Below are positions 1 to 64,000 of a DNA stretch of 64,000 bases, piece by piece. Source of the stretch: Phenylobacterium sp. (GTDB taxonomy: Bacteria > Pseudomonadota > Alphaproteobacteria > Caulobacterales > Caulobacteraceae); assembly GCF_013911965.1 (NCBI RefSeq), contig NZ_JACESE010000011.1:62001-126000 (forward strand). Direction: 5' to 3'. Position numbers and translations under genes: made by a program. The notes under the pieces are model-generated. The model had not been told where the DNA came from and did not search any database. It worked only from the letters and a program-made list of their open reading frames with translations. The number at the start of each line of letters is the position of its first letter. Position 1 is the stretch's first letter.

Positions 1-2
1 AC

Positions 3-1055
<1,053 letters not shown>

Positions 1056-1124
1056 CCCGGGGCCGCCGCACTCGGCCGATGGGTGCGGCGGCCGCCGTCG
1101 GGCTCGAGACCAAGCTGCCGCCGC

Positions 1125-1772
1125 TCAGGCCGCGCGCAGTTCGAACCGCTCGGGACGGACCGCCCTGAAGAGGGCCTCCGCGTCTTGGGCCGGATCGAGC
1201 CAGGCGCTCCATTCTTCCGGCTCCAGGATCACCGGCGCGCGGTCGTGGTACTGCGAGAGCCAGCCCGCCGAAGGGCCGGTCAGGATGGTGAAGCTGCGGA
1301 TCTCGCCGGCGTCAGGGGTGGCGCAGCGATCCCAGAGGCCCGCGAACCAGATCGCCCGGCCGTCGGCGCGGGCGAAACGGTGCTTCACCTTGGCGCCCTT
1401 CTCCCCGGTCCACTCGTACCAGGCGCTGGCGGGCACGATGCAGCGGCGCTTGGCGAAGGCGTCGCGGAAAGTGCTGGCGCTGTGGCAGGTCTCGACCTTG
1501 CAGTTGAACGTCGTCAGCTTGAAGCCGTCGTCAGCCCCTTTGACGGTGTCCTTCAGCGGCTTGCCGTTGCGCCAGAACGGGACCAGGCCCCAGCGCATCT
1601 TCTCGAGCTGCCAGCCCTCGCCGTCCCAGCGCGCGGTGAGCTGCGGCGTCGTCGGGCGCACGTCCGGATCGGGCTGGAGGTTCAGGGGCTCGGTCTTCAC
1701 CGTTCCGAAGCCCGAGAGCTGCTCATGAATGTCTCGCCAGTAGAGGTGCGAGGTGTCGAACCTTCCGCACAT
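1125..1772 (-). CDS. SOS response-associated peptidase family protein (SRAP/YedK/HMCES)
   Basis: A 215-residue protein of the SRAP family, which crosslinks to abasic sites in single-stranded DNA through Cys2 after Met1 is removed. The start was chosen at 1772 so that the protein begins MCGRF, placing the catalytic Cys at position 2; a longer frame beginning four codons upstream would bury it. Family landmarks seen are RCIVPASAWYEW (the conserved Asn-equivalent/Glu region), AIWFAGLWDR, and a late H-DRAPVIL segment containing the conserved histidine. It is convergent with clpB and appears monocistronic. Its role is DNA damage protection. Confidence 0.93.
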   Translation of the reverse strand: MCGRFDTSHLYWRDIHEQLSGFGTVKTEPLNLQPDPDVRPTTPQLTARWDGEGWQLEKMRWGLVPFWRNGKPLKDTVKGADDGFKLTTFNCKVETCHSASTFRDAFAKRRCIVPASAWYEWTGEKGAKVKHRFARADGRAIWFAGLWDRCATPDAGEIRSFTILTGPSAGWLSQYHDRAPVILEPEEWSAWLDPAQDAEALFRAVRPERFELRAA

Positions 1773-1829
1773 CAGCGTCTCCATGCGTCGCGGGGCAAGC
1801 CGTCCCCTTGGTCTCCGATCGCCGGCCGG

Positions 1830-2078
1830 CTAGCCGCCATCCCGTAGTCGAACGCCTGGACCCGCGCCGGTCGCCGCGTCCGCGGTGATGAAGGCCACGC
1901 CGGCCGCCTCCAGCGCCCGTTGGACAGCGTCCACGTTCGCCGCAGCGCTTCGGCCGGGCCCTTGGCGACCCTCCATTCTGACGATGGTCGGCAGCGAGAG
2001 CCCGGACGCTGCGGCCAAGGCCGGCTGGCTCCAGCCGAGCAGAGCCCGGGCCGCGCGGATCTGCGCAGCCGTCAGCAT
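1830..2078 (-). CDS. XRE-family helix-turn-helix regulator
   Basis: A small 82-residue protein that is nearly all DNA-binding domain. Residues about 5-50 form an XRE helix-turn-helix (IRAARALLGWSQPALAAASG, then LSLPTIVRMEG), and the tail contains a predicted helix ending in AAGVAF, common in this family of short repressors. It is divergent from the Tat-signal protein at 2180, with about 100 bp between them that carry repeated operator-like sequences. Autoregulation and control of the divergent gene are likely but inferred. Confidence 0.85.
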   Translation of the reverse strand: MLTAAQIRAARALLGWSQPALAAASGLSLPTIVRMEGRQGPGRSAAANVDAVQRALEAAGVAFITADAATGAGPGVRLRDGG

Positions 2079-2095
2079 GGCGTGATCAGAATATT

Positions 2096-2167
2096 ATCTC
2101 CCGTGAGCATTTTAATTTGACAGCCTGCCGCCCGGAGTATGATCATAAACTAATCTCTCGTGATTAG
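2096..2167. promoter_or_regulatory. Operator-like repeats between divergent XRE gene and Tat-signal gene
   Basis: Two near-identical 11-mers, ATCTCCCGTGA at 2096-2106 and ATCTCTCGTGA at 2153-2163, lie 57 bp apart. The second lies inside a perfect inverted repeat CTAATC-N6-GATTAG (2150-2167). They flank a promoter-like TTGACA/TATGAT pair reading towards the plus-strand gene. The adjacent XRE regulator is the obvious candidate binder; this is inference. Confidence 0.5.
2117..2143 (+). promoter_or_regulatory. Housekeeping-type promoter candidate for the 2180 gene
   Basis: A perfect -35 TTGACA (2117-2122) is followed after 15 bp by TATGAT (2138-2143). The spacer is shorter than the usual 17 bp, which would weaken it. 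The predicted start site falls in the second operator repeat, fitting repression by the divergent XRE protein. Confidence 0.4.
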
Positions 2168-2179
2168 CAGGTTCAGGTC

Positions 2180-2746
2180 ATGGGCTCACGTCGTCAGGCG
2201 GAGAGCGGCGGCGCGTCCGTGCGCGCGGTGTCGCGCCGCACGCTCCTGGCGGGCGCTTCGGCCGTCGCCGTCCCGGTCGCCGCACCGATCGCCGGCCCAG
2301 CGGGCCTCCCGCCGGCCGCGCCCGAACTTCGGAGCCCGACCGGCGGCCATCTCGTCCGGAGCTGGTTGCGCATCGACGCCCAGATCGAGCGCCTGCAGAC
2401 GCGCTGGGCCCGACTCGAGGCCTGGCTGGTGCGAGAGCATCGATGGTGCGAGTTGTCGCCGGCCGAACAGCAGGCGCTGCCCTGGGCGCGGGAGCTGCGC
2501 GATATCGACGGTTGTCTGGAGGTCCTCTTCGAGAAGCGGGACGCCCTTATCGGGCGCCTGCCCGTCGACGGGGCGGCGGACCTGACAGAGCTGGCCGAGC
2601 GGCTCGAGGTGGTGGAGCGCCTCATCGTCGCCGACGAGCACCCTGAGGCGAACGCACTCGTCAGGGGGGTGAGAAGCGACCTTCAGGCCTGGACTGCGAG
2701 CGGCATGCCCTCGTCGGGGCTGAAGGACGTCTCGGGACAGGTCTGA
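2180..2746 (+). CDS. Tat-signal protein of unknown function
   Basis: A 188-residue protein that I do not recognise. The N-terminus carries a twin-arginine signal (S-R-R-T-L-L at residues 18-23) followed by an Ala/Val-rich hydrophobic stretch and a proline-rich cleavage region, so export in a folded state is likely. The mature part is helical and charged, with a W-L-R-I-D-A-Q-I-E-R-L start that suggests coiled-coil packing and no obvious catalytic motif. The ATG at 2180 is preceded by AGGTTCAGGTC. Its last 86 bases overlap the C-terminal extension of the convergent glucokinase frame. The divergent XRE gene probably regulates it. Confidence 0.7.
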   Translation: MGSRRQAESGGASVRAVSRRTLLAGASAVAVPVAAPIAGPAGLPPAAPELRSPTGGHLVRSWLRIDAQIERLQTRWARLEAWLVREHRWCELSPAEQQALPWARELRDIDGCLEVLFEKRDALIGRLPVDGAADLTELAERLEVVERLIVADEHPEANALVRGVRSDLQAWTASGMPSSGLKDVSGQV

Positions 2747-3759
2747 CGCGCGAAGCCGCACCATTTGCGCTGGGCGTCGCGTCGGCCGTCTGGAGCTGGC
2801 GCAGCCTGCGCGCGGCGCCGAGCAGGCCCGGATCGGGATGGGTCACCAGGAAGGTGGGGATTTTCTGCGGGTAGGCGGTGAGCCGCCCCTTGCCTTCGAA
2901 CGCCGTCCGAAAGGCGCCGGTGTTCAGCCACTCATAGATCTTCGGGGCGATGCCGCCGGAGAGATAGACCCCGCCCGACGCGCCGAAGGTGAGCGCAAGG
3001 TCGCCGGCGACCTGTCCATAGATCCTGACGAACCGCTCCAGCGCCTCGCACGCTGCAGCGTTCCCCTCCCCGGCCGCGGCCACCACTTGCGCGGGCTGGG
3101 TGGCTGCCGGGCGGGCGCCGCTGGCCTCGCAGAAGCGCTCATAGATCGCGACCAGCCCCGGTCCTGAAAGGACCCGCTCGATCGATACCCGGCCATGACG
3201 CGCCTTCAGGCCAGAGGTCCAGCTCCACCTCGTCCGTCGGCGCGAAGCCGGTGTGGCCGGCCTCGGACGCGATGGGGATGTCGCCGTCACGGCCGGGGAC
3301 CAAGACGGCCGCGCCGAAGCCGGTGCCGGCGCCGATCACCGCGACCACCCCAGGCTGGCGCGAGCGCGGCGGACCCAGCGGCCGCAAGTCCTGGTCCGCC
3401 AACTCCGGCACGGCCAGAGCCTGGGCCACGAAGTCGTTGATGAGCTCCAGGGTCCTGAACCCAAAGGTCTCGCGGAGCGCGCGCGCATCCACCTCCCAAT
3501 CGAGGTTCGTGAACCGAGCCCGCCCGTCCGCCACCTGACCGGCGACGCCAAGCACGGCGGCCGACGGGAAGCCCGGGACGGCGGCGTCTTCGCGGTAGCG
3601 CCCGAGGACGGCTTCGACCGATGTAAACTCGGTGGCGCGGTAGGCCCGCCGCGCGTGCACGCGCCCGCTGCGGTCCACCAAGGCGAGCCGCGCGTTGGTG
3701 CCGCCGAGATCGGCTATCAGGCCCGAATAGGCATGGTCGAACTCACGCGCCGCCGACAC
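2661..3759 (-). pseudogene. glk: Glucokinase, interrupted by a single-base frameshift
   Basis: The two halves of a ROK-independent bacterial glucokinase lie in different frames. The N-terminal half (start GTG at 3759) has the phosphate-binding ADLGGTNARLAL, ELINDFVAQA and VIGAGTGFG. After ELDLW at about 3211 the frame runs into non-homologous sequence, while LKARHGRVSIERVLSGPGLV continues in the next frame. One extra C at about 3210 (in TGGCC) restores the alignment. The second half has FGASGGVYLSGGIAP and PGLLGAARRL, then about 45 residues beyond the usual end. The product would phosphorylate glucose with ATP. The start follows directly on the upstream TAG, implying coupling. It may be a real lesion or an assembly error. 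Confidence 0.85.
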
Positions 3760-4041
3760 CTAGTTCGCCTGGATGCTCACCAGCCTCCCTTCCGACTCGC
3801 ACCAGGCCGCGAGCCCGATGGCGATCTGGATCGCCTCCGCCTTGTCGGACACACGACCGAGCACGCCGCGGTTATGCTTGATCAGCCAGGAACGCCCCTC
3901 CGGCGCCACCTCGAACAGCGTGACGTCCGGCTGGCCTGCGCTCCTCGCGGGGTTTTCGGCCGGCCGGTCTGAGGACTCCACCGCGGCGTCGCTCGCCGCC
4001 GCGGTGTCGGTTGCCTGCAGCATGGTCATCATCGGCTCCAT
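3760..4041 (-). CDS. Small DUF2188-like protein upstream of glk
   Basis: About 93 residues. The C-terminal half (residues about 38-90) has the pattern of DUF2188-type proteins: a hydrophobic strand, a W-L-I-K-H turn, then D-K-A-E-A-I-Q-I-A-I as a helix. The N-terminus is Ala/Ser/Glu-rich and probably disordered. Several starts are possible (GTG 4047, ATG 4041, ATG 4032/4029); GGAG lies just before the latter pair. The stop codon abuts the glk GTG, so the two are a translationally coupled operon. A perfect FNR/FixK box lies 30 bp upstream. Confidence 0.65.
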   Translation of the reverse strand: MEPMMTMLQATDTAAASDAAVESSDRPAENPARSAGQPDVTLFEVAPEGRSWLIKHNRGVLGRVSDKAEAIQIAIGLAAWCESEGRLVSIQAN

Positions 4042-4076
4042 CCCCACGGATGCTGCCGCGGTCGCCCGGCTTGGAC

Positions 4077-4090
4077 TTGATGGAGATCAA
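4077..4090 (-). promoter_or_regulatory. FNR/FixK-type binding site upstream of the DUF2188-glk operon
   Basis: TTGAT-GGAG-ATCAA is a perfect match to the FNR/FixK consensus TTGAT-N4-ATCAA. It lies between the cbpM stop and the operon start at 4041, about 35 bp upstream of the start codon. The Crp/Fnr-family regulator encoded at 5574 is a natural candidate binder, which would tie glucose phosphorylation to oxygen or redox state. Confidence 0.7.
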
Positions 4091-4120
4091 GTGCAGCGAT
4101 GCGACGAGCTCGCGAAGCTT

Positions 4121-4450
4121 TCACCGGGACGAGCCTCCGCCCGCCGAACGCAGGATCGCGTGCTTGACCGTGTCCGGCTGGGCTTCCACGGCGCGCGCCA
4201 GCCGCCGGAGCTCCTGGCGCAGCCCATAGACCTGGTCCATCAGCGAGAGCACGATCGGCACGGCGTCAGCGCCGATCTTCATGTCCCGCTGCAGGTGCAG
4301 GATGAGCCGGGCCCGCGCGACGTCGATCTCGCTGAAGCTTGCGCCCCGCTCGCCCCGCGCAGGCAGCACCCAGCCGGCCTGCACCCACTGCCTGAGCCGG
4401 CGGCGGCTGAGACCCTGGATCAGCCTGATCACTTCGGTTTCGCCCAACAT
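4121..4450 (-). CDS. cbpM: Chaperone modulator CbpM
   Basis: A 109-residue MerR-like helical protein. The N-terminal winged-helix part (about residues 3-50) and the coiled C-terminal part (V-L-S-L-M-D-Q-V-Y-G-L-R-Q-E-L) match CbpM, which binds the J-domain of CbpA and inhibits its co-chaperone activity. It directly follows cbpA, with the cbpA TGA overlapping the ATG at 4450 (TGATG); a GTG at 4453 is an alternative start. Pairing with cbpA makes the assignment firm. Confidence 0.88.
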   Translation of the reverse strand: MLGETEVIRLIQGLSRRRLRQWVQAGWVLPARGERGASFSEIDVARARLILHLQRDMKIGADAVPIVLSLMDQVYGLRQELRRLARAVEAQPDTVKHAILRSAGGGSSR

Positions 4451-5367
4451 CACGCTGCTCCCTTCATCGGCCGGCGCGGGTCGTAGCGGTGCTGCTCGCG
4501 CCAGCGCCGCATGAAGTCTTCCAGTTCCGGATCGATGCGTTCAGGCAGAACGACGCTGAGGTGGACCAGCTCGTCGCCCTTGGTCCGGCCCTGGACGCCC
4601 TTCCCCCGGAGCCGCAGCGTTCGCCCGCTGCTGGCGCCGGCGGGCACCGTCATGGTCACGTTTCCGGTGGGCGTCGGCACCTCCACCTTGCCGCCCAGCA
4701 CCGCCTCGTCGATCGAGATCGGGAGGTCGACGTGGATGTCCCGGCCCTCCCGCCGGAACACTGGGTGCTCGCCGATCTCCATTTCGATCAAGGCGTCTCC
4801 CGGCTCGCCGCCGTTCAGGCCCGGCGCGCCCTTGCCGCGGACCCGCAGCACCTGGCCGTCCTCGACGCCGGCCGGGATTTCGATGTCCATCGGTGATCCG
4901 TCGGGAAGGGTAAGGGTGCGACGTGCGCCGCGCACGGCGTCGAGGAAATCGACCCGCAGGTGGTAGCGGATGTCGCCCCCGCGCATCCGGACATTGCGGA
5001 ACCGGTCTCCGCCGCCCCGCGTGAAGAACTGCGAGAAGATGTCGTCGCTGTCGGCGAAGTCGTCGAAGCCCGCGCGGCTCGCGTAGGGGTGGTCTGCGGC
5101 GGCGTCGGCGTACTCGCGATAGTAGCGGTGCTGCGGCCGCTCCATGCCCTGGGCGTCGATCTCGCCGCGGTCGAACCGGCGGCGCTTTTCTTCGTCGCCC
5201 AGCAGGTCATAGGCCTGGGATACCTGCTTGAATTTCTCTTCCGCCGAGCGATCCCCCGGGTTGAGGTCCGGGTGATGCTTCTTGGCGAGCTTGCGATAGG
5301 CCTTCTGAATATCGTCCTGCGAAGCCTGACGGTTCAGGCCCAGGACCTTGTATGGATCGTCACTCAA
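4450..5367 (-). CDS. cbpA: DnaJ-class co-chaperone CbpA
   Basis: A TTG start at 5367 gives 305 residues, the normal CbpA length, and is preceded by AGGGG at good distance; an upstream extension to 5514 is possible but has no homology. The protein opens DPYKVLGL and has a J-domain with HPD (KKHHPDLNPGD), a G/F-like linker containing FFTRGGGDRF, and the two beta-barrel substrate-binding domains (DFLDAVRGA, IEIPAGVEDGQ, EVPTPTG). There is no zinc-finger domain, which separates it from DnaJ. It delivers clients to DnaK. A heat-shock-like promoter lies at 5412-5439. Confidence 0.92.
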   Translation of the reverse strand: MSDDPYKVLGLNRQASQDDIQKAYRKLAKKHHPDLNPGDRSAEEKFKQVSQAYDLLGDEEKRRRFDRGEIDAQGMERPQHRYYREYADAAADHPYASRAGFDDFADSDDIFSQFFTRGGGDRFRNVRMRGGDIRYHLRVDFLDAVRGARRTLTLPDGSPMDIEIPAGVEDGQVLRVRGKGAPGLNGGEPGDALIEMEIGEHPVFRREGRDIHVDLPISIDEAVLGGKVEVPTPTGNVTMTVPAGASSGRTLRLRGKGVQGRTKGDELVHLSVVLPERIDPELEDFMRRWREQHRYDPRRPMKGAA

Positions 5368-5411
5368 GTCCCATCCCCTGAAGCCAAGTCTCAAGAGGGC
5401 GCCGACTTCAG

Positions 5412-5439
5412 AAATAGAGCGGCCGGACGCCTGCGCCAG
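5412..5439 (-). promoter_or_regulatory. RpoH-like promoter for cbpAM
   Basis: On the minus strand CTGG (5439-5436) is separated by 17 bp from TCTATTT (5418-5412). This matches, with one -35 mismatch, the alphaproteobacterial sigma-32 pattern CTTG-N17-CYTATNT. It lies about 45 bp upstream of the TTG start at 5367. Confidence 0.5.
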
Positions 5440-5484
5440 GGCGCCGATCACCAGGACCGATCCACCGCGTTTCGCACGGCCTGA

Positions 5485-5510
5485 GGAACGGCCGGCGCCT
5501 TTGGGACGTT
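5485..5510 (+). promoter_or_regulatory. Sigma-EcfG-like promoter for the Crp/Fnr regulator
   Basis: GGAAC (5485-5489), 17 bp, CGTT (5507-5510) is a perfect match to the general stress response (EcfG/SigT) consensus. The predicted start site is near 5517, about 57 bp upstream of the regulator start at 5574. Confidence 0.65.
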
Positions 5511-5573
5511 GCAATATAATGCACGGGGCAGGAGGTGGTCTTCTTCCCGGGAGTCCGTGGAGGAAGGACGCTC

Positions 5574-6317
5574 ATGGTTGCCTCGACGGCCGCAGCCCGG
5601 GCGCTTGCCGCCGATCGCTCAGACGGCCCCTCGTCCGTCGCCATCCCGCTGTGGCCGGAATCCCGAAGCTTCAGCGCAGATCCCCTGGGCGCTAGCGCGC
5701 GCGACGTGGTCGGCTGGCGCGTGCGACGCTGTCGAGGGCAGACGGTGTACCAGGAAGGCGAGGCCGCCACGACGTTCTACCGTGTGGAGGCGGGCTGCGT
5801 GCGCCTCCTACTCTACTCGAGCGACGGCCGCAGGCAGATCGTCGGCTTCTGCTTCCCAGGCGACCTGTTCGGCTTCGCGCTCGACGTCCGGGACTGCACC
5901 GCCGAGGCGAGCACGGACCTCGAACTCATGGCCTATTCGAGCGCCGCCTTCGTCCGTTCGACGAAGGGACAGCCTGATCCGCTGATGCAGGTCGCCCAGC
6001 GCTGCCTGGGCCACTATCGCGCTTTCGCCCAGCACGTGCTCTGCATCCGCAGCCTGCCCGCCGCCGAGAGGATCGCCGCCTGTTTGGACGCCTTTTCGCA
6101 GCGGCTGGTGGCGGGCGCGGCGCCCTGCCCCCTCCCCCTGAGCCAGATCGAGCTCAGCGACTTCCTCGGCCTGTCGCCCGAGACCACAAGCCGAGAGGTG
6201 CGCAAGCTCTGCGAGGCGGGGCGGCTGGCGCGGGCGGGTCGCAAGCTGCTCCTGCTTCCAGCCGGCCGGAGCGGCGCCTCGAACCCTGCCTCGGCCGAGG
6301 CGCGCCCTATATCCTGA
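5574..6317 (+). CDS. Crp/Fnr-family transcriptional regulator (FixK-like)
   Basis: The ATG at 5574 is preceded by GGAGGAAGG. The 247-residue protein has an N-terminal cyclic-nucleotide-like beta-barrel (VYQEGEAATTFYRVEAGCVRL, FCFPGDLFGF), a long dimer helix, and a C-terminal Crp-type helix-turn-helix (LSQIELSDFLGLSPETTSREVRKL). The N-terminal cysteine cluster that holds an Fe-S centre in FNR is absent, so it is closer to FixK than to FNR. A perfect general-stress promoter precedes it. The FNR/FixK box at 4077 is a probable target. Confidence 0.9.
   Translation: MVASTAAARALAADRSDGPSSVAIPLWPESRSFSADPLGASARDVVGWRVRRCRGQTVYQEGEAATTFYRVEAGCVRLLLYSSDGRRQIVGFCFPGDLFGFALDVRDCTAEASTDLELMAYSSAAFVRSTKGQPDPLMQVAQRCLGHYRAFAQHVLCIRSLPAAERIAACLDAFSQRLVAGAAPCPLPLSQIELSDFLGLSPETTSREVRKLCEAGRLARAGRKLLLLPAGRSGASNPASAEARPIS
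6285..6312 (+). promoter_or_regulatory. RpoH-like promoter for the 51-residue ORF
   Basis: CCTG (6285-6288), 17 bp, CCTATAT (6306-6312). The -10 is an exact CYTATNT match; the -35 has one mismatch to CTTG. It overlaps the 3' end of the Crp gene and lies 35 bp before the small ORF. Confidence 0.5.
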
Positions 6318-6346
6318 TCGTCAGACACTATCCTTGGGAGCGAACG

Positions 6347-6502
6347 ATGCCCGACATCGAAAAACCCGAGATCGAAATCCTCAAGAGCTTCGAAGCGCCC
6401 ATCGGCGCGATCCCTGAGCGTCCCGTGGATGCGCCACGGGATCTGCCGCTCGACGAACTGGTCGTCGTCGCGGAGGAGGCCTATCGCGCCCTCGACGCCT
6501 GA
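6347..6502 (+). CDS. Small acidic protein of unknown function (51 aa)
   Basis: An ORF of 51 codons with ATG at 6347 preceded by TTGGGAGCGAACG. The product starts MPDIEKPEIEILKSFEAPIG and ends EEAYRALDA; it is acidic, without a membrane segment or signal peptide. I do not recognise the family. The good ribosome site, the acidic alpha-helix-forming composition and the heat-shock-like promoter directly upstream support it as a real gene. Confidence 0.55.
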   Translation: MPDIEKPEIEILKSFEAPIGAIPERPVDAPRDLPLDELVVVAEEAYRALDA

Positions 6503-6571
6503 CGGCCGCGTCTGCGGACAGGGCTGGACGCCGGCGCCGTCAGCCAAGTAGCGGCTATCGAGACGGCGGGT

Positions 6572-7084
6572 CTACAGCGCCAGGATCGCCTCCACCCCGA
6601 AGTAGCCGAGACTGGCCATCACCGATGGCCAGAGTATGCAGGTCGCGGCGTTCGCCAGCAGGAAACGGGAGCGGCGCATGGCGCTCCAGCCGGCCGCGAA
6701 CGGCGCGACCGAGGCCGCCGGGCCAAGGAAGCGGCCGACGATGATCGCCGCGGGGCCGTAGCGCGCGAAGAGGCCCTCCGTCACCTGGCCGACCTGATCC
6801 CCCAGTCGGCTGGGGAGACGCAGGTTTCGCCGGCGCGCGGCGGCTCCCAATTCGAACGAGGTCCAGTTGCCCGCAAAGGCGCCGGCGGCCGCCCAGGCGA
6901 GCAGGGTCGGCGGCGCATGCCCTGCGGCCATCACCCCGCCGATGGCCACCAGCACCGGGGTCGCAGGCACGACGGCGCCCACCACCACGAGCGATTCCAG
7001 GAGCGCGGCGATCGCCAGTGCGGGTCCGGCCCAGCCGACCCCCGCCCGCAGCCACTGCTCGATGTCGATGAGCACGTCCTCCAT
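6572..7084 (-). CDS. DedA-family membrane protein
   Basis: A 170-residue integral membrane protein of the DedA/VTT family. Landmarks are LLESLVVVGAVVPATPVL near residue 30, a glycine/alanine-rich re-entrant loop, and GRFLGPAASVAPFAAG (the family motif F-R-x-x-x-x-x-R-P/G region) near residue 120. Such proteins are linked to lipid flipping and to membrane homeostasis under stress. The gene is divergent from phaC and has its own heat-shock-like promoter. Confidence 0.88.
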   Translation of the reverse strand: MEDVLIDIEQWLRAGVGWAGPALAIAALLESLVVVGAVVPATPVLVAIGGVMAAGHAPPTLLAWAAAGAFAGNWTSFELGAAARRRNLRLPSRLGDQVGQVTEGLFARYGPAAIIVGRFLGPAASVAPFAAGWSAMRRSRFLLANAATCILWPSVMASLGYFGVEAILAL

Positions 7085-7103
7085 GGGAGCTCTCCGCCCT
7101 AAG

Positions 7104-7131
7104 AGCTAGGGCGGCGGCGGCGCCTTTCCAG
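7104..7131 (-). promoter_or_regulatory. RpoH-like promoter for dedA
   Basis: On the minus strand CTGG (7131-7128), 17 bp, CCTAGCT (7110-7104). Spacing is as in the other candidate heat-shock promoters of this window; one -35 mismatch. Confidence 0.45.
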
Positions 7132-7159
7132 ACCTCTTGACCGAGCCGCGGCTTGACCC

Positions 7160-7177
7160 ATTTCGCATCTGCGAAAT
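7160..7177. promoter_or_regulatory. Perfect palindrome just upstream of phaC
   Basis: ATTTCGCA-TC-TGCGAAAT is a perfect 8-2-8 inverted repeat ending 12 bp before the phaC start. It could be an operator (PHA regulators such as PhaR bind TGC/GCA-rich sites) or an mRNA hairpin adjacent to the GAGGTG ribosome site. Confidence 0.45.
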
Positions 7178-7188
7178 CGAGGTGAACC

Positions 7189-8931
7189 GTGGCTTTCGAT
7201 GCTTCCTCTCAAGAGGCGGCCGACAAGGTCGCCGACTCTCAGTCGCCGACCTGGCCGGAAGCGCTGCGGCAGGCGCTGGCCTGCGCGACCGGCGGTGTGG
7301 ATCCCGCGCCTACTATGGCGGCCTTCTGCAATTGGGCGCAGCAGGTCTGCCGACATCCCGAGCGCCTTGGCGAACTCGGCGCGACGCTGGCCAGCGGCGC
7401 AGCCGCCATTGCGACCGCCCCGTCGGCGCGCAGCCAGTGGGCGTTCCAGCCCGATCGCGACGACAAGCGGTTCGCTGGCGCCGGATGGGAGGCGCCGCCT
7501 TTCTCAGCCCTGGCCCAGACACAGCTCCTTCTCGAGCGCCTCTGGCGGACTGGATGCGCGCCTTTGCCCGGCCTTGCCGAACAGGATCGCCGCCGCGTCG
7601 AGCACCTGGGCCTGCTGAGCCTTGGGGCGATGTCCCCCAGCAACCAACCGTGGGCCAGCCCAGAGGTGCTGGCCGCCGCGGCGCGGAGCGGCGGCCGCAC
7701 GCTCCTGGATGGCGCCGCGCTCTGGCTCGAGGACGCCGGCAGGCTTCTGGAGGGCAAGCCGCTCGCCGGCGAGGATGTGCTGAAGGTCGGAAAAGACCTG
7801 GCGGCCACGCCGGGCAAGGTCGTCTTCCGCAACCGCATCATGGAGCTCATCCAGTACGATCCGGTCACCGCGAGCGTGCGGCCGGAGCCGGTCCTGCTCG
7901 TGCCGGCGTGGATCATGAAGTTCTACATTCTGGATTTGACGCCGGAGACGTCCCTCGTCCGTCACCTCCTCGAGCAAGGCTTCTCCGTCTTCGCCATCTC
8001 GTGGCGCAACCCCAGCGCCGACGACCGCGAGCTCGCCCTGGACGACTACCGGCGCGAGGGCGTGGAGACCGCCATCGCGCTTGCCCGATCGATCTGCGGC
8101 GCGCCCGTACATGCGGTCGGCTACTGCCTGGGCGGGACGCTGCTGGCCATCGAGGCCGCCCGGCGCGGCCGGCTCGGCGATCTGGCGCTGGCTTCCGTGA
8201 GCCTGCTGGCCGCGCAGACCGACTTCGAGGAGGCCGGCGACTACCGCAAGCTCCTCACCCAAGCTGACGTGGCCGCCTTGGAGGCCGCGATGCAGGCGCA
8301 CGGCGTGCTCCAGGGCTGGCAGATGGCGCTGTCCTTCTACGGCCTGCGCGCCAACGACATGCTGTGGCCGCGGATCGTGAACCGCTATCTCAAGGGTGAG
8401 GCGGCCGCGGCGGGTCCCCTGGAGACCTGGCTGGCGGACACGACCCGCATGCCGGCGCGCATGCACGCCGAATATCTGCGCGGCTGCTATCTGGAGAACC
8501 GCCTCGCGCGCGGCGAGATGATCGTCGACGGCGGCCAAATCGGCCTGAAGGATCTTCGGGCGCCCTTGTTCGTGCTGGGCGCCGAGCTCGACCACATTGC
8601 GCCCTGGCGCTCGGTGCATCGCCTCGAGCTCCACGCTTCGGGCGAGCGCACCTTCGTCCTCACCGGCGGCGGACACAACACCAGCGTCGTCAGCCCGCCG
8701 GGCAAGCCGAAGGCCTACTACCGCATCGTGACCGCCGCGGCCGGATCGCCCTACATGCCGCCTCAGGCGGTGGAGAGCGCGCCGCGGCAGGAGGGCTCCT
8801 GGTGGCCGGCCTGGACCGGCTGGCTCGCCGATCGGTCCGAGCCTGCGACCCGCCCGCCCGCCAAGGCCAGGCCGCTCGGCGGCCTCGCCGAGGTGGAGGC
8901 CGCGCCCGGGCGGTATGTCATGGAGCGCTGA
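7189..8931 (+). CDS. phaC: Class I poly(R)-hydroxyalkanoic acid synthase
   Basis: A 580-residue polymerase that links 3-hydroxyacyl-CoA units into polyhydroxyalkanoate. The GTG start at 7189 follows GAGGTGAACC. The alpha/beta-hydrolase core carries the lipase-like box GYCLGG with the catalytic Cys at residue 313, Asp468 in ELDHIAPW and His496 in GGGHNTS, corresponding to the triad of class I synthases. The PhaC N-terminal domain (residues about 75-240) with SLGAMSPSNQPW is present. phaB starts two bases after the stop, so the two are an operon. No phaA or phasin is visible nearby. Confidence 0.95.
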   Translation: MAFDASSQEAADKVADSQSPTWPEALRQALACATGGVDPAPTMAAFCNWAQQVCRHPERLGELGATLASGAAAIATAPSARSQWAFQPDRDDKRFAGAGWEAPPFSALAQTQLLLERLWRTGCAPLPGLAEQDRRRVEHLGLLSLGAMSPSNQPWASPEVLAAAARSGGRTLLDGAALWLEDAGRLLEGKPLAGEDVLKVGKDLAATPGKVVFRNRIMELIQYDPVTASVRPEPVLLVPAWIMKFYILDLTPETSLVRHLLEQGFSVFAISWRNPSADDRELALDDYRREGVETAIALARSICGAPVHAVGYCLGGTLLAIEAARRGRLGDLALASVSLLAAQTDFEEAGDYRKLLTQADVAALEAAMQAHGVLQGWQMALSFYGLRANDMLWPRIVNRYLKGEAAAAGPLETWLADTTRMPARMHAEYLRGCYLENRLARGEMIVDGGQIGLKDLRAPLFVLGAELDHIAPWRSVHRLELHASGERTFVLTGGGHNTSVVSPPGKPKAYYRIVTAAAGSPYMPPQAVESAPRQEGSWWPAWTGWLADRSEPATRPPAKARPLGGLAEVEAAPGRYVMER

Positions 8932-8933
8932 CC

Positions 8934-9647
8934 ATGGGCCGCGTGGCGCTCGTGACCGGCGCCGGCCGGGGCATCGGCCGCGCCATCTGCGAACGGCTGG
9001 CGGCCGAGGGGCATCGCGTGGCCGGCCTCAACGTCCGGCCAGCCGGAGACCCCAGGCCCGATCTGGCCATGCCGCTGGTGGCCTGCGACGTCACCGATCG
9101 GGAGGCCTGCGCCCGCGCCGTCGCCCAGGTGGAGGCGCAGCTGGGACCGGTCGACATCCTGGTCAACAACGCCGGCGTCACCCGTGACGCCATGCTGCAC
9201 AAGATGGAGCCGGACGCCTGGGACGCCGTGCTCGCGGTGGACCTGACCGGCCTCTACAACGTCACGCGTCAAGTGCTCCCCGGAATGAGGGACCGCGGCT
9301 ACGGCCGGATCGTCAACATCGCGTCGGTCAACGGGCAGAAGGGCCAGATCGGCCAGACCAACTATGCGGCGGCCAAGGCCGGCGTCCTCGGCTTCACCAA
9401 GGCCCTGGCCCTGGAATGCGCGCGCAAGGGCGTCACGGCGAACGCCGTCTCCCCCGGCTACACGGACACGGAGATGGTGGCGGCCGTGCCGAAGGCCGTC
9501 CTCGAGGAGATCGTGGCGCAGATCCCCGTGGGACGCCTGGCGCGGCCGGAAGAGATCGCCCGCTGCGTCGCCTTCCTTGCGGCCGACGAGTCAGGGTTCA
9601 TCACCGGAGAGACGCTGAACGTGAACGGCGGGCAATACCTCGCCTGA
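8934..9647 (+). CDS. phaB: Acetoacetyl-CoA reductase
   Basis: A 237-residue short-chain dehydrogenase reducing acetoacetyl-CoA to (R)-3-hydroxybutyryl-CoA with NADPH for PHA synthesis. It shows the cofactor motif TGAGRGIG, NNAG, the catalytic Ser in NIASVNGQKGQ, the YAAAK catalytic pair, and PGYTDTEM. The NGQKGQ-x-GQTNY stretch is typical of PhaB rather than FabG. The start at 8934 was chosen for its position two bases after phaC and for beginning directly with the nucleotide-binding strand. It is co-transcribed with phaC. Confidence 0.93.
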   Translation: MGRVALVTGAGRGIGRAICERLAAEGHRVAGLNVRPAGDPRPDLAMPLVACDVTDREACARAVAQVEAQLGPVDILVNNAGVTRDAMLHKMEPDAWDAVLAVDLTGLYNVTRQVLPGMRDRGYGRIVNIASVNGQKGQIGQTNYAAAKAGVLGFTKALALECARKGVTANAVSPGYTDTEMVAAVPKAVLEEIVAQIPVGRLARPEEIARCVAFLAADESGFITGETLNVNGGQYLA

Positions 9648-9676
9648 AGCGTGGTCTTGTGCGTCCGCGGGCCCGT

Positions 9677-9717
9677 CCTAGATTCAAAAAGCTGGAGGAA
9701 GACCTCTTCAATCTAGG
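9677..9717 (+). promoter_or_regulatory. Stem-loop in the leader of the Bax-inhibitor-1 gene
   Basis: CCTAGATT (9677-9684) pairs with AATCTAGG (9710-9717) and encloses a smaller GAGG/CCTC stem. It lies between phaB and the BI-1 gene and ends 11 bp before the ATG. It could terminate phaCB transcripts or control translation of the next gene. Confidence 0.35.
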
Positions 9718-9728
9718 GACCTTCAGCA

Positions 9729-10484
9729 ATGAGCGATCTTTATCGAAGCCAATACGGATCGATACCCGCTCAGCGCGCCGACATGGCCGTGGATGCGGGC
9801 CTTCGATCCTTCATGATCGGGGTCTACAACAAGGTGGCCCTGGGCCTGGTCGTCTCGGCCGCCCTCGCCTACTTGACGTCGAGCGTTGCGCCGATCCGCG
9901 ACCTTATGTTCGTGGTGGGCGCCGATAGCCGTCTGGCCGGCATGACGCCGCTGGGCTGGATCGTCGCCTTCGCCCCGCTGGGCATCCTGCTGGTTTCGGG
10001 GTTTGCGATGCGAAACCCCACCAGCGGCTCGGCGAGCGCCCTTTACTGGACCATCGTGGCCTTGATCGGGGCCTCCCTGGGCGTGGTGGGGCTGATGTAC
10101 ACCGGCGCCTCCATCGCCTCGATGTTCTTGATCACCGCCACCGCCTTCGGGGCGCTGAGCCTCGTGGGCTACACGACCAAGAAGGACCTCACCGGTTTCG
10201 GCTCCTTCCTGATCGTCGGCGTGATCGGCCTGATCATCGCGAGCCTGGTGAACCTGTTCCTGCGATCGGAAGCCGTGCAGTTCGCGGTCAGCGTAATTGG
10301 CGTGTTCGTGTTCGCGGGCCTGATCGCCTACGACACCCAGCGCCTCAAGCTGAGCTACTACGAACTCGGCGGGAACGAGGCCGCGCGCGGGGTGGCCACC
10401 AGCTACGGCGCGCTCAGCCTCTACATCAACTTCATCAACCTCTTCCAATTCCTACTGTCCCTGTTCGGCCAGCGGCGGGACTGA
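9729..10484 (+). CDS. Bax inhibitor-1/YccA family membrane protein
   Basis: A 251-residue protein with seven predicted membrane segments. The C-terminal family signature is seen as AGLIAYDTQRLKLSYYE followed by LYINFINLFQFLLSLFG, matching the TMBIM fold whose buried Asp pair controls a calcium leak. The N-terminus is short, cytoplasmic and polar. In bacteria these proteins interact with FtsH or affect membrane proton/calcium balance; which applies here is unknown. It is followed by a tiny single-pass protein and a terminator. Confidence 0.92.
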   Translation: MSDLYRSQYGSIPAQRADMAVDAGLRSFMIGVYNKVALGLVVSAALAYLTSSVAPIRDLMFVVGADSRLAGMTPLGWIVAFAPLGILLVSGFAMRNPTSGSASALYWTIVALIGASLGVVGLMYTGASIASMFLITATAFGALSLVGYTTKKDLTGFGSFLIVGVIGLIIASLVNLFLRSEAVQFAVSVIGVFVFAGLIAYDTQRLKLSYYELGGNEAARGVATSYGALSLYINFINLFQFLLSLFGQRRD

Positions 10485-10522
10485 GGTGACCCATAACCGG
10501 CACGGAAAGGAGGTGAGACCGG

Positions 10523-10654
10523 ATGGCTGAGACCAAGACCCGCTCGACGACGTCGGGCATGTCGAAGGAGGAGGAGATCCTGGCCTACAGCGCGATCGCC
10601 GTCCTCATCGCCGCCATAGGCTTCGTCGTCGGAGCGATCTTCATGGGCGCCTGA
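10523..10654 (+). CDS. Tiny single-pass membrane protein (43 aa)
   Basis: The ATG at 10523 has a very strong ribosome site (AAAGGAGGTGAGACCGG). The product has a polar N-terminus (MAETKTRSTTSGMSKEEE) and one hydrophobic segment of about 20 residues ending VGAIFMGA. It is likely co-transcribed with the BI-1 gene 38 bp upstream. I know no function. A terminator hairpin overlaps its stop codon. Confidence 0.65.
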   Translation: MAETKTRSTTSGMSKEEEILAYSAIAVLIAAIGFVVGAIFMGA

Positions 10655-10672
10655 CCAGGCGCCCTTCTTTTT
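10645..10672 (+). terminator. Rho-independent terminator after the BI-1 operon
   Basis: GGGCGCC (10645-10651), 6-nt loop, GGCGCCC (10658-10664), then TTCTTTTT. The stem includes the stop codon of the 43-residue ORF. Confidence 0.85.
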
Positions 10673-10710
10673 GCACGCTCGGACGCCGGGCCACGCCCAA
10701 CAAAAATAAG

Positions 10711-10754
10711 GCCCCGGGAGAGGGCGGAACTGGCGAGAACCGCTCTCCCGGGGC
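10711..10754 (-). terminator. Rho-independent terminator for the minus-strand hsp20
   Basis: A perfect 12-bp stem, GCCCCGGGAGAG with CTCTCCCGGGGC (10743-10754 and 10711-10722), is followed on the minus strand by CTTATTTTTG. It lies 32 bp after the hsp20 stop. Confidence 0.85.
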
Positions 10755-10785
10755 TGTCCGGAGCGCTGAACGGCGCCCCGCCCGA

Positions 10786-11301
10786 TCAGTGGACCGTCTG
10801 GCCCGTGCTGATCGGGATTCGCTTGGCCTGAGCCTCGGCCTTGGGCGACTTCGGCGCGGTGATGGTCAGCACGCCATTGTCGAAGCTGGCGGTGATCTTC
10901 TCCTCGTCGAGCTCGCCCAGGGACAGGCGGCGCTCGAAGCGGCCGTAGTAGCGTTCGCTGTACTGCCGCTCCTTGTCCTCGGTCTCCGCCTTCTTCTCGC
11001 CGCGGATGGTCAGCACGCCGTCCTGCAGCGAGACCTCGACGTCCTTCTCGTCAAGGCCCGGCAGCTCGGCGCTGATCCGGTAGGCGCCGTCCTTGTCCTG
11101 CACCTCGATGCTCGGCCAGCTCACGGCCGAGCTCTGGGCGGTGAGGTCCTTGAAGACGGAATCGAAGAGCCGGTTCATCTGGTCGCGCAGACCCACCAGC
11201 GGACCGAATCCGCCGAAGGCGGGCCCGAGCCAGTCCTGACGCGACTGAGGGGCGGGACTGCGGTCGTTCGCCCCTTGCGTGGCGAGATCCTTACGATCCA
11301 T
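10786..11301 (-). CDS. Hsp20/alpha-crystallin family small heat-shock protein (copy 1)
   Basis: A 171-residue holdase of the Hsp20 class. The alpha-crystallin domain runs from about residue 60 to 160: VEVQDKDGAYRISAELPGL, L-R-G-E-K-K, ERYYGRFERRLSLG and the GVLTITAPK strand. The C-terminal R-I-P-I-S is the I-x-I motif that joins oligomers. The N-terminus FDSVFKDL matches the close relative at 33178, and the two share the E-K-D-R-x-Y-S-E-x-YYGRFER signature. The gene is monocistronic with its own terminator and a heat-shock-like promoter. Confidence 0.93.
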   Translation of the reverse strand: MDRKDLATQGANDRSPAPQSRQDWLGPAFGGFGPLVGLRDQMNRLFDSVFKDLTAQSSAVSWPSIEVQDKDGAYRISAELPGLDEKDVEVSLQDGVLTIRGEKKAETEDKERQYSERYYGRFERRLSLGELDEEKITASFDNGVLTITAPKSPKAEAQAKRIPISTGQTVH

Positions 11302-11500
11302 CGCTTGCCTCCTTGCTGGGACAATTCGCGAGGAGTCCGCGGCGCGGGGAGCGGGCGTCCGCCGGCTGGGGGACGTAAGCTTCGGCGCCCGCCTGACCGG
11401 CTGTCCATGACACCGGACCGTGCCGCGTCGCCACGTGCGGCGCGCCGGCCAGGTCCCCGGCCGACGAACTCCTCGGCCGCCACATCGGCGGCATAGGGTG

Positions 11501-11528
11501 AACTAGGTCAAAGCCCTGGCCGCACAAG
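11501..11528 (-). promoter_or_regulatory. RpoH-like promoter for hsp20 copy 1
   Basis: On the minus strand CTTG (11528-11525), 17 bp, CCTAGTT (11507-11501). The -35 is exact. It would give an unusually long leader of about 190 nt; the 248-bp interval 11302-11549 holds no gene. Confidence 0.55.
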
Positions 11529-11549
11529 GGCCAATCTCGCTTCTTGGGT

Positions 11550-12440
11550 TCAGCCGGCGAAGACCGGGAGCGGCAGACCGGGCGTCTCGACGCGGAGCTG
11601 CAGCAGGCGGCCGTCGAAGGGGCCCGCCAACGCTGCGTCCAGGCCGTGCCGGGCGGTCGTCACGTAGAGGGTTTTCATGTCCTCGCCCCCGAACGCGCAG
11701 CTGGAGGGCTGGCGCGCCGGCACGTCGATGATCCTGTCCGCTCGGCCGTCGGGCGCATAGCGGATCAGGCAAGCGGCGCCCCAGCGCGCGTTCCACAGGA
11801 AGCCGTCCGCGTCCATGGCCGAGCCGTCCGGAACGCCTGGGCCGCCCTCGACGAACACCTCCTGGTCGTGCAGCGTCGGTCCTTCCGGATCGTAGCGGAA
11901 GCGCCAGATCAGCTTGCGGCGGCTGTCGGCGAAATGGAGCCGCTCGCCCTCGGGGCTCCAGGCCAGGGTGTTGGCGACGCCGATGTCGCCCAGAAGGCGA
12001 CGGCTGCGGCCGTCCGGCCCCACGACAAAGAGGCCGCCGGTGAACCGGGTGACCGGGCGTGGGGCGCCGTCAGGAGCGATGTTGTTCTGCATGGTCCCGA
12101 GCCAGAGGCGGCCTTGCGGGTCGCAGCGGCACTCGTTGGACCGGTTCTCCGGATCGGCGTCGGCGCGGCAGAACAGCCGCAGCGTTTCCTGCTCGGGATC
12201 GAAGCGATAGACGCCGTCCTGCATCGCCAGCATCAGCGCGCCGGAGCGCGCGGGGACGGCGGCCGAGACGAGCTTGGGCGTCGCCCACTGCCGGGTCAGT
12301 CCTGTCTTCGAATCCAGCGCGTGAACCTGCCGGCCGACGATGTCGACCCACAGGAGCCGGCCTGCGCCCGCGTCCCAAAAGGGCCCCTCCCCGAGGATGC
12401 AAGATGGCGCCTGCTGGATGGCCGTGACCTGGACCGTCAT
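11550..12440 (-). CDS. SMP-30/gluconolactonase-family protein
   Basis: A 296-residue six-bladed beta-propeller of the SMP-30/LRE family. It starts with the typical LGEGPFWDAG (metal-ligand Glu) and has RSNECRCDPQGRLWLGTM (metal-ligand Asn), ANTLAWSPEGERLHFADS (Asn and Asp ligands) and GGPGVPDGSAMDADGFLWNA. Such enzymes hydrolyse sugar lactones using a bound divalent cation; the substrate here is not determined. It is the last gene of a run that includes a 68-residue protein, a hybrid kinase and kaiC, with short gaps suggesting one transcript. Confidence 0.9.
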   Translation of the reverse strand: MTVQVTAIQQAPSCILGEGPFWDAGAGRLLWVDIVGRQVHALDSKTGLTRQWATPKLVSAAVPARSGALMLAMQDGVYRFDPEQETLRLFCRADADPENRSNECRCDPQGRLWLGTMQNNIAPDGAPRPVTRFTGGLFVVGPDGRSRRLLGDIGVANTLAWSPEGERLHFADSRRKLIWRFRYDPEGPTLHDQEVFVEGGPGVPDGSAMDADGFLWNARWGAACLIRYAPDGRADRIIDVPARQPSSCAFGGEDMKTLYVTTARHGLDAALAGPFDGRLLQLRVETPGLPLPVFAG

Positions 12441-12458
12441 CGGAAGGCCCGATGAAGG

Positions 12459-12665
12459 CTAGGAGGCGAGCCGGATCTGGTCGCGCTCAGGGGGGAAGTA
12501 AGGCAGCAGCTCGACCTCATCTGGCCGTACGCGCGAAGCGGTCAGGTGCGAGAGGAGCTCGGCCCCGCGTTGCAGCAGCTGCGCGCGATCGGTGCTCTCC
12601 GGCAGGATGATGCCGGAGACGTCCTGCGAGCCCCGAAGCTTGGCGACCACAAAGCGGCGGTTCAT
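12459..12665 (-). CDS. Conserved small protein of unknown function (68 aa)
   Basis: The ATG at 12665 gives a 68-residue product starting MNRRFVVAKLRGSQDVSGI and ending ERDQIRLAS; longer upstream starts run into the kinase gene. It is a soluble mixed alpha/beta protein with no motif I recognise. It sits 18 bp from the SMP-30 gene and 52 bp from the hybrid kinase, so it is probably co-expressed with the KaiC module. Confidence 0.55.
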   Translation of the reverse strand: MNRRFVVAKLRGSQDVSGIILPESTDRAQLLQRGAELLSHLTASRVRPDEVELLPYFPPERDQIRLAS

Positions 12666-12717
12666 GCCCGGAAAATGCGCTGGCCGCAAAACTGTTGCAG
12701 AGCGCCATAGCGGCGCT

Positions 12718-14775
12718 TCAAGCTGTGGCGCCGACGCCATCCTCGAGCGCGCGGCGCACCCGCTGGGCGAGCTCCGCTTCCGAGAACGGCTTGGTGAGAA
12801 CCTGTTCGGCGGCAAGGTGCTGGATCGCGCTGTGGTCGGCGAAACCTGTGGCCATGAGGATCGGCAGCTGGGGCCGCTTGGCGGCGGCGAGCTTGGCGAG
12901 CTCGACGCCGTTCATGCCCGGCATGGCGAAATCGACGATCAGAAGGTCGAGCTTGCGGCGGCTGTCGAGGATCTCGAGCGCCGCGCCGCCGCTGCCGGCC
13001 TGGACGACGCGGTAGCCGAGCTGCTCCAGCATGTGCGCCGTGGTCTCGCGGACGAGCTCGTCGTCGTCGACGATCATCACCGTCCCGCCCTTGCCGGTGG
13101 CCCTGAGCCCGTCGGCCAGGAGGGACGCCGAGGCGTCCTGCTGCACGCCCTTGGCGCGGGGCAGGAACACCTTCACCGTCGTGCCCTTGCCCGGCTCGGT
13201 CTCGATGGAGACGCCGCCGCCCGACTGCTTAGCGAAGCCGAGCACCTGGCTGAGCCCCAGGCCGGAGCCCTTACCGACCCCCTTGGTGGTGAAGAAGGGT
13301 TCGAACACGCGTTCCAACACCTCCGGCGGCATGCCGGACCCGGTGTCGCTGACGGCCACCATCACATAGTCGCCGGGCTCGGGCTCTTCGGGCCGCGCGC
13401 GCGCGCCGCTGATGGTGACGTTGCGGGTCAGCACGGTCAGGCGCCCCCCTACGTCCATGGCGTCACGGGCGTTGATCGCCAGGTTGAGGACGATCATCTC
13501 GATCTGGGTCGGGTCGACCAGAGCCGGCCAGAGCGATGTCCCGAGCTTCAACTCGAGCGCCATGCTGCCGCCGATCGCGCCCTGCAGCAGCCCTTGCATG
13601 CCCTCCAGCGCCTCGTTGAGGTTCACCGACTGGGGCGCGAGCTTCTGCCGGCGCGAGAAGGCGAGCAGTTGCTTGGTGAGCGTGGCGCCGCGCTGGGCGG
13701 CCTGCCGCATCATCTGGATACGCGACTGGACCCTGGCGGGGTCGCCGCCCTTCTCAACCATGCTGAGCCCGCCGACGATGACCTGCAGCAGGTTGTTGAA
13801 GTCGTGGGCGATGCCGGCGGTGAGCTGGCCGACCGCCTCCAGCCGCTGCATCTTCAGCAGGGTCGCTTCCATCTTCTCGCGCTCGGCGATCTCCGTCAGG
13901 AGCTGGCGGTTCGCCGCGGCGAGCTCAGCGGTTCGTTCCTCGACGCGCCGCTCCAGCTGCTCGGCCGAGAGCTTCACGTCCGTCACGTCTGTCGCCGAGG
14001 CCACGTGGCCGATGTAGGCGCCGTCGCTTCCCCGCGGCGCCGCCTCGCAGTGCAGCCAGCGGAGCTGTCCGTCGCGGTCGAGAACCCGGTATTCGAAGCT
14101 CGCGCTCTCCCGGGCCACGCAGGCCTCCCGCCAGGCGGCCTGCACCGCCTCTCGGTCGTCCTCGACGACAACGCTCAGCCACCCTGCCCCCGCGAAGGTG
14201 TCGGCCGGCCGCCCGAAGACGTCGGCATGCCGCCGGTTGGCGTAGATCACCTGGCCGTCGGCGTCGGACATCCAGATCAGGGCTGGCGCGCTGTCGGCGA
14301 GGTTGCGGAACCGGCCTTCCGTTTCGCGCAGGGCCTCGCTGGCCCGCAGGCGCTCGAGTAGATAGGCCTCAGCCTCGCGCTGGCGCAGCCGCGCGCGCAG
14401 GGCCGCGCTGGCCGCGCTCACCAGGCTGGTCGGGTGCAGCGGCCGCTCGAGGATGGTCACGTTGCCAAGGCGGTTGAAGCGGGCCTCGACCTGCGGGGTG
14501 ACGCCGCTGTCGCGGTTTCGCAGCAGGATGATGGGGTAGTCCGACCAGGGCGGCTGGCTCTTCAGCCAGGCGAACAGCGGCTCCGGATCGGCCCGTTCGA
14601 AGGCCTCCTCAGCGACCAGCAAGCCCCCGGTGTCCGTGTAGCCGCCCGGAGGATCGAAGCTGTCGATGACGCGCGCCGGCAGGCCGCCTTTGCGGAGCAG
14701 CTCGACTCCGACCCGGCCGTCGCGGCCGATCGGGCAGAAGACCAGCAGCGGATCCTGGACCGGATCAGGCCTCAT
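12718..14775 (-). CDS. Hybrid sensor histidine kinase (pseudoreceiver, PAS, HisKA, HATPase, receiver)
   Basis: A 685-residue protein. Residues 1-130 resemble a receiver fold lacking a clear phosphoacceptor. A PAS domain covers about 145-270 (FRNLADSAPALIWMSDADG), followed by a short coiled coil. The HisKA box has His324 in GIAHDFNNLL, the HATPase has NLAINARDAM and DTGSGMPPEV, and the C-terminal receiver has the phosphoacceptor Asp615 in LLIVDFAMPG. It has no transmembrane segment, so sensing is cytoplasmic. Its start overlaps the kaiC-like stop by 11 bp, implying coupled translation and a shared pathway. Confidence 0.93.
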   Translation of the reverse strand: MRPDPVQDPLLVFCPIGRDGRVGVELLRKGGLPARVIDSFDPPGGYTDTGGLLVAEEAFERADPEPLFAWLKSQPPWSDYPIILLRNRDSGVTPQVEARFNRLGNVTILERPLHPTSLVSAASAALRARLRQREAEAYLLERLRASEALRETEGRFRNLADSAPALIWMSDADGQVIYANRRHADVFGRPADTFAGAGWLSVVVEDDREAVQAAWREACVARESASFEYRVLDRDGQLRWLHCEAAPRGSDGAYIGHVASATDVTDVKLSAEQLERRVEERTAELAAANRQLLTEIAEREKMEATLLKMQRLEAVGQLTAGIAHDFNNLLQVIVGGLSMVEKGGDPARVQSRIQMMRQAAQRGATLTKQLLAFSRRQKLAPQSVNLNEALEGMQGLLQGAIGGSMALELKLGTSLWPALVDPTQIEMIVLNLAINARDAMDVGGRLTVLTRNVTISGARARPEEPEPGDYVMVAVSDTGSGMPPEVLERVFEPFFTTKGVGKGSGLGLSQVLGFAKQSGGGVSIETEPGKGTTVKVFLPRAKGVQQDASASLLADGLRATGKGGTVMIVDDDELVRETTAHMLEQLGYRVVQAGSGGAALEILDSRRKLDLLIVDFAMPGMNGVELAKLAAAKRPQLPILMATGFADHSAIQHLAAEQVLTKPFSEAELAQRVRRALEDGVGATA

Positions 14776-16279
14776 CCGCTTTCGGCTCCAGGAGGGTCGA
14801 GGTCGGGCCCGAGAACGCCGGGACGCCCGTCAGCACGCCGTGGAACTGCTCCAGGGCGGGTCCGACGCGCAAGCCCTCCGAACCGATGCGGAACTCGCGA
14901 ATGGTCTCCTCGTGTGGTCCCGTACGCTTCTTCATCACCGACAAGGCCCGTCTGATCCGGCCGCCGGCCTCGAAGAAGCGCAGCAGCAGCACCGTGTCGC
15001 TGATGTAGGTAAGGTCGACGGGGCTTTGCATAGGCCCGACGAGGCCGTGTTGGGCCAGCACCAGCAGGGTGACCACGCCCTTCTGGCCGAGGTAGCTCAG
15101 AAGCTCGTGCATATGGAGGATGAGATAGCTCTCCTCCGGCATGGCGTTCTGGTAGCCGGTGAGCGAGTCCAGGACGACCATCTGCGCGCCGGCCTCGACG
15201 TGCTGGCGGATCATCCCCATCATCTCGCCCGGCGACAGCTCGGCGGGATCGATATGCTCCAGCGCCAGGCGGCCCTCGGCGGCGGCGGCCTCGAGGTCGA
15301 TGGAGAGGCCCTGGGCGCGGGCGAGCAGGACGCGGCGCGTCTCGTCGAAGGAGACCACAAGGACGCGCTCTCCGCGCTCAAGCGCGGCCGCCACGACGTG
15401 CAGGGTGAGAGAGGACTTGCCGGTCCCGGACGGGCCCATGACCAGGGTGCTGGTGCCGCGCGACAGGCCGCCGCCGAGCAGCGCGTCCAGCTCCACGATC
15501 CCGGTCGTCACCGGCGGCGTCGCCGCGGCGTCCTTGTCGTGCTCGGCGGCGATGAGACGCGGAAACACCCGCAGGCCGCCCTTGCGGATGACGAAGTCGT
15601 GGAAGCCGCCCTTGTACTCCCGGCCGCGCAGCTTGGAGATCTGCAGTCGCCGACGGTCGCCGCCGAACTGCAGGGCCGTCTGATGCAGCCGCACGACGCC
15701 ATGGACCATGCTGTGCAGGCTGGTCTCCTCGGCCTGCTGCGTCAGATCGTCGAGAAACAGCGTCGTGCAGTTCTGGAGCGACAGGAAGTTCTTCAGCGCC
15801 AGCACTTGGCGGCGGTAGCGCAACGAGCCCTGAGACAGGAGCCGGATCTCCGAGACGCTGTCGAAGATCACCCGGTCGGGCTTCACTCGCTCGACCTCCT
15901 TGCGCACCATCGCCACGGTCTCGCCCAGCTCCAGGTCCGAGGCGTAGACCAGCGTCTGTTCCTGCTCGGGATCGAGCGTCAGCTCTGGCGGAACCAGTTC
16001 GAAGATGTCGATCCCGTCCAGGCTCCAGCCATGGGTCCGCGCCGAGCGCATCAGCTCGCGCTTGGTCTCCGACAGGGTGACATAGAGGCCCCGCTCGCCG
16101 CGCTCGCGGCCGTCGAGCAAGAACTGCAGGCCCAAGGTCGTCTTGCCGGTGCCGGGCGCGCCTTCGACGAGGTGCACGCTCCCGCGGGAAAATCCCCCCG
16201 CCAGGATCTCGTCTAGTCCGGCGATCCCCGAGGGCACCGGGCGATCGTCTTCGAGCTCCTGCGAAACAGCATCCATCAT
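14765..16279 (-). CDS. KaiC-like dual-domain RecA/RadA ATPase (copy 1)
   Basis: A 504-residue protein with two KaiC domains. The first has Walker A GAPGTGKTT (near residue 43), the second GPSGTGKSS (near residue 275), each preceded by the typical G-I-x-x-L-D-x-x-L-x-G-G. In cyanobacterial KaiC the autophosphorylated pair is Ser431/Thr432 within HISTITDT; here the aligned stretch is DLTYISDT, placing Thr-Tyr at those positions. No kaiA or kaiB is visible. It forms an operon with the downstream hybrid kinase. A non-clock signalling role in stress, as proposed for other heterotrophic KaiC proteins, is likely. Confidence 0.92.
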   Translation of the reverse strand: MMDAVSQELEDDRPVPSGIAGLDEILAGGFSRGSVHLVEGAPGTGKTTLGLQFLLDGRERGERGLYVTLSETKRELMRSARTHGWSLDGIDIFELVPPELTLDPEQEQTLVYASDLELGETVAMVRKEVERVKPDRVIFDSVSEIRLLSQGSLRYRRQVLALKNFLSLQNCTTLFLDDLTQQAEETSLHSMVHGVVRLHQTALQFGGDRRRLQISKLRGREYKGGFHDFVIRKGGLRVFPRLIAAEHDKDAAATPPVTTGIVELDALLGGGLSRGTSTLVMGPSGTGKSSLTLHVVAAALERGERVLVVSFDETRRVLLARAQGLSIDLEAAAAEGRLALEHIDPAELSPGEMMGMIRQHVEAGAQMVVLDSLTGYQNAMPEESYLILHMHELLSYLGQKGVVTLLVLAQHGLVGPMQSPVDLTYISDTVLLLRFFEAGGRIRRALSVMKKRTGPHEETIREFRIGSEGLRVGPALEQFHGVLTGVPAFSGPTSTLLEPKADEA

Positions 16280-16398
16280 TCCTGAACCCCTACGGGGTGC
16301 AGGCGTGGCCCCCGATACGATTTAGCGGCTGAACTTCCGTGCACTATAGACCACATGGGAATAGGCCGCGCCAGCCGGCGCGACCTCCCGAAATCCTG

Positions 16399-17571
16399 CT
16401 ACCGCGTTGTTTCCGCCTGCGGAAGCGCCTCACCCAGCAGAGGTTGGATGGCCCCGAGAGGCACGTCCTCGCGGGTCCGCCGGATGTCGATCTCGTGCAC
16501 GTGCACGTTGTCGGCGCCGACATCGCGCATGATCTTCAGCGCCTGGGTTTCCTCGTCCGGGGTGTCGACCCGCACGAACACCACCAGGCCGCCGCTCGTC
16601 AGGTCATCCTCCAGGCGCGCAGCGTCACGCGGGTTGACCACCTTGTCGCGGATGATGCGGGCCAGGGCGCCGGCCGCCGCGCCGCCGCCAATCGCGGCCG
16701 CCACAGCCGCCGCCAGCGCGCCGCCCGAGGCGACGATCGGCAGGGCCGCGCCGAAGCTGCCGACGGTCAGCAGGGTGCCGAAGACGAGCGGCGTGGCGAC
16801 GAACACGTCGTCGCGGGTGACCAACGCCCGGCGCGGCACGTCCGGCAGGTCCGCCACCTCGTCAGGCCGGCGATAGACCTTCTTCAGCTTGTGGAAGACC
16901 GCCGAGAAGGAGCCCATGAGGCTGATGTCGGTGCGGTCCACCCCGTGGGTGGTCAGCTGGTTCACCAGCTCCTCCAGCTCCTCGAGGCTGTCCACCACGC
17001 CGACCGCCTCGCGCACGTGGGTCGCAAGGATGGCGGGGTCCTTCACGCCGGGCTCGGCGAAGGACCGCGGCTCCTCCGGCGCGCGAACGGACGGGTCCGG
17101 CGCGGACGACGGCGCGGCCTGAGGTTCTGCGGGTCGCTCTTCGACGCGCAGCTGGTTCTGGAGGTCCTTCACCCCCTTCAGACGGCGAACGACGCGCGCC
17201 GCGGCGAGGCGCTGGGCCGGGCTGTCGACCGTCCCGTCCAGGGTCAGCACGCCGTCCTTCACGCGAACGAAAACCCGCTCGGCGACGCCGAGGTCCTCGG
17301 CTTCCAGCGCCTTCAGCGCCGCGCGGGCGATGTCCGGGTCGCTGCGGCGGTCGAGCAGCGGCAGGCGAACCTCGATCTCATTGGCGACGCCGCGCGCGCC
17401 GGCCTTGCGCACGGCGTGCTCGGCGATGCAGGCGTCCGAATAGCGCCTTACGAAGCCGCTCAGGGTGGCGACGGAATCCTTCACAGCGACCCCGAGATCG
17501 CACGCGTCGTCGCCGAGGGCCGCAGCGATCTCCGCCTCGGCCCGCTGTTTCAACTCCACATCCGAGATCAT
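16399..17571 (-). CDS. Two BON domains fused to a glycine-rich membrane module
   Basis: A 390-residue protein. Residues about 1-72 and 75-145 are BON domains (V-K-D-S-V-A-T-L-S-G-F-V and V-K-D-G-V-L-T-L-D-G-T-V). A Pro/Ala linker follows, then a region starting near residue 195 with DSLEELEELVNQLTTHGVDR and a hydrophobic Gly/Ala zipper around 265-320 (AAIGGGAAAGALA) like general-stress membrane proteins. The end, VRVDTPDEETQALKIMRDVGADNVHVHE, resembles a ferredoxin-like tail. The segment LPLLDRRSDPDIAR is shared with the BON protein at 47128. I infer an envelope-associated stress role; the fusion is unusual. Confidence 0.8.
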   Translation of the reverse strand: MISDVELKQRAEAEIAAALGDDACDLGVAVKDSVATLSGFVRRYSDACIAEHAVRKAGARGVANEIEVRLPLLDRRSDPDIARAALKALEAEDLGVAERVFVRVKDGVLTLDGTVDSPAQRLAAARVVRRLKGVKDLQNQLRVEERPAEPQAAPSSAPDPSVRAPEEPRSFAEPGVKDPAILATHVREAVGVVDSLEELEELVNQLTTHGVDRTDISLMGSFSAVFHKLKKVYRRPDEVADLPDVPRRALVTRDDVFVATPLVFGTLLTVGSFGAALPIVASGGALAAAVAAAIGGGAAAGALARIIRDKVVNPRDAARLEDDLTSGGLVVFVRVDTPDEETQALKIMRDVGADNVHVHEIDIRRTREDVPLGAIQPLLGEALPQAETTR

Positions 17572-17610
17572 GGCCTTTCCTCGCTTCCGATTTCAGGTCT
17601 CATGGCGGCG

Positions 17611-17638
17611 ATTTAGGGCGGGCGCCGACGAGGGGAAG
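17611..17638 (-). promoter_or_regulatory. RpoH-like promoter for the BON fusion gene
   Basis: On the minus strand CTTC (17638-17635), 17 bp, CCTAAAT (17617-17611), about 40 bp before the start at 17571. One -35 mismatch. Confidence 0.45.
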
Positions 17639-17644
17639 ACGTGC

Positions 17645-17670
17645 GAAACCGAACCTGCGCCTTGGTCGTT
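17645..17670 (+). promoter_or_regulatory. Sigma-EcfG-like promoter for htrA (one mismatch)
   Basis: GAAAC (17645-17649), 17 bp, CGTT (17667-17670). It differs from GGAAC by one base. The predicted start site near 17677 leaves a leader of about 58 nt before the ATG at 17735. Confidence 0.4.
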
Positions 17671-17734
17671 TGCTGGGCCGACGCGGCGGCGCAGGCGCGC
17701 GTCGCCTCAACCTTGATCGACCACGAGACGGAGC

Positions 17735-18859
17735 ATGTCGCCTCGGGCTTGGCGGATATTGACCTTGGCGCTCGCCTTGCTGGCGGCCGCGCTGGGCGGC
17801 GCGCTGATCGCCACCCACTGGCCGTCGAACGGACGGGTCAATACGGCCGTGGCGCCGCTCGCCCGGGGCGGGGCGCCGGACAGCTTCTCGCCCGTCATCG
17901 AGCGGGTCGCGCCCGCCGTGGTGTCGATCTACGCCGAGGGCGCTCCCTCGCCGCCGATGCTGGTTCTGCCGGACCTGCCCTTCCTGAGCCCGGAGCTCGT
18001 CCCCCCCACCCGGCGGATGTCCTCCGGGTCGGGCTTCTTCATCACCGAGGACGGCTATGTGCTCACCAATCATCACGTGGTGGAGGGCGCCGAACGGATC
18101 GAAGTCGTCCTGCACAACGAGCGCCGCCTGCGGGCGCGGCTGATCGGCAGCGATCCCGCCACCGACCTGGCCGTCCTGAAGGTGTCGGGCGGACGCTTCA
18201 GCTATGTCGACCTGAAGCGGGCCGGCTCGCCGAAGGTGGGCGACTGGGTGATCGCCATCGGCAATCCCTTCGGCTTGGGCGCGACGGCCACCGCCGGCAT
18301 CGTCTCGGCCTACGGACGGGACCTGGGCTCCTCCTTCGTGGACTATGTGCAGATCGACGCGCCCATAAACCGCGGCAACTCGGGCGGCCCGAGCTTCGAT
18401 GCGCAAGGCCAGCTCGTGGGCGTCAACACCGCCATCCTCTCTCCGTCCGGCGGCAACGTCGGCATCGGCTTCGCCATCCCGGCCGACACCGCCCGCTCCA
18501 TCGCCGAGCGGCTGATCGCGCGGCGACCGATCGAACGGGGCTACATGGGCGCGGCCCTGCAGGACATCAGCCCCGACGCGGCCGCGGCGCTGGGCCTGTC
18601 CGAACCCAAGGGCGCGCTGGTGGCGAGCGTCACGCCCGGCGGGCCCGCGGCGGTCGCCGGCCTCAAGCCGGGCGACGCCATCCTCAAGGTCGACGGCCGC
18701 GACATGGAGGATGCCGAAGCCGTCACCCGCGCCGTCACCGGCAAGCGGCCGGGCGACCGCATCGCGCTCGAGCTGTTCCGCACCGGTCAGCGCCTGCGCC
18801 TGGAGCTCACCCTGGTCGCCCGGCCGCCGGAGGACATGCTGCAGCGCCTGGCCGAATAG
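17735..18859 (+). CDS. DegS-like trypsin/PDZ serine protease (HtrA family, membrane-anchored)
   Basis: A 374-residue protease with one N-terminal membrane anchor (residues about 8-27) and a single PDZ domain near 270-360, the layout of DegS rather than DegP. The catalytic triad is His114 in TNHHVV, Asp144 in PATDLAVLK and Ser216 in RGNSGGP. It would act in the periplasm on misfolded envelope proteins or as a signalling protease. It is divergent from the BON fusion gene and followed by a small stress gene and terC. A soluble two-PDZ relative lies at 30573. Confidence 0.92.
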   Translation: MSPRAWRILTLALALLAAALGGALIATHWPSNGRVNTAVAPLARGGAPDSFSPVIERVAPAVVSIYAEGAPSPPMLVLPDLPFLSPELVPPTRRMSSGSGFFITEDGYVLTNHHVVEGAERIEVVLHNERRLRARLIGSDPATDLAVLKVSGGRFSYVDLKRAGSPKVGDWVIAIGNPFGLGATATAGIVSAYGRDLGSSFVDYVQIDAPINRGNSGGPSFDAQGQLVGVNTAILSPSGGNVGIGFAIPADTARSIAERLIARRPIERGYMGAALQDISPDAAAALGLSEPKGALVASVTPGGPAAVAGLKPGDAILKVDGRDMEDAEAVTRAVTGKRPGDRIALELFRTGQRLRLELTLVARPPEDMLQRLAE

Positions 18860-18864
18860 CGCGC

Positions 18865-18892
18865 CTTGCGCGCCCCCTGCCCCGCTCTAAAT
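18865..18892 (+). promoter_or_regulatory. RpoH-like promoter for the 18925-terC pair
   Basis: CTTG (18865-18868), 17 bp, TCTAAAT (18886-18892). The -35 is exact; it lies 33 bp before the ATG at 18925. Confidence 0.55.
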
Positions 18893-18924
18893 CGCCTCTC
18901 GAGAGATTGTTGTGTCGAGACGGG

Positions 18925-19293
18925 ATGTTAGGCGTGTCGAGGGTCAACCGAGCTGAACAGCAGGTCGCGGAGGTCGCCCGGCCGATGGCTGCAGCGGCCT
19001 TCGCCGACGCGCTCATCGACCCGGCCTCGTCCTTCACCCGACCGGCCGACGTGATCGCGCACCCGGGCCTGCGCGACGACCAGAAGCGCATCATCCTGCT
19101 CGCCTGGGCCAACGACGCCTTGGGCCTGGAGTGGGCCGACGCGCGCGACCTCACCGACTTCGAGGCCGTCTCGCACCTCGATGCGCTGATCGACGCCCTC
19201 GAACAATTCGATCCGAACGCCGCCGCCGACTACCGCGCCGTGCGCAAGCAGGTGCGCAGCCCCTCGGCGCGGCGGGAGCGTAAGAAGAGATGA
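18925..19293 (+). CDS. Small protein of an unnamed family, copy 1 of three in this window (122 aa)
   Basis: A 122-residue soluble protein. Its core, ADALIDPASSFTRPADVIAH then L-x-x-x-Q-K-R-I-I-L-L-A-W, is shared with the protein at 32784 and with the C-terminal part of that at 32084. The shared pattern is F-x-x-P-x-x-V then L-x-x-(E/Q)-K-R-x-I-L-x-x-W, followed by a helix ending in A/D-L-x-x-F-D-P-x-A-A-x-(D/E). The very basic tail (RRERKKR) is specific to this copy. The stop overlaps the terC ATG (ATGA), so the pair is coupled. I do not know the function. The ATG at 18925 was chosen; a GTG at 18934 is possible. Confidence 0.65.
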   Translation: MLGVSRVNRAEQQVAEVARPMAAAAFADALIDPASSFTRPADVIAHPGLRDDQKRIILLAWANDALGLEWADARDLTDFEAVSHLDALIDALEQFDPNAAADYRAVRKQVRSPSARRERKKR

Positions 19294-20276
19294 TCTGGAC
19301 CGCCGAATTCCTCGACAAGCCCCTCTGGCTCTGGGCGATCTTCGTGACCGTGGTCATCGGGCTGCTCGCCTTCGACCTCGGCGTGCTGCACCGCAAGAGC
19401 CGCGAGATCCCCCTCAAGGAGAGCCTCCTCCTCAGCGGCGCCTACATCCTGGTGGCCGTGGCCTTCGGCGTCTGGACCTGGGCGACGCTCGGGTCGGACG
19501 CCGGCGCGGCCTTCTTCAGCGGCTATCTGCTGGAGAAGAGCCTCTCCCTCGACAACGTCTTCGTCATCTCGGCCATCTTCGGCATGTTGCTGGTCCCGCG
19601 CGAGCTCCAGCACCGCGTGCTGTTCTGGGGGATCCTGAGCGTCCTCGTCCTGAGAGCGCTGCTGATCGGGCTCGGCGCTGCGCTCGTGCACGAGTTCGCC
19701 TGGGTGCTGCCGGTGTTCGGGGCCTTCCTGCTCTATGCGGGCTGGCGCCTCAGCCGCCCGCACAGCGCGGCCGCCGACGCGCTCAACAATCCCCTCTATC
19801 GGTTCATGATCGGACGCCTGCCGGTGACGAAGGAGTTGCACGGCAGCCGCTTCTTCGTACGGGCCGACACCGGCCGGTTGACGGCCACGCCGCTCTTCCT
19901 GGCCCTGGTGCTGGTCGAGCTCAGCGATGTGATGTTCGCGATCGACAGCGTGCCGGCGATCTTCGCCATCACCACGGACCCCTACGTGGTCTACACCTCG
20001 AACATCTTCGCGGTGCTGGGCCTGCGGGCGCTCTATTTCGCCTTGGCCGACGTGATCAACCGGTTCGAGCACCTCAAGGCCGCCATGGGCCTGCTGCTGG
20101 CCCTGGCCGGCGCGAAGATCTTCTACAACGTCATCTTCGGGAAGATCGACCCGATGATCTCGCTGGCGGTCACCCTGAGCGTGCTGATCGGCGGAGTGTC
20201 CTACTCGCTCTGGCGCACCCGCAAGGCCGCCAAGCCGGACGCGGCGGCGCCGGCGTCGGAGCGGCTGGCCCAGTGA
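19290..20276 (+). CDS. TerC-family integral membrane protein (Alx-like)
   Basis: A 328-residue protein with about nine membrane segments. Family features are F-D-L-G near residue 30, the conserved acidic E-K-S-L-S-L-D-N-V-F-V at about 82-92, and the repeat V-E-L-S-D-V-M-F-A-I-D-S-V-P-A-I near 210-225, whose acidic residues bind the metal in TerC/Alx. Members export manganese or protect against tellurite and alkaline stress. It is translationally coupled to the small gene before it. Confidence 0.93.
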   Translation: MIWTAEFLDKPLWLWAIFVTVVIGLLAFDLGVLHRKSREIPLKESLLLSGAYILVAVAFGVWTWATLGSDAGAAFFSGYLLEKSLSLDNVFVISAIFGMLLVPRELQHRVLFWGILSVLVLRALLIGLGAALVHEFAWVLPVFGAFLLYAGWRLSRPHSAAADALNNPLYRFMIGRLPVTKELHGSRFFVRADTGRLTATPLFLALVLVELSDVMFAIDSVPAIFAITTDPYVVYTSNIFAVLGLRALYFALADVINRFEHLKAAMGLLLALAGAKIFYNVIFGKIDPMISLAVTLSVLIGGVSYSLWRTRKAAKPDAAAPASERLAQ

Positions 20277-20309
20277 CGCGAGGATCTGCGGCGGGCGGCT
20301 TCGAAGACG

Positions 20310-20337
20310 ATTGCGGGCGGCCCGCCGCGCCCTAGAT
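20310..20337 (+). promoter_or_regulatory. RpoH-like promoter for the 42-residue ORF
   Basis: ATTG (20310-20313), 17 bp, CCTAGAT (20331-20337), giving a predicted leader of about 68 nt that ends in a ROSE-like hairpin. Confidence 0.45.
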
Positions 20338-20391
20338 CAGACTCTGAGCGGCGAGAGCCGCGAGGCCCGACAAGGGCCATCCATACCCATG

Positions 20392-20404
20392 TGCTCACGG
20401 AGGA
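20392..20404 (+). promoter_or_regulatory. ROSE-like thermosensor hairpin over the ribosome site of the 20412 ORF
   Basis: UGCUC (20392-20396), loop ACG, GAGGA (20400-20404). The SD AGGA pairs with UGCU through U-A, G.G, C-G and U-A, the hallmark of ROSE RNA thermometers. Confidence 0.5.
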
Positions 20405-20411
20405 TGTGGCT

Positions 20412-20540
20412 ATGGCAAAGCTGAACCCATGGACCCGCGCCGGCTGGCGCCGCGTCCGCCTGGCCCTGCGGCGGCTCGGCCGCGAGCTTGGCCGATCGCT
20501 GGAGCGGATGGACCAGAACGGCGGGTTCATGACCCCGTAA
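20412..20540 (+). CDS. Tiny basic protein (42 aa)
   Basis: The ATG at 20412 follows CGGAGGATGTGGCT. The 42-residue product is strongly basic and amphipathic (TRAGWRRVRLALRRLGREL), ending NGGFMTP. Its leader (CCATGTGCTC-CGGAGGATGTGG) is nearly the same as that of the other small ORF at 21234, and both have heat-shock-like promoters. A membrane- or nucleic-acid-binding helix is plausible; no family is recognised. A GC-rich repeat separates it from dps. Confidence 0.55.
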   Translation: MAKLNPWTRAGWRRVRLALRRLGRELGRSLERMDQNGGFMTP

Positions 20541-20544
20541 CCGC

Positions 20545-20582
20545 CCGCCGCGGCGGCGCCGACCAAGGGCCGCCGCGGCGGC
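20545..20582 (+). repeat. Repeated GC palindrome between the 42-aa ORF and dps
   Basis: The 13-mer CCGCCGCGGCGGC occurs at 20545-20557 and 20570-20582. Each is itself palindromic, so the two copies can form one long hairpin. There is no T-tract; it could terminate the small transcript weakly or structure the dps leader. Confidence 0.4.
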
Positions 20583-20599
20583 AATCTTGGAGGACAAGC

Positions 20600-21100
20600 A
20601 TGCTGACTCAAGAGACGCCCAAGACGAGCTCGCCGGCGGCTCCGGCGCCCGCGGCCGGGGCCAACCAGGTCGCGCTGGCGCTCGGCAAGCTGCTCGCCGA
20701 CACGCACGCGCTCTACCTGAAAACCCACGGTTACCATTGGAACGTCCGCGGGCCGCAGTTCCCGGCGCTGCATCATCTGTTCGAGGAACAGTACAAGTCG
20801 CTTTGGGCCTCCCTCGACGAGATCGCCGAGCGGATCCGCGCGCTGGGCGCGCTTGCGCCCCAGGGCTACGCCTCGATGGCGAACCTGACCGGGGTCAAGG
20901 ACGGCGATCCGCACTGGAGCGCTCAGGAGATGCTGCGCGACCTGCTGACCGACCACGAGCAGGTGTGCGGCACGGTCAAGGCGGCGATCCAGGCGGCGGA
21001 GGCGGCTGGCGACGCCGCGACGGTCGACCTGCTGAACGACCGGCTGGCCGCCCACGAAAAGCACGCCTGGATGCTGCGCGCGACCCTCGCGCCCAACTGA
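20600..21100 (+). CDS. dps: DNA starvation/stationary phase protection protein Dps
   Basis: A 166-residue ferritin-like protein; the ATG at 20600 follows TTGGAGGACAAGC. The Dps ferroxidase signature is present: K-T-H-G-Y-H-W-N-V, H-x-L-F-E-E-Q-Y and D-E-I-A-E-R-I-R-A-L-G, with the inter-subunit iron ligands His and Asp/Glu. The N-terminal 20 residues are Pro/Ala-rich and probably flexible. It oxidises iron with peroxide and shields DNA. It follows terC and two small ORFs in the same direction. Confidence 0.95.
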   Translation: MLTQETPKTSSPAAPAPAAGANQVALALGKLLADTHALYLKTHGYHWNVRGPQFPALHHLFEEQYKSLWASLDEIAERIRALGALAPQGYASMANLTGVKDGDPHWSAQEMLRDLLTDHEQVCGTVKAAIQAAEAAGDAATVDLLNDRLAAHEKHAWMLRATLAPN

Positions 21101-21108
21101 TCTGCGGC

Positions 21109-21136
21109 GTTGCGCGCCGGTCTGCGCGCCCTAAAT
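21109..21136 (+). promoter_or_regulatory. RpoH-like promoter for the 68-residue ORF
   Basis: GTTG (21109-21112), 17 bp, CCTAAAT (21130-21136). Predicted leader of about 90 nt ending in a ROSE-like hairpin. Confidence 0.5.
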
Positions 21137-21211
21137 CGCCTATTGCCGGGCGCCGCCATGGGCCCGGCAGACGGTCGCGGGACCCATCCCCGCGACCCTC
21201 TCGTCACCATG

Positions 21212-21226
21212 TTGCTTTTCGGAGGA
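21212..21226 (+). promoter_or_regulatory. ROSE-like thermosensor hairpin over the ribosome site of the 21234 ORF
   Basis: UUGCUU (21212-21217), loop UUCG, GAGGA (21222-21226): U.G, U-A, C-G, G.G and U-A pairs mask the Shine-Dalgarno eight bases before the ATG. Confidence 0.55.
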
Positions 21227-21233
21227 TGTGGTC

Positions 21234-21440
21234 ATGAGAAACCTGTTCCGCGATGTCCGGCGCTGGCTGTCGGCCGAAGGCACAGACCTGCGTCGGCGGG
21301 AGGCCGAGGCCATCCACGCCCTGGAGACCGCGGCCTTCCCGAAGCTGGAGCGGACTGTCGATCGCGTCGGCATGATCGGCCTGCTTACGTTGGGCCTGCT
21401 CGCCGCCGCGGCGATGCTGATCGCTCCCAACTTCAAGTAG
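21234..21440 (+). CDS. Small single-pass membrane protein (68 aa)
   Basis: The ATG at 21234 was preferred over the GTG at 21228 because CGGAGGA is then correctly spaced. The product has a charged N-terminal helix (FRDVRRWLSAEGTDLRRREAEA) and one C-terminal membrane segment (GMIGLLTLGLLAAAAMLI). I do not know the family. Its leader combines a heat-shock-like promoter and a ROSE-like hairpin, which suggests it is made on temperature rise. Confidence 0.6.
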   Translation: MRNLFRDVRRWLSAEGTDLRRREAEAIHALETAAFPKLERTVDRVGMIGLLTLGLLAAAAMLIAPNFK

Positions 21441-21446
21441 CCAAGG

Positions 21447-21480
21447 CAGCCGCGCGCCCGCCCGGGCCGCGGCTGTTCCC
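21447..21480. terminator. Terminator-like hairpin between convergent genes
   Basis: CAGCCGCG (21447-21454) pairs with CGCGGCTG (21468-21475), followed by TTCCCTT. The T-tract is weak; it may serve the 21234 gene. Confidence 0.5.
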
Positions 21481-21486
21481 TTATCC

Positions 21487-24150
21487 TCACCCGCTGTTGC
21501 GCAGGCCTGAGGCGATCCCGTTCAGGGTCATCAGCAGGGCTTCCTTGAGCTTGGGGTCCTCCTCGCCCGCACGGCGGCGGCGGATCAGCTCGATCTGCAG
21601 GTGGTTGAGCGGATCGATATACGGGAGCCGTCCCTTGATCGCCTCGGCGAGCTGGGGCTCGCGCTCCAGCAGCTGCGATTGGCCGGTGATCTGCAACAGC
21701 CTGTCGACCGTGCGATCCCACTCCCCACGGATGCGCCCGAACACGTGGTCGCGAAGATCGGCGTCCGGCACGAGATCGGCGTAGCGCGCGCCGATCGCCA
21801 GGTCGGCCTTGGCCAGCACCATCTCCATGTTGCGCAAGGTGGCGCGGAAGAACGGCCATTCGGCCCACCACGCCTTGAGCCGCGCCAGATCGGCCTGCGC
21901 CGTGGCCGCGCCGAACCCATACCAGCCGGGCAGCATCACGCGCGCCTGCGACCAGGAGAACACCCAGGGTATCGCCCGCAGGCCCTCGATGGTCCGCGTG
22001 GCCTGGCGCGACACCGGGCGGCTGGCGATGTTGAGTTCGCCCAGTTCGGCGATCGGCGTGGCCGCAAAGAAGAAGTCGGCGAAGCCCTCGGTCTCGTAGA
22101 CGAGCGCGCGGTACGCCTGTCGCGAGGCCTCGGCGATGGCGTCCATGGCCTCAGCGTCGGCGGCGGGCGTATCCCGAGCGGCGGGCTTCAAGGAGGCGCT
22201 GATCACGCCGCAGGCCAGGGCTTCTAAGCTGCGGCGGGCGAGCGCAGCGTCGCCATACTTGTTCGCGATCACCTCGCCCTGCTCGGTCAACCGCATGCGG
22301 CCGCGCAGCACCCCCGGCGGCTGGGCGAGGATGGCCTCGAAGCTCGAGCCGCCGCCACGGCCAACCGCTCCGCCCCGGCCGTGGAAGAGCTGCAGGCGGA
22401 CCCCCTTGGCGTCGGCCAGGGCGGACAGCGCGGCGGAGGTGCGGTGGAGCTGCCAACTGGAGGTCAGATAACTGCCGTCCTTGCTGGAGTCGGAATAGCC
22501 GATCATCACCTCCTGGCGCGGCTCGGCGCGCAGCAGCGACGCCACGGCCTGGGTCTCCAGATAGGCGGCCAGCACCTCGGGCGCGGCCCGCAGGTCGGTG
22601 ATGGTTTCGAAGAGCGGCTCCACACGCAGAGCCGCCGACGGTCCGCCCGGATCGAAGAGGCCGACCTCCTTCATCAGGACGTAGGGCTCCAGCAGGTCGG
22701 ACACCGAACCGGCGTTGGAGACGATGTAGGCGCCGAGCGCCTCGGCGCCGAAGCGGGCCCTCGCGTCGGCGGCGGCCTTGAAGACGGCGTGCTCGCGCAG
22801 GGTCTCTTCGGAATAGCGGGCGAGCGGGGAGAACAGCGGACGCCGATGCGACAGTTCCTCCAGGAGGAGCCGTTGGCGGCCGCGCTCGTCGAGGGCGAGG
22901 TAATCGCGGCAGGCCCCCGCCTCGGCCAGGAGCTCGGCCACCACCCGTTCGTGCACCGCCGCGTTCTGGCGAAGGTCGAGGCTGGCCAGGTGGAAGCCGA
23001 ACACACGCACCGCGCGGATGAGGTTCGGCAGCGGGCCGTGGGCGAAGGCCTGGGCGTGCGTCTTCAGAAGCGACGCCTGCAGGATCTCCAGATCGGCGAT
23101 GAGTTCGTCCGGCGCGGCGTACGCCCGGGCTGCGGCGGCCGCCGGCCGGGGCGGCGCGCGCCCGGTGAGCGCCTGGAAGGTGGCCGCGAGCCGGGCGTAC
23201 ACGGCGGTCAGCGCGCGGCGGTAGGGCTCTCCGGCGCTGGTGGCAAGGACGTCCCCGAGGCTCTCGGCCAGGGCGGTCAGCTCGGGCGGCGGCGGAGCGA
23301 GGTCCTCGGACAGCGAAAGGCTCACGCCCAGCCGGCGGACCTCCTCGAGGTAGTGGCCGAGCACCGCCTCGGCCTGGCGGGCGAGCGCGCGCAGCAGCAC
23401 CTCGCCGGTGACATAGGGGTTGCCGTCGCGGTCGCCGCCGACCCAGCTGCCCAGGCGCAGGAAGCTCGCCAGCCCGGCTCCCAGCCGCCGCTCCCAAGCC
23501 TCGTAGAGCTGAGGCACGGCCGAGAGCAGGCTCGTGCGCATCACCGCCACGGCGTTCTCGACCTCGTCCAGCGGCGACGGCCTGGCGCTTCGCAGCAGCC
23601 GCGTGCCCCAAAGCAGCGCGACTTCGCGCAGCAAGGCTTCCGACAGCGCGGCCTCCCCGGGTCCGCAGTCAGGACGCGCCAGCGCCTGCAGCGTCTCGCG
23701 CAGGACGCGGGCGTGTTCGAGGACGCTGCGGCGGCGCACCTCGCTCGGGTGGGCGGTGAAGACCGGAACGACAAGGCTCTCCTCGAGCAAGGCGCGCACC
23801 TGATCCTTGTCGATCCCGGCCTCGGAGAGGCGCGCCAGCACGTCGTCGAGGCGCACGGCGTCCTCGCCCAGGCTCGCGCACCGCACCTGCATCGCGTCCT
23901 CGGCCGCGTTGGCCGCCTGGAGGAAGCAAGCGAAGCCGTGCACGACCTTGAAGGCTTCGTCGGCGCTCAGACCGTCGAGCAGCGCCGGCAGCTCCCCGGC
24001 CGCGCCCTGGAAGTGGCGGGCCACGGCGAGCCGACGCACCGCTTCGATGCGCGCGAAGGCGGCCGGGTCCTCCTCGCGGATGATCTGACCGAGCAGCGCC
24101 CCCACCTCCTGGGTGGCCGATCGAACGTCGCCCGGCGGGGTTGCGCTCAT
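21487..24150 (-). CDS. ppc: Phosphoenolpyruvate carboxylase
   Basis: An 887-residue enzyme making oxaloacetate from PEP and bicarbonate to refill the TCA cycle. The start at 24150 (MSATPPGD) was chosen; a 12-residue extension to 24186 lacks homology. Active-site motifs are VFTAHPSEVRRRS (catalytic His), GGDRDGNPYVT, MIGYSDSSKDGSYLTS, the glycine-rich LFHGRGGAVGRGGG loop, and RAIPWVFSWSQARVMLPGWYG. The C-terminus ends GIASGLRNSG, the usual functional tail. It is divergent from the GH1-like gene. Confidence 0.97.
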   Translation of the reverse strand: MSATPPGDVRSATQEVGALLGQIIREEDPAAFARIEAVRRLAVARHFQGAAGELPALLDGLSADEAFKVVHGFACFLQAANAAEDAMQVRCASLGEDAVRLDDVLARLSEAGIDKDQVRALLEESLVVPVFTAHPSEVRRRSVLEHARVLRETLQALARPDCGPGEAALSEALLREVALLWGTRLLRSARPSPLDEVENAVAVMRTSLLSAVPQLYEAWERRLGAGLASFLRLGSWVGGDRDGNPYVTGEVLLRALARQAEAVLGHYLEEVRRLGVSLSLSEDLAPPPPELTALAESLGDVLATSAGEPYRRALTAVYARLAATFQALTGRAPPRPAAAAARAYAAPDELIADLEILQASLLKTHAQAFAHGPLPNLIRAVRVFGFHLASLDLRQNAAVHERVVAELLAEAGACRDYLALDERGRQRLLLEELSHRRPLFSPLARYSEETLREHAVFKAAADARARFGAEALGAYIVSNAGSVSDLLEPYVLMKEVGLFDPGGPSAALRVEPLFETITDLRAAPEVLAAYLETQAVASLLRAEPRQEVMIGYSDSSKDGSYLTSSWQLHRTSAALSALADAKGVRLQLFHGRGGAVGRGGGSSFEAILAQPPGVLRGRMRLTEQGEVIANKYGDAALARRSLEALACGVISASLKPAARDTPAADAEAMDAIAEASRQAYRALVYETEGFADFFFAATPIAELGELNIASRPVSRQATRTIEGLRAIPWVFSWSQARVMLPGWYGFGAATAQADLARLKAWWAEWPFFRATLRNMEMVLAKADLAIGARYADLVPDADLRDHVFGRIRGEWDRTVDRLLQITGQSQLLEREPQLAEAIKGRLPYIDPLNHLQIELIRRRRAGEEDPKLKEALLMTLNGIASGLRNSG

Positions 24151-24183
24151 GGTCCGTAGGCTCCGACGGCCGCGGAGAACCTT

Positions 24184-24206
24184 CACGGCAAGGCCGTGTT
24201 TGTTTT
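24184..24206 (+). terminator. Terminator-like hairpin in the leader of the GH1-like gene
   Basis: CACGGC (24184-24189), loop AAG, GCCGTG (24193-24198), then TTTGTTTT. It lies before any plus-strand gene end, so it may act as an attenuator of the gene starting at 24231, or be coincidental. Confidence 0.4.
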
Positions 24207-24230
24207 CCCGGAGGCTTTCAGGATGGACCG

Positions 24231-25547
24231 ATGACGCTCTTCATGTTCGCCACGGGGATCGAGAATTCCTACCCCACCATCCACCAGGGCCGCACGCGGG
24301 TCGACGAGATGGACGCCTGCCGCCACTACGCGCGCTGGCAGGAGGACTTCGCCCTCGTCCAGGATCTCGGCATCCACTTCCTGCGCTACGGGCCGCCGCT
24401 GCACCGGGTCTGGCTGGGGGACGGGCGATACGACTGGGAATTCACCGACCTGGCGTTCGCCGAGCTGAGACGGCGCGACATCGTCCCGATCGCCGACCTC
24501 TGCCACTTCGGCGTGCCGGATTGGATCGGCAACTTCCAGAACCCCGACTTCCCCGCCCTCTTCGCCCGTTACGCCGGCGACTTCGCACGGCGCTTTCCCT
24601 GGGTGCAGCTCTACACCCCGATCAACGAGATGTTCATCTGCGCCACCTTCTCGGCCAGGTACGGCTGGTGGAACGAGCAGATGACGACCGACCGCGGCTT
24701 CGTCACCGCCCTCAAGCACATCGCCCGGGCCAATGTGTTGGCCATGCAGGCGATCCTGGACGTGCGTCCCGACGCGCTCTTCGTACAGAGCGAGTCCTCC
24801 GAATACTTCCATGCCGACAGTCCCGCGGCCATCGGCCCGGCGGAGTTCATGAACGCCGTGCGCTTCCTGGCGCTCGACCTGAACTACGGGATCCGGGTCA
24901 ATTCCGAGATGTACCGCTACCTGATGGACAACGGGATGACGGCGGCGGAGTACGACTTCTTCATGCACGCGCGGCTGAAGTCGCACTGCATCCTCGGCAA
25001 TGACTACTACGTCACCAACGAGCACCGGATCTGGCCGGACGGCCACACCCGCGCCGCCGGGGAGGTGTTCGGCTACGACGAGATCACGCGGCAGTACTAC
25101 GCCCGCTATCACCTGCCGGTGATGCACACCGAGACCAACTACCTTCAGGGCGAACGGGGCGACGAGGCGGTCCTGTGGCTCTGGAAGGAGTGGGCCAACG
25201 TCCTGCGCATCCGCAACGACGGCGTGCCGATCGTCGGCTTCACCTGGTATTCGCTGACCGATCAGGTCGATTGGGACACGGCGCTTCGCGAAAAGAACGG
25301 GCGGGTGAACGCGCTTGGGCTCTATGACCTCGACCGGCGAATCCGGCCCGTAGGCCAGGCCTACAAGGAGCTGATCGCCGCCTGGCGCGACGTCCTTCCC
25401 ACCCAGAGCATCTGCCTGCAGGTCCCGGTCATCCTGCCCAGCGAGTTCGAGGAGGGCTTCGTGCAGCGCCGGATGGCCGAAGCGCGCGAGCGCCGGCTCG
25501 CGCGGGGTTCGGCCGGGACGCTTCCTGGCGCGGGTCGAAGCGACTGA
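24231..25547 (+). CDS. Glycoside hydrolase family 1-like protein
   Basis: A 438-residue TIM-barrel protein. The acid/base Glu is in LYTPINEMF and the nucleophile Glu in VMHTETNY, the two GH1 motifs (T-x-N-E and x-T-E-N). Other GH1 features are LRYGPPLHRVW, LCHFGVPDWI and FTWYSLTDQVDWD. It lacks a signal peptide, so it is cytoplasmic. Members cleave beta-glucosides or related sugars; the exact substrate cannot be told. The start at 24231 was preferred to an upstream in-frame ATG at 24141 that overlaps ppc. Confidence 0.85.
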   Translation: MTLFMFATGIENSYPTIHQGRTRVDEMDACRHYARWQEDFALVQDLGIHFLRYGPPLHRVWLGDGRYDWEFTDLAFAELRRRDIVPIADLCHFGVPDWIGNFQNPDFPALFARYAGDFARRFPWVQLYTPINEMFICATFSARYGWWNEQMTTDRGFVTALKHIARANVLAMQAILDVRPDALFVQSESSEYFHADSPAAIGPAEFMNAVRFLALDLNYGIRVNSEMYRYLMDNGMTAAEYDFFMHARLKSHCILGNDYYVTNEHRIWPDGHTRAAGEVFGYDEITRQYYARYHLPVMHTETNYLQGERGDEAVLWLWKEWANVLRIRNDGVPIVGFTWYSLTDQVDWDTALREKNGRVNALGLYDLDRRIRPVGQAYKELIAAWRDVLPTQSICLQVPVILPSEFEEGFVQRRMAEARERRLARGSAGTLPGAGRSD

Positions 25548-25583
25548 AAGGAAGCTCCTGGTCACGGCGGCGGCCTGACGGCC

Positions 25584-26438
25584 TCAGAGCATCGGCCGGC
25601 CGCCGGTGACGGCCACCGTTGCGCCCGAGACGTAGCTCGCCTCGTCCGAGGCCAGGAGCACATAGACCGGTGCGACTTCCTTGGGCTGGCCCGGCCGCTT
25701 CATCGGGGTGTTGGCCCCGAACTGCCTCACCTTCTCGGGCGGCATGGTGGCCGGGATCAGCGGGGTCCAGATCGGACCCGGCGCGACGCAGTTCACCCGC
25801 ACCCCCTTCTCGGCGAGCATCTGCGCCAGACCTGCGGTGAAGTTCTGGATGGCGCCCTTGGTGGTCGCATAAGGCAGCAGGGAGGGATTGGGATCGTCCG
25901 CGTTGATGGAGGTGGTGTTGATGATCGCCGACCCCGGCTTCAGGTGCGGCAGGGCCGCCTTGGCCAGGTGGAACATGGCGTGGATGTTGACCTGGAAGGT
26001 CCGCGCCCAGGCCTCCTCGCTGATCTCGTCGAGGCTCTTGTAGGTCGCCTGCTCGGCGGCGTTGTCGACCAGCACGTCGAGCCGACCGAATTCGCTGACG
26101 GTCTTCTCCACCAAGGCGCGGCAATGCGCCGGGTCGGCAAGGTCGCCGGGCAGCAAGAGGCAGCGACGTCCCGCCGTCTCCACCCAGCGCCGGGTCTCCT
26201 CGGCGTCGTCGTGCTCGTTGAGATAGCCGATCGCGACGTCTGCGCCCTCCCGCGCGAACGCGATGGCCACGGCCCGCCCAATGCCGCTGTCCCCGCCGGT
26301 GATCAGGGCTGCCTTGCCTGCCAGGCGGCCCGATCCCTTGTAGGACTGCTCGCCGTGGTCGGGCTTGGGCTCCATCTGTGACGTCGTCCCCGGCGGGGTT
26401 TGGCTCTGGTCGGGGAACGGCGGCTGGGGCTCGGTCAT
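25584..26438 (-). CDS. SDR-family oxidoreductase with polar N-terminal extension (YghA/GSP39-like)
   Basis: A 284-residue short-chain dehydrogenase starting at 26438 after TCGGAGGCCAAG. The first 40 residues are Pro/Gln-rich (P-F-P-D-Q-S-Q-T-P-P-G), as in YghA and the Bacillus general-stress protein 39. Then come TGGDSGIG (cofactor), DNAAEQ, the catalytic Ser in INTTSINAD, Y-A-T-T-K, and PGPIWTPLIP. The enzyme is NAD(P)-dependent; its substrate is unknown. GSP39-type proteins are classical general-stress products, in line with the neighbourhood. Confidence 0.9.
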   Translation of the reverse strand: MTEPQPPFPDQSQTPPGTTSQMEPKPDHGEQSYKGSGRLAGKAALITGGDSGIGRAVAIAFAREGADVAIGYLNEHDDAEETRRWVETAGRRCLLLPGDLADPAHCRALVEKTVSEFGRLDVLVDNAAEQATYKSLDEISEEAWARTFQVNIHAMFHLAKAALPHLKPGSAIINTTSINADDPNPSLLPYATTKGAIQNFTAGLAQMLAEKGVRVNCVAPGPIWTPLIPATMPPEKVRQFGANTPMKRPGQPKEVAPVYVLLASDEASYVSGATVAVTGGRPML

Positions 26439-26527
26439 CTTGGCCTCCGAGTGGAACGGACCAGCGCAAAACGTAGGGCTGGGCGACGGGGTTTCGCGGA
26501 ACTCCACTTGGCCTGCACTGTCTAGAC

Positions 26528-26545
26528 GGTGCACTGTGGTGCACC
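26528..26545. promoter_or_regulatory. Palindrome upstream of groESL
   Basis: GGTGCAC-TGTG-GTGCACC is a perfect 7-4-7 inverted repeat in the 298-bp interval between the SDR gene and groES. No CIRCE element (TTAGCACTC-N9-GAGTGCTAA) is present. It may be an operator; its binder is unknown. Confidence 0.4.
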
Positions 26546-26593
26546 ATCGGAGCCCGCCGCAAGCAACGTCACCGCACGAGTACTTCCTTTTGC

Positions 26594-26618
26594 GGAACTT
26601 TGCCGCTTCGCCGACGTT
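26594..26618 (+). promoter_or_regulatory. Sigma-EcfG-like promoter for groESL
   Basis: GGAAC (26594-26598), 16 bp, CGTT (26615-26618), a perfect consensus match. It lies about 118 bp upstream of the groES start. No convincing RpoH promoter was seen for this operon. Confidence 0.6.
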
Positions 26619-26736
26619 TCGCGCGCGAGGGGCCGGCCGGGCTGACATGGCGCAGCTGGCGCGCCGCCCTTTCGGCTGAACTTTAAGAGGATGAAGGGGC
26701 TGGGCCCCTGGGCCCGGCGGAGGAACGGAGGCTGGA

Positions 26737-28666
<1,930 letters not shown>

Positions 28667-28683
28667 GCAAACCCACTAGCACG

Positions 28684-28720
28684 ACGCCGGCCGCCCCTCT
28701 CAGCGGCCGGCGTTCTTTCT
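28684..28720 (+). terminator. Rho-independent terminator of groESL
   Basis: A perfect 11-bp stem ACGCCGGCCGC / GCGGCCGGCGT (28684-28694, 28703-28713) with an 8-nt loop, followed by TTCTTTCT. Confidence 0.9.
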
Positions 28721-28768
28721 CTGACACTATATATACGTGTCGCTGCGAGCGCCTTCTGCGCGGGGCGC

Positions 28769-30502
28769 TCAGGGCGAACGCGCCACCGCCTCCAGGCCTT
28801 GTTCCGGCTGAGGCGGCAGCAGGATGCCGGCCTCGCTGAGATCGGCCAGCATGGTGCGGGCGATCTCGCTCTCCCCCATCACCACCCGGTCCGCGCCGCT
28901 CGCCAGGAGACGGTCGGTCTGCTCCTCCGAATGGGCCCTGGCCACGATGCGAAGCTGAGGATTGAGGGCGCGGGCGCGGGTGACGATCTCGCCGCTCTCG
29001 AATCCGTCGGGGATCGCCAGGACGAGGCAGACGGCGGTCTTGGCGCCGGCCGCCAGTAGCACCTCCTCACGCGTCGCGTTCCCCAGGATCGCAATCTCAG
29101 CGTTGCGACGCAGGGCTTCGACCCGCTCGATGTCGGTCTCGATGACCGCCGCCTTCACGCCGTCCCGGTCGAGGGCCTCCTTGATCCGCCGGCCGACGCG
29201 GCCGTAGCCCACCACGATCACATGTCCGGCCAGTTCGCTCTGGTGAGGGGCGGCGATATCGATCTTGAGCGGCTGGTCGCCCAGGTCCCGAATCGGGGTG
29301 CGCCCGAGCCGCCTCGCCCGCATTTCCGTGGCCAGCGAGAAGACCGCGGGGTTGAGCAGGATCGAGCCGATGGCGCCTGCCAGCACAAGGTCGCGCGCCT
29401 CCTCCGGCAGCAGGCCGAGGTTCTGGGACATGGAGGTGAGGATGAAGGAGAACTCGCCGATCTGGGCGAGGCTCGCGGCGATGAGCACCGCCGTGTCCTG
29501 CGGGTGGCGGAAGGCGCGCACGATCAGGAAGGCGGCGACCGACTTGCCCACGACGATGGTGAGCACCGTCGCCAGCACTGCAAGCGGCCGCTCGAGCAGG
29601 GTCCGGGGGTCGAACAGCATGCCGACCGAGACGAAGAACAGCACCGCAAAGGCGTCGCGGAGCGGAAGGATGTTGTCGCCCGCCTTATGGCTGAGTTCCG
29701 ACTCCTTGAGGATCATGCCGGCGGCGAAGGCCCCGAGGGCGAAGGAGACGTCGAACAGCTTGGCGGCGCCATAGGCGACGCCCACCGCCATGCTGAGGAC
29801 GGTCAGGGTGAAGAGTTCACGCGACCCGAGGCTGGCGACCTTGGCCAGCGACCAGGGGATCACTCGGCGGCCGACGAGGATCATCAGGGCGACGAAGGCG
29901 GCCAGCTTGCCGAAGGTCGCGGCGAGCGACAGCCCCACGCCGCCATGCTCGGCGAACACGTCGGGGCGGCCGCCCGGCAAGGCCCCGGCGATCACGGGAA
30001 GGAACACCAGGGCGGCCACCATGACCAGGTCCTCGATGACCAGCCAGCCGACCGCGATGTGGCCGCTTCGGGTGTCCAGCAGCTGGCGCTCCTCGAGCGC
30101 GCGGACGAGGACGACCGTGCTCGCCACCGAAAGGGCGAGGCCGAATGTGAGGCCGCTGGCGAGCGGCCAGCCCATCCCCAGCGCCAGTCCTGCGCCGAGC
30201 AGGGTCGCGACGACAATCTGAGCGATCGCGCCCGGCAGCGCGATGCTCTGGACCTTGACGAGATCGCGATAGGAGAAGTGCAGCCCCACCCCGAACATCA
30301 GCAGGATGACGCCGATCTCGGCTAGTTCGGAGGCCAGCTCCGGATTGGCCGTGAAGCCGGGGGTGGACGGGCCCAGCGCGACGCCGGCCAGCAGATATCC
30401 CAGGATCGGCGGCAGGCGCAGCCGGCCGGCGATGAGTCCCAACACCGACGCCCCGACGAAAGCCAGGGTAAGGGTGGCGATCAGGGGCGTCTCGTGCAGC
30501 AT
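28769..30502 (-). CDS. KefB/KefC-type cation:proton antiporter with RCK domain (YbaL-like)
   Basis: A 577-residue protein: a sodium/hydrogen-exchanger domain of about 12 membrane segments (residues 1-390, with LPPILGYLLAGVALGP and FALGAFAAGMIL) followed by a cytoplasmic RCK/TrkA-N Rossmann domain (GHVIVVGYGRVGRRI, then E-T-D near residue 450). Such CPA2 antiporters release potassium in exchange for protons, and are gated by nucleotides or glutathione adducts. A Kef protein is a standard member of bacterial stress-tolerance islands. It is probably co-transcribed with degP 70 bp upstream. Confidence 0.92.
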   Translation of the reverse strand: MLHETPLIATLTLAFVGASVLGLIAGRLRLPPILGYLLAGVALGPSTPGFTANPELASELAEIGVILLMFGVGLHFSYRDLVKVQSIALPGAIAQIVVATLLGAGLALGMGWPLASGLTFGLALSVASTVVLVRALEERQLLDTRSGHIAVGWLVIEDLVMVAALVFLPVIAGALPGGRPDVFAEHGGVGLSLAATFGKLAAFVALMILVGRRVIPWSLAKVASLGSRELFTLTVLSMAVGVAYGAAKLFDVSFALGAFAAGMILKESELSHKAGDNILPLRDAFAVLFFVSVGMLFDPRTLLERPLAVLATVLTIVVGKSVAAFLIVRAFRHPQDTAVLIAASLAQIGEFSFILTSMSQNLGLLPEEARDLVLAGAIGSILLNPAVFSLATEMRARRLGRTPIRDLGDQPLKIDIAAPHQSELAGHVIVVGYGRVGRRIKEALDRDGVKAAVIETDIERVEALRRNAEIAILGNATREEVLLAAGAKTAVCLVLAIPDGFESGEIVTRARALNPQLRIVARAHSEEQTDRLLASGADRVVMGESEIARTMLADLSEAGILLPPQPEQGLEAVARSP

Positions 30503-30572
30503 GCGGACCCGTCCTCGGCTGGGCGCGCCGGCGGTCGGATCTGGTGTCCGCCGCCGGCGACGCCGTGTCGCC

Positions 30573-32021
30573 TCAGCTCGTCAGCCGCAGCGGCACGAAC
30601 AGGCTCCGCCCCTCACGCCACACGCGCACCAGCACCGAAGGCCGGCCTTGGCGCCGCGCCGCATCGATCGCCTCGCGGACATCGGCCGGCGCTGCGACGC
30701 TGCGCTCGCCCACACGGTCGATCACGTCGCCGGCGCGGAGCCCCTTCTCAGCGGCGTCCGAGCCTGGCGAGACCGCGTCGATGACGACGCCGCGCGCCGT
30801 CGCCGGCAGCCGGTATTGCGTGCGGGCCGCCTGGTCGAGCGGGCGCAGGGTCAGGCCGAGGCTCGCCGCGTCCGCCGGATTGACCACGCCGGGCGCATCA
30901 TCGGCGGGCCGGCGCCCGGCCCGCAGCTCCAGGGTCTGGCGACGGCCTTCGCGCCAGATCTCCAGCCGCAGCCGGTCGCCCTCGCGGGCGGCGCCGACGC
31001 GCCGGGTCAGGTCGGACGACGAGGTCAGCTCCTGGCCGTTCAGGCTGAGGATCGCATCGCCCGCGCGCAGGCCGGCCAGGTCGCCGGGCCCGCCCGGGGT
31101 CACCTCGGCCACCAGGGCGCCCTTGCGGCCTGGAATGCCGAGGCTCTCGGCGATCTCCGGCGTGAGGTTCTGCACCATGGCGCCGATGTAGCCGCGGACG
31201 ATCGAACCGCCGGAGATGAGCTGCTTGGTGATGCGGTCGGCGATCTCGGCGGGAATGGCGAAGCCGATGCCGACCGAGCCGCCCGAGGGCGAGAAGATGG
31301 CCGTGTTGACGCCGATCACCCGGCCGTAGACGTCGAAGGTCGGACCGCCGGAGTTGCCTCGGTTGATGGGGGCGTCGATTTGCAGGTAGTCCACATAGGC
31401 CTCGCCGATGTCGCGGCCATAGGCCGAGACGATGCCCGAGGTGGCGGTGCCGCCGAGGCCGAAGGGATTGCCCATGGCGATCACCCAGTCGCCGACCCGC
31501 GGCCGCGCGTTGGTCTCGAACGTCACATAGGGGAAGTTCGAGCCCTCGACCTTCAGCACCGCCAGGTCCGTCAGCGGATCGCGGCCAATCACGCGCGCCT
31601 CGAGCTCGCGCCCCTCGTTGGTGCGCACGCTCACCTTGGTGGCGTTCTCCACCACATGGTTGTTGGTGACGATGTAGCCGGTCGGCGTGATGAAGAAGCC
31701 CGAGCCCGACACCCGCGCATTCGGCAGCGACGGCGTCCCGTTGTTGCCGTCCGGCGCCCCGGGGAATCCGAAGAAGAACGGGAAGCCGGGGAACAGCTGC
31801 GGCAGGTTCGGGCGGGCCGGAGCGCTGCGGGTCACGTCGATGGAGACCACGGCGGGCGCGACGCGCTGGACGATATCGGCAAAGCTCGACGGGACGCCGG
31901 CCGGCAGATTGCGCGCCGGTTGGGCCGCGGCCGCCGGGGCGGTCAGCGGACCCACGCCGCCTGCGGCCAGCGCGGCGGCGAGGGCGACAGAACAAAGCAG
32001 GCGCGATTGGCGCTTAAGCAT
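30573..32021 (-). CDS. Periplasmic serine protease/chaperone DegP-like (two PDZ domains)
   Basis: A 482-residue Do-family protein. It has an N-terminal signal peptide (hydrophobic 8-25, cleavage near AAAA at 30-33). The triad is His122 in TNNHVV, Asp152 in PLTDLAVLK and Ser224 in RGNSGGP. PDZ1 follows at about 265-360 (GYIGAMVQNLTPEIAESLG) and PDZ2 at about 375-480. It degrades or refolds misfolded envelope proteins. The protease domain is closely similar to the membrane-anchored one at 17735, so the two are paralogues with different anchoring. Confidence 0.94.
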   Translation of the reverse strand: MLKRQSRLLCSVALAAALAAGGVGPLTAPAAAAQPARNLPAGVPSSFADIVQRVAPAVVSIDVTRSAPARPNLPQLFPGFPFFFGFPGAPDGNNGTPSLPNARVSGSGFFITPTGYIVTNNHVVENATKVSVRTNEGRELEARVIGRDPLTDLAVLKVEGSNFPYVTFETNARPRVGDWVIAMGNPFGLGGTATSGIVSAYGRDIGEAYVDYLQIDAPINRGNSGGPTFDVYGRVIGVNTAIFSPSGGSVGIGFAIPAEIADRITKQLISGGSIVRGYIGAMVQNLTPEIAESLGIPGRKGALVAEVTPGGPGDLAGLRAGDAILSLNGQELTSSSDLTRRVGAAREGDRLRLEIWREGRRQTLELRAGRRPADDAPGVVNPADAASLGLTLRPLDQAARTQYRLPATARGVVIDAVSPGSDAAEKGLRAGDVIDRVGERSVAAPADVREAIDAARRQGRPSVLVRVWREGRSLFVPLRLTS

Positions 32022-32040
32022 GTCTCTCCTCTCCTCGGAC

Positions 32041-32080
32041 TAAGAAAAGGAGACCGGCGGGAGCGGCCCCGCCGGTCTCC
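32041..32080 (-). terminator. Rho-independent terminator after the 32084 gene
   Basis: A perfect 12-bp stem GGAGACCGGCGG / CCGCCGGTCTCC (32049-32060, 32069-32080), followed on the minus strand by TTTTCTTA. It separates the small-protein operon from degP. Confidence 0.9.
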
Positions 32081-32083
32081 GGT

Positions 32084-32770
32084 TCAGGCCGCGCGGGGCG
32101 GCTCCCAGCGGTAGCAGTCGGCGTCCGCCGCCTCGTGGGCGTCGAGACGGGCGAGCGCCGAGCGCACCTCAGCCAGCCGCGAGACGTGCTCGCGGACCGG
32201 GGCTTCGCCCGCTTCCACCTCGAGCAGGTACTCGTCCCATTCCCAGGAGCGCAGGATGGCGCGCTTCTGCTCCGGCGAGAGCGAGGAATCGGCGAGCACG
32301 GCGTCGGGCGAGGCGTAGACCGCCTCCGGGCTGAGATAGAGCCGGTCGGCCTCGGCCGCGCCGAGGCGGTCGGAGGGCGGCTGCGGACGGTTCTCGTTGT
32401 CGGCGCTGAGGGGCCGCTCGGCGCCCCTGCCCTCGCCATACGGCGGCGCGCCGGCGCCGCCCTGGATCTCGAAGGCCAGGCCCTGGCGCTGGCAGTAGCC
32501 GATCGCCGCCTCCGCCGTCGGGAACGACAGGCGCACCTGCTGGAGGGTGTCGGTGGATTCGGTCCAGCCCATCAGCGGCTCGATCCGCGGCGCGCTACGC
32601 GGCTTGAACGTCAGGGTCCAGCCCCTGGCCGTGGCGAGGCCGCTGCTCATGGCCGACCGCTCGTTCGGCCGGATCACGGCCACGGCGTCGGCGGGCAGGG
32701 CCGAGGCGTGACGGCGGGCGGCGACCGACGGGGTCGTGGTCCCAAGGTTGAAATCTGTCGAATCGAACAT
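32084..32770 (-). CDS. NDUFS4-like complex I accessory domain fused to the unnamed small domain
   Basis: A 228-residue two-domain protein. Residues about 30-105 match the ETC complex I subunit conserved region (NDUFS4/18-kDa type): W-T-L-T-F-K-P, PLMGWTESTDTLQQVRLSF and a helix E-A-A-I-G-Y-C. After a polar linker, residues about 140-215 carry the domain seen also at 18925 and 32784 (V-Y-A-S-P-D-A-V, LSPEQKRAILRSWEWDEYL). No membrane segment is visible. It is 13 bp downstream of the 32784 gene in the same operon. I infer a respiratory-chain-linked stress role; this fusion is not one I know. Confidence 0.75.
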   Translation of the reverse strand: MFDSTDFNLGTTTPSVAARRHASALPADAVAVIRPNERSAMSSGLATARGWTLTFKPRSAPRIEPLMGWTESTDTLQQVRLSFPTAEAAIGYCQRQGLAFEIQGGAGAPPYGEGRGAERPLSADNENRPQPPSDRLGAAEADRLYLSPEAVYASPDAVLADSSLSPEQKRAILRSWEWDEYLLEVEAGEAPVREHVSRLAEVRSALARLDAHEAADADCYRWEPPRAA

Positions 32771-32783
32771 GGCTCAACTCCGA

Positions 32784-33116
32784 TCAGTTCTGGGCGCGCC
32801 CTGCCTCCCGATCGGGCGACAGCGTTGCGAACGCCCCTTCGAACTCGTCGGCCGCCGCAGGATCGAACCGGGCCAGGGCGCCCAGCACGGCCTCGCAGGC
32901 CGCGGTCTGCGCGGTCCCGTCGCGGGCTTCGCGCAGAAGGTCCCGGGCCCAGCTCCAAAGGATCAGGCGCTTCTCCTCGCGGGACAGCCAGGCGTGGTTG
33001 GCCACCACGTCGGGCGAGGCGAAGGCCGTTCTCGGATCCAGCAGAGCGTCGACGAAGGGGCGACCGACGATGGCGATCCCGGCGGGCGCGGACACGCCCT
33101 GGCTTTGGGTTGTCAT
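32784..33116 (-). CDS. Small protein of the unnamed family, copy 2 (110 aa)
   Basis: A 110-residue soluble protein whose core (VDALLDPRTAFASPDVVANH, L-S-R-E-E-K-R-L-I-L-W-S-W-A, then L-A-R-F-D-P-A-A-A-D-E) aligns along its length with the protein at 18925. The C-terminus is polar. It precedes the fusion protein at 32084 by 13 bp and follows hsp20 copy 2 by 61 bp, so it belongs to a heat-shock gene block. Function unknown. Confidence 0.65.
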   Translation of the reverse strand: MTTQSQGVSAPAGIAIVGRPFVDALLDPRTAFASPDVVANHAWLSREEKRLILWSWARDLLREARDGTAQTAACEAVLGALARFDPAAADEFEGAFATLSPDREAGRAQN

Positions 33117-33177
33117 GGCGTAGCTCCGGAAAGGATTCCGCGCCGCCCGCGCCTGGCGCGGACGGCGCGGCGCTCAG

Positions 33178-33693
33178 TTAGCCCTTGCTGATCGGGATCC
33201 TCCGGACGCCCTCCTGCTGGGCCTTGGACTTCGGAAGGGTGACCGTCAGGACGCCCTTCTTGAAGTTGGCCTTGATCGCATCCTCGTCGATGGCGACAGG
33301 CACCGGCACCACCCGCTCGAAGCGGCCATAGTAGTGCTCGCTGTAGTGCCGATCCTTGTCCTCGACATCGGAGCGCTTCTCGCCCCGCAGGACCAGGACG
33401 CCGTCTTCGAACACCACGTCGACGTCGTTTTCATCCATGCCCGGCAGCTCGGCCGAAACGCGGATGGTCTTGGCGTCCTCGGCCACCTCGACGCTGGGCC
33501 AACTGGCGGAGCGGCCCAGGATGGAGCCCCCGAAGTCGCGGAAGACGTCGTCGAAGAGGCGGTTCACCTCTCGATGAAGGGTGAGGAACGGATGGGTTTC
33601 CTCGTCGCGACGAGAGGTCGTGGTGAGCGCGCCCTCGTGCGGACGATGGTCATGCTCATGCCGTCCCCAAGGGATCAGATCACGAAGTTGCAT
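33178..33693 (-). CDS. Hsp20/alpha-crystallin family small heat-shock protein (copy 2)
   Basis: A 171-residue Hsp20. The alpha-crystallin domain covers about residues 62-160 with SVEVAEDAKTIRVSAELPGM, V-L-R-G-E-K-R, EHYYGRFERVVPVP and G-V-L-T-V-T-L-P-K-S; the tail R-R-I-P-I-S-K-G holds the I-x-I motif. The His-rich N-terminus (H-E-H-D-H-R-P-H) is distinctive. It is close to copy 1. The leader has CCUC-GUA-GAGG over the ribosome site, a possible non-ROSE hairpin. It follows copy 3 in the same direction by 73 bp. Confidence 0.93.
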   Translation of the reverse strand: MQLRDLIPWGRHEHDHRPHEGALTTTSRRDEETHPFLTLHREVNRLFDDVFRDFGGSILGRSASWPSVEVAEDAKTIRVSAELPGMDENDVDVVFEDGVLVLRGEKRSDVEDKDRHYSEHYYGRFERVVPVPVAIDEDAIKANFKKGVLTVTLPKSKAQQEGVRRIPISKG

Positions 33694-33766
33694 CGTCAGC
33701 TCTCCTCTACGAGGCGGCCTGACGCCGCGAACCTGCGCGGCGCCGGCCGCCGGCCATCACGGTCGC

Positions 33767-34243
33767 TCAGTGGGTCTTCTGCTCCGTCTCGCCGGAGCCG
33801 ATGGCGGACTGGCCCGAACCGGTGATCTCGATCCTCTTCGGCTTCAGGGCCTCCGGGATCTCCCGCACCAGCTCGAGGGTCAGCAGGCCGTTCTCCAGGC
33901 GCGCGTTCTGCACGCGCACATGGTCGGCGAGCTCGAAGGTCCGACGGAACGGCTGCTGGGCGATGCCGCGATAGACGACCTCGCCGTCCTCCTGCACCTC
34001 CTGCGGCCGGCCGCTGACGGTCAGCCGGTTGGGTTCGGAGACGATCTCCAGATCGCCGTCGCGGAAGCCCGGCACCGCCAGAACGATGCGGTAGTGATCG
34101 CCGTCGGCCTGCACGACATTGTAGGGAGGCCAGTTCAGGCCAGGGACCGAGCCGCTCATCGCACGGTCCATCAGGCTCAGCGCGCTGTCGACGCTCGGCA
34201 TGGGCCGATAGCCGGACATCGGCGTCATAGTGTTCATCCTCAT
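33767..34243 (-). CDS. Hsp20 family protein, IbpA type (copy 3)
   Basis: The ATG at 34243 (RBS CGGAGGAC) gives 158 residues; a longer frame to 34318 covers the thermosensor leader and is unlikely. Features of IbpA-class sHsps are the early Y-x-P-x-x-S-V-D and NWPPYNVVQADGDHYRIVLAV, followed by ELADHVRVQNARLENGLLTLEL and K-P-K-R-I-E-I at the end. IbpA genes in Proteobacteria are commonly under ROSE thermosensor control, matching the hairpin directly upstream. The promoter at 34338-34365 is a very good heat-shock match. Confidence 0.93.
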   Translation of the reverse strand: MRMNTMTPMSGYRPMPSVDSALSLMDRAMSGSVPGLNWPPYNVVQADGDHYRIVLAVPGFRDGDLEIVSEPNRLTVSGRPQEVQEDGEVVYRGIAQQPFRRTFELADHVRVQNARLENGLLTLELVREIPEALKPKRIEITGSGQSAIGSGETEQKTH

Positions 34244-34250
34244 GGTCCAA

Positions 34251-34268
34251 GTCCTCCGTTGAGCAACA
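34251..34268 (-). promoter_or_regulatory. ROSE-like RNA thermosensor hairpin of hsp20 copy 3
   Basis: On the minus strand UUGCUC, loop AACG, GAGGA: C-G, U-A, C-G, G.G and U-A pairs cover the Shine-Dalgarno. The UGCU/AGGA pairing with a central G.G is the conserved ROSE core. The full leader (start site near 34331) is about 88 nt, a normal ROSE length. Confidence 0.65.
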
Positions 34269-34337
34269 TGGGTTTGAGGAGCGCCGGACACCGCCGGCGC
34301 CCGCCGCCGGACCTTCATCAGCGTCCGGCAAGACTTG

Positions 34338-34365
34338 AGGTAGGGCGCTCGCCACGCCCTGCAAG
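34338..34365 (-). promoter_or_regulatory. RpoH-like promoter of hsp20 copy 3
   Basis: On the minus strand CTTG (34365-34362), 17 bp, CCTACCT (34344-34338). Exact -35 and spacing. Confidence 0.65.
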
Positions 34366-34449
34366 ACCAATTTTCTGCATGTTTTCAGAGGCGCGCGGCG
34401 GCGCGCGAGCGCACGCGGGGGTCCTACGGACGCCCGCGAAAAACGCGCC

Positions 34450-34671
34450 TCAGAACAGCGGCCCTTCGAACTCCAGGAGCTTCGAGGGCCGGATCTTCAA
34501 CGCCATGGCGGTGTGCCAGATGGTCAGGATGGTCGGGTTGCGGCGGCCCAACTCGAGTCCGCTGACATAGGCCCGGTCCACGCCCATCAGCTCGGCGAGC
34601 GCTTCCTGCGAAAGGCCTGCCTCGCCGCGGTATCGCCTGACGTTGGATCCTACGATTGTGCGAACGTCCAT
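34450..34671 (-). CDS. XRE-family helix-turn-helix regulator (73 aa)
   Basis: A 73-residue protein that is all DNA-binding domain: NVRRYRGEAGLSQEALAELMGVDRAYVSGLELGRRNPTILT-type XRE fold (residues about 8-60), with a short tail KIRPSKLLEFEGPLF. It resembles single-domain phage-repressor-like regulators common in alphaproteobacteria. It lies between hsp20 copy 3 and the SRPBCC gene, all on the minus strand. A role in controlling the adjacent heat-shock genes is possible but not shown. Confidence 0.88.
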   Translation of the reverse strand: MDVRTIVGSNVRRYRGEAGLSQEALAELMGVDRAYVSGLELGRRNPTILTIWHTAMALKIRPSKLLEFEGPLF

Positions 34672-34780
34672 GCCGACCTACCAACATGAACGAGGATTTT
34701 GATGCTACGCACTTAATTGCACGGTGAAGGCCTGGTTCCCACCTCGTTCAGGAACCCGGCGCGTCTTGTCCGGCGGCTCA

Positions 34781-35269
34781 TCAGGCGCTCAGCACCGCCC
34801 GAGCAGTCGGGCTCGCCGCCTCGGCGTATTCGCGCAGGATGTACGGCCAGCCGTCGGGCGAAGCCATGCCCCCGCGCAGCAAGTCTGCGCCCGCGCCGTG
34901 ACGAGCGAAACCGCGATGCTCGACCTCCACGCGCGTCAGCTTGGAGCCCAGCGGGAGGAAGCGAACCTCGACCTCGCTCGCGCGCTCCGGCGGCTCCTGC
35001 CCCCGGTCGGCCGAAACCGCCCAGCTCAGCACCAGGCGCCGGTCAGGCTCGAACGCGCGCACTTCCCCCCAGTCAAGGCGACGGCCGCGCCGGTCGACCT
35101 CATACCAGCGACCGCCGGCGCGAGGCTCTATGGCGACGCCGGCGAGGTCGTCACGCGAGAAGGTGTAGGCCCTGGGCCACCAATCGCCGATCCGCTCGGC
35201 GAACACTCGAAAGGAATGCTGAACGGGCGCGCTGAGGGTGACGCCCGCCTTCACAGGTTCGTCCGTCAT
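34781..35269 (-). CDS. SRPBCC (START/AHSA1-type) domain protein
   Basis: A 162-residue protein with the AHSA1-like helix-grip fold: V-T-L-S-A-P-V-Q-H-S-F-R-V-F at the start, I-G-D-W-W-P, E-P-R-A-G-G-R-W-Y-E, WGEVRAFEPDRRLVLSW, and a long C-terminal helix (GWPYILREYAEAA). These bind small hydrophobic ligands or, as in Aha1, act on chaperones. It is soluble, with no signal peptide. It lies 81 bp upstream of the window's XRE gene and 82 bp downstream of ftsH start region order (minus strand: ftsH, then this gene). Confidence 0.88.
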   Translation of the reverse strand: MTDEPVKAGVTLSAPVQHSFRVFAERIGDWWPRAYTFSRDDLAGVAIEPRAGGRWYEVDRRGRRLDWGEVRAFEPDRRLVLSWAVSADRGQEPPERASEVEVRFLPLGSKLTRVEVEHRGFARHGAGADLLRGGMASPDGWPYILREYAEAASPTARAVLSA

Positions 35270-35350
35270 GGTGATGCTCCGAAGCGCCGCCGCGCCCCCT
35301 CCGGCGCTGCGGCCTGAGTGAACGCAGACGCCGGGCCTCCAGTTTCCGTC

Positions 35351-37183
35351 TCACGCGGCGGAAGACCTACGAGCCTCGCCGTCCGGCGCGCCGGCGAGCT
35401 CCGCAAGCTCGGCTTCATCCAAGGTCTCCTTTTCGAGCAGCAGCCGGGCGCCGCGCTCGAGCGCGCCGCGGCGGCTTTCGAGAATCTCCACCGTGCGCGC
35501 GAACGCCGCCTCGACGAGGGCGCGCACCTCCTCGTCGATCGCGTCGGAGGTCGCCTCGCCGAAGTCCTTGTCCCGCAGGAAGGGCGCCGGCGCGTCGCCG
35601 GTGGCGAGGAACGAGCGCGGCTCCCGGTCGTAGGAGACCGGGCCCAGCCGATTCGACATGCCGTAGCGCGTGACCATGCTGCGGGCGATGTCGGTGACCT
35701 TGCGCAGGTCGTCGGCCGCTCCGGTCGAGAGATGGCCGTAGATGATCCACTCCGCGGCGCGGCCGCCGAGCAGGGCGCACATCTTGTTCTCGAGCTCCTC
35801 GCGGGTCATCAGGAACCGGTCCTCGGTCGGGCGCTGGATGGTGTATCCGAGCGCCCCCACCCCGCGCGGAATGATCGAGACCTTATGCACCTGCTCGACG
35901 CCAGGCAGCGCGAGGCCGACGAGGGCGTGACCCATCTCATGATGGGCCACCACCTCCCGTTCCTTCGGATTGAGGATGCGGTTGCGCTTCTCCAGGCCGG
36001 CGATGATCCGCTCCACCGCCTCATTGAAGTCGGTCATGGTGATCGCGGCCGCGCGGCGGCGGGTGGCCAGCAGGGCCGCCTCATTGACCAGGTTGGCGAG
36101 GTCGGCCCCCGTGAAGCCTGGGGTGAGGGCCGCCACCTTTTCGAGGTCCACTTCCGGCGCGAGCTTCACCTTGCGGGTATGCACCTTCAGGACCTCCACC
36201 CGGCCCTTCTTGTCGGGCCGGTCCACCAGGACCTGGCGATCGAACCGGCCGGCGCGCAGAAGCGCCGGATCGAGGATCTCGGGCCGGTTGGTGGCGGCGA
36301 GCAGCACCAGGCCGGTGCTGGAGTCGAAGCCGTCCATCTCGACCAGCAGCTGATTGAGCGTCTGCTCCTTTTCGTCGTGGCCGCCGTAGGCGTAGAGGCC
36401 GCGCGCCCGGCCGAGCGCGTCCAGCTCGTCGATGAAGATGATGGCGGGCGCCTTCTGGCGCGCCTGCTCGAAGAGGTCGCGGACCCGCGCGGCGCCCACG
36501 CCCACGAACATCTCCACGAACTCCGAGCCGGAGATGGAGAAGAAGGGAACCTTGGCCTCGCCGGCGACGGCCTTGGCCAGCAGCGTCTTGCCGGTGCCGG
36601 GCGGCCCCACCAGCAGCACGCCCTTGGGCATGCGGCCGCCCAGGCGGCCATACTCCTGAGGATTCTTCAGGAAGTCGATGATCTCGCGCAGCTCGTCCTT
36701 GGCTTCGTCGACCCCAGCGACGTCGGCGAAGGTGACGCCGGTGTTGGCCTCGACATAAATCTTCGCCCGGCTGCGGCCCACCTGCATGAGGCCGCCCGCG
36801 CCGGCCGCCTTCTGCCCCAGGTACATCCACAGGCCGAAGAAGAGCAGCACCGGGATCACCCAGGAGAGCAGGTCCCGGAGGAAGGTGTTCTCAATCTGGC
36901 CGGTATAGGTGACGCCGTGCTGCTGGAGTTCGCGCGCGAGCTCCGGCTCGACCCGTGTGGTGACGAAGGCCTTCTTGCCTTCGAGGGGCTCTTTCAGGCG
37001 ACCCTGCACGAAGCGGTCGGAGACCCCGACCTCGGCCACCTTGCCGTCCCGCAGCAGCTGCTGGAACTGGCTGTAGGGGATTTGCGCGACCTGGGTTGCG
37101 GCCGCGATGTAGTGCTGGATCGCGATCACGCCGAAGAAGGCGATGATCCAGTAGATGACGTGGAAGCGGGTCTGCTTGTTCAT
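35351..37183 (-). CDS. ftsH: ATP-dependent zinc metalloprotease FtsH (accessory copy)
   Basis: A 610-residue membrane AAA+ protease. Two membrane segments (about 9-28 and 103-123) flank the periplasmic domain. The AAA module has [17 protein letters not shown], the [13 protein letters not shown] pore region, [11 protein letters not shown] and the second region of homology [21 protein letters not shown]. The protease domain has the zinc motif HHEMGH (usual form HEAGH) and the third ligand in [10 protein letters not shown]. It degrades unstable and damaged membrane proteins. Its location among sHsp genes suggests an accessory copy, as in stress-tolerance islands. Confidence 0.95.
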
Positions 37184-37223
37184 GGACGCCTCGCGCGATC
37201 AGGAGCGGGCCCCAAGGCGCGCC

Positions 37224-37610
37224 TCAGGGCTTCGCGCCCTTTGGGAGCGCGGCCACCTCCGTGGGGCTCAGTTTGCGCACGTTGCGGACCATGCATTTCT
37301 GCGGACCGATGGCGGAGGGCGTCACGATCTCAGCGTCCAAGCCCGAGCAGATGGTGGAGCCGCCGCGGGATATCAGGGCGATCTTCTGCGTCCAGTCCAC
37401 GTCGGGACAAGGCCCGAAGAGCTCCAGCTGATAGTAGTCCTTGACGCCCACTCGCAGGTTCACCGTGCGGTCGCCCTGCGCGGCGAAGCTGTTCACCTGA
37501 TGGTTCCAGAAGCATTGCCGCGGCTGACTCGGCTTGTCGGCTGAGACGGCCGGCGCGGCGCCGACCCCGATCAACAGGGCCGTCGCGGCGGCCAAGACCC
37601 TTGTCCTCAT
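37224..37610 (-). CDS. Secreted DUF6491-like protein
   Basis: A 128-residue protein with a signal peptide (MRTRVLAAATALLIGVGAAP, cleavage near SADK). The mature part begins with R-Q-C-F-W, has four cysteines (positions about 33, 68, 88, 106) and the pattern R-V-G-V-K-D-Y-Y-Q-L-E-L and W-T-Q-K-I-A-L, which I associate with DUF6491, a periplasmic alphaproteobacterial family. Two disulphides are possible. Start at 37610 chosen for the signal peptide and the AAGGAGGA ribosome site, which a UCCUU-UGG-AAGGA hairpin could mask. A heat-shock-like promoter lies 41 bp upstream. Confidence 0.75.
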   Translation of the reverse strand: MRTRVLAAATALLIGVGAAPAVSADKPSQPRQCFWNHQVNSFAAQGDRTVNLRVGVKDYYQLELFGPCPDVDWTQKIALISRGGSTICSGLDAEIVTPSAIGPQKCMVRNVRKLSPTEVAALPKGAKP

Positions 37611-37650
37611 TTCAAAGATCCTCCTTCCAAAGGATCCCCCGACGCGGGCG

Positions 37651-37678
37651 ATATAGAGCGGGGCGCCCGGCGCGGAAG
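37651..37678 (-). promoter_or_regulatory. RpoH-like promoter of the 37224 gene
   Basis: On the minus strand CTTC (37678-37675), 17 bp, TCTATAT (37657-37651). Confidence 0.5.
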
Positions 37679-37699
37679 ACGGCGCGGCGGCCGGCCCGC

Positions 37700-38311
37700 T
37701 CAGGCGGAAACCAGAGCGCCGTGGCGGGCATATCGCCGGACCTCGTGCTCGGCGGTGATCGCGGGATGCTCGCGGGCGGCGCGCCAGAGGTCTGAGGATC
37801 CGATGCTGCCGTGGGGACCATGGCGGCCGATGGTCAACGCCGTCCGGTGCGCCTCCGCGCTCGTCCATTCGGCAAGATTGTAGACGGACGCGCCGTCGCG
37901 GCCGGCGAAGAAGTTGGCCGTCAGCAGACCTTCCGGCGGCGTCGCATCGCCGTCGAGGGCCCGCAGCACCGTGGACACCCAGTCCCGCTGGGCGGCGGGA
38001 TCCGGGGCCTTCAGCGGCTGGCGAACGACCACCAGGCAGCCGGGCGCTTCGCTCCGCTCCGCCCGCCACGAGGCGATCCGTTGCGCATCGGCGGACCAGG
38101 CCAGCTCGGCGTTGTGGACATGCGGCGCTTCGGGACAAGGCTCCCAGGCGATCGCCAGCAAGGCGGGCGCATCGAGGTCGTCGAAGAGCTGCAGCCGAGA
38201 GTCTGTTCCGATGACATTCCGCGCCGCCGCCGAGCGGTTGGCGGCGTTCGGGAACACCCAGCGCCAGATGCGAACGGTTTCGGCATCGCTGGCGCCGATG
38301 AGGCCGGTCAT
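37700..38311 (-). CDS. Two-repeat ABM-like (dimeric alpha/beta barrel) protein
   Basis: A 203-residue soluble protein starting at 38311 after AAGGAGGATCGAG. The C-terminal half has the antibiotic-biosynthesis-monooxygenase-like pattern: GLLTANFFAGRDGASVYNLAEW followed by a helix S-A-E-A-H-R, and the first half has a weaker echo (LVVVRQPLKAPDP). This suggests a fused ferredoxin-like pair. No cofactor motif is visible, and the function is unknown. It has a heat-shock-like promoter and is divergent from the RcnB-like gene. Confidence 0.65.
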   Translation of the reverse strand: MTGLIGASDAETVRIWRWVFPNAANRSAAARNVIGTDSRLQLFDDLDAPALLAIAWEPCPEAPHVHNAELAWSADAQRIASWRAERSEAPGCLVVVRQPLKAPDPAAQRDWVSTVLRALDGDATPPEGLLTANFFAGRDGASVYNLAEWTSAEAHRTALTIGRHGPHGSIGSSDLWRAAREHPAITAEHEVRRYARHGALVSA

Positions 38312-38387
38312 CTCGATCCTCCTTGAGATAGCGCGAGCCGCGCAGGGGCCCGCGATACGGCGCCTTGCAGCGCCCTTGACAGCCATC

Positions 38388-38415
38388 AGCTAGGGCGCGG
38401 CAAACGCGGTGCAAC
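38388..38415 (-). promoter_or_regulatory. RpoH-like promoter of the 37700 gene
   Basis: On the minus strand GTTG (38415-38412), 17 bp, CCTAGCT (38394-38388). Start codon at 38311. Confidence 0.45.
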
Positions 38416-38506
38416 ACGGCCCGTCTTGAAGGCCGGCCGGCGCGCGATACCTCGTCCTTCAGCCGCGCTTTTGCGGCGGCCGAAAAACATCTCGAGAGGT
38501 GAGACG

Positions 38507-38854
38507 ATGAAGCGTCTGGCTGCGGCCCTGGCCGCGGTGCTGGCGTTCGGCGCCTCCGTGGCGTCGGCGCACCCGCACCGGGAGGGCTACTGGGTCTATC
38601 ACGGCCGGCACTGGCCGGTTTACCGCGAAGTCTATGTCCCGCCGCCCGGCTGGATCGAGCGGCGCTGGATCGTCGGCGAGCGACTGCCGCCGGCCTACTA
38701 CGGCCCACCCTATGTGATCGTGGACTGGCGCGCGCGGCATCTGCGCAAGCCGCCGCGGGGCCACCACTGGGTTCGGGTCGGCGACGACGTCGTGCTGGCG
38801 GCGATCGCCAGCGGCCTGATCACCGAGGTGATCCGGGGCGTCTACGCCCGCTAG
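38507..38854 (+). CDS. RcnB-family periplasmic protein
   Basis: A 115-residue protein with a signal peptide (MKRLAAALAAVLAFGASVASA). The mature part is rich in Trp/Tyr/His/Arg and has the RcnB pattern Y-x-G-x-x-L-P-P-A-Y-Y, V-I-V-D-W-R, L-R-K-P-P-R-G-H-H-W-V-R-V-G-D-D and a final hydrophobic helix A-I-A-S-G-L-I. RcnB proteins affect nickel/cobalt homeostasis in the periplasm in E. coli; the role here is unknown. The ribosome site AGAGGTG can pair with CAUCU just upstream through a CGAG loop. Confidence 0.8.
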   Translation: MKRLAAALAAVLAFGASVASAHPHREGYWVYHGRHWPVYREVYVPPPGWIERRWIVGERLPPAYYGPPYVIVDWRARHLRKPPRGHHWVRVGDDVVLAAIASGLITEVIRGVYAR

Positions 38855-38863
38855 CCGCCTCCG

Positions 38864-38893
38864 AGGCGCCGCAGGCGAGCGCCTGCGGCGCCT
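38864..38893 (+). terminator. Long hairpin after the RcnB-like gene
   Basis: AGGCGCCGCAGGCG (38864-38877) and CGCCTGCGGCGCCT (38880-38893) form a perfect 14-bp stem with a minimal AG loop, ten bases after the stop. No T-tract follows, so it may stabilise the mRNA end rather than terminate. Confidence 0.6.
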
Positions 38894-38921
38894 GTCGTGC
38901 TTTGTTGGATGGAGTGATGCG

Positions 38922-39374
38922 ATGACCGACAGAATTGAGACCCTCGTCATCCTGGCCGACGGCGTTCAGGCCCGCGGCCTTGCCGAGCGCCGGCGCCACG
39001 GCCCCCTGGCCGAGCTTGCGAGCTGGTCGCTCAAGGCCGACGAGCACGACCGGCACTGGGCGCGCACGCATGGGGGGACGGTGAACGACCGCATGGGCTA
39101 CGGCCGCGACAATGTCCTGGAGGCGCCGCCGGCCGAGGCGGCCGAGAAGCGCTTCCTCGAAGGCGTGGCCGAACGGCTCAACCGCAGCGCCGCGGCCGGC
39201 CAGTTCGAGAAGCTCGTGCTGATGGCGCCGCCCCGCGCCCTGGGCGTGCTTCGCCATGCGCTCAAGCCCGCCGTCGCGCGGCGGATCGAGGTGACGGACG
39301 ACCACGAGCGCATCAAAGCAAGCGCTGAGGACGTGCGGCTGATCCTGCGCGATCTTCGCATCCCGGAGCGCTGA
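38922..39374 (+). CDS. Host attachment family protein
   Basis: A 150-residue protein of the family named after an Agrobacterium attachment protein. Hallmarks are the opening strand LVILADGVQARGL, a mid region with GGTVNDRMGYGRDN, the E-A-E-K-R-F-L-E-G-V-A-E-R-L helix and F-E-K-L-V-L-M-A-P-P-R-A-L-G-V-L-R, a Pelota/eRF1-like fold. In many Proteobacteria it sits with sHsps, USPs and PHA genes in low-oxygen/stress clusters, as here; the molecular role is unknown. The RcnB-like gene is just upstream. Confidence 0.87.
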   Translation: MTDRIETLVILADGVQARGLAERRRHGPLAELASWSLKADEHDRHWARTHGGTVNDRMGYGRDNVLEAPPAEAAEKRFLEGVAERLNRSAAAGQFEKLVLMAPPRALGVLRHALKPAVARRIEVTDDHERIKASAEDVRLILRDLRIPER

Positions 39375-39451
39375 CCGAGCGCCTCTGTATGGAGATGAGG
39401 CGGCGCTCAACGGCGGCCTCGCCGCCCCTGTTCCGACGCTCGCGCGGTCTT

Positions 39452-39477
39452 GGAACCGGCCTCGGAACAGAGTCGTT
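39452..39477 (+). promoter_or_regulatory. Sigma-EcfG-like promoter
   Basis: GGAAC (39452-39456), 17 bp, CGTT (39474-39477), a perfect match. The predicted start site near 39484 is about 230 bp before hsp20 copy 4, so it may drive a long leader or a separate small RNA. Confidence 0.6.
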
Positions 39478-39483
39478 CAACGC

Positions 39484-39551
39484 GCGCCTCCCAAGGCAGA
39501 GGATCCTTCTTGAGCAAGCCGGCGCAGGCTGCGTAGCAAAGCGCCTGCGCC
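39484..39551 (+). ncRNA. Candidate general-stress small RNA or leader segment
   Basis: A transcript from the EcfG promoter would contain CCUCCC-type anti-Shine-Dalgarno sequence and a perfect 11-bp stem (39517-39527 with 39541-39551, 13-nt loop). There is no T-tract, so a discrete 3' end is uncertain. Caulobacter has a sigma-T-dependent sRNA (GsrN) of similar size; similarity in sequence is not claimed. Confidence 0.25.
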
Positions 39552-39597
39552 GGAACATGCCGCCTCCCCTCCCCCGCCTGTCCTCTCCAGAATTGGG

Positions 39598-39625
39598 ATT
39601 GTGCGGGCCCCGCCTCGACCTAAAT
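39598..39625 (+). promoter_or_regulatory. RpoH-like promoter of hsp20 copy 4
   Basis: ATTG (39598-39601), 17 bp, CCTAAAT (39619-39625). Predicted leader about 80 nt, ending in the ROSE-like hairpin. Confidence 0.55.
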
Positions 39626-39689
39626 CCAGCTCAAGGCCGCGGCGCCTCTGCTGGGTCGCGGCCCGTCGCCAAGTCGGCGTCAGATCCAC

Positions 39690-39706
39690 GTTGCTTCGAG
39701 GAGGAC
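39690..39706 (+). promoter_or_regulatory. ROSE-like RNA thermosensor hairpin of hsp20 copy 4
   Basis: UUGCU (39691-39695), loop UCG, AGGAG (39699-39703): U-A, C-G, G.G, U-A, U.G pairs sequester the Shine-Dalgarno 9 bases before the ATG. Confidence 0.65.
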
Positions 39707-39711
39707 TGGAG

Positions 39712-40245
39712 ATGAGAGCCCTGAACCTTTCGCCGCTCTACGGTTCCATGGTCGGAGCCGAGCGCCTGGTCGGCGCTTTGGAGAACGCCCTGCGCATGCC
39801 GGACGAGACGAGCTATCCGCCCTACGACATCGAGAAGCTTGCCGACGACCAGTACCGCATCTCTTTCGCCGTGGCCGGCTTCGGCCCCGACGAGCTCGAG
39901 ATCGTCGCCGAGCCCAACCAGCTGACCGTCAGCGGCCGCAAGGCGAGCTCGGACGAGCCGCGACAGTATCTGCACCGCGGCATCGCCACTCGGGCGTTCG
40001 ACCGGCGGTTTGAATTGGCTGACTACGTCGTGGTCAGCCGGGCGACCTACGACAACGGCATGCTGAACATCGAGCTGAAGCGCGAACTGCCCGAGGCGGT
40101 GAAGCCCCGCCGGATCGGCATCCGCACGCCGGAGGTGGTCTCGAACGCGAGGCCGCAGCCCGCCGGCGAGGCCGCCGCATCCGGCGCGCCGGCCAACGAC
40201 GCGTCCCAGGAGAAACCGAAGCGCGCCCGGCGCAAGGCCGCCTGA
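39712..40245 (+). CDS. Hsp20 family protein, IbpA type (copy 4)
   Basis: A 177-residue IbpA-class sHsp starting at 39712 (RBS GAGGAGG). It has SYPPYDIEKLADDQYRISFAV, D-E-L-E-I-V-A-E-P-N-Q-L-T-V-S-G, the G-I-A-T-R-A-F-D-R-R-F-E-L-A-D-Y motif and K-P-R-R-I-G-I. It is the close relative of copy 3. The tail after residue 145 is an Ala/Pro/Lys-rich extension (E-K-P-K-R-A-R-R-K-A-A) missing in copy 3. An upstream in-frame extension to 39601 would cover the thermosensor and is rejected. Confidence 0.93.
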   Translation: MRALNLSPLYGSMVGAERLVGALENALRMPDETSYPPYDIEKLADDQYRISFAVAGFGPDELEIVAEPNQLTVSGRKASSDEPRQYLHRGIATRAFDRRFELADYVVVSRATYDNGMLNIELKRELPEAVKPRRIGIRTPEVVSNARPQPAGEAAASGAPANDASQEKPKRARRKAA

Positions 40246-40303
40246 CCTTCCCGGCGGGCAGCGGGCCGGCGCCGCCGAGCCCGCTCCTGCGCCGGGGCCT
40301 GAC

Positions 40304-40594
40304 ATGTGTCGAACCATGCGATCCGTCACACCCGACGACATCCGCCGCGAACACGACGCGGCGATCGCCTCCCTCACAAGCGACCAGCGGCACAGCCTCT
40401 GGCGGCAACGTCACGCGCGCCAGATGATGAATTTCAACGGCCTCAGCGAACGCCAGAACCTCGAGGTGCTTTTCGAACGGGAGGCCGCGCAACGCAACGC
40501 CGACGCCGAACTCCTGGACGCCGAAACGCGCGAGCGCCAAGCCAACGACAATGCGGTCCTCGGGCGCCAGAGCGCAGGAGGGGCCGGGTCGTGA
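40304..40594 (+). CDS. Small helical protein of unknown function upstream of pta (96 aa)
   Basis: A 96-residue charged, helical protein (DDIRREHDAAIASL, LSERQNLEVLFEREAAQRNADAEL) with no membrane segment or recognised domain. ATG 40304 or 40319 could be the start. Its stop overlaps the GTG of the pta-like gene (GTGA), so it is the first gene of a three-gene coupled operon with pta and ackA. Confidence 0.55.
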   Translation: MCRTMRSVTPDDIRREHDAAIASLTSDQRHSLWRQRHARQMMNFNGLSERQNLEVLFEREAAQRNADAELLDAETRERQANDNAVLGRQSAGGAGS

Positions 40595-41868
40595 GACGCG
40601 TGGAGATCGCCGCCCACGACCAGCCCGACGGCGGCGCGGCGTGGCTGATGATCCGCCGCTACCGACGTCAGAGCGGCTATGACTACTACGTCACCGCGTC
40701 ACCAGGGCTGGAGGCGCGCCTGCCGCGGCCTTTGCCGATCGGCGGCCTCGGCTTTGCGACCTATGAGGCCGCCCACCTCTTCAGCCAGGGCCTCGCGGCC
40801 GCTCAGGCTGTGGACACGCTCTATGTGACCTTCTCGCCGCCGGAACACGCCGGCCACTGGCCCGCGCTGGCTCTCAGCCCGATCCATCCCTGCGAGGCCG
40901 ACAACCTCTTCGAGGCGGACGCCGAGGCGGAGACCGAGGCCGTACAGCCGCCGCCCGGCGAATGGCTCGATGCGCTGCTGGAGCGCTGCGCCGGGAAGCC
41001 GCCTGTCCCCACAGCGGTCGCGCACCCCTGCGATGCGGCCGCGCTGGGCGCCGCCATGGAGGCGGCCCAGCGAGGCTTCATCACCCCGCTGCTGGTGGGA
41101 CCCGAGGCCAAGATCCGCCGCGCCGCCGAGGCGGCCGGCGTGGATTTGCGCGGGGTGCAGATCATCCCGGAGCCGCATAGCCATGCGGCGGCGGCCCAGG
41201 CCGTCGCCCTGGTCCGGGCCGGCCAGGCCCAGCTGCTGATGAAGGGGTCGCTGCATACGGACGAGCTGATGCACGCGGTCCTCGACACCGCGCGCGGCCT
41301 GCGCACGGAACGGCGCGTGAGCCATGTCTATATCGTCGAGGCGCCCGCCTATCCGCGGCCGTTGCTCATCACCGACGCGGCGATCAACATCAGCCCCTCG
41401 CTCGAGGACAAGCGCGACATCCTGCAGAACGCCATCGACCTGGCGCATGTGATGGGCATCCGCACGCCCCGGGTGGCGGTGCTCTCCGCAGTGGAGACCG
41501 TCAACGCCAAGATCCAGTCCACCCTCGACGCCGCCGCGCTCTGCAAGATGGCGGACCGCGGTCAAATCTCCGGCGCGCTGATCGACGGGCCGCTCGCCTT
41601 CGACAACGCCATCAGCCCGCAAGCGGCGCAGGACAAGGGCATCCGTTCGGCGGTCGCCGGGCGCGCCGACATCCTCGTCACACCCGACCTGGTCTCCGGC
41701 AACGTGCTGGCCAAGCAGCTCACCTTCCTGGCCGCCGCCGAGGCGGCCGGCGTGGCGCTCGGCGCGCGAGTCCCCATCATCCTCACCAGCCGCGCCGATG
41801 CGGAGCGCACACGGGTCGCCTCCTGCGCGGTGGCGGCGCTGATGGCGAGTGAAGGAGCCCAGCCGTGA
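40591..41868 (+). CDS. pta: Phosphate acetyl/butyryltransferase with an extra N-terminal domain
   Basis: A 425-residue protein. Residues about 118-420 are the phosphate acyltransferase domain: A-H-P-C-D, G-F-I-T-P-L-L-V-G-P, LLMKGSLHTDELMHAVLD, ITDAAINISPSLEDKRDILQNAI, G-A-L-I-D-G-P-L-A-F-D-N-A-I-S and LVSGNVLAKQLTFLA. It interconverts acetyl-CoA and acetyl phosphate. Residues 1-95 form a separate small domain (RRYRRQSGYDYYVTASPGLE, G-L-G-F-A-T-Y-E-A-A) that resembles the stand-alone protein at 49601. It lacks the enoyl-CoA hydratase part of some relatives. GTG start at 40591 overlaps the preceding stop; ackA follows with a GTGA overlap. Confidence 0.9.
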   Translation: MRRVEIAAHDQPDGGAAWLMIRRYRRQSGYDYYVTASPGLEARLPRPLPIGGLGFATYEAAHLFSQGLAAAQAVDTLYVTFSPPEHAGHWPALALSPIHPCEADNLFEADAEAETEAVQPPPGEWLDALLERCAGKPPVPTAVAHPCDAAALGAAMEAAQRGFITPLLVGPEAKIRRAAEAAGVDLRGVQIIPEPHSHAAAAQAVALVRAGQAQLLMKGSLHTDELMHAVLDTARGLRTERRVSHVYIVEAPAYPRPLLITDAAINISPSLEDKRDILQNAIDLAHVMGIRTPRVAVLSAVETVNAKIQSTLDAAALCKMADRGQISGALIDGPLAFDNAISPQAAQDKGIRSAVAGRADILVTPDLVSGNVLAKQLTFLAAAEAAGVALGARVPIILTSRADAERTRVASCAVAALMASEGAQP

Positions 41869-43214
41869 GCGAGCTGATCCTGTCCCTCAACGCCGGGTCC
41901 TCAAGCCTGAAGTTCGGCCTCTATCGGCGCGACGTCGGCGAACTGGTGGAAACGATGCGTGGCCTCGCCGAGGGCCTTGGCGGCCAGGCGCGGCTGTCGG
42001 TGCAGAACGCCGGCGGGGAGACCCTGCTCAAAGAGTGCTGGTCGGCCGCGGGCGACGCGCTGGAGCACGCCTCAGCCCTGGCGCGCGTCCTTGCCTGGCT
42101 GGACGGCCAAACCGAGGGCGAGCCAATCGCGATCGTCGCGCACCGCATCGTGCATGGCGGCGATCACGCCTCGGCGGAGGTCTTCTCAGCGGACCTCGAT
42201 GCCGAGCTGCAGGCCCTGGCGCCGCTTGCGCCCCTGCATCAACCGATCGGACTGGCGCTCTACCGCCAGGCGCGGGCGCGCCTGCCCGCCGCGACCCACG
42301 TCGCCTGCTTCGACACCGCCTTCCACAGCCGCATGCCCGAGACCGCGCGGCGCTTCGCCCTGCCGCGCGACCTCACCGCGCAGGGTGTTCGCCGCTACGG
42401 GTTCCACGGCCTGTCCTACGCCCACACGCTGCGCCGGCTGCGCAGCGTCGATCCGGACCTCGCCGCCTGCCGCCTCGTGGCCGCCCACCTGGGCGCGGGC
42501 GCGAGCCTTTGCGCGCTGGAGCACGAGACGAGCCAGGACACGACGATGGGCTTCAGCGCGCTCGACGGCCTGATGATGGCCACCCGGTGCGGCAGCCTGG
42601 ATCCCGGCGTCGTCCTCCATCTGCTCGAGCGCAACAAGATGAGCCCTGGCGAGGTCGAGGACCTGCTCTACCGGCGGTCCGGCCTGCTCGGCGTCTCGGG
42701 CCTGAGCGGCGATCTGCGCGAACTGGTGGCCGCCGACAGCGAGGACGCCAAGGCCGCCGTCGACCTCTTCGTCTATCGAACGGTCCAGGGGATCGGCGCC
42801 ATGGCGGCCACACTCGGCGGTATGGACGGCCTGGTCTTCACCGGCGGCGTGGGCGAGCATAACGCCGAGGTGCGGGGGCGAATCTGCCGGCGTCTTGCCT
42901 GGCTGGGGGTGGACATCGACCCCAGAGCCAACGCCGGCGCCGGCGAGGGCCGCATCGACGCCCCGACCAGCTGCGTCTCGGTGTGGGTGATCCCCGCCAA
43001 CGAAGAAGCCGAGATGGCGCACGAGGCGGCCGACCTTGTCTGGCCCCGGGCGCGGCCCAACGATCCGCCGAGCTCTGGCCCCTCCGGCGATCACGTCGAC
43101 GCCTTGCTGGATGAGGCGCTGGAGGAGACCTTCCCGGCCAGCGACCCGCCGTCCCTCGTGCGGCCGCACGATCCGGACGACCTGGAGCCGGCGGCCGCGG
43201 CGGACCGCGAGTAG
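41865..43214 (+). CDS. ackA: Acetate kinase with a C-terminal ETFPASDPPS tail
   Basis: A 449-residue protein, about 50 longer than usual. The kinase has LNAGSSSLKFGLY, VAHRIVHGGDH, ACFDTAFHSRMPE (catalytic Asp), RRYGFHGLSYAH, AHLGAGASL, R-C-G-S-L-D-P-G and VFTGGVGEHN. It makes ATP from acetyl phosphate, giving energy when respiration is limited. After about residue 395 comes an extra segment with DHVDALLDEALEETFPASDPPS, a short motif known as a stand-alone small protein in many Proteobacteria. GTG start at 41865 overlaps the pta stop, so the two are coupled. Confidence 0.93.
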   Translation: MSELILSLNAGSSSLKFGLYRRDVGELVETMRGLAEGLGGQARLSVQNAGGETLLKECWSAAGDALEHASALARVLAWLDGQTEGEPIAIVAHRIVHGGDHASAEVFSADLDAELQALAPLAPLHQPIGLALYRQARARLPAATHVACFDTAFHSRMPETARRFALPRDLTAQGVRRYGFHGLSYAHTLRRLRSVDPDLAACRLVAAHLGAGASLCALEHETSQDTTMGFSALDGLMMATRCGSLDPGVVLHLLERNKMSPGEVEDLLYRRSGLLGVSGLSGDLRELVAADSEDAKAAVDLFVYRTVQGIGAMAATLGGMDGLVFTGGVGEHNAEVRGRICRRLAWLGVDIDPRANAGAGEGRIDAPTSCVSVWVIPANEEAEMAHEAADLVWPRARPNDPPSSGPSGDHVDALLDEALEETFPASDPPSLVRPHDPDDLEPAAAADRE

Positions 43215-43261
43215 CGGCGACACTCAGTAAGGTCGTCCCCGCGCTGTCGACGCAATTGAGT

Positions 43262-44011
43262 TCAGAGCCGGGCGAGGCGGCCGCCGTCCACGGCCAGGGC
43301 TGCGCCCGTGACGAAGGCGGCGTCATTCGAGCACAGGAAGGCGACGGCGCCGGCCACATCCTCGGGGCAGCCCACCTCGGCGGGGTCCAATCGCTCCGCC
43401 CCGCTCTTCAGATTGGGATTGTCGCGCAGCATGGCCGTGTCGACGGCGCCCGGCACGACGGCGTTGGCGCGCAAGCCCTTCGGCTTGCCTTCGATCGCCG
43501 CCGATCGGGTCAGCGACAGCAGCGCCGCCTTGGCGGCGGCGTAGGGCGCCACCAGCGGCGTGGTCTCGAAGGCGTGCACGCTGGCGACGTTGACGATCGC
43601 GCCGCCCGGCCGCATCGCGCGGAAGGCCTCGCGGGTGAGCCGCACCGCGCCGAGCAGGTCGACGTCCAGGACGGCGCGCCACTCCTCGTCGCTGATCTCC
43701 TCGAAGGGCTTGAAGGTCATCACCCCGGCGTTGTTCACGACCAGGTCGAGACCGCCCCAGGCCTCCTTCGCCTGGCGTACGGCCGCGGCGACCGAGGCCG
43801 GGTCGCGGACGTCGCAGATCGTGGCGGCCGCGCGGCTCCCCGGCTCGCGAAGGAGCTCGGCCGCCACGGCCTCGGCGCGCTCGAGGTGCGGGCCGGTGAC
43901 GAGGACGGCGGCCCCTTCCTTCGCCAGTCTCAGGCAGATCGCCCGACCGATGCCGCCCGCCGCACCGGTGACGAGGGCCACCTTGTCGGCCAGCCTGCCA
44001 GGCTTGGCCAT
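43262..44011 (-). CDS. SDR-family oxidoreductase
   Basis: A 249-residue classical short-chain dehydrogenase: TGAAGGIGRAICLRL cofactor motif, D-V-R-D near residue 66, NNAGV, the catalytic Ser in NVASVHAF, Y-A-A-A-K and PGAVDTAML. Substrate unknown. It ends the run sigma factor - SDR on the minus strand, 5 bp after the sigma gene stop, so co-transcription is likely. It is convergent with ackA. Confidence 0.92.
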   Translation of the reverse strand: MAKPGRLADKVALVTGAAGGIGRAICLRLAKEGAAVLVTGPHLERAEAVAAELLREPGSRAAATICDVRDPASVAAAVRQAKEAWGGLDLVVNNAGVMTFKPFEEISDEEWRAVLDVDLLGAVRLTREAFRAMRPGGAIVNVASVHAFETTPLVAPYAAAKAALLSLTRSAAIEGKPKGLRANAVVPGAVDTAMLRDNPNLKSGAERLDPAEVGCPEDVAGAVAFLCSNDAAFVTGAALAVDGGRLARL

Positions 44012-44016
44012 GAGCG

Positions 44017-44664
44017 TCAGGCGTTCCCGAGCTGGCGCTGCGCGGCGTCGATGAGGCGGACCGCCCGGTCAGGCGACAGGTTCATGACCGACGAGATCTC
44101 GACGACGCTCAGCCGGTGCTCGACGCTGAGGACGAGGGCCTGCCGCTCCTCGTTGGTGAGCTGGTAGGTCCGGTCATCGCTGAGGTCGTCAGCCTGGACG
44201 TCCTCGGCCGGGATGATGTCCTCCCAGCGCGTGATGTCGTCGGGCTGATACCATTCCCAGAATTCCTCGTCTGTCGCCTCGGCCGCCGCCGCTTCATCCT
44301 CCACCGGCGCCTCGAGGGAGACGCCGGCGAGCCGGCGGGCGCGCCGCTCGCTGCGGACGATCGATTCCAGCACCTTGAACATCAGGCCGAGCAGCCAGGG
44401 CCGGACATCCAGGTTCTGGGGCTTGCGGGCCCGATCCCGCCAGCCCCGCGCCAAGGTCTCGCCCACCAGCTCGTCGGCGGAGAGGTCCTGCGGGCGCAGG
44501 TCGCCGACCGCGCGCCGGTAGCGCAGCTCGCGGGCGGCGGCGGCCATCAGCTCCGGCAGGTAAGGCTCGATCAGATGCCGAAAGCCGTCCTTGTCGCCGG
44601 CGAGGACCTTGCGCCAGGCTTCGTCGCGCGCCGGCGCCATCTCCTGGGCGGGCAGCGCGCTCAT
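44017..44664 (-). CDS. Sigma-70 family (ECF-like) RNA polymerase sigma factor
   Basis: A 215-residue protein. Region 2 is seen at about 20-105 (FRHLIEPYLPELMAAAARE, D-L-S-A-D-E-L-V-G-E-T-L-A-R-G-W, RPWLLGLMFKVLESIVRSE) and region 4 at about 165-215 (TNEERQALVLSVEHRLSVVEISSVM then a helix with DRAVRLIDAAQRQL). An unusually long acidic linker (about 120-165, rich in E/D/W) separates them. It starts inside the preceding DUF5335 gene (ATGA overlap). Its target promoters are unknown; no anti-sigma gene is visible, though the DUF5335 partner is constant here. Confidence 0.8.
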   Translation of the reverse strand: MSALPAQEMAPARDEAWRKVLAGDKDGFRHLIEPYLPELMAAAARELRYRRAVGDLRPQDLSADELVGETLARGWRDRARKPQNLDVRPWLLGLMFKVLESIVRSERRARRLAGVSLEAPVEDEAAAAEATDEEFWEWYQPDDITRWEDIIPAEDVQADDLSDDRTYQLTNEERQALVLSVEHRLSVVEISSVMNLSPDRAVRLIDAAQRQLGNA

Positions 44665-45011
44665 GGTCGCACCGTCTCCGGCGCCGGAAGGCTGAGGGGC
44701 TGGCGGAAGCGAACGATGTGGCGCTCGCCGGACGCGCTTTCCACCGCCAGGCTTTCGACCACGGCGCCTTCGCGCTGCACGATCAGGGCGGCGGGTTCGC
44801 GGACGATGTGGTCCAAGCCCTCCACGGCGATTTCGACGATGTCGTCCTTCGGATCATAGGTGACGCCCAGAAGGGGCACCCACTCCGCCTGGATCTGGTC
44901 GCCGATGTTCAGGCTCGCGACCTCTATCTCCGCCTGGGCGCCTTCCAGCTGCCGGGAGAGCCGATCGCAGAAGAACTCCCACTGGCCCTTGTCGATGACC
45001 TCGTCAGACAT
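44661..45011 (-). CDS. DUF5335-like protein coupled to the sigma factor
   Basis: A 116-residue soluble beta-rich protein: W-E-F-F-C-D-R-L-S-R-Q-L, A-E-I-E-V-A-S-L-N-I-G-D-Q-I-Q-A-E-W-V-P-L-L-G with YDPKDDIVEIAVEGLDHIV, and a basic/aromatic end. This matches my recollection of DUF5335, found near stress genes. Its stop overlaps the sigma-factor start (ATGA), so the two are translated together; it could be a regulator of the sigma factor, which is only inference. Confidence 0.7.
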   Translation of the reverse strand: MSDEVIDKGQWEFFCDRLSRQLEGAQAEIEVASLNIGDQIQAEWVPLLGVTYDPKDDIVEIAVEGLDHIVREPAALIVQREGAVVESLAVESASGERHIVRFRQPLSLPAPETVRP

Positions 45012-45127
45012 GCTCCATCCTCACGAACTTCAAACTGCACAAGGAGAATTTCGGATCGGGAGCCGCCTGGGGCGACGGCGCGCCCGGTCGCTGGAAAAAC
45101 GTCCGGCCCCGCCCTACAGTTTCGGGC

Positions 45128-46522
45128 GTGCACTCAAATTCACGCCCGATGACCGCCGATAAGTACCCGACGCGTTCTGCCCCTGGTCAATACAGTTCAG
45201 CGACGGTGATCGGACCTTGCCTTTACTGCGGCGCGCCGGCCGGGAGGCTGGCCCTGCGGATCGGCGCCGAGCCGCCCCCGCCGGCCCTTATCCGGGCCCT
45301 GGGCGAGGTCCGGGCTGCGGCCGCGCAGGCCAACCGCGACTGCGGCGCGCTCGATCAGGCGCGCAGCGAAGCGCTCGCCAGGGCCGCGCTTCAGGTCTCT
45401 GTTCAGCCGCCGGACGCCTGGGGCCGATCGCTCTGGCAGGATGGCGGCGGGGCGGGCCTGGCCTATCCGCTCGACCTGGCGATCCTCGAGGCCGCGGAGG
45501 GCCACGCAGACGTTGGGCCCGACGACGTGCGCCGCCACCAATGCGTCGATGCGGTGCAGACCGCCCTCCACGTGGCCGCCCTGCGGCTGTGGGAAACGGG
45601 GCTCTCCCCGGCGCTGGCGCACCTGACGGGGCTCCTCGAGCAGAAGGCGACCGCCTGGTCCGGCCTCATCAAGATCGGCCGCACCCATCTGCAAGACGCC
45701 GCTCCCCTGACGCTGGGCCAGGAGGTCTCGGGCTGGCTGCAGCAGGTGCGCAACGGCCGGACCCGGCTGAGCGCCGCCGCCGAAGACCTCCTGGCCGTTC
45801 CGTTCGGCCGGGGTTGCATCGGCACGGGGGCCGGCGTCCCGGCGGGCTTCGCGGCGAGCGCCGTTCGACGGCTGGCCGAGCTCACGGGCCTTGCCCTACG
45901 CGCATCGCCCGACGCCCTCGCGGACCTGGCCGGACCCGGGCGCATCGCCTTCTTCCACGCGGCGCTCGCGACGCTGGCGGCGGCGCTCTTCAAGATCGCA
46001 AGCGACGTTCGCCTCCTCGCCAGCGGACCGGCGGCCGGGTTCAACGAGCTGCGGCTGCCGGAAACCGGTCTTCCGTGCAGCAGCCTTCCCGGCAAGACCA
46101 ACCCCGACGCGGCTGAGGCCTTGGCTCAGGTGTGCGTCCAGGTGATGGGCGCAGACGGCGCCGTGTCGCTCGCCGCCTCCCAGGGGCAGTTCGAGTTCAA
46201 CGGCTTCCTGCCGCTTCTGGCCTTCAACGTCCTGCGCTCGGCGACCTTGCTTTCGGACGCGATCCGGGTGTTCGCCGACCAGGGTGTGGCCGGTCTGGAG
46301 CCCCGCGAGGACGTGCTGGCCCTCAACGTCGCGCAGTCGGTGATGCTGGTGACGGCGCTCGCACCGCAGATCGGCTACGACGCCGCGGCGAAGATCGCGC
46401 GCGACGCCCATCAGCGGAAGGTCAGCCTGCGGGAGGCGGCGCTAGCCTCGGGCGAGGTAGACGCCGAGACCTACGAGCGGCTCGTCCGGCCCGAGCGCAT
46501 GCTCGGGCCGGACGGCGGCTAG
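45128..46522 (+). CDS. Divergent fumarase/aspartase-superfamily protein, probably not a fumarase
   Basis: About 464 residues. The superfamily fold is clear from GRTHLQDAAPLTLGQEVSGW (C2 motif), the long central helices and a degenerate signature loop CSSLPGKTNPDAAEA, one residue shorter than GSSIMPGKxNP. Active-site pieces of FumC are missing: TGSGTQSNMN is replaced by DGGGAGLAYP and KSQSSND by RRHQCVD. The first 60 residues, with CLYCGAP, do not match the family and the true start may lie downstream (weak ribosome signals). It may be a lyase with other substrates or a pseudoenzyme. It is divergent from the sigma/DUF5335 genes. Confidence 0.75.
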   Translation: MHSNSRPMTADKYPTRSAPGQYSSATVIGPCLYCGAPAGRLALRIGAEPPPPALIRALGEVRAAAAQANRDCGALDQARSEALARAALQVSVQPPDAWGRSLWQDGGGAGLAYPLDLAILEAAEGHADVGPDDVRRHQCVDAVQTALHVAALRLWETGLSPALAHLTGLLEQKATAWSGLIKIGRTHLQDAAPLTLGQEVSGWLQQVRNGRTRLSAAAEDLLAVPFGRGCIGTGAGVPAGFAASAVRRLAELTGLALRASPDALADLAGPGRIAFFHAALATLAAALFKIASDVRLLASGPAAGFNELRLPETGLPCSSLPGKTNPDAAEALAQVCVQVMGADGAVSLAASQGQFEFNGFLPLLAFNVLRSATLLSDAIRVFADQGVAGLEPREDVLALNVAQSVMLVTALAPQIGYDAAAKIARDAHQRKVSLREAALASGEVDAETYERLVRPERMLGPDGG

Positions 46523-46524
46523 GA

Positions 46525-47112
46525 TCAGGTCCAGGCCTCGCGGCGGCGGCTCGCGGCGAAGGCCAGCAGCGCCAGGCCGGAGAACATCAGATCGATCCCG
46601 ACGAGGTAGCCGACGAACAGCGGCGCTGCGACCGGGGCGATGAACACGGCCAGCACGCCCAGCGCGAGGTCGACGGCGGCCGGGGCCAGGAGCCAGTACC
46701 AGCCGGGCGCCTGGAGGCGCTTCAGCTTCACCGAGACCATGGCCACCGCGACGCCGGTCACGAAGAAGTAAGCGGCGGCCAGCAGCGCCAGGGTCCACGC
46801 CCCGACCCACGGATAGACCAGGGCCAGGACGCCGGCGACGATGGCGGCGATCGCCGACACCAGGCGCCAGGCGACGTTCGCGTGGCGGCGGGTGCGGACC
46901 AGCGCGATGAGGCTGACTCCGCCGCCGAGGATCAGCAACCAGCCGAACACCAGGGCCGCGGCGAGGCCCGCGGCGAGCGGCAGCGCGAAGGCGAGGACGC
47001 CCAGCAACGTCAGGGCCACGCCCTCGAGGATGAACCAGGTCCTGGGGCTCGCCCGCCATTTGGGCAGGGCGAAGCCGTGGGATCGTTCGATAGGGATGTG
47101 ACGGGCGACCAT
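46525..47112 (-). CDS. hdeD: HdeD-family membrane protein
   Basis: A 195-residue protein with six predicted membrane segments (from about residue 27 to 185), starting WFILEGVALTLLGVLAFALP and containing LVFGWLLILGGGVSLIALV and V-A-G-V-L-A-L-V-Y-P-W-V-G-A. This matches HdeD, linked to acid and heat resistance and a regular member of the transmissible stress-tolerance locus. It follows the BON gene by 15 bp on the minus strand; together they look like an envelope stress operon. Confidence 0.9.
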   Translation of the reverse strand: MVARHIPIERSHGFALPKWRASPRTWFILEGVALTLLGVLAFALPLAAGLAAALVFGWLLILGGGVSLIALVRTRRHANVAWRLVSAIAAIVAGVLALVYPWVGAWTLALLAAAYFFVTGVAVAMVSVKLKRLQAPGWYWLLAPAAVDLALGVLAVFIAPVAAPLFVGYLVGIDLMFSGLALLAFAASRRREAWT

Positions 47113-47127
47113 CGGAATGCTCCTTCC

Positions 47128-47805
47128 TCAGGCCGCCTGGCTGGCGAAGGGCCAGGGATCGATGGTCAGTTCGTTGCGCACCTCCGTCACGCCGGGCGCC
47201 GACCAGGCCTGGCGCTCGGCCTCCTGGCGTTCCGCCCAGGACCGGACATGGCCCTTCAGGGTCACCTGGCTGCCGTCCGCCTCGACGATCACATGGTGCG
47301 CGTCCACCTGGGCGCTGCGGACGAAGGCGTCCTCGATCTTCTTCTTGAGTTCGATCGGTTCGACCTTCGGCTTGATCCGGATGATGTTGGAGACCGCGAC
47401 CACGCCCTTGATGTTGCGGACGGCGCGTTCAGCCCAGTCCTTCTGGTACTTCCATTCCACCTCGCCCTGGAGGCTGAGGTAGCCGTCCTTCACCACCACC
47501 TTGACGCGTTCCGAGGCGGCCGGCAGGTCACGCTTCAGCGCCTCGACCGCATCCCGCGCGATGTCGGGGTCGGGTCGGCGGTCCACCTGCGGCAGACGCA
47601 CCTCGATGTCGTTGGCGACCGCCTTGACGCCCTTCACCTTCTTGGCGGCGTTTTCCGCGGCGTAGAAGTCGGCGTAGCTCTTCACGAAGCCTGCGAGGGT
47701 GACGACGCCGTCCCTCACGGCGACGGCGATGTCGTCATCCTTCAGGCCCGGCTCCCAGCTCAGCTGGGCTTCGACGTTCTTCTTGATGTCAGCATCGTTC
47801 TGCAT
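47128..47805 (-). CDS. Triple-BON-domain protein
   Basis: A 225-residue protein starting at 47805 after GCAGGAGGGCC. Three BON domains are visible: about 5-72 ([19 protein letters not shown]), 78-145 ([19 protein letters not shown]) and 150-220 ([20 protein letters not shown]). No signal peptide is present. BON domains bind membrane phospholipids or polymers. The first domain with [21 protein letters not shown] is closely related to the BON part of the 16399 protein. It is co-oriented with hdeD. Confidence 0.9.
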
Positions 47806-47921
47806 GGTTGGCCCTCCTGCCCCGCCGCTCCGGCGGCCGGGGTTTCTCGGGCCAGCCGGGGCGGCGAAGCGTGCAATAAAGTGCACATTCACCTAATCCT
47901 GTTCTCGGGCGAGGGTTCCGC

Positions 47922-48215
47922 TCAGCGGTAGCCCGCCCGCATCAGCGCCCAATCGAGCTCGCGCAACGACGGCTGGACGAGGATCTGGCCGCCGACCGTG
48001 ACGGTCGGGCTCGCCAGCCGGCCGCCGGCCAGCCACTCGAGCTGGGTCCTCGCCTGCGGGGCTGCGTCCCAATCGACGAAGCGGTAGGGCACGCCCGCCC
48101 GGTCCAGATGCCGACGCACCATCATGGTGACGCCGCACCAGCGGCTTCCATAGACGACGACCTCGCCGGCGACCGCGCCGCGGGAGGCGAAGGGACTGTA
48201 ACCCGCACCTAACAT
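47922..48215 (-). CDS. Glutaredoxin-like protein with a single-cysteine active site
   Basis: A 97-residue thioredoxin-fold protein. After the strand VVVYGSRWCGVTMMVRRHLD the helix starts, with a single active-site Cys in W-C-G-V-T, then VPYRFVDWDAAPQARTQL and a T-V-T-V-G-G turn (usual cis-Pro loop P-T-V). Such monothiol or NrdH-like proteins handle disulphides or glutathione adducts. It directly follows the peroxiredoxin gene (12 bp), so it may reduce it. Confidence 0.8.
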   Translation of the reverse strand: MLGAGYSPFASRGAVAGEVVVYGSRWCGVTMMVRRHLDRAGVPYRFVDWDAAPQARTQLEWLAGGRLASPTVTVGGQILVQPSLRELDWALMRAGYR

Positions 48216-48227
48216 GGCCGCCTCCCC

Positions 48228-48956
48228 TTAAGCCGCCTTGCGGGCCGCAAGCCCGTCCAGGACCTCGAAGAGTTCGTAGATGTCCGGAACGTGCTGCAGC
48301 TTCGGCGAGACATGGGCGTAGCGGATCACGCCGTCCGCATCGACCAGGTAGAGCGCGCGCTCGGAGAACCCATCTCCATCGCGCCAGACCTGATAGCGCC
48401 GCGCCACCTCGCCCTTGGGGTTGAAGTCCGCCAGCAGCGGGAAGGTGACGCCCCGCACCGCCGCCCACGCGCCGTGGCTGTAAAGGCTGTCGACCGAGAC
48501 GCCGACCACTTCGACGTTGCGGCTGCGGAACTCGTCGAGCTCCTGCTGATAGAGGTCGAGCTGCCGGCTGCAGCCCGGGCTCCAGTCGAGCGGGTAGAAG
48601 ACCAGCAGCACGTTTCGGCCGCGGAAATCGGAGAGCCGGACCACCTGGCCGTTCGCGTCCGGCAAGGCGAAGTCCGGAGCAGGCTCGCCGACCTTCAGCG
48701 GCGTGCTGACCGCACCGCCCTCCATGGCCGGGGCGTGCTGGTGCAGATCGGCCACGTCCTGCAAGGTGCGGCCGCCGGCGATCTGCGGCGCGGCGGCCGC
48801 GCCGCCACGCCAGACCTCCTGGATCATGCCGTGCAGCAGCGATAGCGCCTGCGTCTGCGCACCCTCGGGCAGCTGCGGCGCCAGGGCGGCGAAATCCTGT
48901 TCGAGTTGATCAAGTCGGGTCGGCTGAGCCTGAAGAGGACCCGCATGCGTGTCCAT
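48228..48956 (-). CDS. Peroxiredoxin (AhpC/TSA family) with N-terminal helical extension
   Basis: A 242-residue protein starting at 48956 (MDTHAGPL). Residues 1-95 form a helical extension rich in Q/L/A. The peroxiredoxin domain follows (PAPDFALPDANG) with the peroxidatic Cys in PLDWSPGC, where Ser replaces the common Thr three residues before. A second Cys further on is not visible in the C-terminal part, suggesting the 1-Cys type. The extension has the same Q/L pattern as a small coiled-coil and is unusual. It reduces peroxides with thiols from the Grx-like protein downstream. The promoter at 49035-49062 is a full heat-shock match. Confidence 0.88.
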   Translation of the reverse strand: MDTHAGPLQAQPTRLDQLEQDFAALAPQLPEGAQTQALSLLHGMIQEVWRGGAAAAPQIAGGRTLQDVADLHQHAPAMEGGAVSTPLKVGEPAPDFALPDANGQVVRLSDFRGRNVLLVFYPLDWSPGCSRQLDLYQQELDEFRSRNVEVVGVSVDSLYSHGAWAAVRGVTFPLLADFNPKGEVARRYQVWRDGDGFSERALYLVDADGVIRYAHVSPKLQHVPDIYELFEVLDGLAARKAA

Positions 48957-49034
48957 GGCTGTGCTCCCTTGATTGAAGCTGTCCTTTTCCAATGGGTGGA
49001 TCGTCCGCGGCCGTGGGACCGCGGCTCAGGCGTG

Positions 49035-49062
49035 AGTTAGGGCGGCCCCTCAACCGCACAAG
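49035..49062 (-). promoter_or_regulatory. RpoH-like promoter for the peroxiredoxin-glutaredoxin pair
   Basis: On the minus strand CTTG (49062-49059), 17 bp, CCTAACT (49041-49035). Exact -35 and spacing; leader about 72 nt. Confidence 0.6.
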
Positions 49063-49077
49063 CCGCTCCGTTCGCCT

Positions 49078-49105
49078 CTGGCGCCGCGCGCCGCGAGGCC
49101 CAAAT
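49078..49105 (+). promoter_or_regulatory. Weak RpoH-like promoter for trxC
   Basis: CTGG (49078-49081), 17 bp, CCCAAAT (49099-49105), one mismatch in each box; 40 bp before the ATG. Confidence 0.35.
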
Positions 49106-49144
49106 TGGCCTTCGTCAGAGCAGCAGATCCAAGGAGTCGCCTCG

Positions 49145-49582
49145 ATGGCTGAGAAGCGCCGCGTGGTCTGTCCCGATTGCGACAGCACGAACAACGTGCC
49201 CGCCGACCGTCCGGCCGACGCCGCCAAGTGCGGGCGCTGTCACGCCAAGCTCTTCCCCCACGCGCCGATCGCGCTGAGCGGCGAGCGCGCGCGCAAGCAC
49301 CTGCAGAACTCGGACGTGCCGGTGATCGTCGATTTCTGGGCGCCGTGGTGCGGGCCCTGCCGGGCCATGGCGCCGATCTTCGAGCGGGCCGCCCAGGCGC
49401 TGGAGCCGCGGGCGCGGTTCGTGAAGATCAATGTCGATGAGAACCCGGAGCTGGCGGCGCAGTACGGCGTGCAGGGCATCCCCGCCCTCTTCGCCTTTCA
49501 GAAGGGCCAGGTCGCGGCGCGGCAGTCCGGCGTCGCCGACGTGAACACCCTGAAGAGCTGGGTGGACCGGCTGGCGGCCTGA
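49145..49582 (+). CDS. trxC: Thioredoxin TrxC (thioredoxin 2)
   Basis: A 145-residue protein. The N-terminal zinc ribbon has C-P-D-C and C-G-R-C (residues about 9-12 and 30-33). The thioredoxin domain has the active site WAPWCGPCRAMAP, V-D-E-N-P-E-L-A and the cis-Pro G-I-P-A-L. TrxC is a heat- and oxidant-resistant disulphide reductase. Trx genes are a fixed part of stress-tolerance islands. It is divergent from the peroxiredoxin, likely its electron donor. Confidence 0.94.
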   Translation: MAEKRRVVCPDCDSTNNVPADRPADAAKCGRCHAKLFPHAPIALSGERARKHLQNSDVPVIVDFWAPWCGPCRAMAPIFERAAQALEPRARFVKINVDENPELAAQYGVQGIPALFAFQKGQVAARQSGVADVNTLKSWVDRLAA

Positions 49583-49600
49583 CCGGCGCGGTCGAGAGAC

Positions 49601-49900
49601 TCAGATCAGCCGCGGCGCCGCGCCGGGGAAGAAGGGCCGCACGAGGATGGATTCGTGCTGCACATAGATGGTGGGCACCTGGTGCTGCGCGGCCAGCTCC
49701 TGGGCGGCGTTCAGCGCCGTCTCCAGGCTGGCATAGCCAGGGCCTCCCGGCGGAATCCGTCGGCCGACCTTCGGCTCCAGCGCCGGACTGACGTCGATGA
49801 AGTATTCGAAGACGCGGGGACGGCTCAGGCGCGTCACGACCAGGAACTCCCCCTCATCGGGCAGGGTGTCGCCGGCCACCAGCTTCACGACTTCGGCCAC
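49601..49900 (-). CDS. Small protein resembling the N-terminal domain of the window's Pta (99 aa)
   Basis: A 99-residue protein: VVTRLSRPRVFEYFIDVSPALE, then P-G-G-P-G-Y-A-S-L-E-T-A-L-N-A-A-Q-E-L-A-A-Q-H and T-I-Y-V-Q-H-E. The order aromatic strand, P-G-G-x-G-(F/Y)-A-(S/T), helix, T-(I/L)-Y-V is the same as in residues 10-80 of the protein at 40591. I do not know the family. It lies 10 bp after the lon stop in the same direction, so it is likely the third gene of the hsp20-lon operon. Confidence 0.65.
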   Translation of the reverse strand: MAEVVKLVAGDTLPDEGEFLVVTRLSRPRVFEYFIDVSPALEPKVGRRIPPGGPGYASLETALNAAQELAAQHQVPTIYVQHESILVRPFFPGAAPRLI

Positions 49901-49910
49901 CTTCGTCCTC

Positions 49911-52289
49911 CTAATCGACGGCCCGCACCGAGGGCTTCTTCGCCTGCGGCGGCCGGTCCAACGCCGCCTCGATGGCGTCTTCGATCCGCTCCAGCCAGAC
50001 CAGCTCCAGCTGCTCGCGGGTCTCCTGCGGAATGTCCCGCTCGTCAGGGCGGTTGCGCGCCGGCAGCAGCACGCGGCGCACGCCTGCGGTGGCGGCCGCG
50101 ACCACCTTCTCCTTGATGCCGCCGACGGGCAGCACCAGGCCGCGGAGGCTGATCTCGCCGGTCATGGCGGTGTCGCTGCGCACGGTGCGATCAGTGAGGA
50201 GGGAGATCAGGGCCATGGTCATGGCGACGCCGGCGCTCGGCCCATCCTTGGGCGTCGCCCCCGCCGGGACATGGACGTGGATGTCGCTGTCCTTGAACAG
50301 CGAAGGATCCAAGCCAAGCGCTTCGGCGCGGCTCTTGACGAGGCTGAGGGCCGTCTGGGCGCTTTCGCGCATCACCTCGCCGAGCTGGCCGGTGAGGATC
50401 AGACGCCCCTCCCCCGGCGTGCGGGTCGCTTCGATGAACAGGATCTCGCCGCCGACCGGCGTCCAGGCGAGCCCCGTGGCGACCCCCGGCACGCTGGTGC
50501 GCATGGCCACCTCGTTCTCCACCCGCGGGGCGCCGAGGATCGGCTCGAGGTCGTCAGGGGTGATCCGGACCGGATCGGCCTGGCCTTCGGCGAAGCGGAC
50601 GGCGACGTGGCGCAGCACGCGCCCGATCTCGTGCTCCAGGGACCGCACCCCCGCCTCGCGGGTGTAGCGGGCGATCAGCCGCTCCAGGGCGGCGCGGTCG
50701 ATCTCCACCTGGTCGGCCTTTAGGCCGTTCGCCTCCAGCTGGCGGCGGACGAGGAAGCGCTCGGCGATCTGAAGCTTTTCGCCCGCCGTGTAGCCGGAGA
50801 GCTGGATGATCTCCATGCGGTCCCGCAGCGGCCCCGGGATGGTGTCGAGCATGTTGGCCGTGGTGAGGAAGACGACCCGGCTGAGGTCGAACGGCACGGC
50901 GAGATAGTTGTCGCGGAAGCTCGCGTTCTGCTCCGGATCGAGAACCTCCAGAAGGGCGGCGGACGGATCGCCGTGCAGCCCCGCGCTCATCTTGTCGATC
51001 TCGTCCAGCATCATCACGCAGTCGCGGCGGCCGGCCTTGCGGATCGCCTGGATGATGTTGCCCGGCAGGGCGCCGACATAGGTGCGACGGTGGCCCCGGA
51101 TCTCGGACTCGTCGTGCACCCCGCCCAGGCTCACCCGCACGAACGGCCGGTGCATGGCGCGCGCGATCGACTGGCCGAGCGAGGTCTTGCCCACGCCCGG
51201 CGGGCCGACGAAGCAGAGGATCGGCGCCTTGCCTTCCGGCGCGAGCCGCCGGACCGCCAGATGCTCGACGATCCGCTGCTTGATCTTCTCCAGCCCGAAG
51301 TGGTCCTCGTCGAGGATGCGGCGCGCCTCGGCCAAGTCGAGCGGGACGGGTTCGGGCGCTTTCCAGGGCAGCTCGACGAGCCACTCCAGATAGGTGCGCA
51401 CCATGCCGTACTCGGCCGCGGCCTCGGGGGTGCGGGCGAGACGGCGCAGCTCCTTGCGGGCCTGCTGCACCACTTCGTCCGGCATGCCGGCCGCCTCGAT
51501 CGCGCTCTCCAGCTCCACCAGCTCTTCGCGATCATCGGTCTCGCCAAGCTCCCGCTGGATGGCGGCCATCTGCTCGCGCAGCAGGGTCTGACGCTGACGC
51601 TCGCCGAGCGACTCGCGGGTCCGTTGGGCGATCTCACTGGTGAGGCGCAGGACCTCCAGCCGCTTCGCCAGGAAGGTCGAGACCCTGTCCAGCCGCGCCT
51701 GCAGGTCCACGGTCTCCAGGATCTCCTGCTTCTCCGGCGGCTGCAGGTCGAGATAGGCGGCCACGAGGTCGGCGAGCGCAGCCGCGGAGCTGGCGCCCTC
51801 GACCGCGCTCACCAGTTCGGCGGGCGGCGATTGCGGCAGGAGCTGCAGCGCTTCCAAGGCCTGGCTGCGCAGATGCAGGAACCTGGCCTCGATCTCGGGC
51901 CCGGCCGCCTCCGGCTCGGTGACCCGTCGGCCCCGGGCGGCGATGAAGGGATAGCCCTCCAGCCATTCGGTGATCTCGAACCGCTCGACGCCCTGGCAGG
52001 CGACGTGGGGCGCCCCGTCCGGCCCGGTCACATAGCGAAGGACGTTGGCGAGCGTCCCCATCCGGTGCAGCGACCGCGGTCCTGGGTCGGGCGCCTGAAG
52101 GTCCTGCTGCAGGACCAGCACCAGCGGGTGCTGTTCGCGCAGGGCGTGCTGGGCGGCCGCCACGGCGCTCGGGCGATCGAGCACGATCGGGAAGACGATC
52201 CCGGGAAAGATGACGTTGGACACGGGCACGACGACGACCGCGTCCTCCGGGAAGTCGCGCACGCCGCTGCTGGAGGGATCGCCGCTCAT
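49911..52289 (-). CDS. lon: ATP-dependent protease Lon (LonA)
   Basis: A 792-residue protein with the full LonA layout: N-terminal LAN domain (about 15-205), coiled helical middle, AAA+ domain with Walker A GPPGVGKTSL and DEIDKM, and the protease domain with the catalytic Ser in PKDGPSAGVAM and Lys in VGGIKEKVVA. It degrades damaged and regulatory proteins. Its ATG overlaps the stop of hsp20 copy 5 (ATGA), so the chaperone and protease are made together. A main lon elsewhere in the genome is likely; this would be an accessory copy. Confidence 0.96.
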   Translation of the reverse strand: MSGDPSSSGVRDFPEDAVVVVPVSNVIFPGIVFPIVLDRPSAVAAAQHALREQHPLVLVLQQDLQAPDPGPRSLHRMGTLANVLRYVTGPDGAPHVACQGVERFEITEWLEGYPFIAARGRRVTEPEAAGPEIEARFLHLRSQALEALQLLPQSPPAELVSAVEGASSAAALADLVAAYLDLQPPEKQEILETVDLQARLDRVSTFLAKRLEVLRLTSEIAQRTRESLGERQRQTLLREQMAAIQRELGETDDREELVELESAIEAAGMPDEVVQQARKELRRLARTPEAAAEYGMVRTYLEWLVELPWKAPEPVPLDLAEARRILDEDHFGLEKIKQRIVEHLAVRRLAPEGKAPILCFVGPPGVGKTSLGQSIARAMHRPFVRVSLGGVHDESEIRGHRRTYVGALPGNIIQAIRKAGRRDCVMMLDEIDKMSAGLHGDPSAALLEVLDPEQNASFRDNYLAVPFDLSRVVFLTTANMLDTIPGPLRDRMEIIQLSGYTAGEKLQIAERFLVRRQLEANGLKADQVEIDRAALERLIARYTREAGVRSLEHEIGRVLRHVAVRFAEGQADPVRITPDDLEPILGAPRVENEVAMRTSVPGVATGLAWTPVGGEILFIEATRTPGEGRLILTGQLGEVMRESAQTALSLVKSRAEALGLDPSLFKDSDIHVHVPAGATPKDGPSAGVAMTMALISLLTDRTVRSDTAMTGEISLRGLVLPVGGIKEKVVAAATAGVRRVLLPARNRPDERDIPQETREQLELVWLERIEDAIEAALDRPPQAKKPSVRAVD

Positions 52290-52702
52290 CGGGCCTGGCC
52301 TGTCTTGTGCAGCGTCACCGTGAGACAGCCGTGCTCGGCCTGCCAGTCGATGCGGCCGTAGCGGCCGGCCGGCAGCGGGACCCGACGGGCGAACTGGCCC
52401 TGCGGCAATTCCAGGCGGTGGATCATCGCCCGCCGCATCGCAGGCGAAGGGTCCCGCCGGCCCGTGATCACCAGGGCGCCGCCCTCATCGATGAAGACCT
52501 GCACGCCCTCCGGGTCGACGCCCGGGAGGGCGGCGATGATCTGCACCTCGCCGGCCGTCTCCAGGAGGTCGACCGGCGGCTCCCAGCACGGCGCCCGCGT
52601 CGCCGCGGCCGGGCGGAAAACCTGCCGGTGCAGCTGGTCGGCGCGCGCCAGCATCTGCAAAGCGTCGGACCACATCCAGTCGCGCGAGTTTCGGTTGGCC
52701 AT
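52286..52702 (-). CDS. Hsp20-like small heat-shock protein (copy 5)
   Basis: A 138-residue protein starting at 52702 after GCAGGGGAA; the upstream extension to 52915 has no homology. The central part (about 40-130) is an alpha-crystallin domain: PVDLLETAGEVQIIAALPGV, V-F-I-D-E-G-G-A-L-V-I-T-G-R-R, then RLELPQGQFARRVPLP-AGR-Y and H-G-C-L-T-V-T-L-H-K. It is more distant from the other four copies and lacks a C-terminal I-x-I. It is translationally coupled to lon, so it may hand substrates to that protease. Confidence 0.87.
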   Translation of the reverse strand: MANRNSRDWMWSDALQMLARADQLHRQVFRPAAATRAPCWEPPVDLLETAGEVQIIAALPGVDPEGVQVFIDEGGALVITGRRDPSPAMRRAMIHRLELPQGQFARRVPLPAGRYGRIDWQAEHGCLTVTLHKTGQAR

Positions 52703-52725
52703 TTCCCCTGCACTCCCGGCGCATG

Positions 52726-52780
52726 AACGCCGTCCGCCGTGGCGCCGGTTCCGTGGAAACGGCGCAAGGCGACGCGCGTT
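52726..52780. promoter_or_regulatory. Divergent sigma-EcfG-like promoters between hsp20-lon and the 52811 gene
   Basis: On the minus strand GGAAC (52752-52748), 18 bp, CGTT (52729-52726). On the plus strand GGAAA (52755-52759), 17 bp, CGTT (52777-52780). The two -35 boxes nearly touch and form a GGTTCC-GT-GGAAAC palindrome. The minus spacer is 1 bp long and the plus -35 has one mismatch. Confidence 0.4.
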
Positions 52781-52810
52781 CTGCCCGCGCCCTATGGTCG
52801 TGATCCGCCG

Positions 52811-53089
52811 ATGAACCGCGTTTCGCCGTCGCATCGCCAACCGGAACCTTGTGCGAGCCCTGCGCCGGGTCGCTTCTACGCCTATGCGACGGACGAGGGC
52901 CCCTGCTCCGGCCACAAGGTCCCGGAGGCGGAGAGCTTCACCGATGCGGCGATCGGCTTCCTCGAGTGCTGGGGACCAGACGACGACACAGGCCAGGAGG
53001 AGGTCTCCGTAACCGTCATCGACTGCGAGACCGGCGCCCAGGAGTGTTTCAGGATCGCGGTGGCGACCGGCGCGATGAGACCCTGCTGA
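52811..53089 (+). CDS. Small protein of unknown function (92 aa)
   Basis: A 92-residue protein: R-F-Y-A-Y-A-T-D-E-G-P-C-S-G-H-K-V, F-T-D-A-A-I-G-F-L-E-C-W-G-P, E-E-V-S-V-T-V-I-D-C-E-T-G-A-Q-E-C-F-R. It is an alpha/beta protein with four or five cysteines, possibly of a family numbered near DUF5961; I am not certain. The ATG at 52811 follows a weak ribosome site. It is divergent from hsp20-lon across an EcfG-like promoter. Confidence 0.65.
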   Translation: MNRVSPSHRQPEPCASPAPGRFYAYATDEGPCSGHKVPEAESFTDAAIGFLECWGPDDDTGQEEVSVTVIDCETGAQECFRIAVATGAMRPC

Positions 53090-53141
53090 GGGCGAGCGTT
53101 CTTGGGCCTGCGTCCAGTGGCTGGACGTCGGGCGCCCGCCG

Positions 53142-54041
53142 TCATCCGGGCCGGTCGCCCGGCGTGAGCGCCAGGAAAGCCTCCGGCACGAGCTCGACCC
53201 GCAGCGGTCCTTCGAAGATGAACCGCTCGCCGTCCAGCAAGGCGGGCACGGGGCCGGCGCCCAGCACCTCGACCGTCTGGGCCATGGCGCAGCGGACGTC
53301 CGGATCGGCGCGCCAGTCCCGGAACGCTGCGGCGAGCACCAGGCGCAAGGCGTCGAGCGGCCCTTCGGGGTGGACCACGGCGGCTTCCAGGCGAGCCTCG
53401 GAGGGGGCGAGCCGGGGCGAGGCCAGCGGGCAAAGGACGGCGACCGCCTCCCCCCGCGCCTCGTCGGCGTCGTCCCACAGGCAGATGAGCTCGCGATCGA
53501 AGGCGCTGCGCAGAGCCGCCAGGCCCTTGCGGGCCGCCAGGGCGAACTCTCCGTAGCGGACCGCCTCCCGCGCCTCCTGCAGCAGGGACGGCCCGCCGAA
53601 GAGCGCCGCGGCGAAGAATCGCTGGCCGGCGACCCGAGCCCCGTTGACCGGGCAGAGCTGAGGCGCGGCCAGCACGTCGTTGATCGCCTGACGCCAGGTC
53701 CGGGCGCCGTAGAGCGCGCGCGGCAGCACGTTCATGGTGCCGCCCGGGAGCGGCATCAGCACGGGTCCCGAGGGCTCGCAGCGTTCGGCCGCCGTGCGCA
53801 CGGTGCCGTCGCCGCCCAGGACGATGAGCACGTCGGGCTTGCCGGCCAGGACCCGGTCCAGCGCCCGGCAAAGATCCGCGCCCAGTCCGCACCAGACCTC
53901 CGCCGGCGCAAGGCCGTGCGCCTGCAGGTGCGCGCGCAGCGCCTCGCCGGTCACCCGGCTGCAGCGGCCGCTCGCGGCGTTGACCACGGCCGCGATCTTG
54001 GCGGCCTTCAGGTCGAGGACAGGGTTCGGACTCAAGCGCAT
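53142..54041 (-). CDS. Diacylglycerol kinase-family lipid kinase
   Basis: A 299-residue protein of the DAGK catalytic family. It has A-A-V-V-N-A-A-S-G near the N-terminus, the nucleotide-binding VLGGDGTVRTAAE (residues about 74-86) and LPLPGGTMNVLPRAL, then the C-terminal barrel with F-F-A-A-A-L-F-G-G-P. It phosphorylates a lipid alcohol (diacylglycerol or sphingoid base) with ATP at the membrane; the exact substrate is unknown. It is convergent with the 52811 gene. Confidence 0.88.
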   Translation of the reverse strand: MRLSPNPVLDLKAAKIAAVVNAASGRCSRVTGEALRAHLQAHGLAPAEVWCGLGADLCRALDRVLAGKPDVLIVLGGDGTVRTAAERCEPSGPVLMPLPGGTMNVLPRALYGARTWRQAINDVLAAPQLCPVNGARVAGQRFFAAALFGGPSLLQEAREAVRYGEFALAARKGLAALRSAFDRELICLWDDADEARGEAVAVLCPLASPRLAPSEARLEAAVVHPEGPLDALRLVLAAAFRDWRADPDVRCAMAQTVEVLGAGPVPALLDGERFIFEGPLRVELVPEAFLALTPGDRPG

Positions 54042-54132
54042 CGCTGCGGGAAACGGGCGTCCCCGGCCTCTGTTGCAGCGCCGGATCGGCTGGGCCGCTG
54101 AAGCGTTACCGCGCGGCGAAAGGAGCTACGCC

Positions 54133-54525
54133 ATGGCCATGGCCGAAGATCGAAAACCAACCCGTTCCAAGGTCAAGGAGACCGGCCGAACCAGCCGGCT
54201 GGCGGACGAGGGGCGCGCGATCGCCGAACGCGCCGGCGTCGCGGCGCGAACGCGGGCGGCGGAAGCGGGCCAGGCGACGATGCAAGGCGCCCAGGCCGCA
54301 GCCGCCTATGCGCGTCGCCATCCGGTGAAGACGACGCTCGTGACTGCGGGCCTCCTCGCCGGCGCGGGCGTGCTCGCCAACCCGGCCGCGCGGCTGGCCG
54401 CGCTTCGCGGAGCCGCAGCGCTCTGGCGATTCGCCCGGCCGAGCGTCACCCGCTCAGCGGCGGCGAAGATCGCCACCATGGGAGCCGCCAGGCTGCGCGA
54501 CGCCCGGGGATCAGCCGCCCGCTAG
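54133..54525 (+). CDS. Small membrane-anchored Ala-rich protein (130 aa)
   Basis: The ATG at 54133 follows GAAAGGAGC. Residues 1-60 are charged and helical (SRLADEGRAIAERAGVAART), then HPVKTTLVTAGLLAGAGVLANPAARL gives one membrane segment near 70-90, followed by an amphipathic basic tail. The layout recalls ElaB/YqjD ribosome-tethering proteins, but sequence similarity is not clear. Its 3' end overlaps the convergent ZIP gene by 15 bp. Confidence 0.6.
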   Translation: MAMAEDRKPTRSKVKETGRTSRLADEGRAIAERAGVAARTRAAEAGQATMQGAQAAAAYARRHPVKTTLVTAGLLAGAGVLANPAARLAALRGAAALWRFARPSVTRSAAAKIATMGAARLRDARGSAAR

Positions 54526-55296
54526 CCAGGCGTCGATCACCACCATCAGGATCAGTCCCGCCATCAGCGATCCCGTGGCCACGGCCTGGTGTCCCTTGGC
54601 GTGGGTCTCCGGGATGATCTCGGCGCTGACCACCCACACCATGGCGCCGGCCGCGAAGGCCAAGGCCGCCGGCAGCAATCCGTCGATCCACGACACCAGG
54701 GCGATGCCGATGAAGCCGCTGACCGGCTCCAGCAGCCCGGTCAGAAGCGCCACCGCAAAGGCGACCTTGCGCGGATAGTTGATGCTGGCCAGGGCGGCGG
54801 CGACGGCGAGGCCCTCGGGCAGGTTCTGCACGCCGATGCCCAGGGCCGCGCTCGTGCCGTTGGCGACGTCGGGGCCGCCGAAGCTCACGCCAAGGGCCAG
54901 TCCTTCGGGGATGTTGTGCAGGGCTATGGCGATGACGATCAGCCAGATTCGCTGCAGGGACTCGGCGGGTACGCCTTCGATCCTGATCACGAAGTGCTCG
55001 TGCGGCGCGAAGCGGTTCACGAGCTGCACGGCCATCGCGCCCAGCGCCAGCCCCAGCACCACCTCGGCGTGGCCGATCGTGGCGCCGAGCGGGTGCTGCG
55101 GCGCGAGCTCCAGCGCCGGGGAGATCAGCGAGCGGAAGGCCGCGGTCAGCATGACGCCCGCGGCGAACCCCAAGAACGCCGACTGCACGCGGTCCGAAAG
55201 CGTGCGGATAAAGAAGACCGGCAGGGCCCCGACGCCGGTCGCCACGCCCGCCGCCGTGCTTCCCGCCAGGCCGGTCAGCACGAGCGGCCAATCCAT
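54511..55296 (-). CDS. ZIP-family metal transporter
   Basis: A 261-residue transporter with eight membrane segments. The metal-binding motif of helix 4 is A-L-H-N-I-P-E-G and that of helix 5 is V-Q-N-L-P-E-G, where the His of the usual H-N-x-P-E-G is Gln in the second. Such ZupT/GufA-like proteins import zinc or iron. The variable loop between helices 3 and 4 is short. It is convergent with the membrane-anchored protein and divergent from gpmA. Confidence 0.92.
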   Translation of the reverse strand: MDWPLVLTGLAGSTAAGVATGVGALPVFFIRTLSDRVQSAFLGFAAGVMLTAAFRSLISPALELAPQHPLGATIGHAEVVLGLALGAMAVQLVNRFAPHEHFVIRIEGVPAESLQRIWLIVIAIALHNIPEGLALGVSFGGPDVANGTSAALGIGVQNLPEGLAVAAALASINYPRKVAFAVALLTGLLEPVSGFIGIALVSWIDGLLPAALAFAAGAMVWVVSAEIIPETHAKGHQAVATGSLMAGLILMVVIDAWLAGG

Positions 55297-55355
55297 GACG
55301 CCTCACGATCCGAGAAAGTCGTCGCCATAACGAGAGAAGCGCCGAACGGTGCCTT

Positions 55356-55380
55356 GGAACCGCATGTGCGCCAACGTGTT
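55356..55380 (+). promoter_or_regulatory. Sigma-EcfG-like promoter for the phosphoglycerate mutase
   Basis: GGAAC (55356-55360), 16 bp, TGTT (55377-55380); one mismatch in the -10. It is 33 bp before the ATG at 55414. Confidence 0.4.
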
Positions 55381-55413
55381 GGGCGGGCGGTTTCCCGAAG
55401 CCCGAGCTTCGCC

Positions 55414-56118
55414 ATGCGCCGCCTCGTCCTCCTCCGCCACGGCCAGAGCCAGTGGAACGCCGCCAACCGGTTCACCGGCTGGGCCGACGTCGACCTGACG
55501 TCTGAGGGCGAAGCCCAGGCCGAGGCCGCCGGCCGGCTGCTCCGCGCGCAAGGCTTGGAGCTCGAGACGGCGTTCTCCTCGGTGCTCACCCGGGCGATCC
55601 GGACCCTGTGGATCGTGCTGCAGGCGGGCGGCCAGGCCTTCGTCCCCGAGCACAAGACGTGGCGGCTCAACGAGCGCCACTACGGCGCCTTGACGGGCCT
55701 GAAGAAGGACGAGGCCGCGGAACGGTTCGGCGCCGAACAGATCGCCCGCTGGCGCCGCGGCTATTCGGACCGGCCGCCGCCCATGGGGGAATCTGACCAT
55801 CAGGCGCTGGCGCGGGACCGCCGCTACCGCGGCGTCCCCGCGCCGCGCACGGAGAGCCTGCAAGATGTCCAGGCGCGGTTGAAGCCCTGGCGCGCCCAGC
55901 TCGACAGCGCCCTCTCGGCCGGACCGGTCCTGGTGGTGGCCCACGGCAACAGCCTTCGCGCCCTGCTGAGCGACCTCCTGCGCCTTGCGCCCGAGGAGGT
56001 CCGGCGGCTCGAAATCCCCCTCGCCAATCCCCTCGTGGCGGAGCTCGACCATGCAAGAGGGACGAGCGCCCTGGCCTACCTGGATGCGAGCCGGGCCGCT
56101 GCGCTGCCACCCGCCTGA
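55414..56118 (+). CDS. gpmA: 2,3-bisphosphoglycerate-dependent phosphoglycerate mutase
   Basis: A 234-residue histidine phosphatase-fold enzyme. It has LVLLRHGQSQWNAANRFTGWAD (phosphohistidine His), S-S-V-L-T-R-A-I-R-T, WRLNERHYGALTGLKKDE (catalytic Glu), R-Y and VLVVAHGNSLRALLSDL (second His). It interconverts 3- and 2-phosphoglycerate in glycolysis and gluconeogenesis. An ATP-grasp gene follows 49 bp later. Within a stress island it may serve carbon re-routing with ppc and glk. Confidence 0.95.
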   Translation: MRRLVLLRHGQSQWNAANRFTGWADVDLTSEGEAQAEAAGRLLRAQGLELETAFSSVLTRAIRTLWIVLQAGGQAFVPEHKTWRLNERHYGALTGLKKDEAAERFGAEQIARWRRGYSDRPPPMGESDHQALARDRRYRGVPAPRTESLQDVQARLKPWRAQLDSALSAGPVLVVAHGNSLRALLSDLLRLAPEEVRRLEIPLANPLVAELDHARGTSALAYLDASRAAALPPA

Positions 56119-56167
56119 GGGCCGCTTGCGCGACCGGCGCCTCGAACCATCTTTACCCTGGAAGGAC

Positions 56168-57502
56168 ATGGACGCCACGCACGCACAGCTGAAGTCAGGA
56201 CGGGTGATCGTCACCTACGGGCGCAGCCTCATGGCCCTGACGATCGCCCATTCCCTCGGACGTCGCGGCGTCGAGGTGATCGGCTGCGACGACGTCGGCC
56301 TGACCGCGGTGTCCTTCTCCCGTTTCGCCAAGAAGCACTTCACCCACGCGCCGGCGGCCAAGGATCCCGATCGGTTCATCGACGAGCTGGAGGCGGCGAT
56401 CATCCGGCACAAGCCGAAGGACGGCCGACCTTATGTGCTGATCCCCTGTTTCCAGGAGACGCGGATCATCGCCCGCCACGCCGAGCGGCTGTCGCGGCAC
56501 ATCCAGGTGGCCGCTCCGGCGATCGAGGCGATCGCGGCCGTCGACCCGAAGGACGCGCTGATGCGCACGGCCCATGAGCTGGGCCTGAATGCGCCGCGGA
56601 CCTGGACCGACGAGACGCTCCGGACCGGCGCGCCCCGTCCGGCGCAGTATCCCCTCGTGGCCAAGCCGGTGCGCGGCGTGGGCGGGCGCGGCGTCCGGCG
56701 CCTGACGGACGCCGAGGCGCTGGATGAGCTGCTGTCGAGCCCGACGGAGCCGCTGCTCATCCAGGATTACATTCCGGGCCAGGACTTCTGCCTGACCGCG
56801 CTCTACGACCAGGGACGCCGGCTGGCGAGCGCGGCCTATCGCAACCTCTCGCAGTTCCCGCGCGGCGCGGGGGCCGGCGTGTTGCGCGAGACCGTCGACG
56901 ACAGCCCCTTCCTGGCGACGGCCGACAGCCTCTTCGGCCGGCTTGGCTGGACCGGCGTGGTGGAGGTGGATTTCCGCTGGGACGGGGTCGCCGAACCCTT
57001 CCTCATCGAGGTGAACCCGCGCTTCTGGGCGGGGCTGTTCCATACGGTCGAGTCCGGCGTCGACTTCCCCTGGATGCTCTACGAGCTGGCGGTCACCGGC
57101 CGGGTCATCACGCCTGCCGCGCCCAAGCTCGGCCAGCGGACCAAGGTGGGCGGCCTTCACCTCCTCTCCGCGATCCAGGAGGTCGCCGACTCCGACGAGG
57201 GCTTTGCGGGCCTGCGCGACGCCTGGGGCCAGTCGGTCCACCTCTTCCAGAGCGGACGGCTGCTCGACGCCTCCCGCGAGCTCGCGCGCGGGTTCGGGTC
57301 CGGTCTGGATCTCGGCCGCGCCGCCCAGCGGCTTAGGGAGTCGCTCCGCACCGCCCAGAACGCGCCGAACGAGCTCTTCCGCTCGGACGATCCGCTGGTC
57401 AGCCTGGGCGCCCTCTTCGTCGTCGCCTCCCTGATCCGGCACGGCAAGCTGCCGCCTGAGCTGAAGTACGACGCCGACGCGCGCGGCCTCGTGGTGGAGT
57501 GA
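56168..57502 (+). CDS. ATP-grasp family carboxylate-amine/thiol ligase-like protein
   Basis: A 444-residue protein. The N-terminal part (IVTYGRSLMALTIAHSLGRRG) is a pre-ATP-grasp fold; the ATP-grasp region spans about 110-340 with P-L-V-A-K-P-V-R-G-V-G-G-R-G-V-R-R, LLIQDYIPGQDFCLTALYD, VVEVDFRWDGVAEPFLIEVNPRFWAG (metal-binding E-x-N). It is typical of ligases joining a carboxylate to an amine. The substrate is unknown. It precedes a C26 glutamine amidotransferase-like gene by 4 bp, so the two probably act together to make and process a gamma-glutamyl-type compound. Confidence 0.87.
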   Translation: MDATHAQLKSGRVIVTYGRSLMALTIAHSLGRRGVEVIGCDDVGLTAVSFSRFAKKHFTHAPAAKDPDRFIDELEAAIIRHKPKDGRPYVLIPCFQETRIIARHAERLSRHIQVAAPAIEAIAAVDPKDALMRTAHELGLNAPRTWTDETLRTGAPRPAQYPLVAKPVRGVGGRGVRRLTDAEALDELLSSPTEPLLIQDYIPGQDFCLTALYDQGRRLASAAYRNLSQFPRGAGAGVLRETVDDSPFLATADSLFGRLGWTGVVEVDFRWDGVAEPFLIEVNPRFWAGLFHTVESGVDFPWMLYELAVTGRVITPAAPKLGQRTKVGGLHLLSAIQEVADSDEGFAGLRDAWGQSVHLFQSGRLLDASRELARGFGSGLDLGRAAQRLRESLRTAQNAPNELFRSDDPLVSLGALFVVASLIRHGKLPPELKYDADARGLVVE

Positions 57503-57506
57503 GCCG

Positions 57507-58271
57507 GTGGACCCCCGCCCGACCATCGGCGTCACCCGGCCTTCCGTCGGCGACCTCCTGTCCTTCCTCGCGATCGCCCTCGCTATCCGGCTCGCCGGCG
57601 GCCGCGCCGTGCGGCTGGAATCGAGCGGATGGGAGCAAGTGCGGCTCGACGGCCTCGTGCTCAGCGGCGGCTCGGACGTCTTTCCAGGCCGCTTCCAGAC
57701 CCGGCCGAAGGCCGATTACAGCTACGACCATCCGCGCGAGCAGATGGAGCTCGCCCTCCTCGAGCGGGCGCTGGCCGAAGACCTGCCGACCCTGGGCATC
57801 TGCCGCGGGGCCCAGCTGATGAATGTCGCCGCCGGCGGCTCCCTGCACATGGACGTGGCCGAGCGGTTCCATCCCACGCCCTATCCGCAGCACTGGCTGC
57901 GGCAGATCCATTTCCGCAAGCAGGTGTCCGTCACCCCCGGCACGCAGCTGCACGCCGTCCTGGGCTGCGAGCGGCTCTGGGTGAACTCGATCCACAGCCA
58001 GGCCGTCGACCGCCTCGGCAAGGGCCTGACGGTCAGCGCCCGGGAAGAGAACGGCCTGCCGCAGGCGATCGAGCGCAGCGACCGCGACTTCTGCATCGGG
58101 GTGCAGTTCCACCCCGAGCTGCTGCTGCATCGGCGGGTCTTCCGGCGCCTCTTCAAGGCCCTGGTCCTGTCGGCCAGGGCTTACCGCGCCCAGCGGCACG
58201 GCGCCGGCGCGGCCGTGAGCGTGCCGGCGGGCTGGCGCGGCGGTCGGCGAGACCTACATCGCTCGGCGTGA
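57507..58271 (+). CDS. Gamma-glutamyl-gamma-aminobutyrate hydrolase family protein (peptidase C26)
   Basis: A 254-residue class I glutamine amidotransferase-fold protein. The nucleophile Cys lies in LGICRGAQLMNVAAGG, and the His/Glu pair in QFHPEL; L-V-L-S-G-G-S-D-V near residue 52 is also typical. It belongs to the PuuD-like peptidase C26 family, which hydrolyses gamma-glutamyl bonds. The end (GAGAAVSVPAGWRGG) is a low-complexity tail. GTG start 57507 lies 4 bp after the ATP-grasp stop. Confidence 0.9.
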   Translation: MDPRPTIGVTRPSVGDLLSFLAIALAIRLAGGRAVRLESSGWEQVRLDGLVLSGGSDVFPGRFQTRPKADYSYDHPREQMELALLERALAEDLPTLGICRGAQLMNVAAGGSLHMDVAERFHPTPYPQHWLRQIHFRKQVSVTPGTQLHAVLGCERLWVNSIHSQAVDRLGKGLTVSAREENGLPQAIERSDRDFCIGVQFHPELLLHRRVFRRLFKALVLSARAYRAQRHGAGAAVSVPAGWRGGRRDLHRSA

Positions 58272-58319
58272 CGCAAGGCCGGCCCGGCCGGCCCTGAACC
58301 AAGCGAAAGAGGTGATGCC

Positions 58320-58919
58320 TTGGACAAGCCAAAGATCGGCCTCATCGTCGGGTCCGTCCGCGAGAACCGCTTCGCCGACAAGGCCGCGGCCTGGATTTCG
58401 GAGCTCGCCGCGCGGCGCGACGACCTGGCCTTCGAGACCGTCGACCTGAAAGACTACGCCCTTCCCTTCTTCTCCGACGCCCTGTCGCCGGCCTATGGGC
58501 CTTCGCCGCATCGAGAGTCGCGCCGCTGGCGGGCCAAGATGGCGGAGCTGGACGGCTACCTGATCACGGCGGCCGAATACAATCGCGGCCCGACCGGCGT
58601 CCTGAAGAACGCCCTGGACCACGCCTACCGGGAGTACAACCGCAAACCCGTCGCCTTCGTCGGCTACGGCAGCGTCGGCGGCGCCCGGGCGGTGGAGCAA
58701 CTGCGGCTGATCGCGATCGAGCTGCAGATGGCGCCCATCCGGCACGCCGTGCACATCGGCGGCGGCGACTTCTATGCCGCGATCAAGGGCGAGAAGACGC
58801 TGAAGGACATGCCGCACCTGGAGAAGATGGCCGACGCCATGTTCGACGACCTGGCCTGGTGGGCGCGGGCCCTGAAACGGAGCCGCGAGGAATCGGGCGC
58901 GGCCTCGCAAGCGGCCTGA
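58320..58919 (+). CDS. NADPH-dependent FMN reductase
   Basis: A 199-residue flavodoxin-like protein: L-I-V-G-S-V-R-E-N-R-F-A-D-K-A-A (FMN phosphate loop), YALPFFSDALSP, and A-E-Y-N-R-G-P-T-G-V-L-K-N-A-L-D-H flavin motif, with V-G-Y-G-S-V-G-G-A-R. It reduces quinones or azo compounds with NAD(P)H, commonly in oxidative stress defence. The TTG start at 58320 has a good AGAGGTG ribosome site; no ATG fits. Confidence 0.9.
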   Translation: MDKPKIGLIVGSVRENRFADKAAAWISELAARRDDLAFETVDLKDYALPFFSDALSPAYGPSPHRESRRWRAKMAELDGYLITAAEYNRGPTGVLKNALDHAYREYNRKPVAFVGYGSVGGARAVEQLRLIAIELQMAPIRHAVHIGGGDFYAAIKGEKTLKDMPHLEKMADAMFDDLAWWARALKRSREESGAASQAA

Positions 58920-58930
58920 CCCCCGTCCAA

Positions 58931-58960
58931 TGCTCGGCCCGGGGGGGCCGGGGCCGAGCA
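58931..58960 (+). terminator. Terminator-like hairpin after the FMN reductase
   Basis: TGCTCGGCCC (58931-58940) pairs with GGGCCGAGCA (58951-58960); no T-tract. Confidence 0.55.
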
Positions 58961-59046
58961 CCGGACTGGAGTGTCCGCCAGCGGTCGCCGTCGGGTAAGG
59001 CGCCGCCGAAGACCAGATTAGTCACGGGCGGCCGATGGACACAATC

Positions 59047-59072
59047 GACCTCAGGGGAGGCTCGCTGAGGTC
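59047..59072 (-). terminator. Hairpin at the end of the 59071 response-regulator gene
   Basis: GACCTCA (59047-59053) and TGAGGTC (59066-59072) form a 7-bp stem; on the minus strand it is followed by GATTGTG. Weak terminator. Confidence 0.45.
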
Positions 59073-59457
59073 AGCGTCCGGCGCGCCCCGGTCCGCCGAG
59101 CTCCGTCTGCAACACTTCCAGCAACAGGGTGGGGGCGAAAGGCTTGGCCAGCATCTGGCTGTTGGGAACGCCCCGGTCGGGCCAGGCGTAGGCGCTCCCC
59201 CCGCTCATGTAGATCACCGGCAGGGCAGGGTCGCGTTCGCGGGCGTGGGCCGCCACCTCCCAGCCGGAGCACCCGGCGCCGAGGTCGATATCGGTCACCA
59301 GGGCCGCGACCTTCTGGACGTCGAGCGCGTCGATCGCCTCGCGGCCCGTCGCAGCCAGGCGCAGCGCAAAGCCGCTGTCCTCCAGGACGGCTTCGATCAG
59401 GTCTCTCACCAGGCTTTCGTCCTCGGCGACAAGGACAATGGGGGACTCGTCAAACAC
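59071..59457 (-). CDS. Single-domain response regulator
   Basis: A 128-residue CheY-like receiver with no output domain. The acidic pocket is at E12-D13, the phosphoacceptor Asp56 in LVTDIDLG, a Ser/Thr-type switch in Y-M-S-G-G, and Lys104 in L-A-K-P-F. The stretch GAGCSGWEVA is typical of alphaproteobacterial single-domain regulators acting in phosphorelays with hybrid kinases. It could exchange phosphate with the kinase at 12718 or 62656; neither is proven. It is monocistronic. Confidence 0.9.
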   Translation of the reverse strand: MFDESPIVLVAEDESLVRDLIEAVLEDSGFALRLAATGREAIDALDVQKVAALVTDIDLGAGCSGWEVAAHARERDPALPVIYMSGGSAYAWPDRGVPNSQMLAKPFAPTLLLEVLQTELGGPGRAGR

Positions 59458-59935
59458 GCGCGCTGCTCCGCCTGGCGGGAGCGCTTGCGTCTCTCAGCCC
59501 GTCGCGGCCGGATGAGCGACGGATGTCGCCAAGCGTACGCGCCCGGGGCTTGAACGTCGAAAACCTGTCACACCAACCCGTGTTCAAATCTTTCGAGACC
59601 GCGCGATGGCCAAAGCTGCGCCGACACTTAAGGCCTAGCTCCGGGGCAGACGGCCGCGTGTATTGCCGATCCCTGGCGCGATCAGCCGTGGCCGCTTCAT
59701 TCAGGTGAGCAAGTTGTGGCGTGGCGACTCTACTTCATCGATCCAAAGCTGCGGCGGATGTGCTTTGCAGCCTCTGGTACATGGGCAGAACCTGCGATAT
59801 GGCTTGCGTGTTCCGTGGCGGATAAGTGCGCCGCACGGGCGAACTGCGCTCTGCGCAGAGCAGCGCGGGACCGCCCCCCGCCCGTGCTGCAGCGATTGAC
59901 ACTTCGTCCGGCGAAAAGCCGGCTAGTATGAGGGG
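59458..59935 (+). other. 478-bp interval without a convincing gene
   Basis: This stretch has visibly lower GC than its surroundings (about 59540-59880). Short frames exist, but none has a ribosome site or family pattern. A CCGGC-GAAAA-GCCGG hairpin (59909-59923) precedes the XRE gene. I see nothing else that I can support. Confidence 0.4.
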
Positions 59936-60397
59936 ATGACTATGGCGCGCGGAGAGGGGCCGGACCCCATAGACGTGCATGTGGGCCTGCGGGTGCGGCT
60001 GCGGCGCAAGGCCCTGGGCTACAGCCAGGAGCGGTTGGCCGAAGCGCTCGACCTCACCTTCCAGCAGGTCCAGAAGTATGAGCGCGGCGCCAACCGCATC
60101 AGCGCCTCGACGCTCTACCGCATCGCCCAGGTGCTGGAGGTTCCGGTCGGCTATTTTTTCGACGGCCTCCATGATCCGGCGACGCCGTCCGGCGAAGCCT
60201 ACGCGGCCGCCTACGACAACGTGCTGCAAGGCCTGCTGCTGGAGCCGAACGGACCGGCGCTCGCCGAGGCCTTCCTGAGCATCCGCCGGCGCAGCACCCG
60301 CAAGAGCATCACCGACCTGGTGCAGGCGATCGCGGCCAACGACGATGGCGAGGGCTCGGCCGGCGGCGCCTTCACAGAAGGCTCGGCCGCGGAATGA
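59936..60397 (+). CDS. XRE-family helix-turn-helix regulator (153 aa)
   Basis: A 153-residue protein with an N-terminal XRE domain (residues about 16-75): VGLRVRLRRKALGYSQERLAEALDLTF, Q-Q-V-Q-K-Y-E-R-G-A-N-R-I-S-A. The rest is a helical C-terminal part of about 75 residues, typical of the short stress-related XRE regulators of alphaproteobacteria (similar to the family containing the Sinorhizobium and Caulobacter paralogues). The ATG at 59942 has AGGGG at good distance, so it may be the true start rather than 59936. The following small membrane gene overlaps by four bases. Confidence 0.88.
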   Translation: MTMARGEGPDPIDVHVGLRVRLRRKALGYSQERLAEALDLTFQQVQKYERGANRISASTLYRIAQVLEVPVGYFFDGLHDPATPSGEAYAAAYDNVLQGLLLEPNGPALAEAFLSIRRRSTRKSITDLVQAIAANDDGEGSAGGAFTEGSAAE

Positions 60398-60642
60398 GGC
60401 GGCGCGACGGTCTCCTCATCGCGCCGATCCTCCTGGTGGGCGTGTTGCTGGCGAGCCTGATCGTCAGTCCCAGGCCGCTTTCCGAGCCGATGCTCTGGGC
60501 GGTGACGGCCCTCTCCGGCGCCGCGATCCTCGCCTATGCAGGCCTTGCCTGGCGTTCGCGCGGCCAGGTGGCGGACGAGGCGCGCGGCGGTCGGCCTTTC
60601 GAGCGCCGATCGCGGGGTTCCCCGAATGACGGCGACGCCTAG
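60394..60642 (+). CDS. Small two-segment membrane protein (82 aa)
   Basis: The ATG overlaps the stop of the XRE gene (ATGA). The product has two hydrophobic segments (LIAPILLVGVLLASLIVSP and MLWAVTALSGAAILAYAGLA) separated by a short loop, and a charged tail. Family unknown. Its stop overlaps the convergent response-regulator gene by 4 bp. Confidence 0.65.
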   Translation: MRRRDGLLIAPILLVGVLLASLIVSPRPLSEPMLWAVTALSGAAILAYAGLAWRSRGQVADEARGGRPFERRSRGSPNDGDA

Positions 60643-61007
60643 CCTGCGTCCTTGCCGAGCGCCTTCCCCACGACCTCCACCAGGTCATCGATCCGGAACG
60701 GCTTCTGCAGGAAGACCTCGTAGCGGTCGAACCGGGCGCGCAGCGCGGTCTCGGGGACGGCGCTCATCATGATGATCGGCACGTGGGCGAGATCATCCAT
60801 CGCCTTCACCTGAGCTGCGAAGGTCGGGCCGTCCATGATGGGCATCATGAAGTCGCTGATGATCAGGTCCGGCTTCTCCTGGCCGAGACGCTCCAGCGCC
60901 TGGGCCCCGTGCGCGGCCTTGAGGACCCGGTAGCCCTCGTCCTCGAGCGCGGTCAGGATCAGGTCCGCCACGCCGAATTCATCCTCGACCACGAGAACCG
61001 TCTTCAC
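60639..61007 (-). CDS. Single-domain response regulator downstream of kaiC copy 2
   Basis: A 122-residue CheY-like receiver: V-V-E-D-E-F near the start, phosphoacceptor Asp52 in LIISDFMMPIMDGP, switch M-M-S-A, and Lys in L-Q-K-P-F. It starts 9 bp after the kaiC-like stop, so the two are one operon. It probably transmits the output of the KaiC-like ATPase or of the divergent kinase. Confidence 0.9.
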   Translation of the reverse strand: MKTVLVVEDEFGVADLILTALEDEGYRVLKAAHGAQALERLGQEKPDLIISDFMMPIMDGPTFAAQVKAMDDLAHVPIIMMSAVPETALRARFDRYEVFLQKPFRIDDLVEVVGKALGKDAG

Positions 61008-61016
61008 GAGGCCGCC

Positions 61017-62519
61017 TCACGCTCTTGGCGGCAACGGCGCCGGACGCGGTTCACTCGCCGATTCATGGGCGAAGCCGGTCATCAGGGCCTCGGCGCCGAC
61101 GAACGGCTGGCCGATGTGGATGCCGCTGTCGTCGATCGTATACTCCCGAAGGGCGGGATCGAAGTCGCTGTCGCGCATCTTCACGATGGCGAGGATCCGC
61201 GCCATGCGGGACTGCCGCTCGACGAACCGCATGTAGAGCAGGTTCTCAACCAGGCTAGAGATGTTGTCGATCGGCACTTCCACCTGGGCGCCGAACAGGT
61301 CGCGCGTCTCCATGGTGTAGAGGGTCGTCACGCCCAGGACCCGCAGCTCGTTGGCGAGGGCGGCGAAGAAGCGCGAGATCCGCGACGGCTCCGAGGCGGC
61401 CGCGATGAAACCTCCGAGCCCATCCACCAGCAGCCGCTTCACCTTGCGCCGGCGCACGGCGTCGACCAGCCGATGGCCCAGCGCGTCGAACACCGGCTCG
61501 GTCGGCGCCTGCCACAGGATCTCGACGGCGCCGCTCGCGGTGAGGGCGTCGAGGTCGACGCCGATCCGTTTGGCCTTCACCTTCAGGCGCGGCGGCGTCT
61601 CGTAGAAGCCGAACAGAAGGCCCGGTTCTTCGGGCGTGCTCGCGCCGATGAACTGAATGCCGATCGTCGTCTTGCCCGCGCCGGAGGGGCCGATCACCGC
61701 CGAGGTGGAGGTGGTGCGAAGACCGCCGCCGATCACCGCATCCAGCGACGGCGCACCCGTGGTGTAGCGGTCCTCGCCGACGTCGTCGTGCCGGCTGGGC
61801 GTGGCGTAGAGCGCCTCGAAACGCGGATGGACGTGATAGCCGTCGCTGTCGATCGAGTAGGCGTGGCGACCCTCCAGGAAGGCGCTGGAGCGCAGCTTCA
61901 CGACTTCGAGGTAGCGTTCGGTGCGATCGCCCGAAGGCCTGCGCACCATCTGCACGATCCCGTCCACCATGGTCCGCTCCGGGCGGCTGGCGCGGCCGTC
62001 GTCATTGGTCAGCAGGAAGGTCGTGCAGCCGGCGGCGGCGACCTGGCCCTGCAGGTCGTGGATGAACTTCTTGAAGTCGCGCTCGCTCGAGGCGGAGGCC
62101 TGGGTGGCGAGGAAGCCGTCCAGCACCAGCATGGTCGCCTTGCGGCCCTTGATCTCCCGGCGCAGCAGGTTGAGCAGGCCCGGCAGGCCGTCCTCCTCCA
62201 GCGTCGTAAAGCCGCTCACATAGACGATCTGGTCGGATACGGCGGCCTGGTCGAAGAAGCTCAAAGTGCCGAGCTGCTGCAGCAGGCGCGAGTGGCTTTC
62301 GGCCAGGAGGGTCACGTACAGGACCCGGCCACCGCCCTCGATATGCTTGTAGCAGATCTGATTGGCGAGGATCGTCTTGCCCGAACCGGGATCGCCCTGG
62401 ACGATATACACGCCGCCTTCGACGAAGCCGCCGTTCAAGACAGTATCCAGCCCCGGCACTCCGCTGGCCGTACGTGGCACTGTTTCTGGCGCCTGCGCCT
62501 CTCCCATCCCTTGCCCCAT
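61017..62519 (-). CDS. KaiC-like dual-domain ATPase (copy 2)
   Basis: About 500 residues. Two RecA/RadA-like domains are seen, with Walker A GDPGSGKTI (first, near residue 40) and GPSGAGKTT (second), preceded by G-V-P-G-L-D-T-V-L-N-G-G and G-A-P-S-L-D-A-V-I-G-G-G. Walker B-like segments are MLVLDGFLA and RLLVDGLGG. At the position of cyanobacterial Ser431/Thr432 it has Ser-Ser within NISSLVENLLYM. The start is uncertain (62519, 62549 or 62564). I chose 62519 for its GGGG at 9-nt spacing. It forms an operon with the response regulator and is divergent from a histidine kinase. No kaiB is visible. Confidence 0.87.
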   Translation of the reverse strand: MGQGMGEAQAPETVPRTASGVPGLDTVLNGGFVEGGVYIVQGDPGSGKTILANQICYKHIEGGGRVLYVTLLAESHSRLLQQLGTLSFFDQAAVSDQIVYVSGFTTLEEDGLPGLLNLLRREIKGRKATMLVLDGFLATQASASSERDFKKFIHDLQGQVAAAGCTTFLLTNDDGRASRPERTMVDGIVQMVRRPSGDRTERYLEVVKLRSSAFLEGRHAYSIDSDGYHVHPRFEALYATPSRHDDVGEDRYTTGAPSLDAVIGGGLRTTSTSAVIGPSGAGKTTIGIQFIGASTPEEPGLLFGFYETPPRLKVKAKRIGVDLDALTASGAVEILWQAPTEPVFDALGHRLVDAVRRRKVKRLLVDGLGGFIAAASEPSRISRFFAALANELRVLGVTTLYTMETRDLFGAQVEVPIDNISSLVENLLYMRFVERQSRMARILAIVKMRDSDFDPALREYTIDDSGIHIGQPFVGAEALMTGFAHESASEPRPAPLPPRA

Positions 62520-62532
62520 AGAACTGCACCCC

Positions 62533-62557
62533 AACTGAGCGGCGGACATTGCGTTCC
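62533..62557 (-). promoter_or_regulatory. Sigma-EcfG-like promoter near kaiC copy 2
   Basis: On the minus strand GGAAC (62557-62553), 16 bp, AGTT (62536-62533); one -10 mismatch. It would require the start at 62519 or a downstream ATG. Confidence 0.3.
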
Positions 62558-62655
62558 GCCGCATCCGCCTGCAAGGTTTTCTGGCCGACCTCGAGGGAAG
62601 CCGGCCGGGCGGAGGACGGGCCTCAGCGTGTGAGCTTATCCGGACGAGGCAAGCG

Positions 62656-63819
62656 GTGGGAGAGCTTCGGGCTCAGCCATGCGGTCCGGCCGCTGTGGTG
62701 GTGGAGAACGCCACCCTGGCGGCGGGGCTCTCCTGCGCGCCGATTCCGGTCACCCTGCTGGACGCCACCGCGCCGGGACGGCCGATCGTCTACTGCAATG
62801 AGGCCTTCTGCCAGCTGACCGGCTACCCGATCGAGGACGTCATCGGGCGGGGCCTCAATCTTCTCAGCCTGCCGGCCGACGAGGGCCGCGACCTCGACGC
62901 CGTGGTGTCGCTCGCCATGCCGAAGCGAGAGCTACAGATGCGGCGGCGCGACGGGCGGCCGTTCTGGAATGCGTTGTCGGCTGGCCCCGTCCGCGACGAA
63001 GCCGGGCGCGTCACCCATGTCGTGGTCACCCACACCGACATCACCGAACATCGCCAGCGCGACGAGGCGCTCCAGAGCGCCCTCACCCACGCCGAGCGGG
63101 CGAACTGGGCCAAGAGCCGCCTGATCGCCGTCGCCGGCCACGACCTGCGCCAGCCGTTGCAGACCATCGTCGCCGCCCTCGACCTCCTGCGACGTGAAAC
63201 GGACCTGAGCGCCCGTGGCCGCCGGCTGTTGGGCCATGCGGAGATCGCCGCCGTCGACCTCGACGAGGAGCTCAAGGCGCTGGCCCAGGTCTCCGAGGTC
63301 AAACAGGACCTGGCGCCGGTGATCGAGGATTTTGCGCTGGACGAGATCCTGGACGGCGTCATCGCGGCCTGGCGGCCGCGCGCGGAGCATAAGGGGCTGA
63401 GCCTGCGCACCGCCTGCACCCACGTGGCGGTCCGCAGCGACCGAGCCATGCTGCGGACCATCCTGCGCAACCTGGTCGGCAACGCGGTCAAGTACACCTT
63501 CGAGGGCGGCGTGCTGATCGGCGTTCGCCGCCGCGGCGGGGGTCTCGCCATCGAGGTCTGGGACACCGGCGCCGGCGTTCCGCCGCATATGCTCGAACGC
63601 ATTTTCGAAGCCTTCGAGCGCGCCGATTCGACCGGCAACGAGGGTCTCGGGCTCGGGCTCTGGATCGTCCAGAAGACCGCCCAGTTGCTCGGCCACACCA
63701 TAGAGGTGCGCTCGGTCGCCGGCCGGGGATCGTGCTTCAGCATCCGCCTGGAGCGCGGCGATCCGGCCGCAGCGCGAGAGAACGCCGGCGCCGCCCAGGT
63801 GGGCGGCCTCGAACCCTAG
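62656..63819 (+). CDS. Sensor histidine kinase with a degenerate LOV-type PAS domain
   Basis: A 387-residue kinase; GTG start at 62656 after GAGG. Residues about 30-140 are a PAS domain of the LOV type (IVYCNEAFCQLTGYPIEDVIGR, FWNALSAGPVRDEAGRVTH), but the photoactive motif G-R-N-C-R-F-L-Q reads G-R-G-L-N-L-L-S, with Leu67 in place of the cysteine. The HisKA box has His162 in VAGHDLRQPLQ, and the HATPase has NLVGNAVKYT and GLGLGLWIV. It is cytoplasmic and likely light-blind, so the domain may bind flavin or another ligand as a redox sensor. It is divergent from kaiC copy 2. Confidence 0.9.
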   Translation: MGELRAQPCGPAAVVVENATLAAGLSCAPIPVTLLDATAPGRPIVYCNEAFCQLTGYPIEDVIGRGLNLLSLPADEGRDLDAVVSLAMPKRELQMRRRDGRPFWNALSAGPVRDEAGRVTHVVVTHTDITEHRQRDEALQSALTHAERANWAKSRLIAVAGHDLRQPLQTIVAALDLLRRETDLSARGRRLLGHAEIAAVDLDEELKALAQVSEVKQDLAPVIEDFALDEILDGVIAAWRPRAEHKGLSLRTACTHVAVRSDRAMLRTILRNLVGNAVKYTFEGGVLIGVRRRGGGLAIEVWDTGAGVPPHMLERIFEAFERADSTGNEGLGLGLWIVQKTAQLLGHTIEVRSVAGRGSCFSIRLERGDPAAARENAGAAQVGGLEP

Positions 63820-63971
63820 GTTCCAAGGCCGCCCGGAACGCCGGGGCGTTGGGGGCTGGGGGGCGTCCCGGCTTACCCTAAGACCGTCGCGGGGCCGGAG
63901 CCAAGTCTCCGCGCGTGGGCGCCGTCGGAGGCTCACACCGTCTCGGCCGCGCCCGCCGCAACCGGCCGGCA

Positions 63972-64000
63972 TCAGAGGTTCAGGGCGGCCCGAAGGCCGC
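63972..64000 (-). CDS. Possible C-terminal end of a gene running off the window
   Basis: On the minus strand the last codons read G-L-R-A-A-L-N-L then TGA at 63974-63972. An Ala/Leu-rich end of this kind is plausible, but only eight residues are visible. It may be coincidental. Confidence 0.25.

Follow-up and report, generated by a model that had tools for sequence, protein, structure and literature searches.

Leaders and genes of the heat-stress cluster

The window, a 64,000-nt stretch of the 3.86-Mb genome of Phenylobacterium sp., carries a heat-stress gene cluster with four ROSE-type leaders, which were designated A, B, C, and D. Leader A (20344..20411, + strand) lies before a basic 42-aa ORF (20412..20540, +), which is an annotated CDS in Phenylobacterium zucineum HLK1 and has codon-position GC values of 0.70/0.56/0.88. 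This ORF is followed by a gap (20541..20599, +) and by dps (20600..21100, +), a gene for a ferritin-like DNA-protection protein (Pfam PF00210, E 6.5e-33) that bears the same annotation in HLK1. Leader B (21143..21233, +; Rfam match 21146-21240) precedes an orphan ORF of 68 aa (21234..21440, +) with one predicted membrane helix at about 45-63. Leader C (34244..34331, - strand; Rfam match 34237-34328) is followed by an hsp20 gene (33767..34243, -; Pfam HSP20, E 9.4e-17). A second hsp20 gene, 73 nt downstream of the first (33178..33693, -; Pfam HSP20, E 4.8e-22), probably shares its operon. Leader D (39632..39711, +), a weaker ROSE-like element, precedes another hsp20 gene (39712..40245, +; Pfam HSP20, E 1.7e-16). 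The preliminary description of this DNA had located the four sites, and the sequence there was as described. It had also stated that leaders A and B stand before small ORFs that are not sHsp genes; in agreement, neither ORF gave a family above the cut-off in Pfam or NCBIfam.

All four leaders sit behind TTG-N17-CCTA promoters, which we take to be of RpoH type from the alphaproteobacterial RpoH consensus. The earlier claim of RpoH-like promoters is consistent with the presence at each leader of TTG-N17-CCTANMT, a pattern taken from the leaders themselves, at 20311..20337 (+) for A, 21110..21136 (+) for B, 34338..34364 (-) for C, and 39599..39625 (+) for D. The promoter of leader A (TTG-N17-CCTAGAT) is identical in HLK1, which also has TTG-N17-CCTAAAT, TTG-N17-CCTACCT, and TTG-N17-CCTAAAT before leaders B, C, and D, respectively. 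In the window the pattern had 7 occurrences, with 0.04 expected; since it was derived from leaders A-D, only the three remaining matches are independent. Half of its genome matches (10/20) were on contig C3, which makes up 150 kb of the 3.86 Mb, and a reversed control gave 3 in total. Further promoter matches at 9657 (+), 38388 (-), and 49035 (-) were rejected as thermometer sites, as no TGCT was seen in their leaders. With transcription assumed to start about 7 nt past the -10 box, the leaders measure 68 (A), 91 (B), 88 (C), and 80 nt (D), a range of 68-91 nt in place of the 68-90 nt given before. Leaders A-D would be under the control of RpoH, the heat-shock sigma factor.

Sequence comparison showed that the island is collinear with a plasmid of HLK1. 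All four leaders also scored with the Rfam ROSE model in two further genomes, HLK1 (G166) and G006. The best reading of the setting is a plasmid-type, mobile heat-stress island, and the plasmid is conjugative by prediction. As far as parts of PMC7685784 describe the TLPQC / locus of heat resistance islands, the likeness lies in a mobile cluster with sHsp, FtsH, DegP, and a Kef-type transporter; the difference is that their dna-shsp20-clpG core operon is not listed among the 46 annotated features of the 40-kb HLK1 stretch. The same parts describe sHsp20GI of those islands as produced at 20 to 42 C.

Similarity to the ROSE family

The ROSE family is represented in Rfam by RF00435, with a gathering cut-off of 45 bits. 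The covariance check proposed in the preliminary description divided the leaders: B (67.7 bits) and C (55.7 bits) passed this cut-off, and A (26.1 bits, E 0.13) and D (23.6 bits, E 0.43) fell below it. When RF00435 alone was run over the whole genome at E<=10, with 150 of 366 first-look candidates fully scored, its four matches were leaders A-D, and leader B was the top match. With all Rfam families searched in the window, neither leader A nor leader D appeared at E<=5; in a smaller Rfam search leader A appeared at E 0.91 and leader D was not listed at E<=1. A second model, R1, was made from 35 hairpins upstream of sHsp genes in other genomes (35 of 59 sHsp matches), with the island excluded. 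Its top four matches in the window were leaders B (49.2 bits), C (44.2 bits), D (22.3 bits, E 0.0022), and A (16.4 bits), followed by a fifth at 11.7 bits. Genome-wide, R1 ranked leader A sixth, behind two unrelated sites, and the HLK1 copy of leader A, at 13.7 bits, was absent from the genome-wide list at E<=10. Apart from the two G000 sites that R1 places above leader A, RF00435 and R1 gave no convincing extra thermometer in the window, the HLK1 stretch, or the genomes G000, G006, and G166. The pattern TGCT-N2-6-GGAGGA-N4-9-ATG, derived from the same four sites, was found 4 times in the window, at these sites, and once in total in 20 dinucleotide-shuffled windows.

The ROSE anti-SD motif is given as U(U/C)GCU in the relevant part of PMC3669281. 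Leaders B, C, and D each contain UUGCU, and leader A has UGUGCU, one U short. Leader A carries CCAUG..GCUC..GGAGGAUGUGG, like other ROSE hairpins of its class. The likeness to RF00435 further extends to a multi-hairpin leader, a 3' hairpin that covers the Shine-Dalgarno with an unpaired G, and a putative heat-shock-type promoter. The differences are the missing U in A, the scores of A and D below the cut-off, and the downstream genes: C and D precede Pfam HSP20 genes, whereas A and B have no sHsp gene downstream. The earlier view that all four are ROSE-like is partly supported, with the qualifications that only B and C score above the Rfam cut-off, that A lacks a strict U(U/C)GCU, and that the hairpin of D is seen with the 3' end folded alone. 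The covariance models establish ROSE character for B and C at the level of sequence and modelled structure, and ROSE character is probable for A and D. Leader B has a standard ROSE element ahead of an orphan protein with a predicted membrane helix, and leader A a ROSE-like variant.

Predicted hairpins and the status of leader A

When the 3' ends were folded alone, all four were predicted to form a hairpin that covers the Shine-Dalgarno and leaves the G unpaired or mismatched. The core of U-A, G.G, C-G, and U-A claimed for every site was recovered in leader A, the only one with a symmetric plain G.G mismatch in its predicted fold (terminal hairpin about 20381-20415). The predicted hairpins of B, C, and D instead read U-A, U.G, bulged G, C-G, and U-A. 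The hairpin of leader D was present with the 3' end alone but absent when the full leader was folded to its minimum energy, and the stability of this full fold was ordinary (z -0.63; 39 of 200 shuffles equally stable). The full fold of leader A had a z of -4.59. The 48-nt 3' ends of A-D had energies of -14.0 to -15.5 kcal/mol, inside the range of 35 reference sHsp hairpins (mean -12.7, sd 2.9, range -21.2 to -6.4 kcal/mol). Shuffled 3' ends were as stable or more in 400 (A), 96 (B), 53 (C), and 396 (D) of 1000 cases; these energies are poorly separated from shuffles, and for A and D they are not diagnostic. Computed opening of the Shine-Dalgarno from 20 to 52 C went from 0.33 to 0.43 in A, from 0.22 to 0.41 in B, and from 0.20 to 0.32 in C, and stayed flat at 0.48 in D. 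Such small modelled opening is not diagnostic; energy models of this kind miss the non-canonical pairs of ROSE.

The comparison with HLK1, with folds made piecewise, showed that no change in leaders A or D hits a predicted pair. The single change at a predicted pair in leader B preserves the pairing, and in leader C 3 of the 4 changes at predicted pairs disrupt it; the HLK1 leader C also has an additional G in the Shine-Dalgarno strand. The terminal hairpin of leader A is identical in HLK1 and G006.

Leader A might still form an ordinary Shine-Dalgarno hairpin, with the 42-aa ORF and dps heat-induced via RpoH only and with B, C, and D as ROSE elements. The missing U(U/C)GCU, the 26.1 bits, the sixth rank with R1, and the many equally stable tail shuffles speak for such a hairpin. 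We consider it doubtful, as leader A is among the four genome matches to RF00435 (E<=10, 150/366 candidates scored), its CCAUG..GCUC..GGAGGAUGUGG is typical of the ROSE class, it has the promoter, and its hairpin is unchanged in HLK1. It is far less probable that the leaders are protein-binding or RNase-processing sites with no thermosensing: a conserved leader structure would also be compatible with such sites, but the family matched here is ROSE, and its studied members are thermosensors in the sections of PMC3669281 and PMC4166951 that treat them.

Small proteins, Dps, and the proposed heat gate

Homologues of the small proteins were few. P0001 matched one plasmid record (HLK1) and one named genome. 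In a set of 200 genomes from the order it was found in G000 and G006; three weak matches within longer frames in that set were taken as chance. Two weak family matches of P0001 were rejected, one to a RiPP-leader domain of NCBIfam (16.6 bits against a cut-off of 40) and one in Pfam (13.2 bits against a cut-off of 22.1). A tblastn search of plasmids with P0002 gave no match and missed even the existing HLK1 copy, and was thus uninformative; a DNA search with its ORF recovered the HLK1 copy across the whole ORF, and the four further matches, in unrelated records, were short and partial. Among the 200 genomes, P0002 matched G000 and G006, and one weak match in G020 was rejected since it lies antisense to a frame that in our reading resembles ribosomal protein L19.

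A sample of 66 ROSE matches in alphaproteobacteria placed 59 upstream of sHsp genes or their remains; of the other 7, 3 were before the leader-B ORF and 2 before a sigma factor, and 2 were others. The rpoH1 gene of B. japonicum is ROSE-controlled as well, although our literature search did not confirm it. The relevant parts of PMC13104619 place ROSE thermometers before two non-sHsp genes of Pseudomonas, rhlA and lasI. The statement that ROSE occurs almost only at sHsps agrees with the sample but has exceptions in these two genes and in the sigma factor of G877; ROSE at other genes is rare, though not unprecedented. As portrayed in that source, rhlA resembles leader A in that ROSE precedes a non-sHsp frame that opens a polycistronic unit, with the downstream gene responding by read-through, and in an anti-SD that departs from U(U/C)GCU and retains the G opposite the Shine-Dalgarno; the genes and the bacterial class differ. 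The G877 case is alike in that ROSE has moved onto a non-sHsp gene. Its sigma factor has about 12 sHsp-like codons, and the small proteins behind A and B, which begin MAK and MRN, show no longer stretch of this kind by eye. A literature search, mostly by title, found no case of ROSE with dps, with alphaproteobacterial hypothetical proteins, or with the locus of heat resistance.

Such cargo could also be explained by decay, in which the sHsp genes behind ROSE were lost or replaced and the small ORFs of A and B are chance frames. ROSE-sHsp loci do decay elsewhere: L019 and L084 resemble sHsp genes minus the middle, those of L007 and L078 have been cut or shifted, and in L032 an sHsp-like start is retained, fused in frame to a different protein. 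At this island, we find that explanation quite unlikely. Orthologs of the leader-B protein had no sHsp match, neither ORF has a Pfam family above the cut-off, both are retained at full length in three genomes, and their codon-position GC is gene-like, similar to that of Hsp20 genes. The hairpin of A is unchanged, and B has a full ROSE element and promoter. The 3-4 nucleotide changes per small ORF are too few for a selection test.

Our main reading, with a probability of about three in four, takes A-D as ROSE-type RNA thermometers with unusual cargo, each preceded by an RpoH-type promoter and all located on a heat-stress island of plasmid type. At low temperature, the 3' hairpin would mask the Shine-Dalgarno; upon heating, the weak UGCU/AGGA core would melt and ribosomes would load. 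With an RpoH promoter and a melting RNA hairpin, the four transcription units would be gated twice. Leaders C and D would gate Hsp20 in the usual manner, B the 68-aa protein with its one predicted membrane helix, and A, with a slightly altered core, the 42-aa ORF that heads the dps unit. Hairpin melting on heating, control by the sigma factor, the A-dps transcript, and the functions of the small proteins are what we infer. More tentatively, and with the balance somewhat against it, ROSE may be a portable heat gate for new cargo, namely an orphan 68-aa membrane protein and a 42-aa frame whose translation, gated by heat, would control Dps, with A as a symmetric G.G subtype. If so, the thermometer has been put to use on cargo other than sHsps and could pass from host to host with the predicted conjugative plasmid, and leader A is a natural ROSE variant that is informative on the core features needed for thermosensing.

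No thermometer on record was found for Dps in the literature. A Dps match was present in 88 of 149 genomes, and of these the search covered 28 Caulobacteraceae dps loci beyond the island's two, a set that does not include the second Dps of G000; none had a ROSE match upstream (R1, E<=5). The gap between the 42-aa ORF and dps is 59 nt, of which 56 match HLK1, and contains a strong G+C hairpin (-39.6 kcal/mol) and then the dps Shine-Dalgarno; no sigma-70-like promoter and no terminator-like site were found within it. The 42-aa ORF is likely the first frame of one unit with dps, presumably on a single transcript from leader A. Co-induction of dps with the ORF may come from promoter control alone, or from first-frame translation relieving polarity. 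The dps unit behind the 42-aa ORF was missing from the preliminary description.

Four leaders and their match to ROSE models

The preliminary description proposed that four leaders end in the same UGCU/AGGA hairpin of the ROSE type, and the sequence at all four sites agrees with it. In leaders A (before the 42-aa ORF at 20412, + strand), B (before the 68-aa ORF at 21234, + strand), C (minus strand, upstream of hsp20 at 34243), and D (+ strand, upstream of hsp20 at 39712), TGCT is followed by a short loop, GGAGGA, and, 6-8 nt further on, the start codon. This pattern occurred four times in the window, at leaders A-D and nowhere else, and once in total in 20 shuffled windows. When the start codon was not required, TTGCT-gap-GGAGGA had five matches genome-wide, including B, C, and D, against four for the reversed control. 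Therefore, the core by itself is not special.

A Rfam scan of the whole window gave two matches over the cut-off, both to ROSE (RF00435; cut-off 45 bits), at leaders B (67.7 bits) and C (55.7 bits). Leaders A and D scored below this cut-off and were absent at window scale when all Rfam families competed; leader A was listed in one all-family search only (E 0.91). When the genome (3,863,399 bases, 33 contigs) was searched with RF00435 at E ≤ 10, the four matches were exactly leaders A-D, among the 150 of 366 first-look candidates scored. R1, a model of the ROSE 3' hairpin, was trained on 35 of 59 sHsp-associated ROSE matches and no island sequence. It ranked B first, C second, D third, and A fourth in the window. 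Genome-wide, leader A was sixth, and no R1 match was listed for its copy in Phenylobacterium zucineum HLK1. The predicted fold energies of the 48-nt 3' ends of A-D (-14.0 to -15.5 kcal/mol) were in the range of R1's 35 sequences, and the D hairpin was absent from the lowest-energy predicted fold of the full leader. At the level of sequence, B and C are confirmed as ROSE and A and D as ROSE-like. ROSE is a known kind of leader, and the novelty lies in A's core and in the cargo behind A and B.

Leaders B, C, and D all carry UUGCU. Leader A reads CCAUGUGCUC and lacks one U relative to UUGCU, which makes its predicted stem symmetric, with a single G.G mismatch facing the Shine-Dalgarno sequence. 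A second predicted stem extends the first as far as the start codon. The A stem is unchanged in HLK1 and in G006, the other genome with all four leaders.

The promoter pattern TTG-N17-CCTANMT, derived from leaders A-D themselves and lying upstream of all four, presumably represents the RpoH type of alphaproteobacteria. It had seven matches in the window (0.04 expected) and 20 in the genome (reversed control, 3). Ten of these 20 lie on the 150-kb contig C3, six of them independent since the pattern came from four leaders. The HLK1 stretch has six matches, including those of leaders A-D. Further RpoH-like promoters without a ROSE core were seen at 9657-9683 (+), preceding an ORF at 9729, 38388-38414 (-), and 49035-49061 (-); equivalents of the first two are also present in the HLK1 stretch.

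Genes downstream of ROSE in alphaproteobacteria

A 2014 review states, in a passage on the family, that ROSE is always tied to sHsp genes (PMC4166951). In the family sample (199 genomes, E ≤ 0.01), 41 ROSE matches were found in 29 genomes. An sHsp frame lay downstream of 36, including a truncated one (L007) and the window's C; three preceded the B ORF (in the window's genome, G006, and G166, taken as HLK1), and two were other (L019 and L032). L019 is apparently an sHsp with the middle missing. At L032 (1581-2024), an sHsp-like start lies in frame with a different protein, and its thermometer may be decaying or captured. That protein had no Pfam match and appears to be exported. The class sample (385 genomes, E ≤ 0.001) gave 13 matches in 12 genomes; two were B and C, and all remaining 11, L057 among them, precede sHsp. 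An order sample around genome G714 (150 genomes, E ≤ 0.0001) gave 16 matches in 11 genomes, two counted before and 14 new. Twelve of the new ones lie before sHsp sequence (shifted at L078, cut down at L084), and two, L076 and L088 of genome G877, before a sigma-70-family protein, identified by Pfam at L076 and by near-identical translation at L088. The first 12 residues of this protein resemble an sHsp N terminus of G877. Pooled over the three samples, 59 of 66 matches precede sHsp genes or what remains of them, three precede B, two a sigma factor, and two are of other kinds; the E filters were strict enough to drop weaker matches, A and D included, which lie outside this count.

L076 and L088 scored 87.8 and 70.8 bits. 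The leader and first codons of L076 closely resemble those of L085, an sHsp locus of G877, and diverge thereafter; the thermometer seems to have moved along with the sHsp start. The decayed loci L019, L084, and L032 illustrate how deletion can place ROSE before other frames. A and B could have arisen in this way, but neither shows an extended sHsp-like stretch.

Cargo of leaders A and B and the plasmid-type island

The A protein (42 aa) has a net charge of +7, and in the B protein (68 aa) a single membrane helix is predicted toward the C terminus; neither matched a Pfam or NCBIfam family over the cut-off. GC by codon position in the A (0.70/0.56/0.88) and B (0.68/0.46/0.87) ORFs was similar to that of Hsp20 genes (0.67/0.44/0.91 and 0.68/0.48/0.90). 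The window and HLK1 differ by four nucleotides in the A ORF and three in the B ORF, with two amino-acid changes in each protein; these are too few for a selection test. No copy of either protein was found outside the island in 200 genomes of the order or in plasmid records, where the 42-aa ORF was searched as DNA.

A 59-nt gap that holds a strong G+C hairpin separates the A ORF from dps. A simple scan of this gap found no sigma-70-like promoter and no terminator, and the A ORF and dps are likely one transcription unit. In the same gap, a long G+C-rich inverted repeat without a T run lies at 20541-20582, also in HLK1. A section of a 2026 review lists Pseudomonas aeruginosa rhlA, lasI, and ibpA with ROSE or ROSE-like thermometers; the rhlA anti-SD departs from U(U/C)GCU, and better translation of the rhlA transcript gives more read-through into rhlR (PMC13104619). 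For leader A with dps, the rhlA thermometer offers the nearest model. A literature search, mostly at title level, found no report of ROSE before dps or on the HLK1 plasmid.

Positions 16500-41000 align full length to NC_011143.1, the HLK1 plasmid, predicted to be conjugative, at 91.4% identity. Gene order is the same: trypsin-like peptidase, TerC, 42-aa ORF, Dps, 68-aa ORF, PEP carboxylase, GroES/EL, YbaL, Do protease, two Hsp20, FtsH, and one more Hsp20. The window is C3:62001-126000, and we infer that contig C3 is a plasmid in the window's own genome. According to the HLK1 genome paper, the HLK1 plasmid carries nine Hsp20, two rpoH, and two dnaK-grpE clusters (PMC2529317). The island resembles the gammaproteobacterial mobile heat-resistance islands in its sHsp, FtsH, DegP, Kef-type transporter, and GroEL; its core appears to differ. 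RF00435 recovered all four leaders in G166 and in G006, where leader D sits at a contig end. Leader C of HLK1 (L041; L038 33028-33077 (-)) has one extra G in the Shine-Dalgarno strand, and its ROSE score is down to 41.8 bits.
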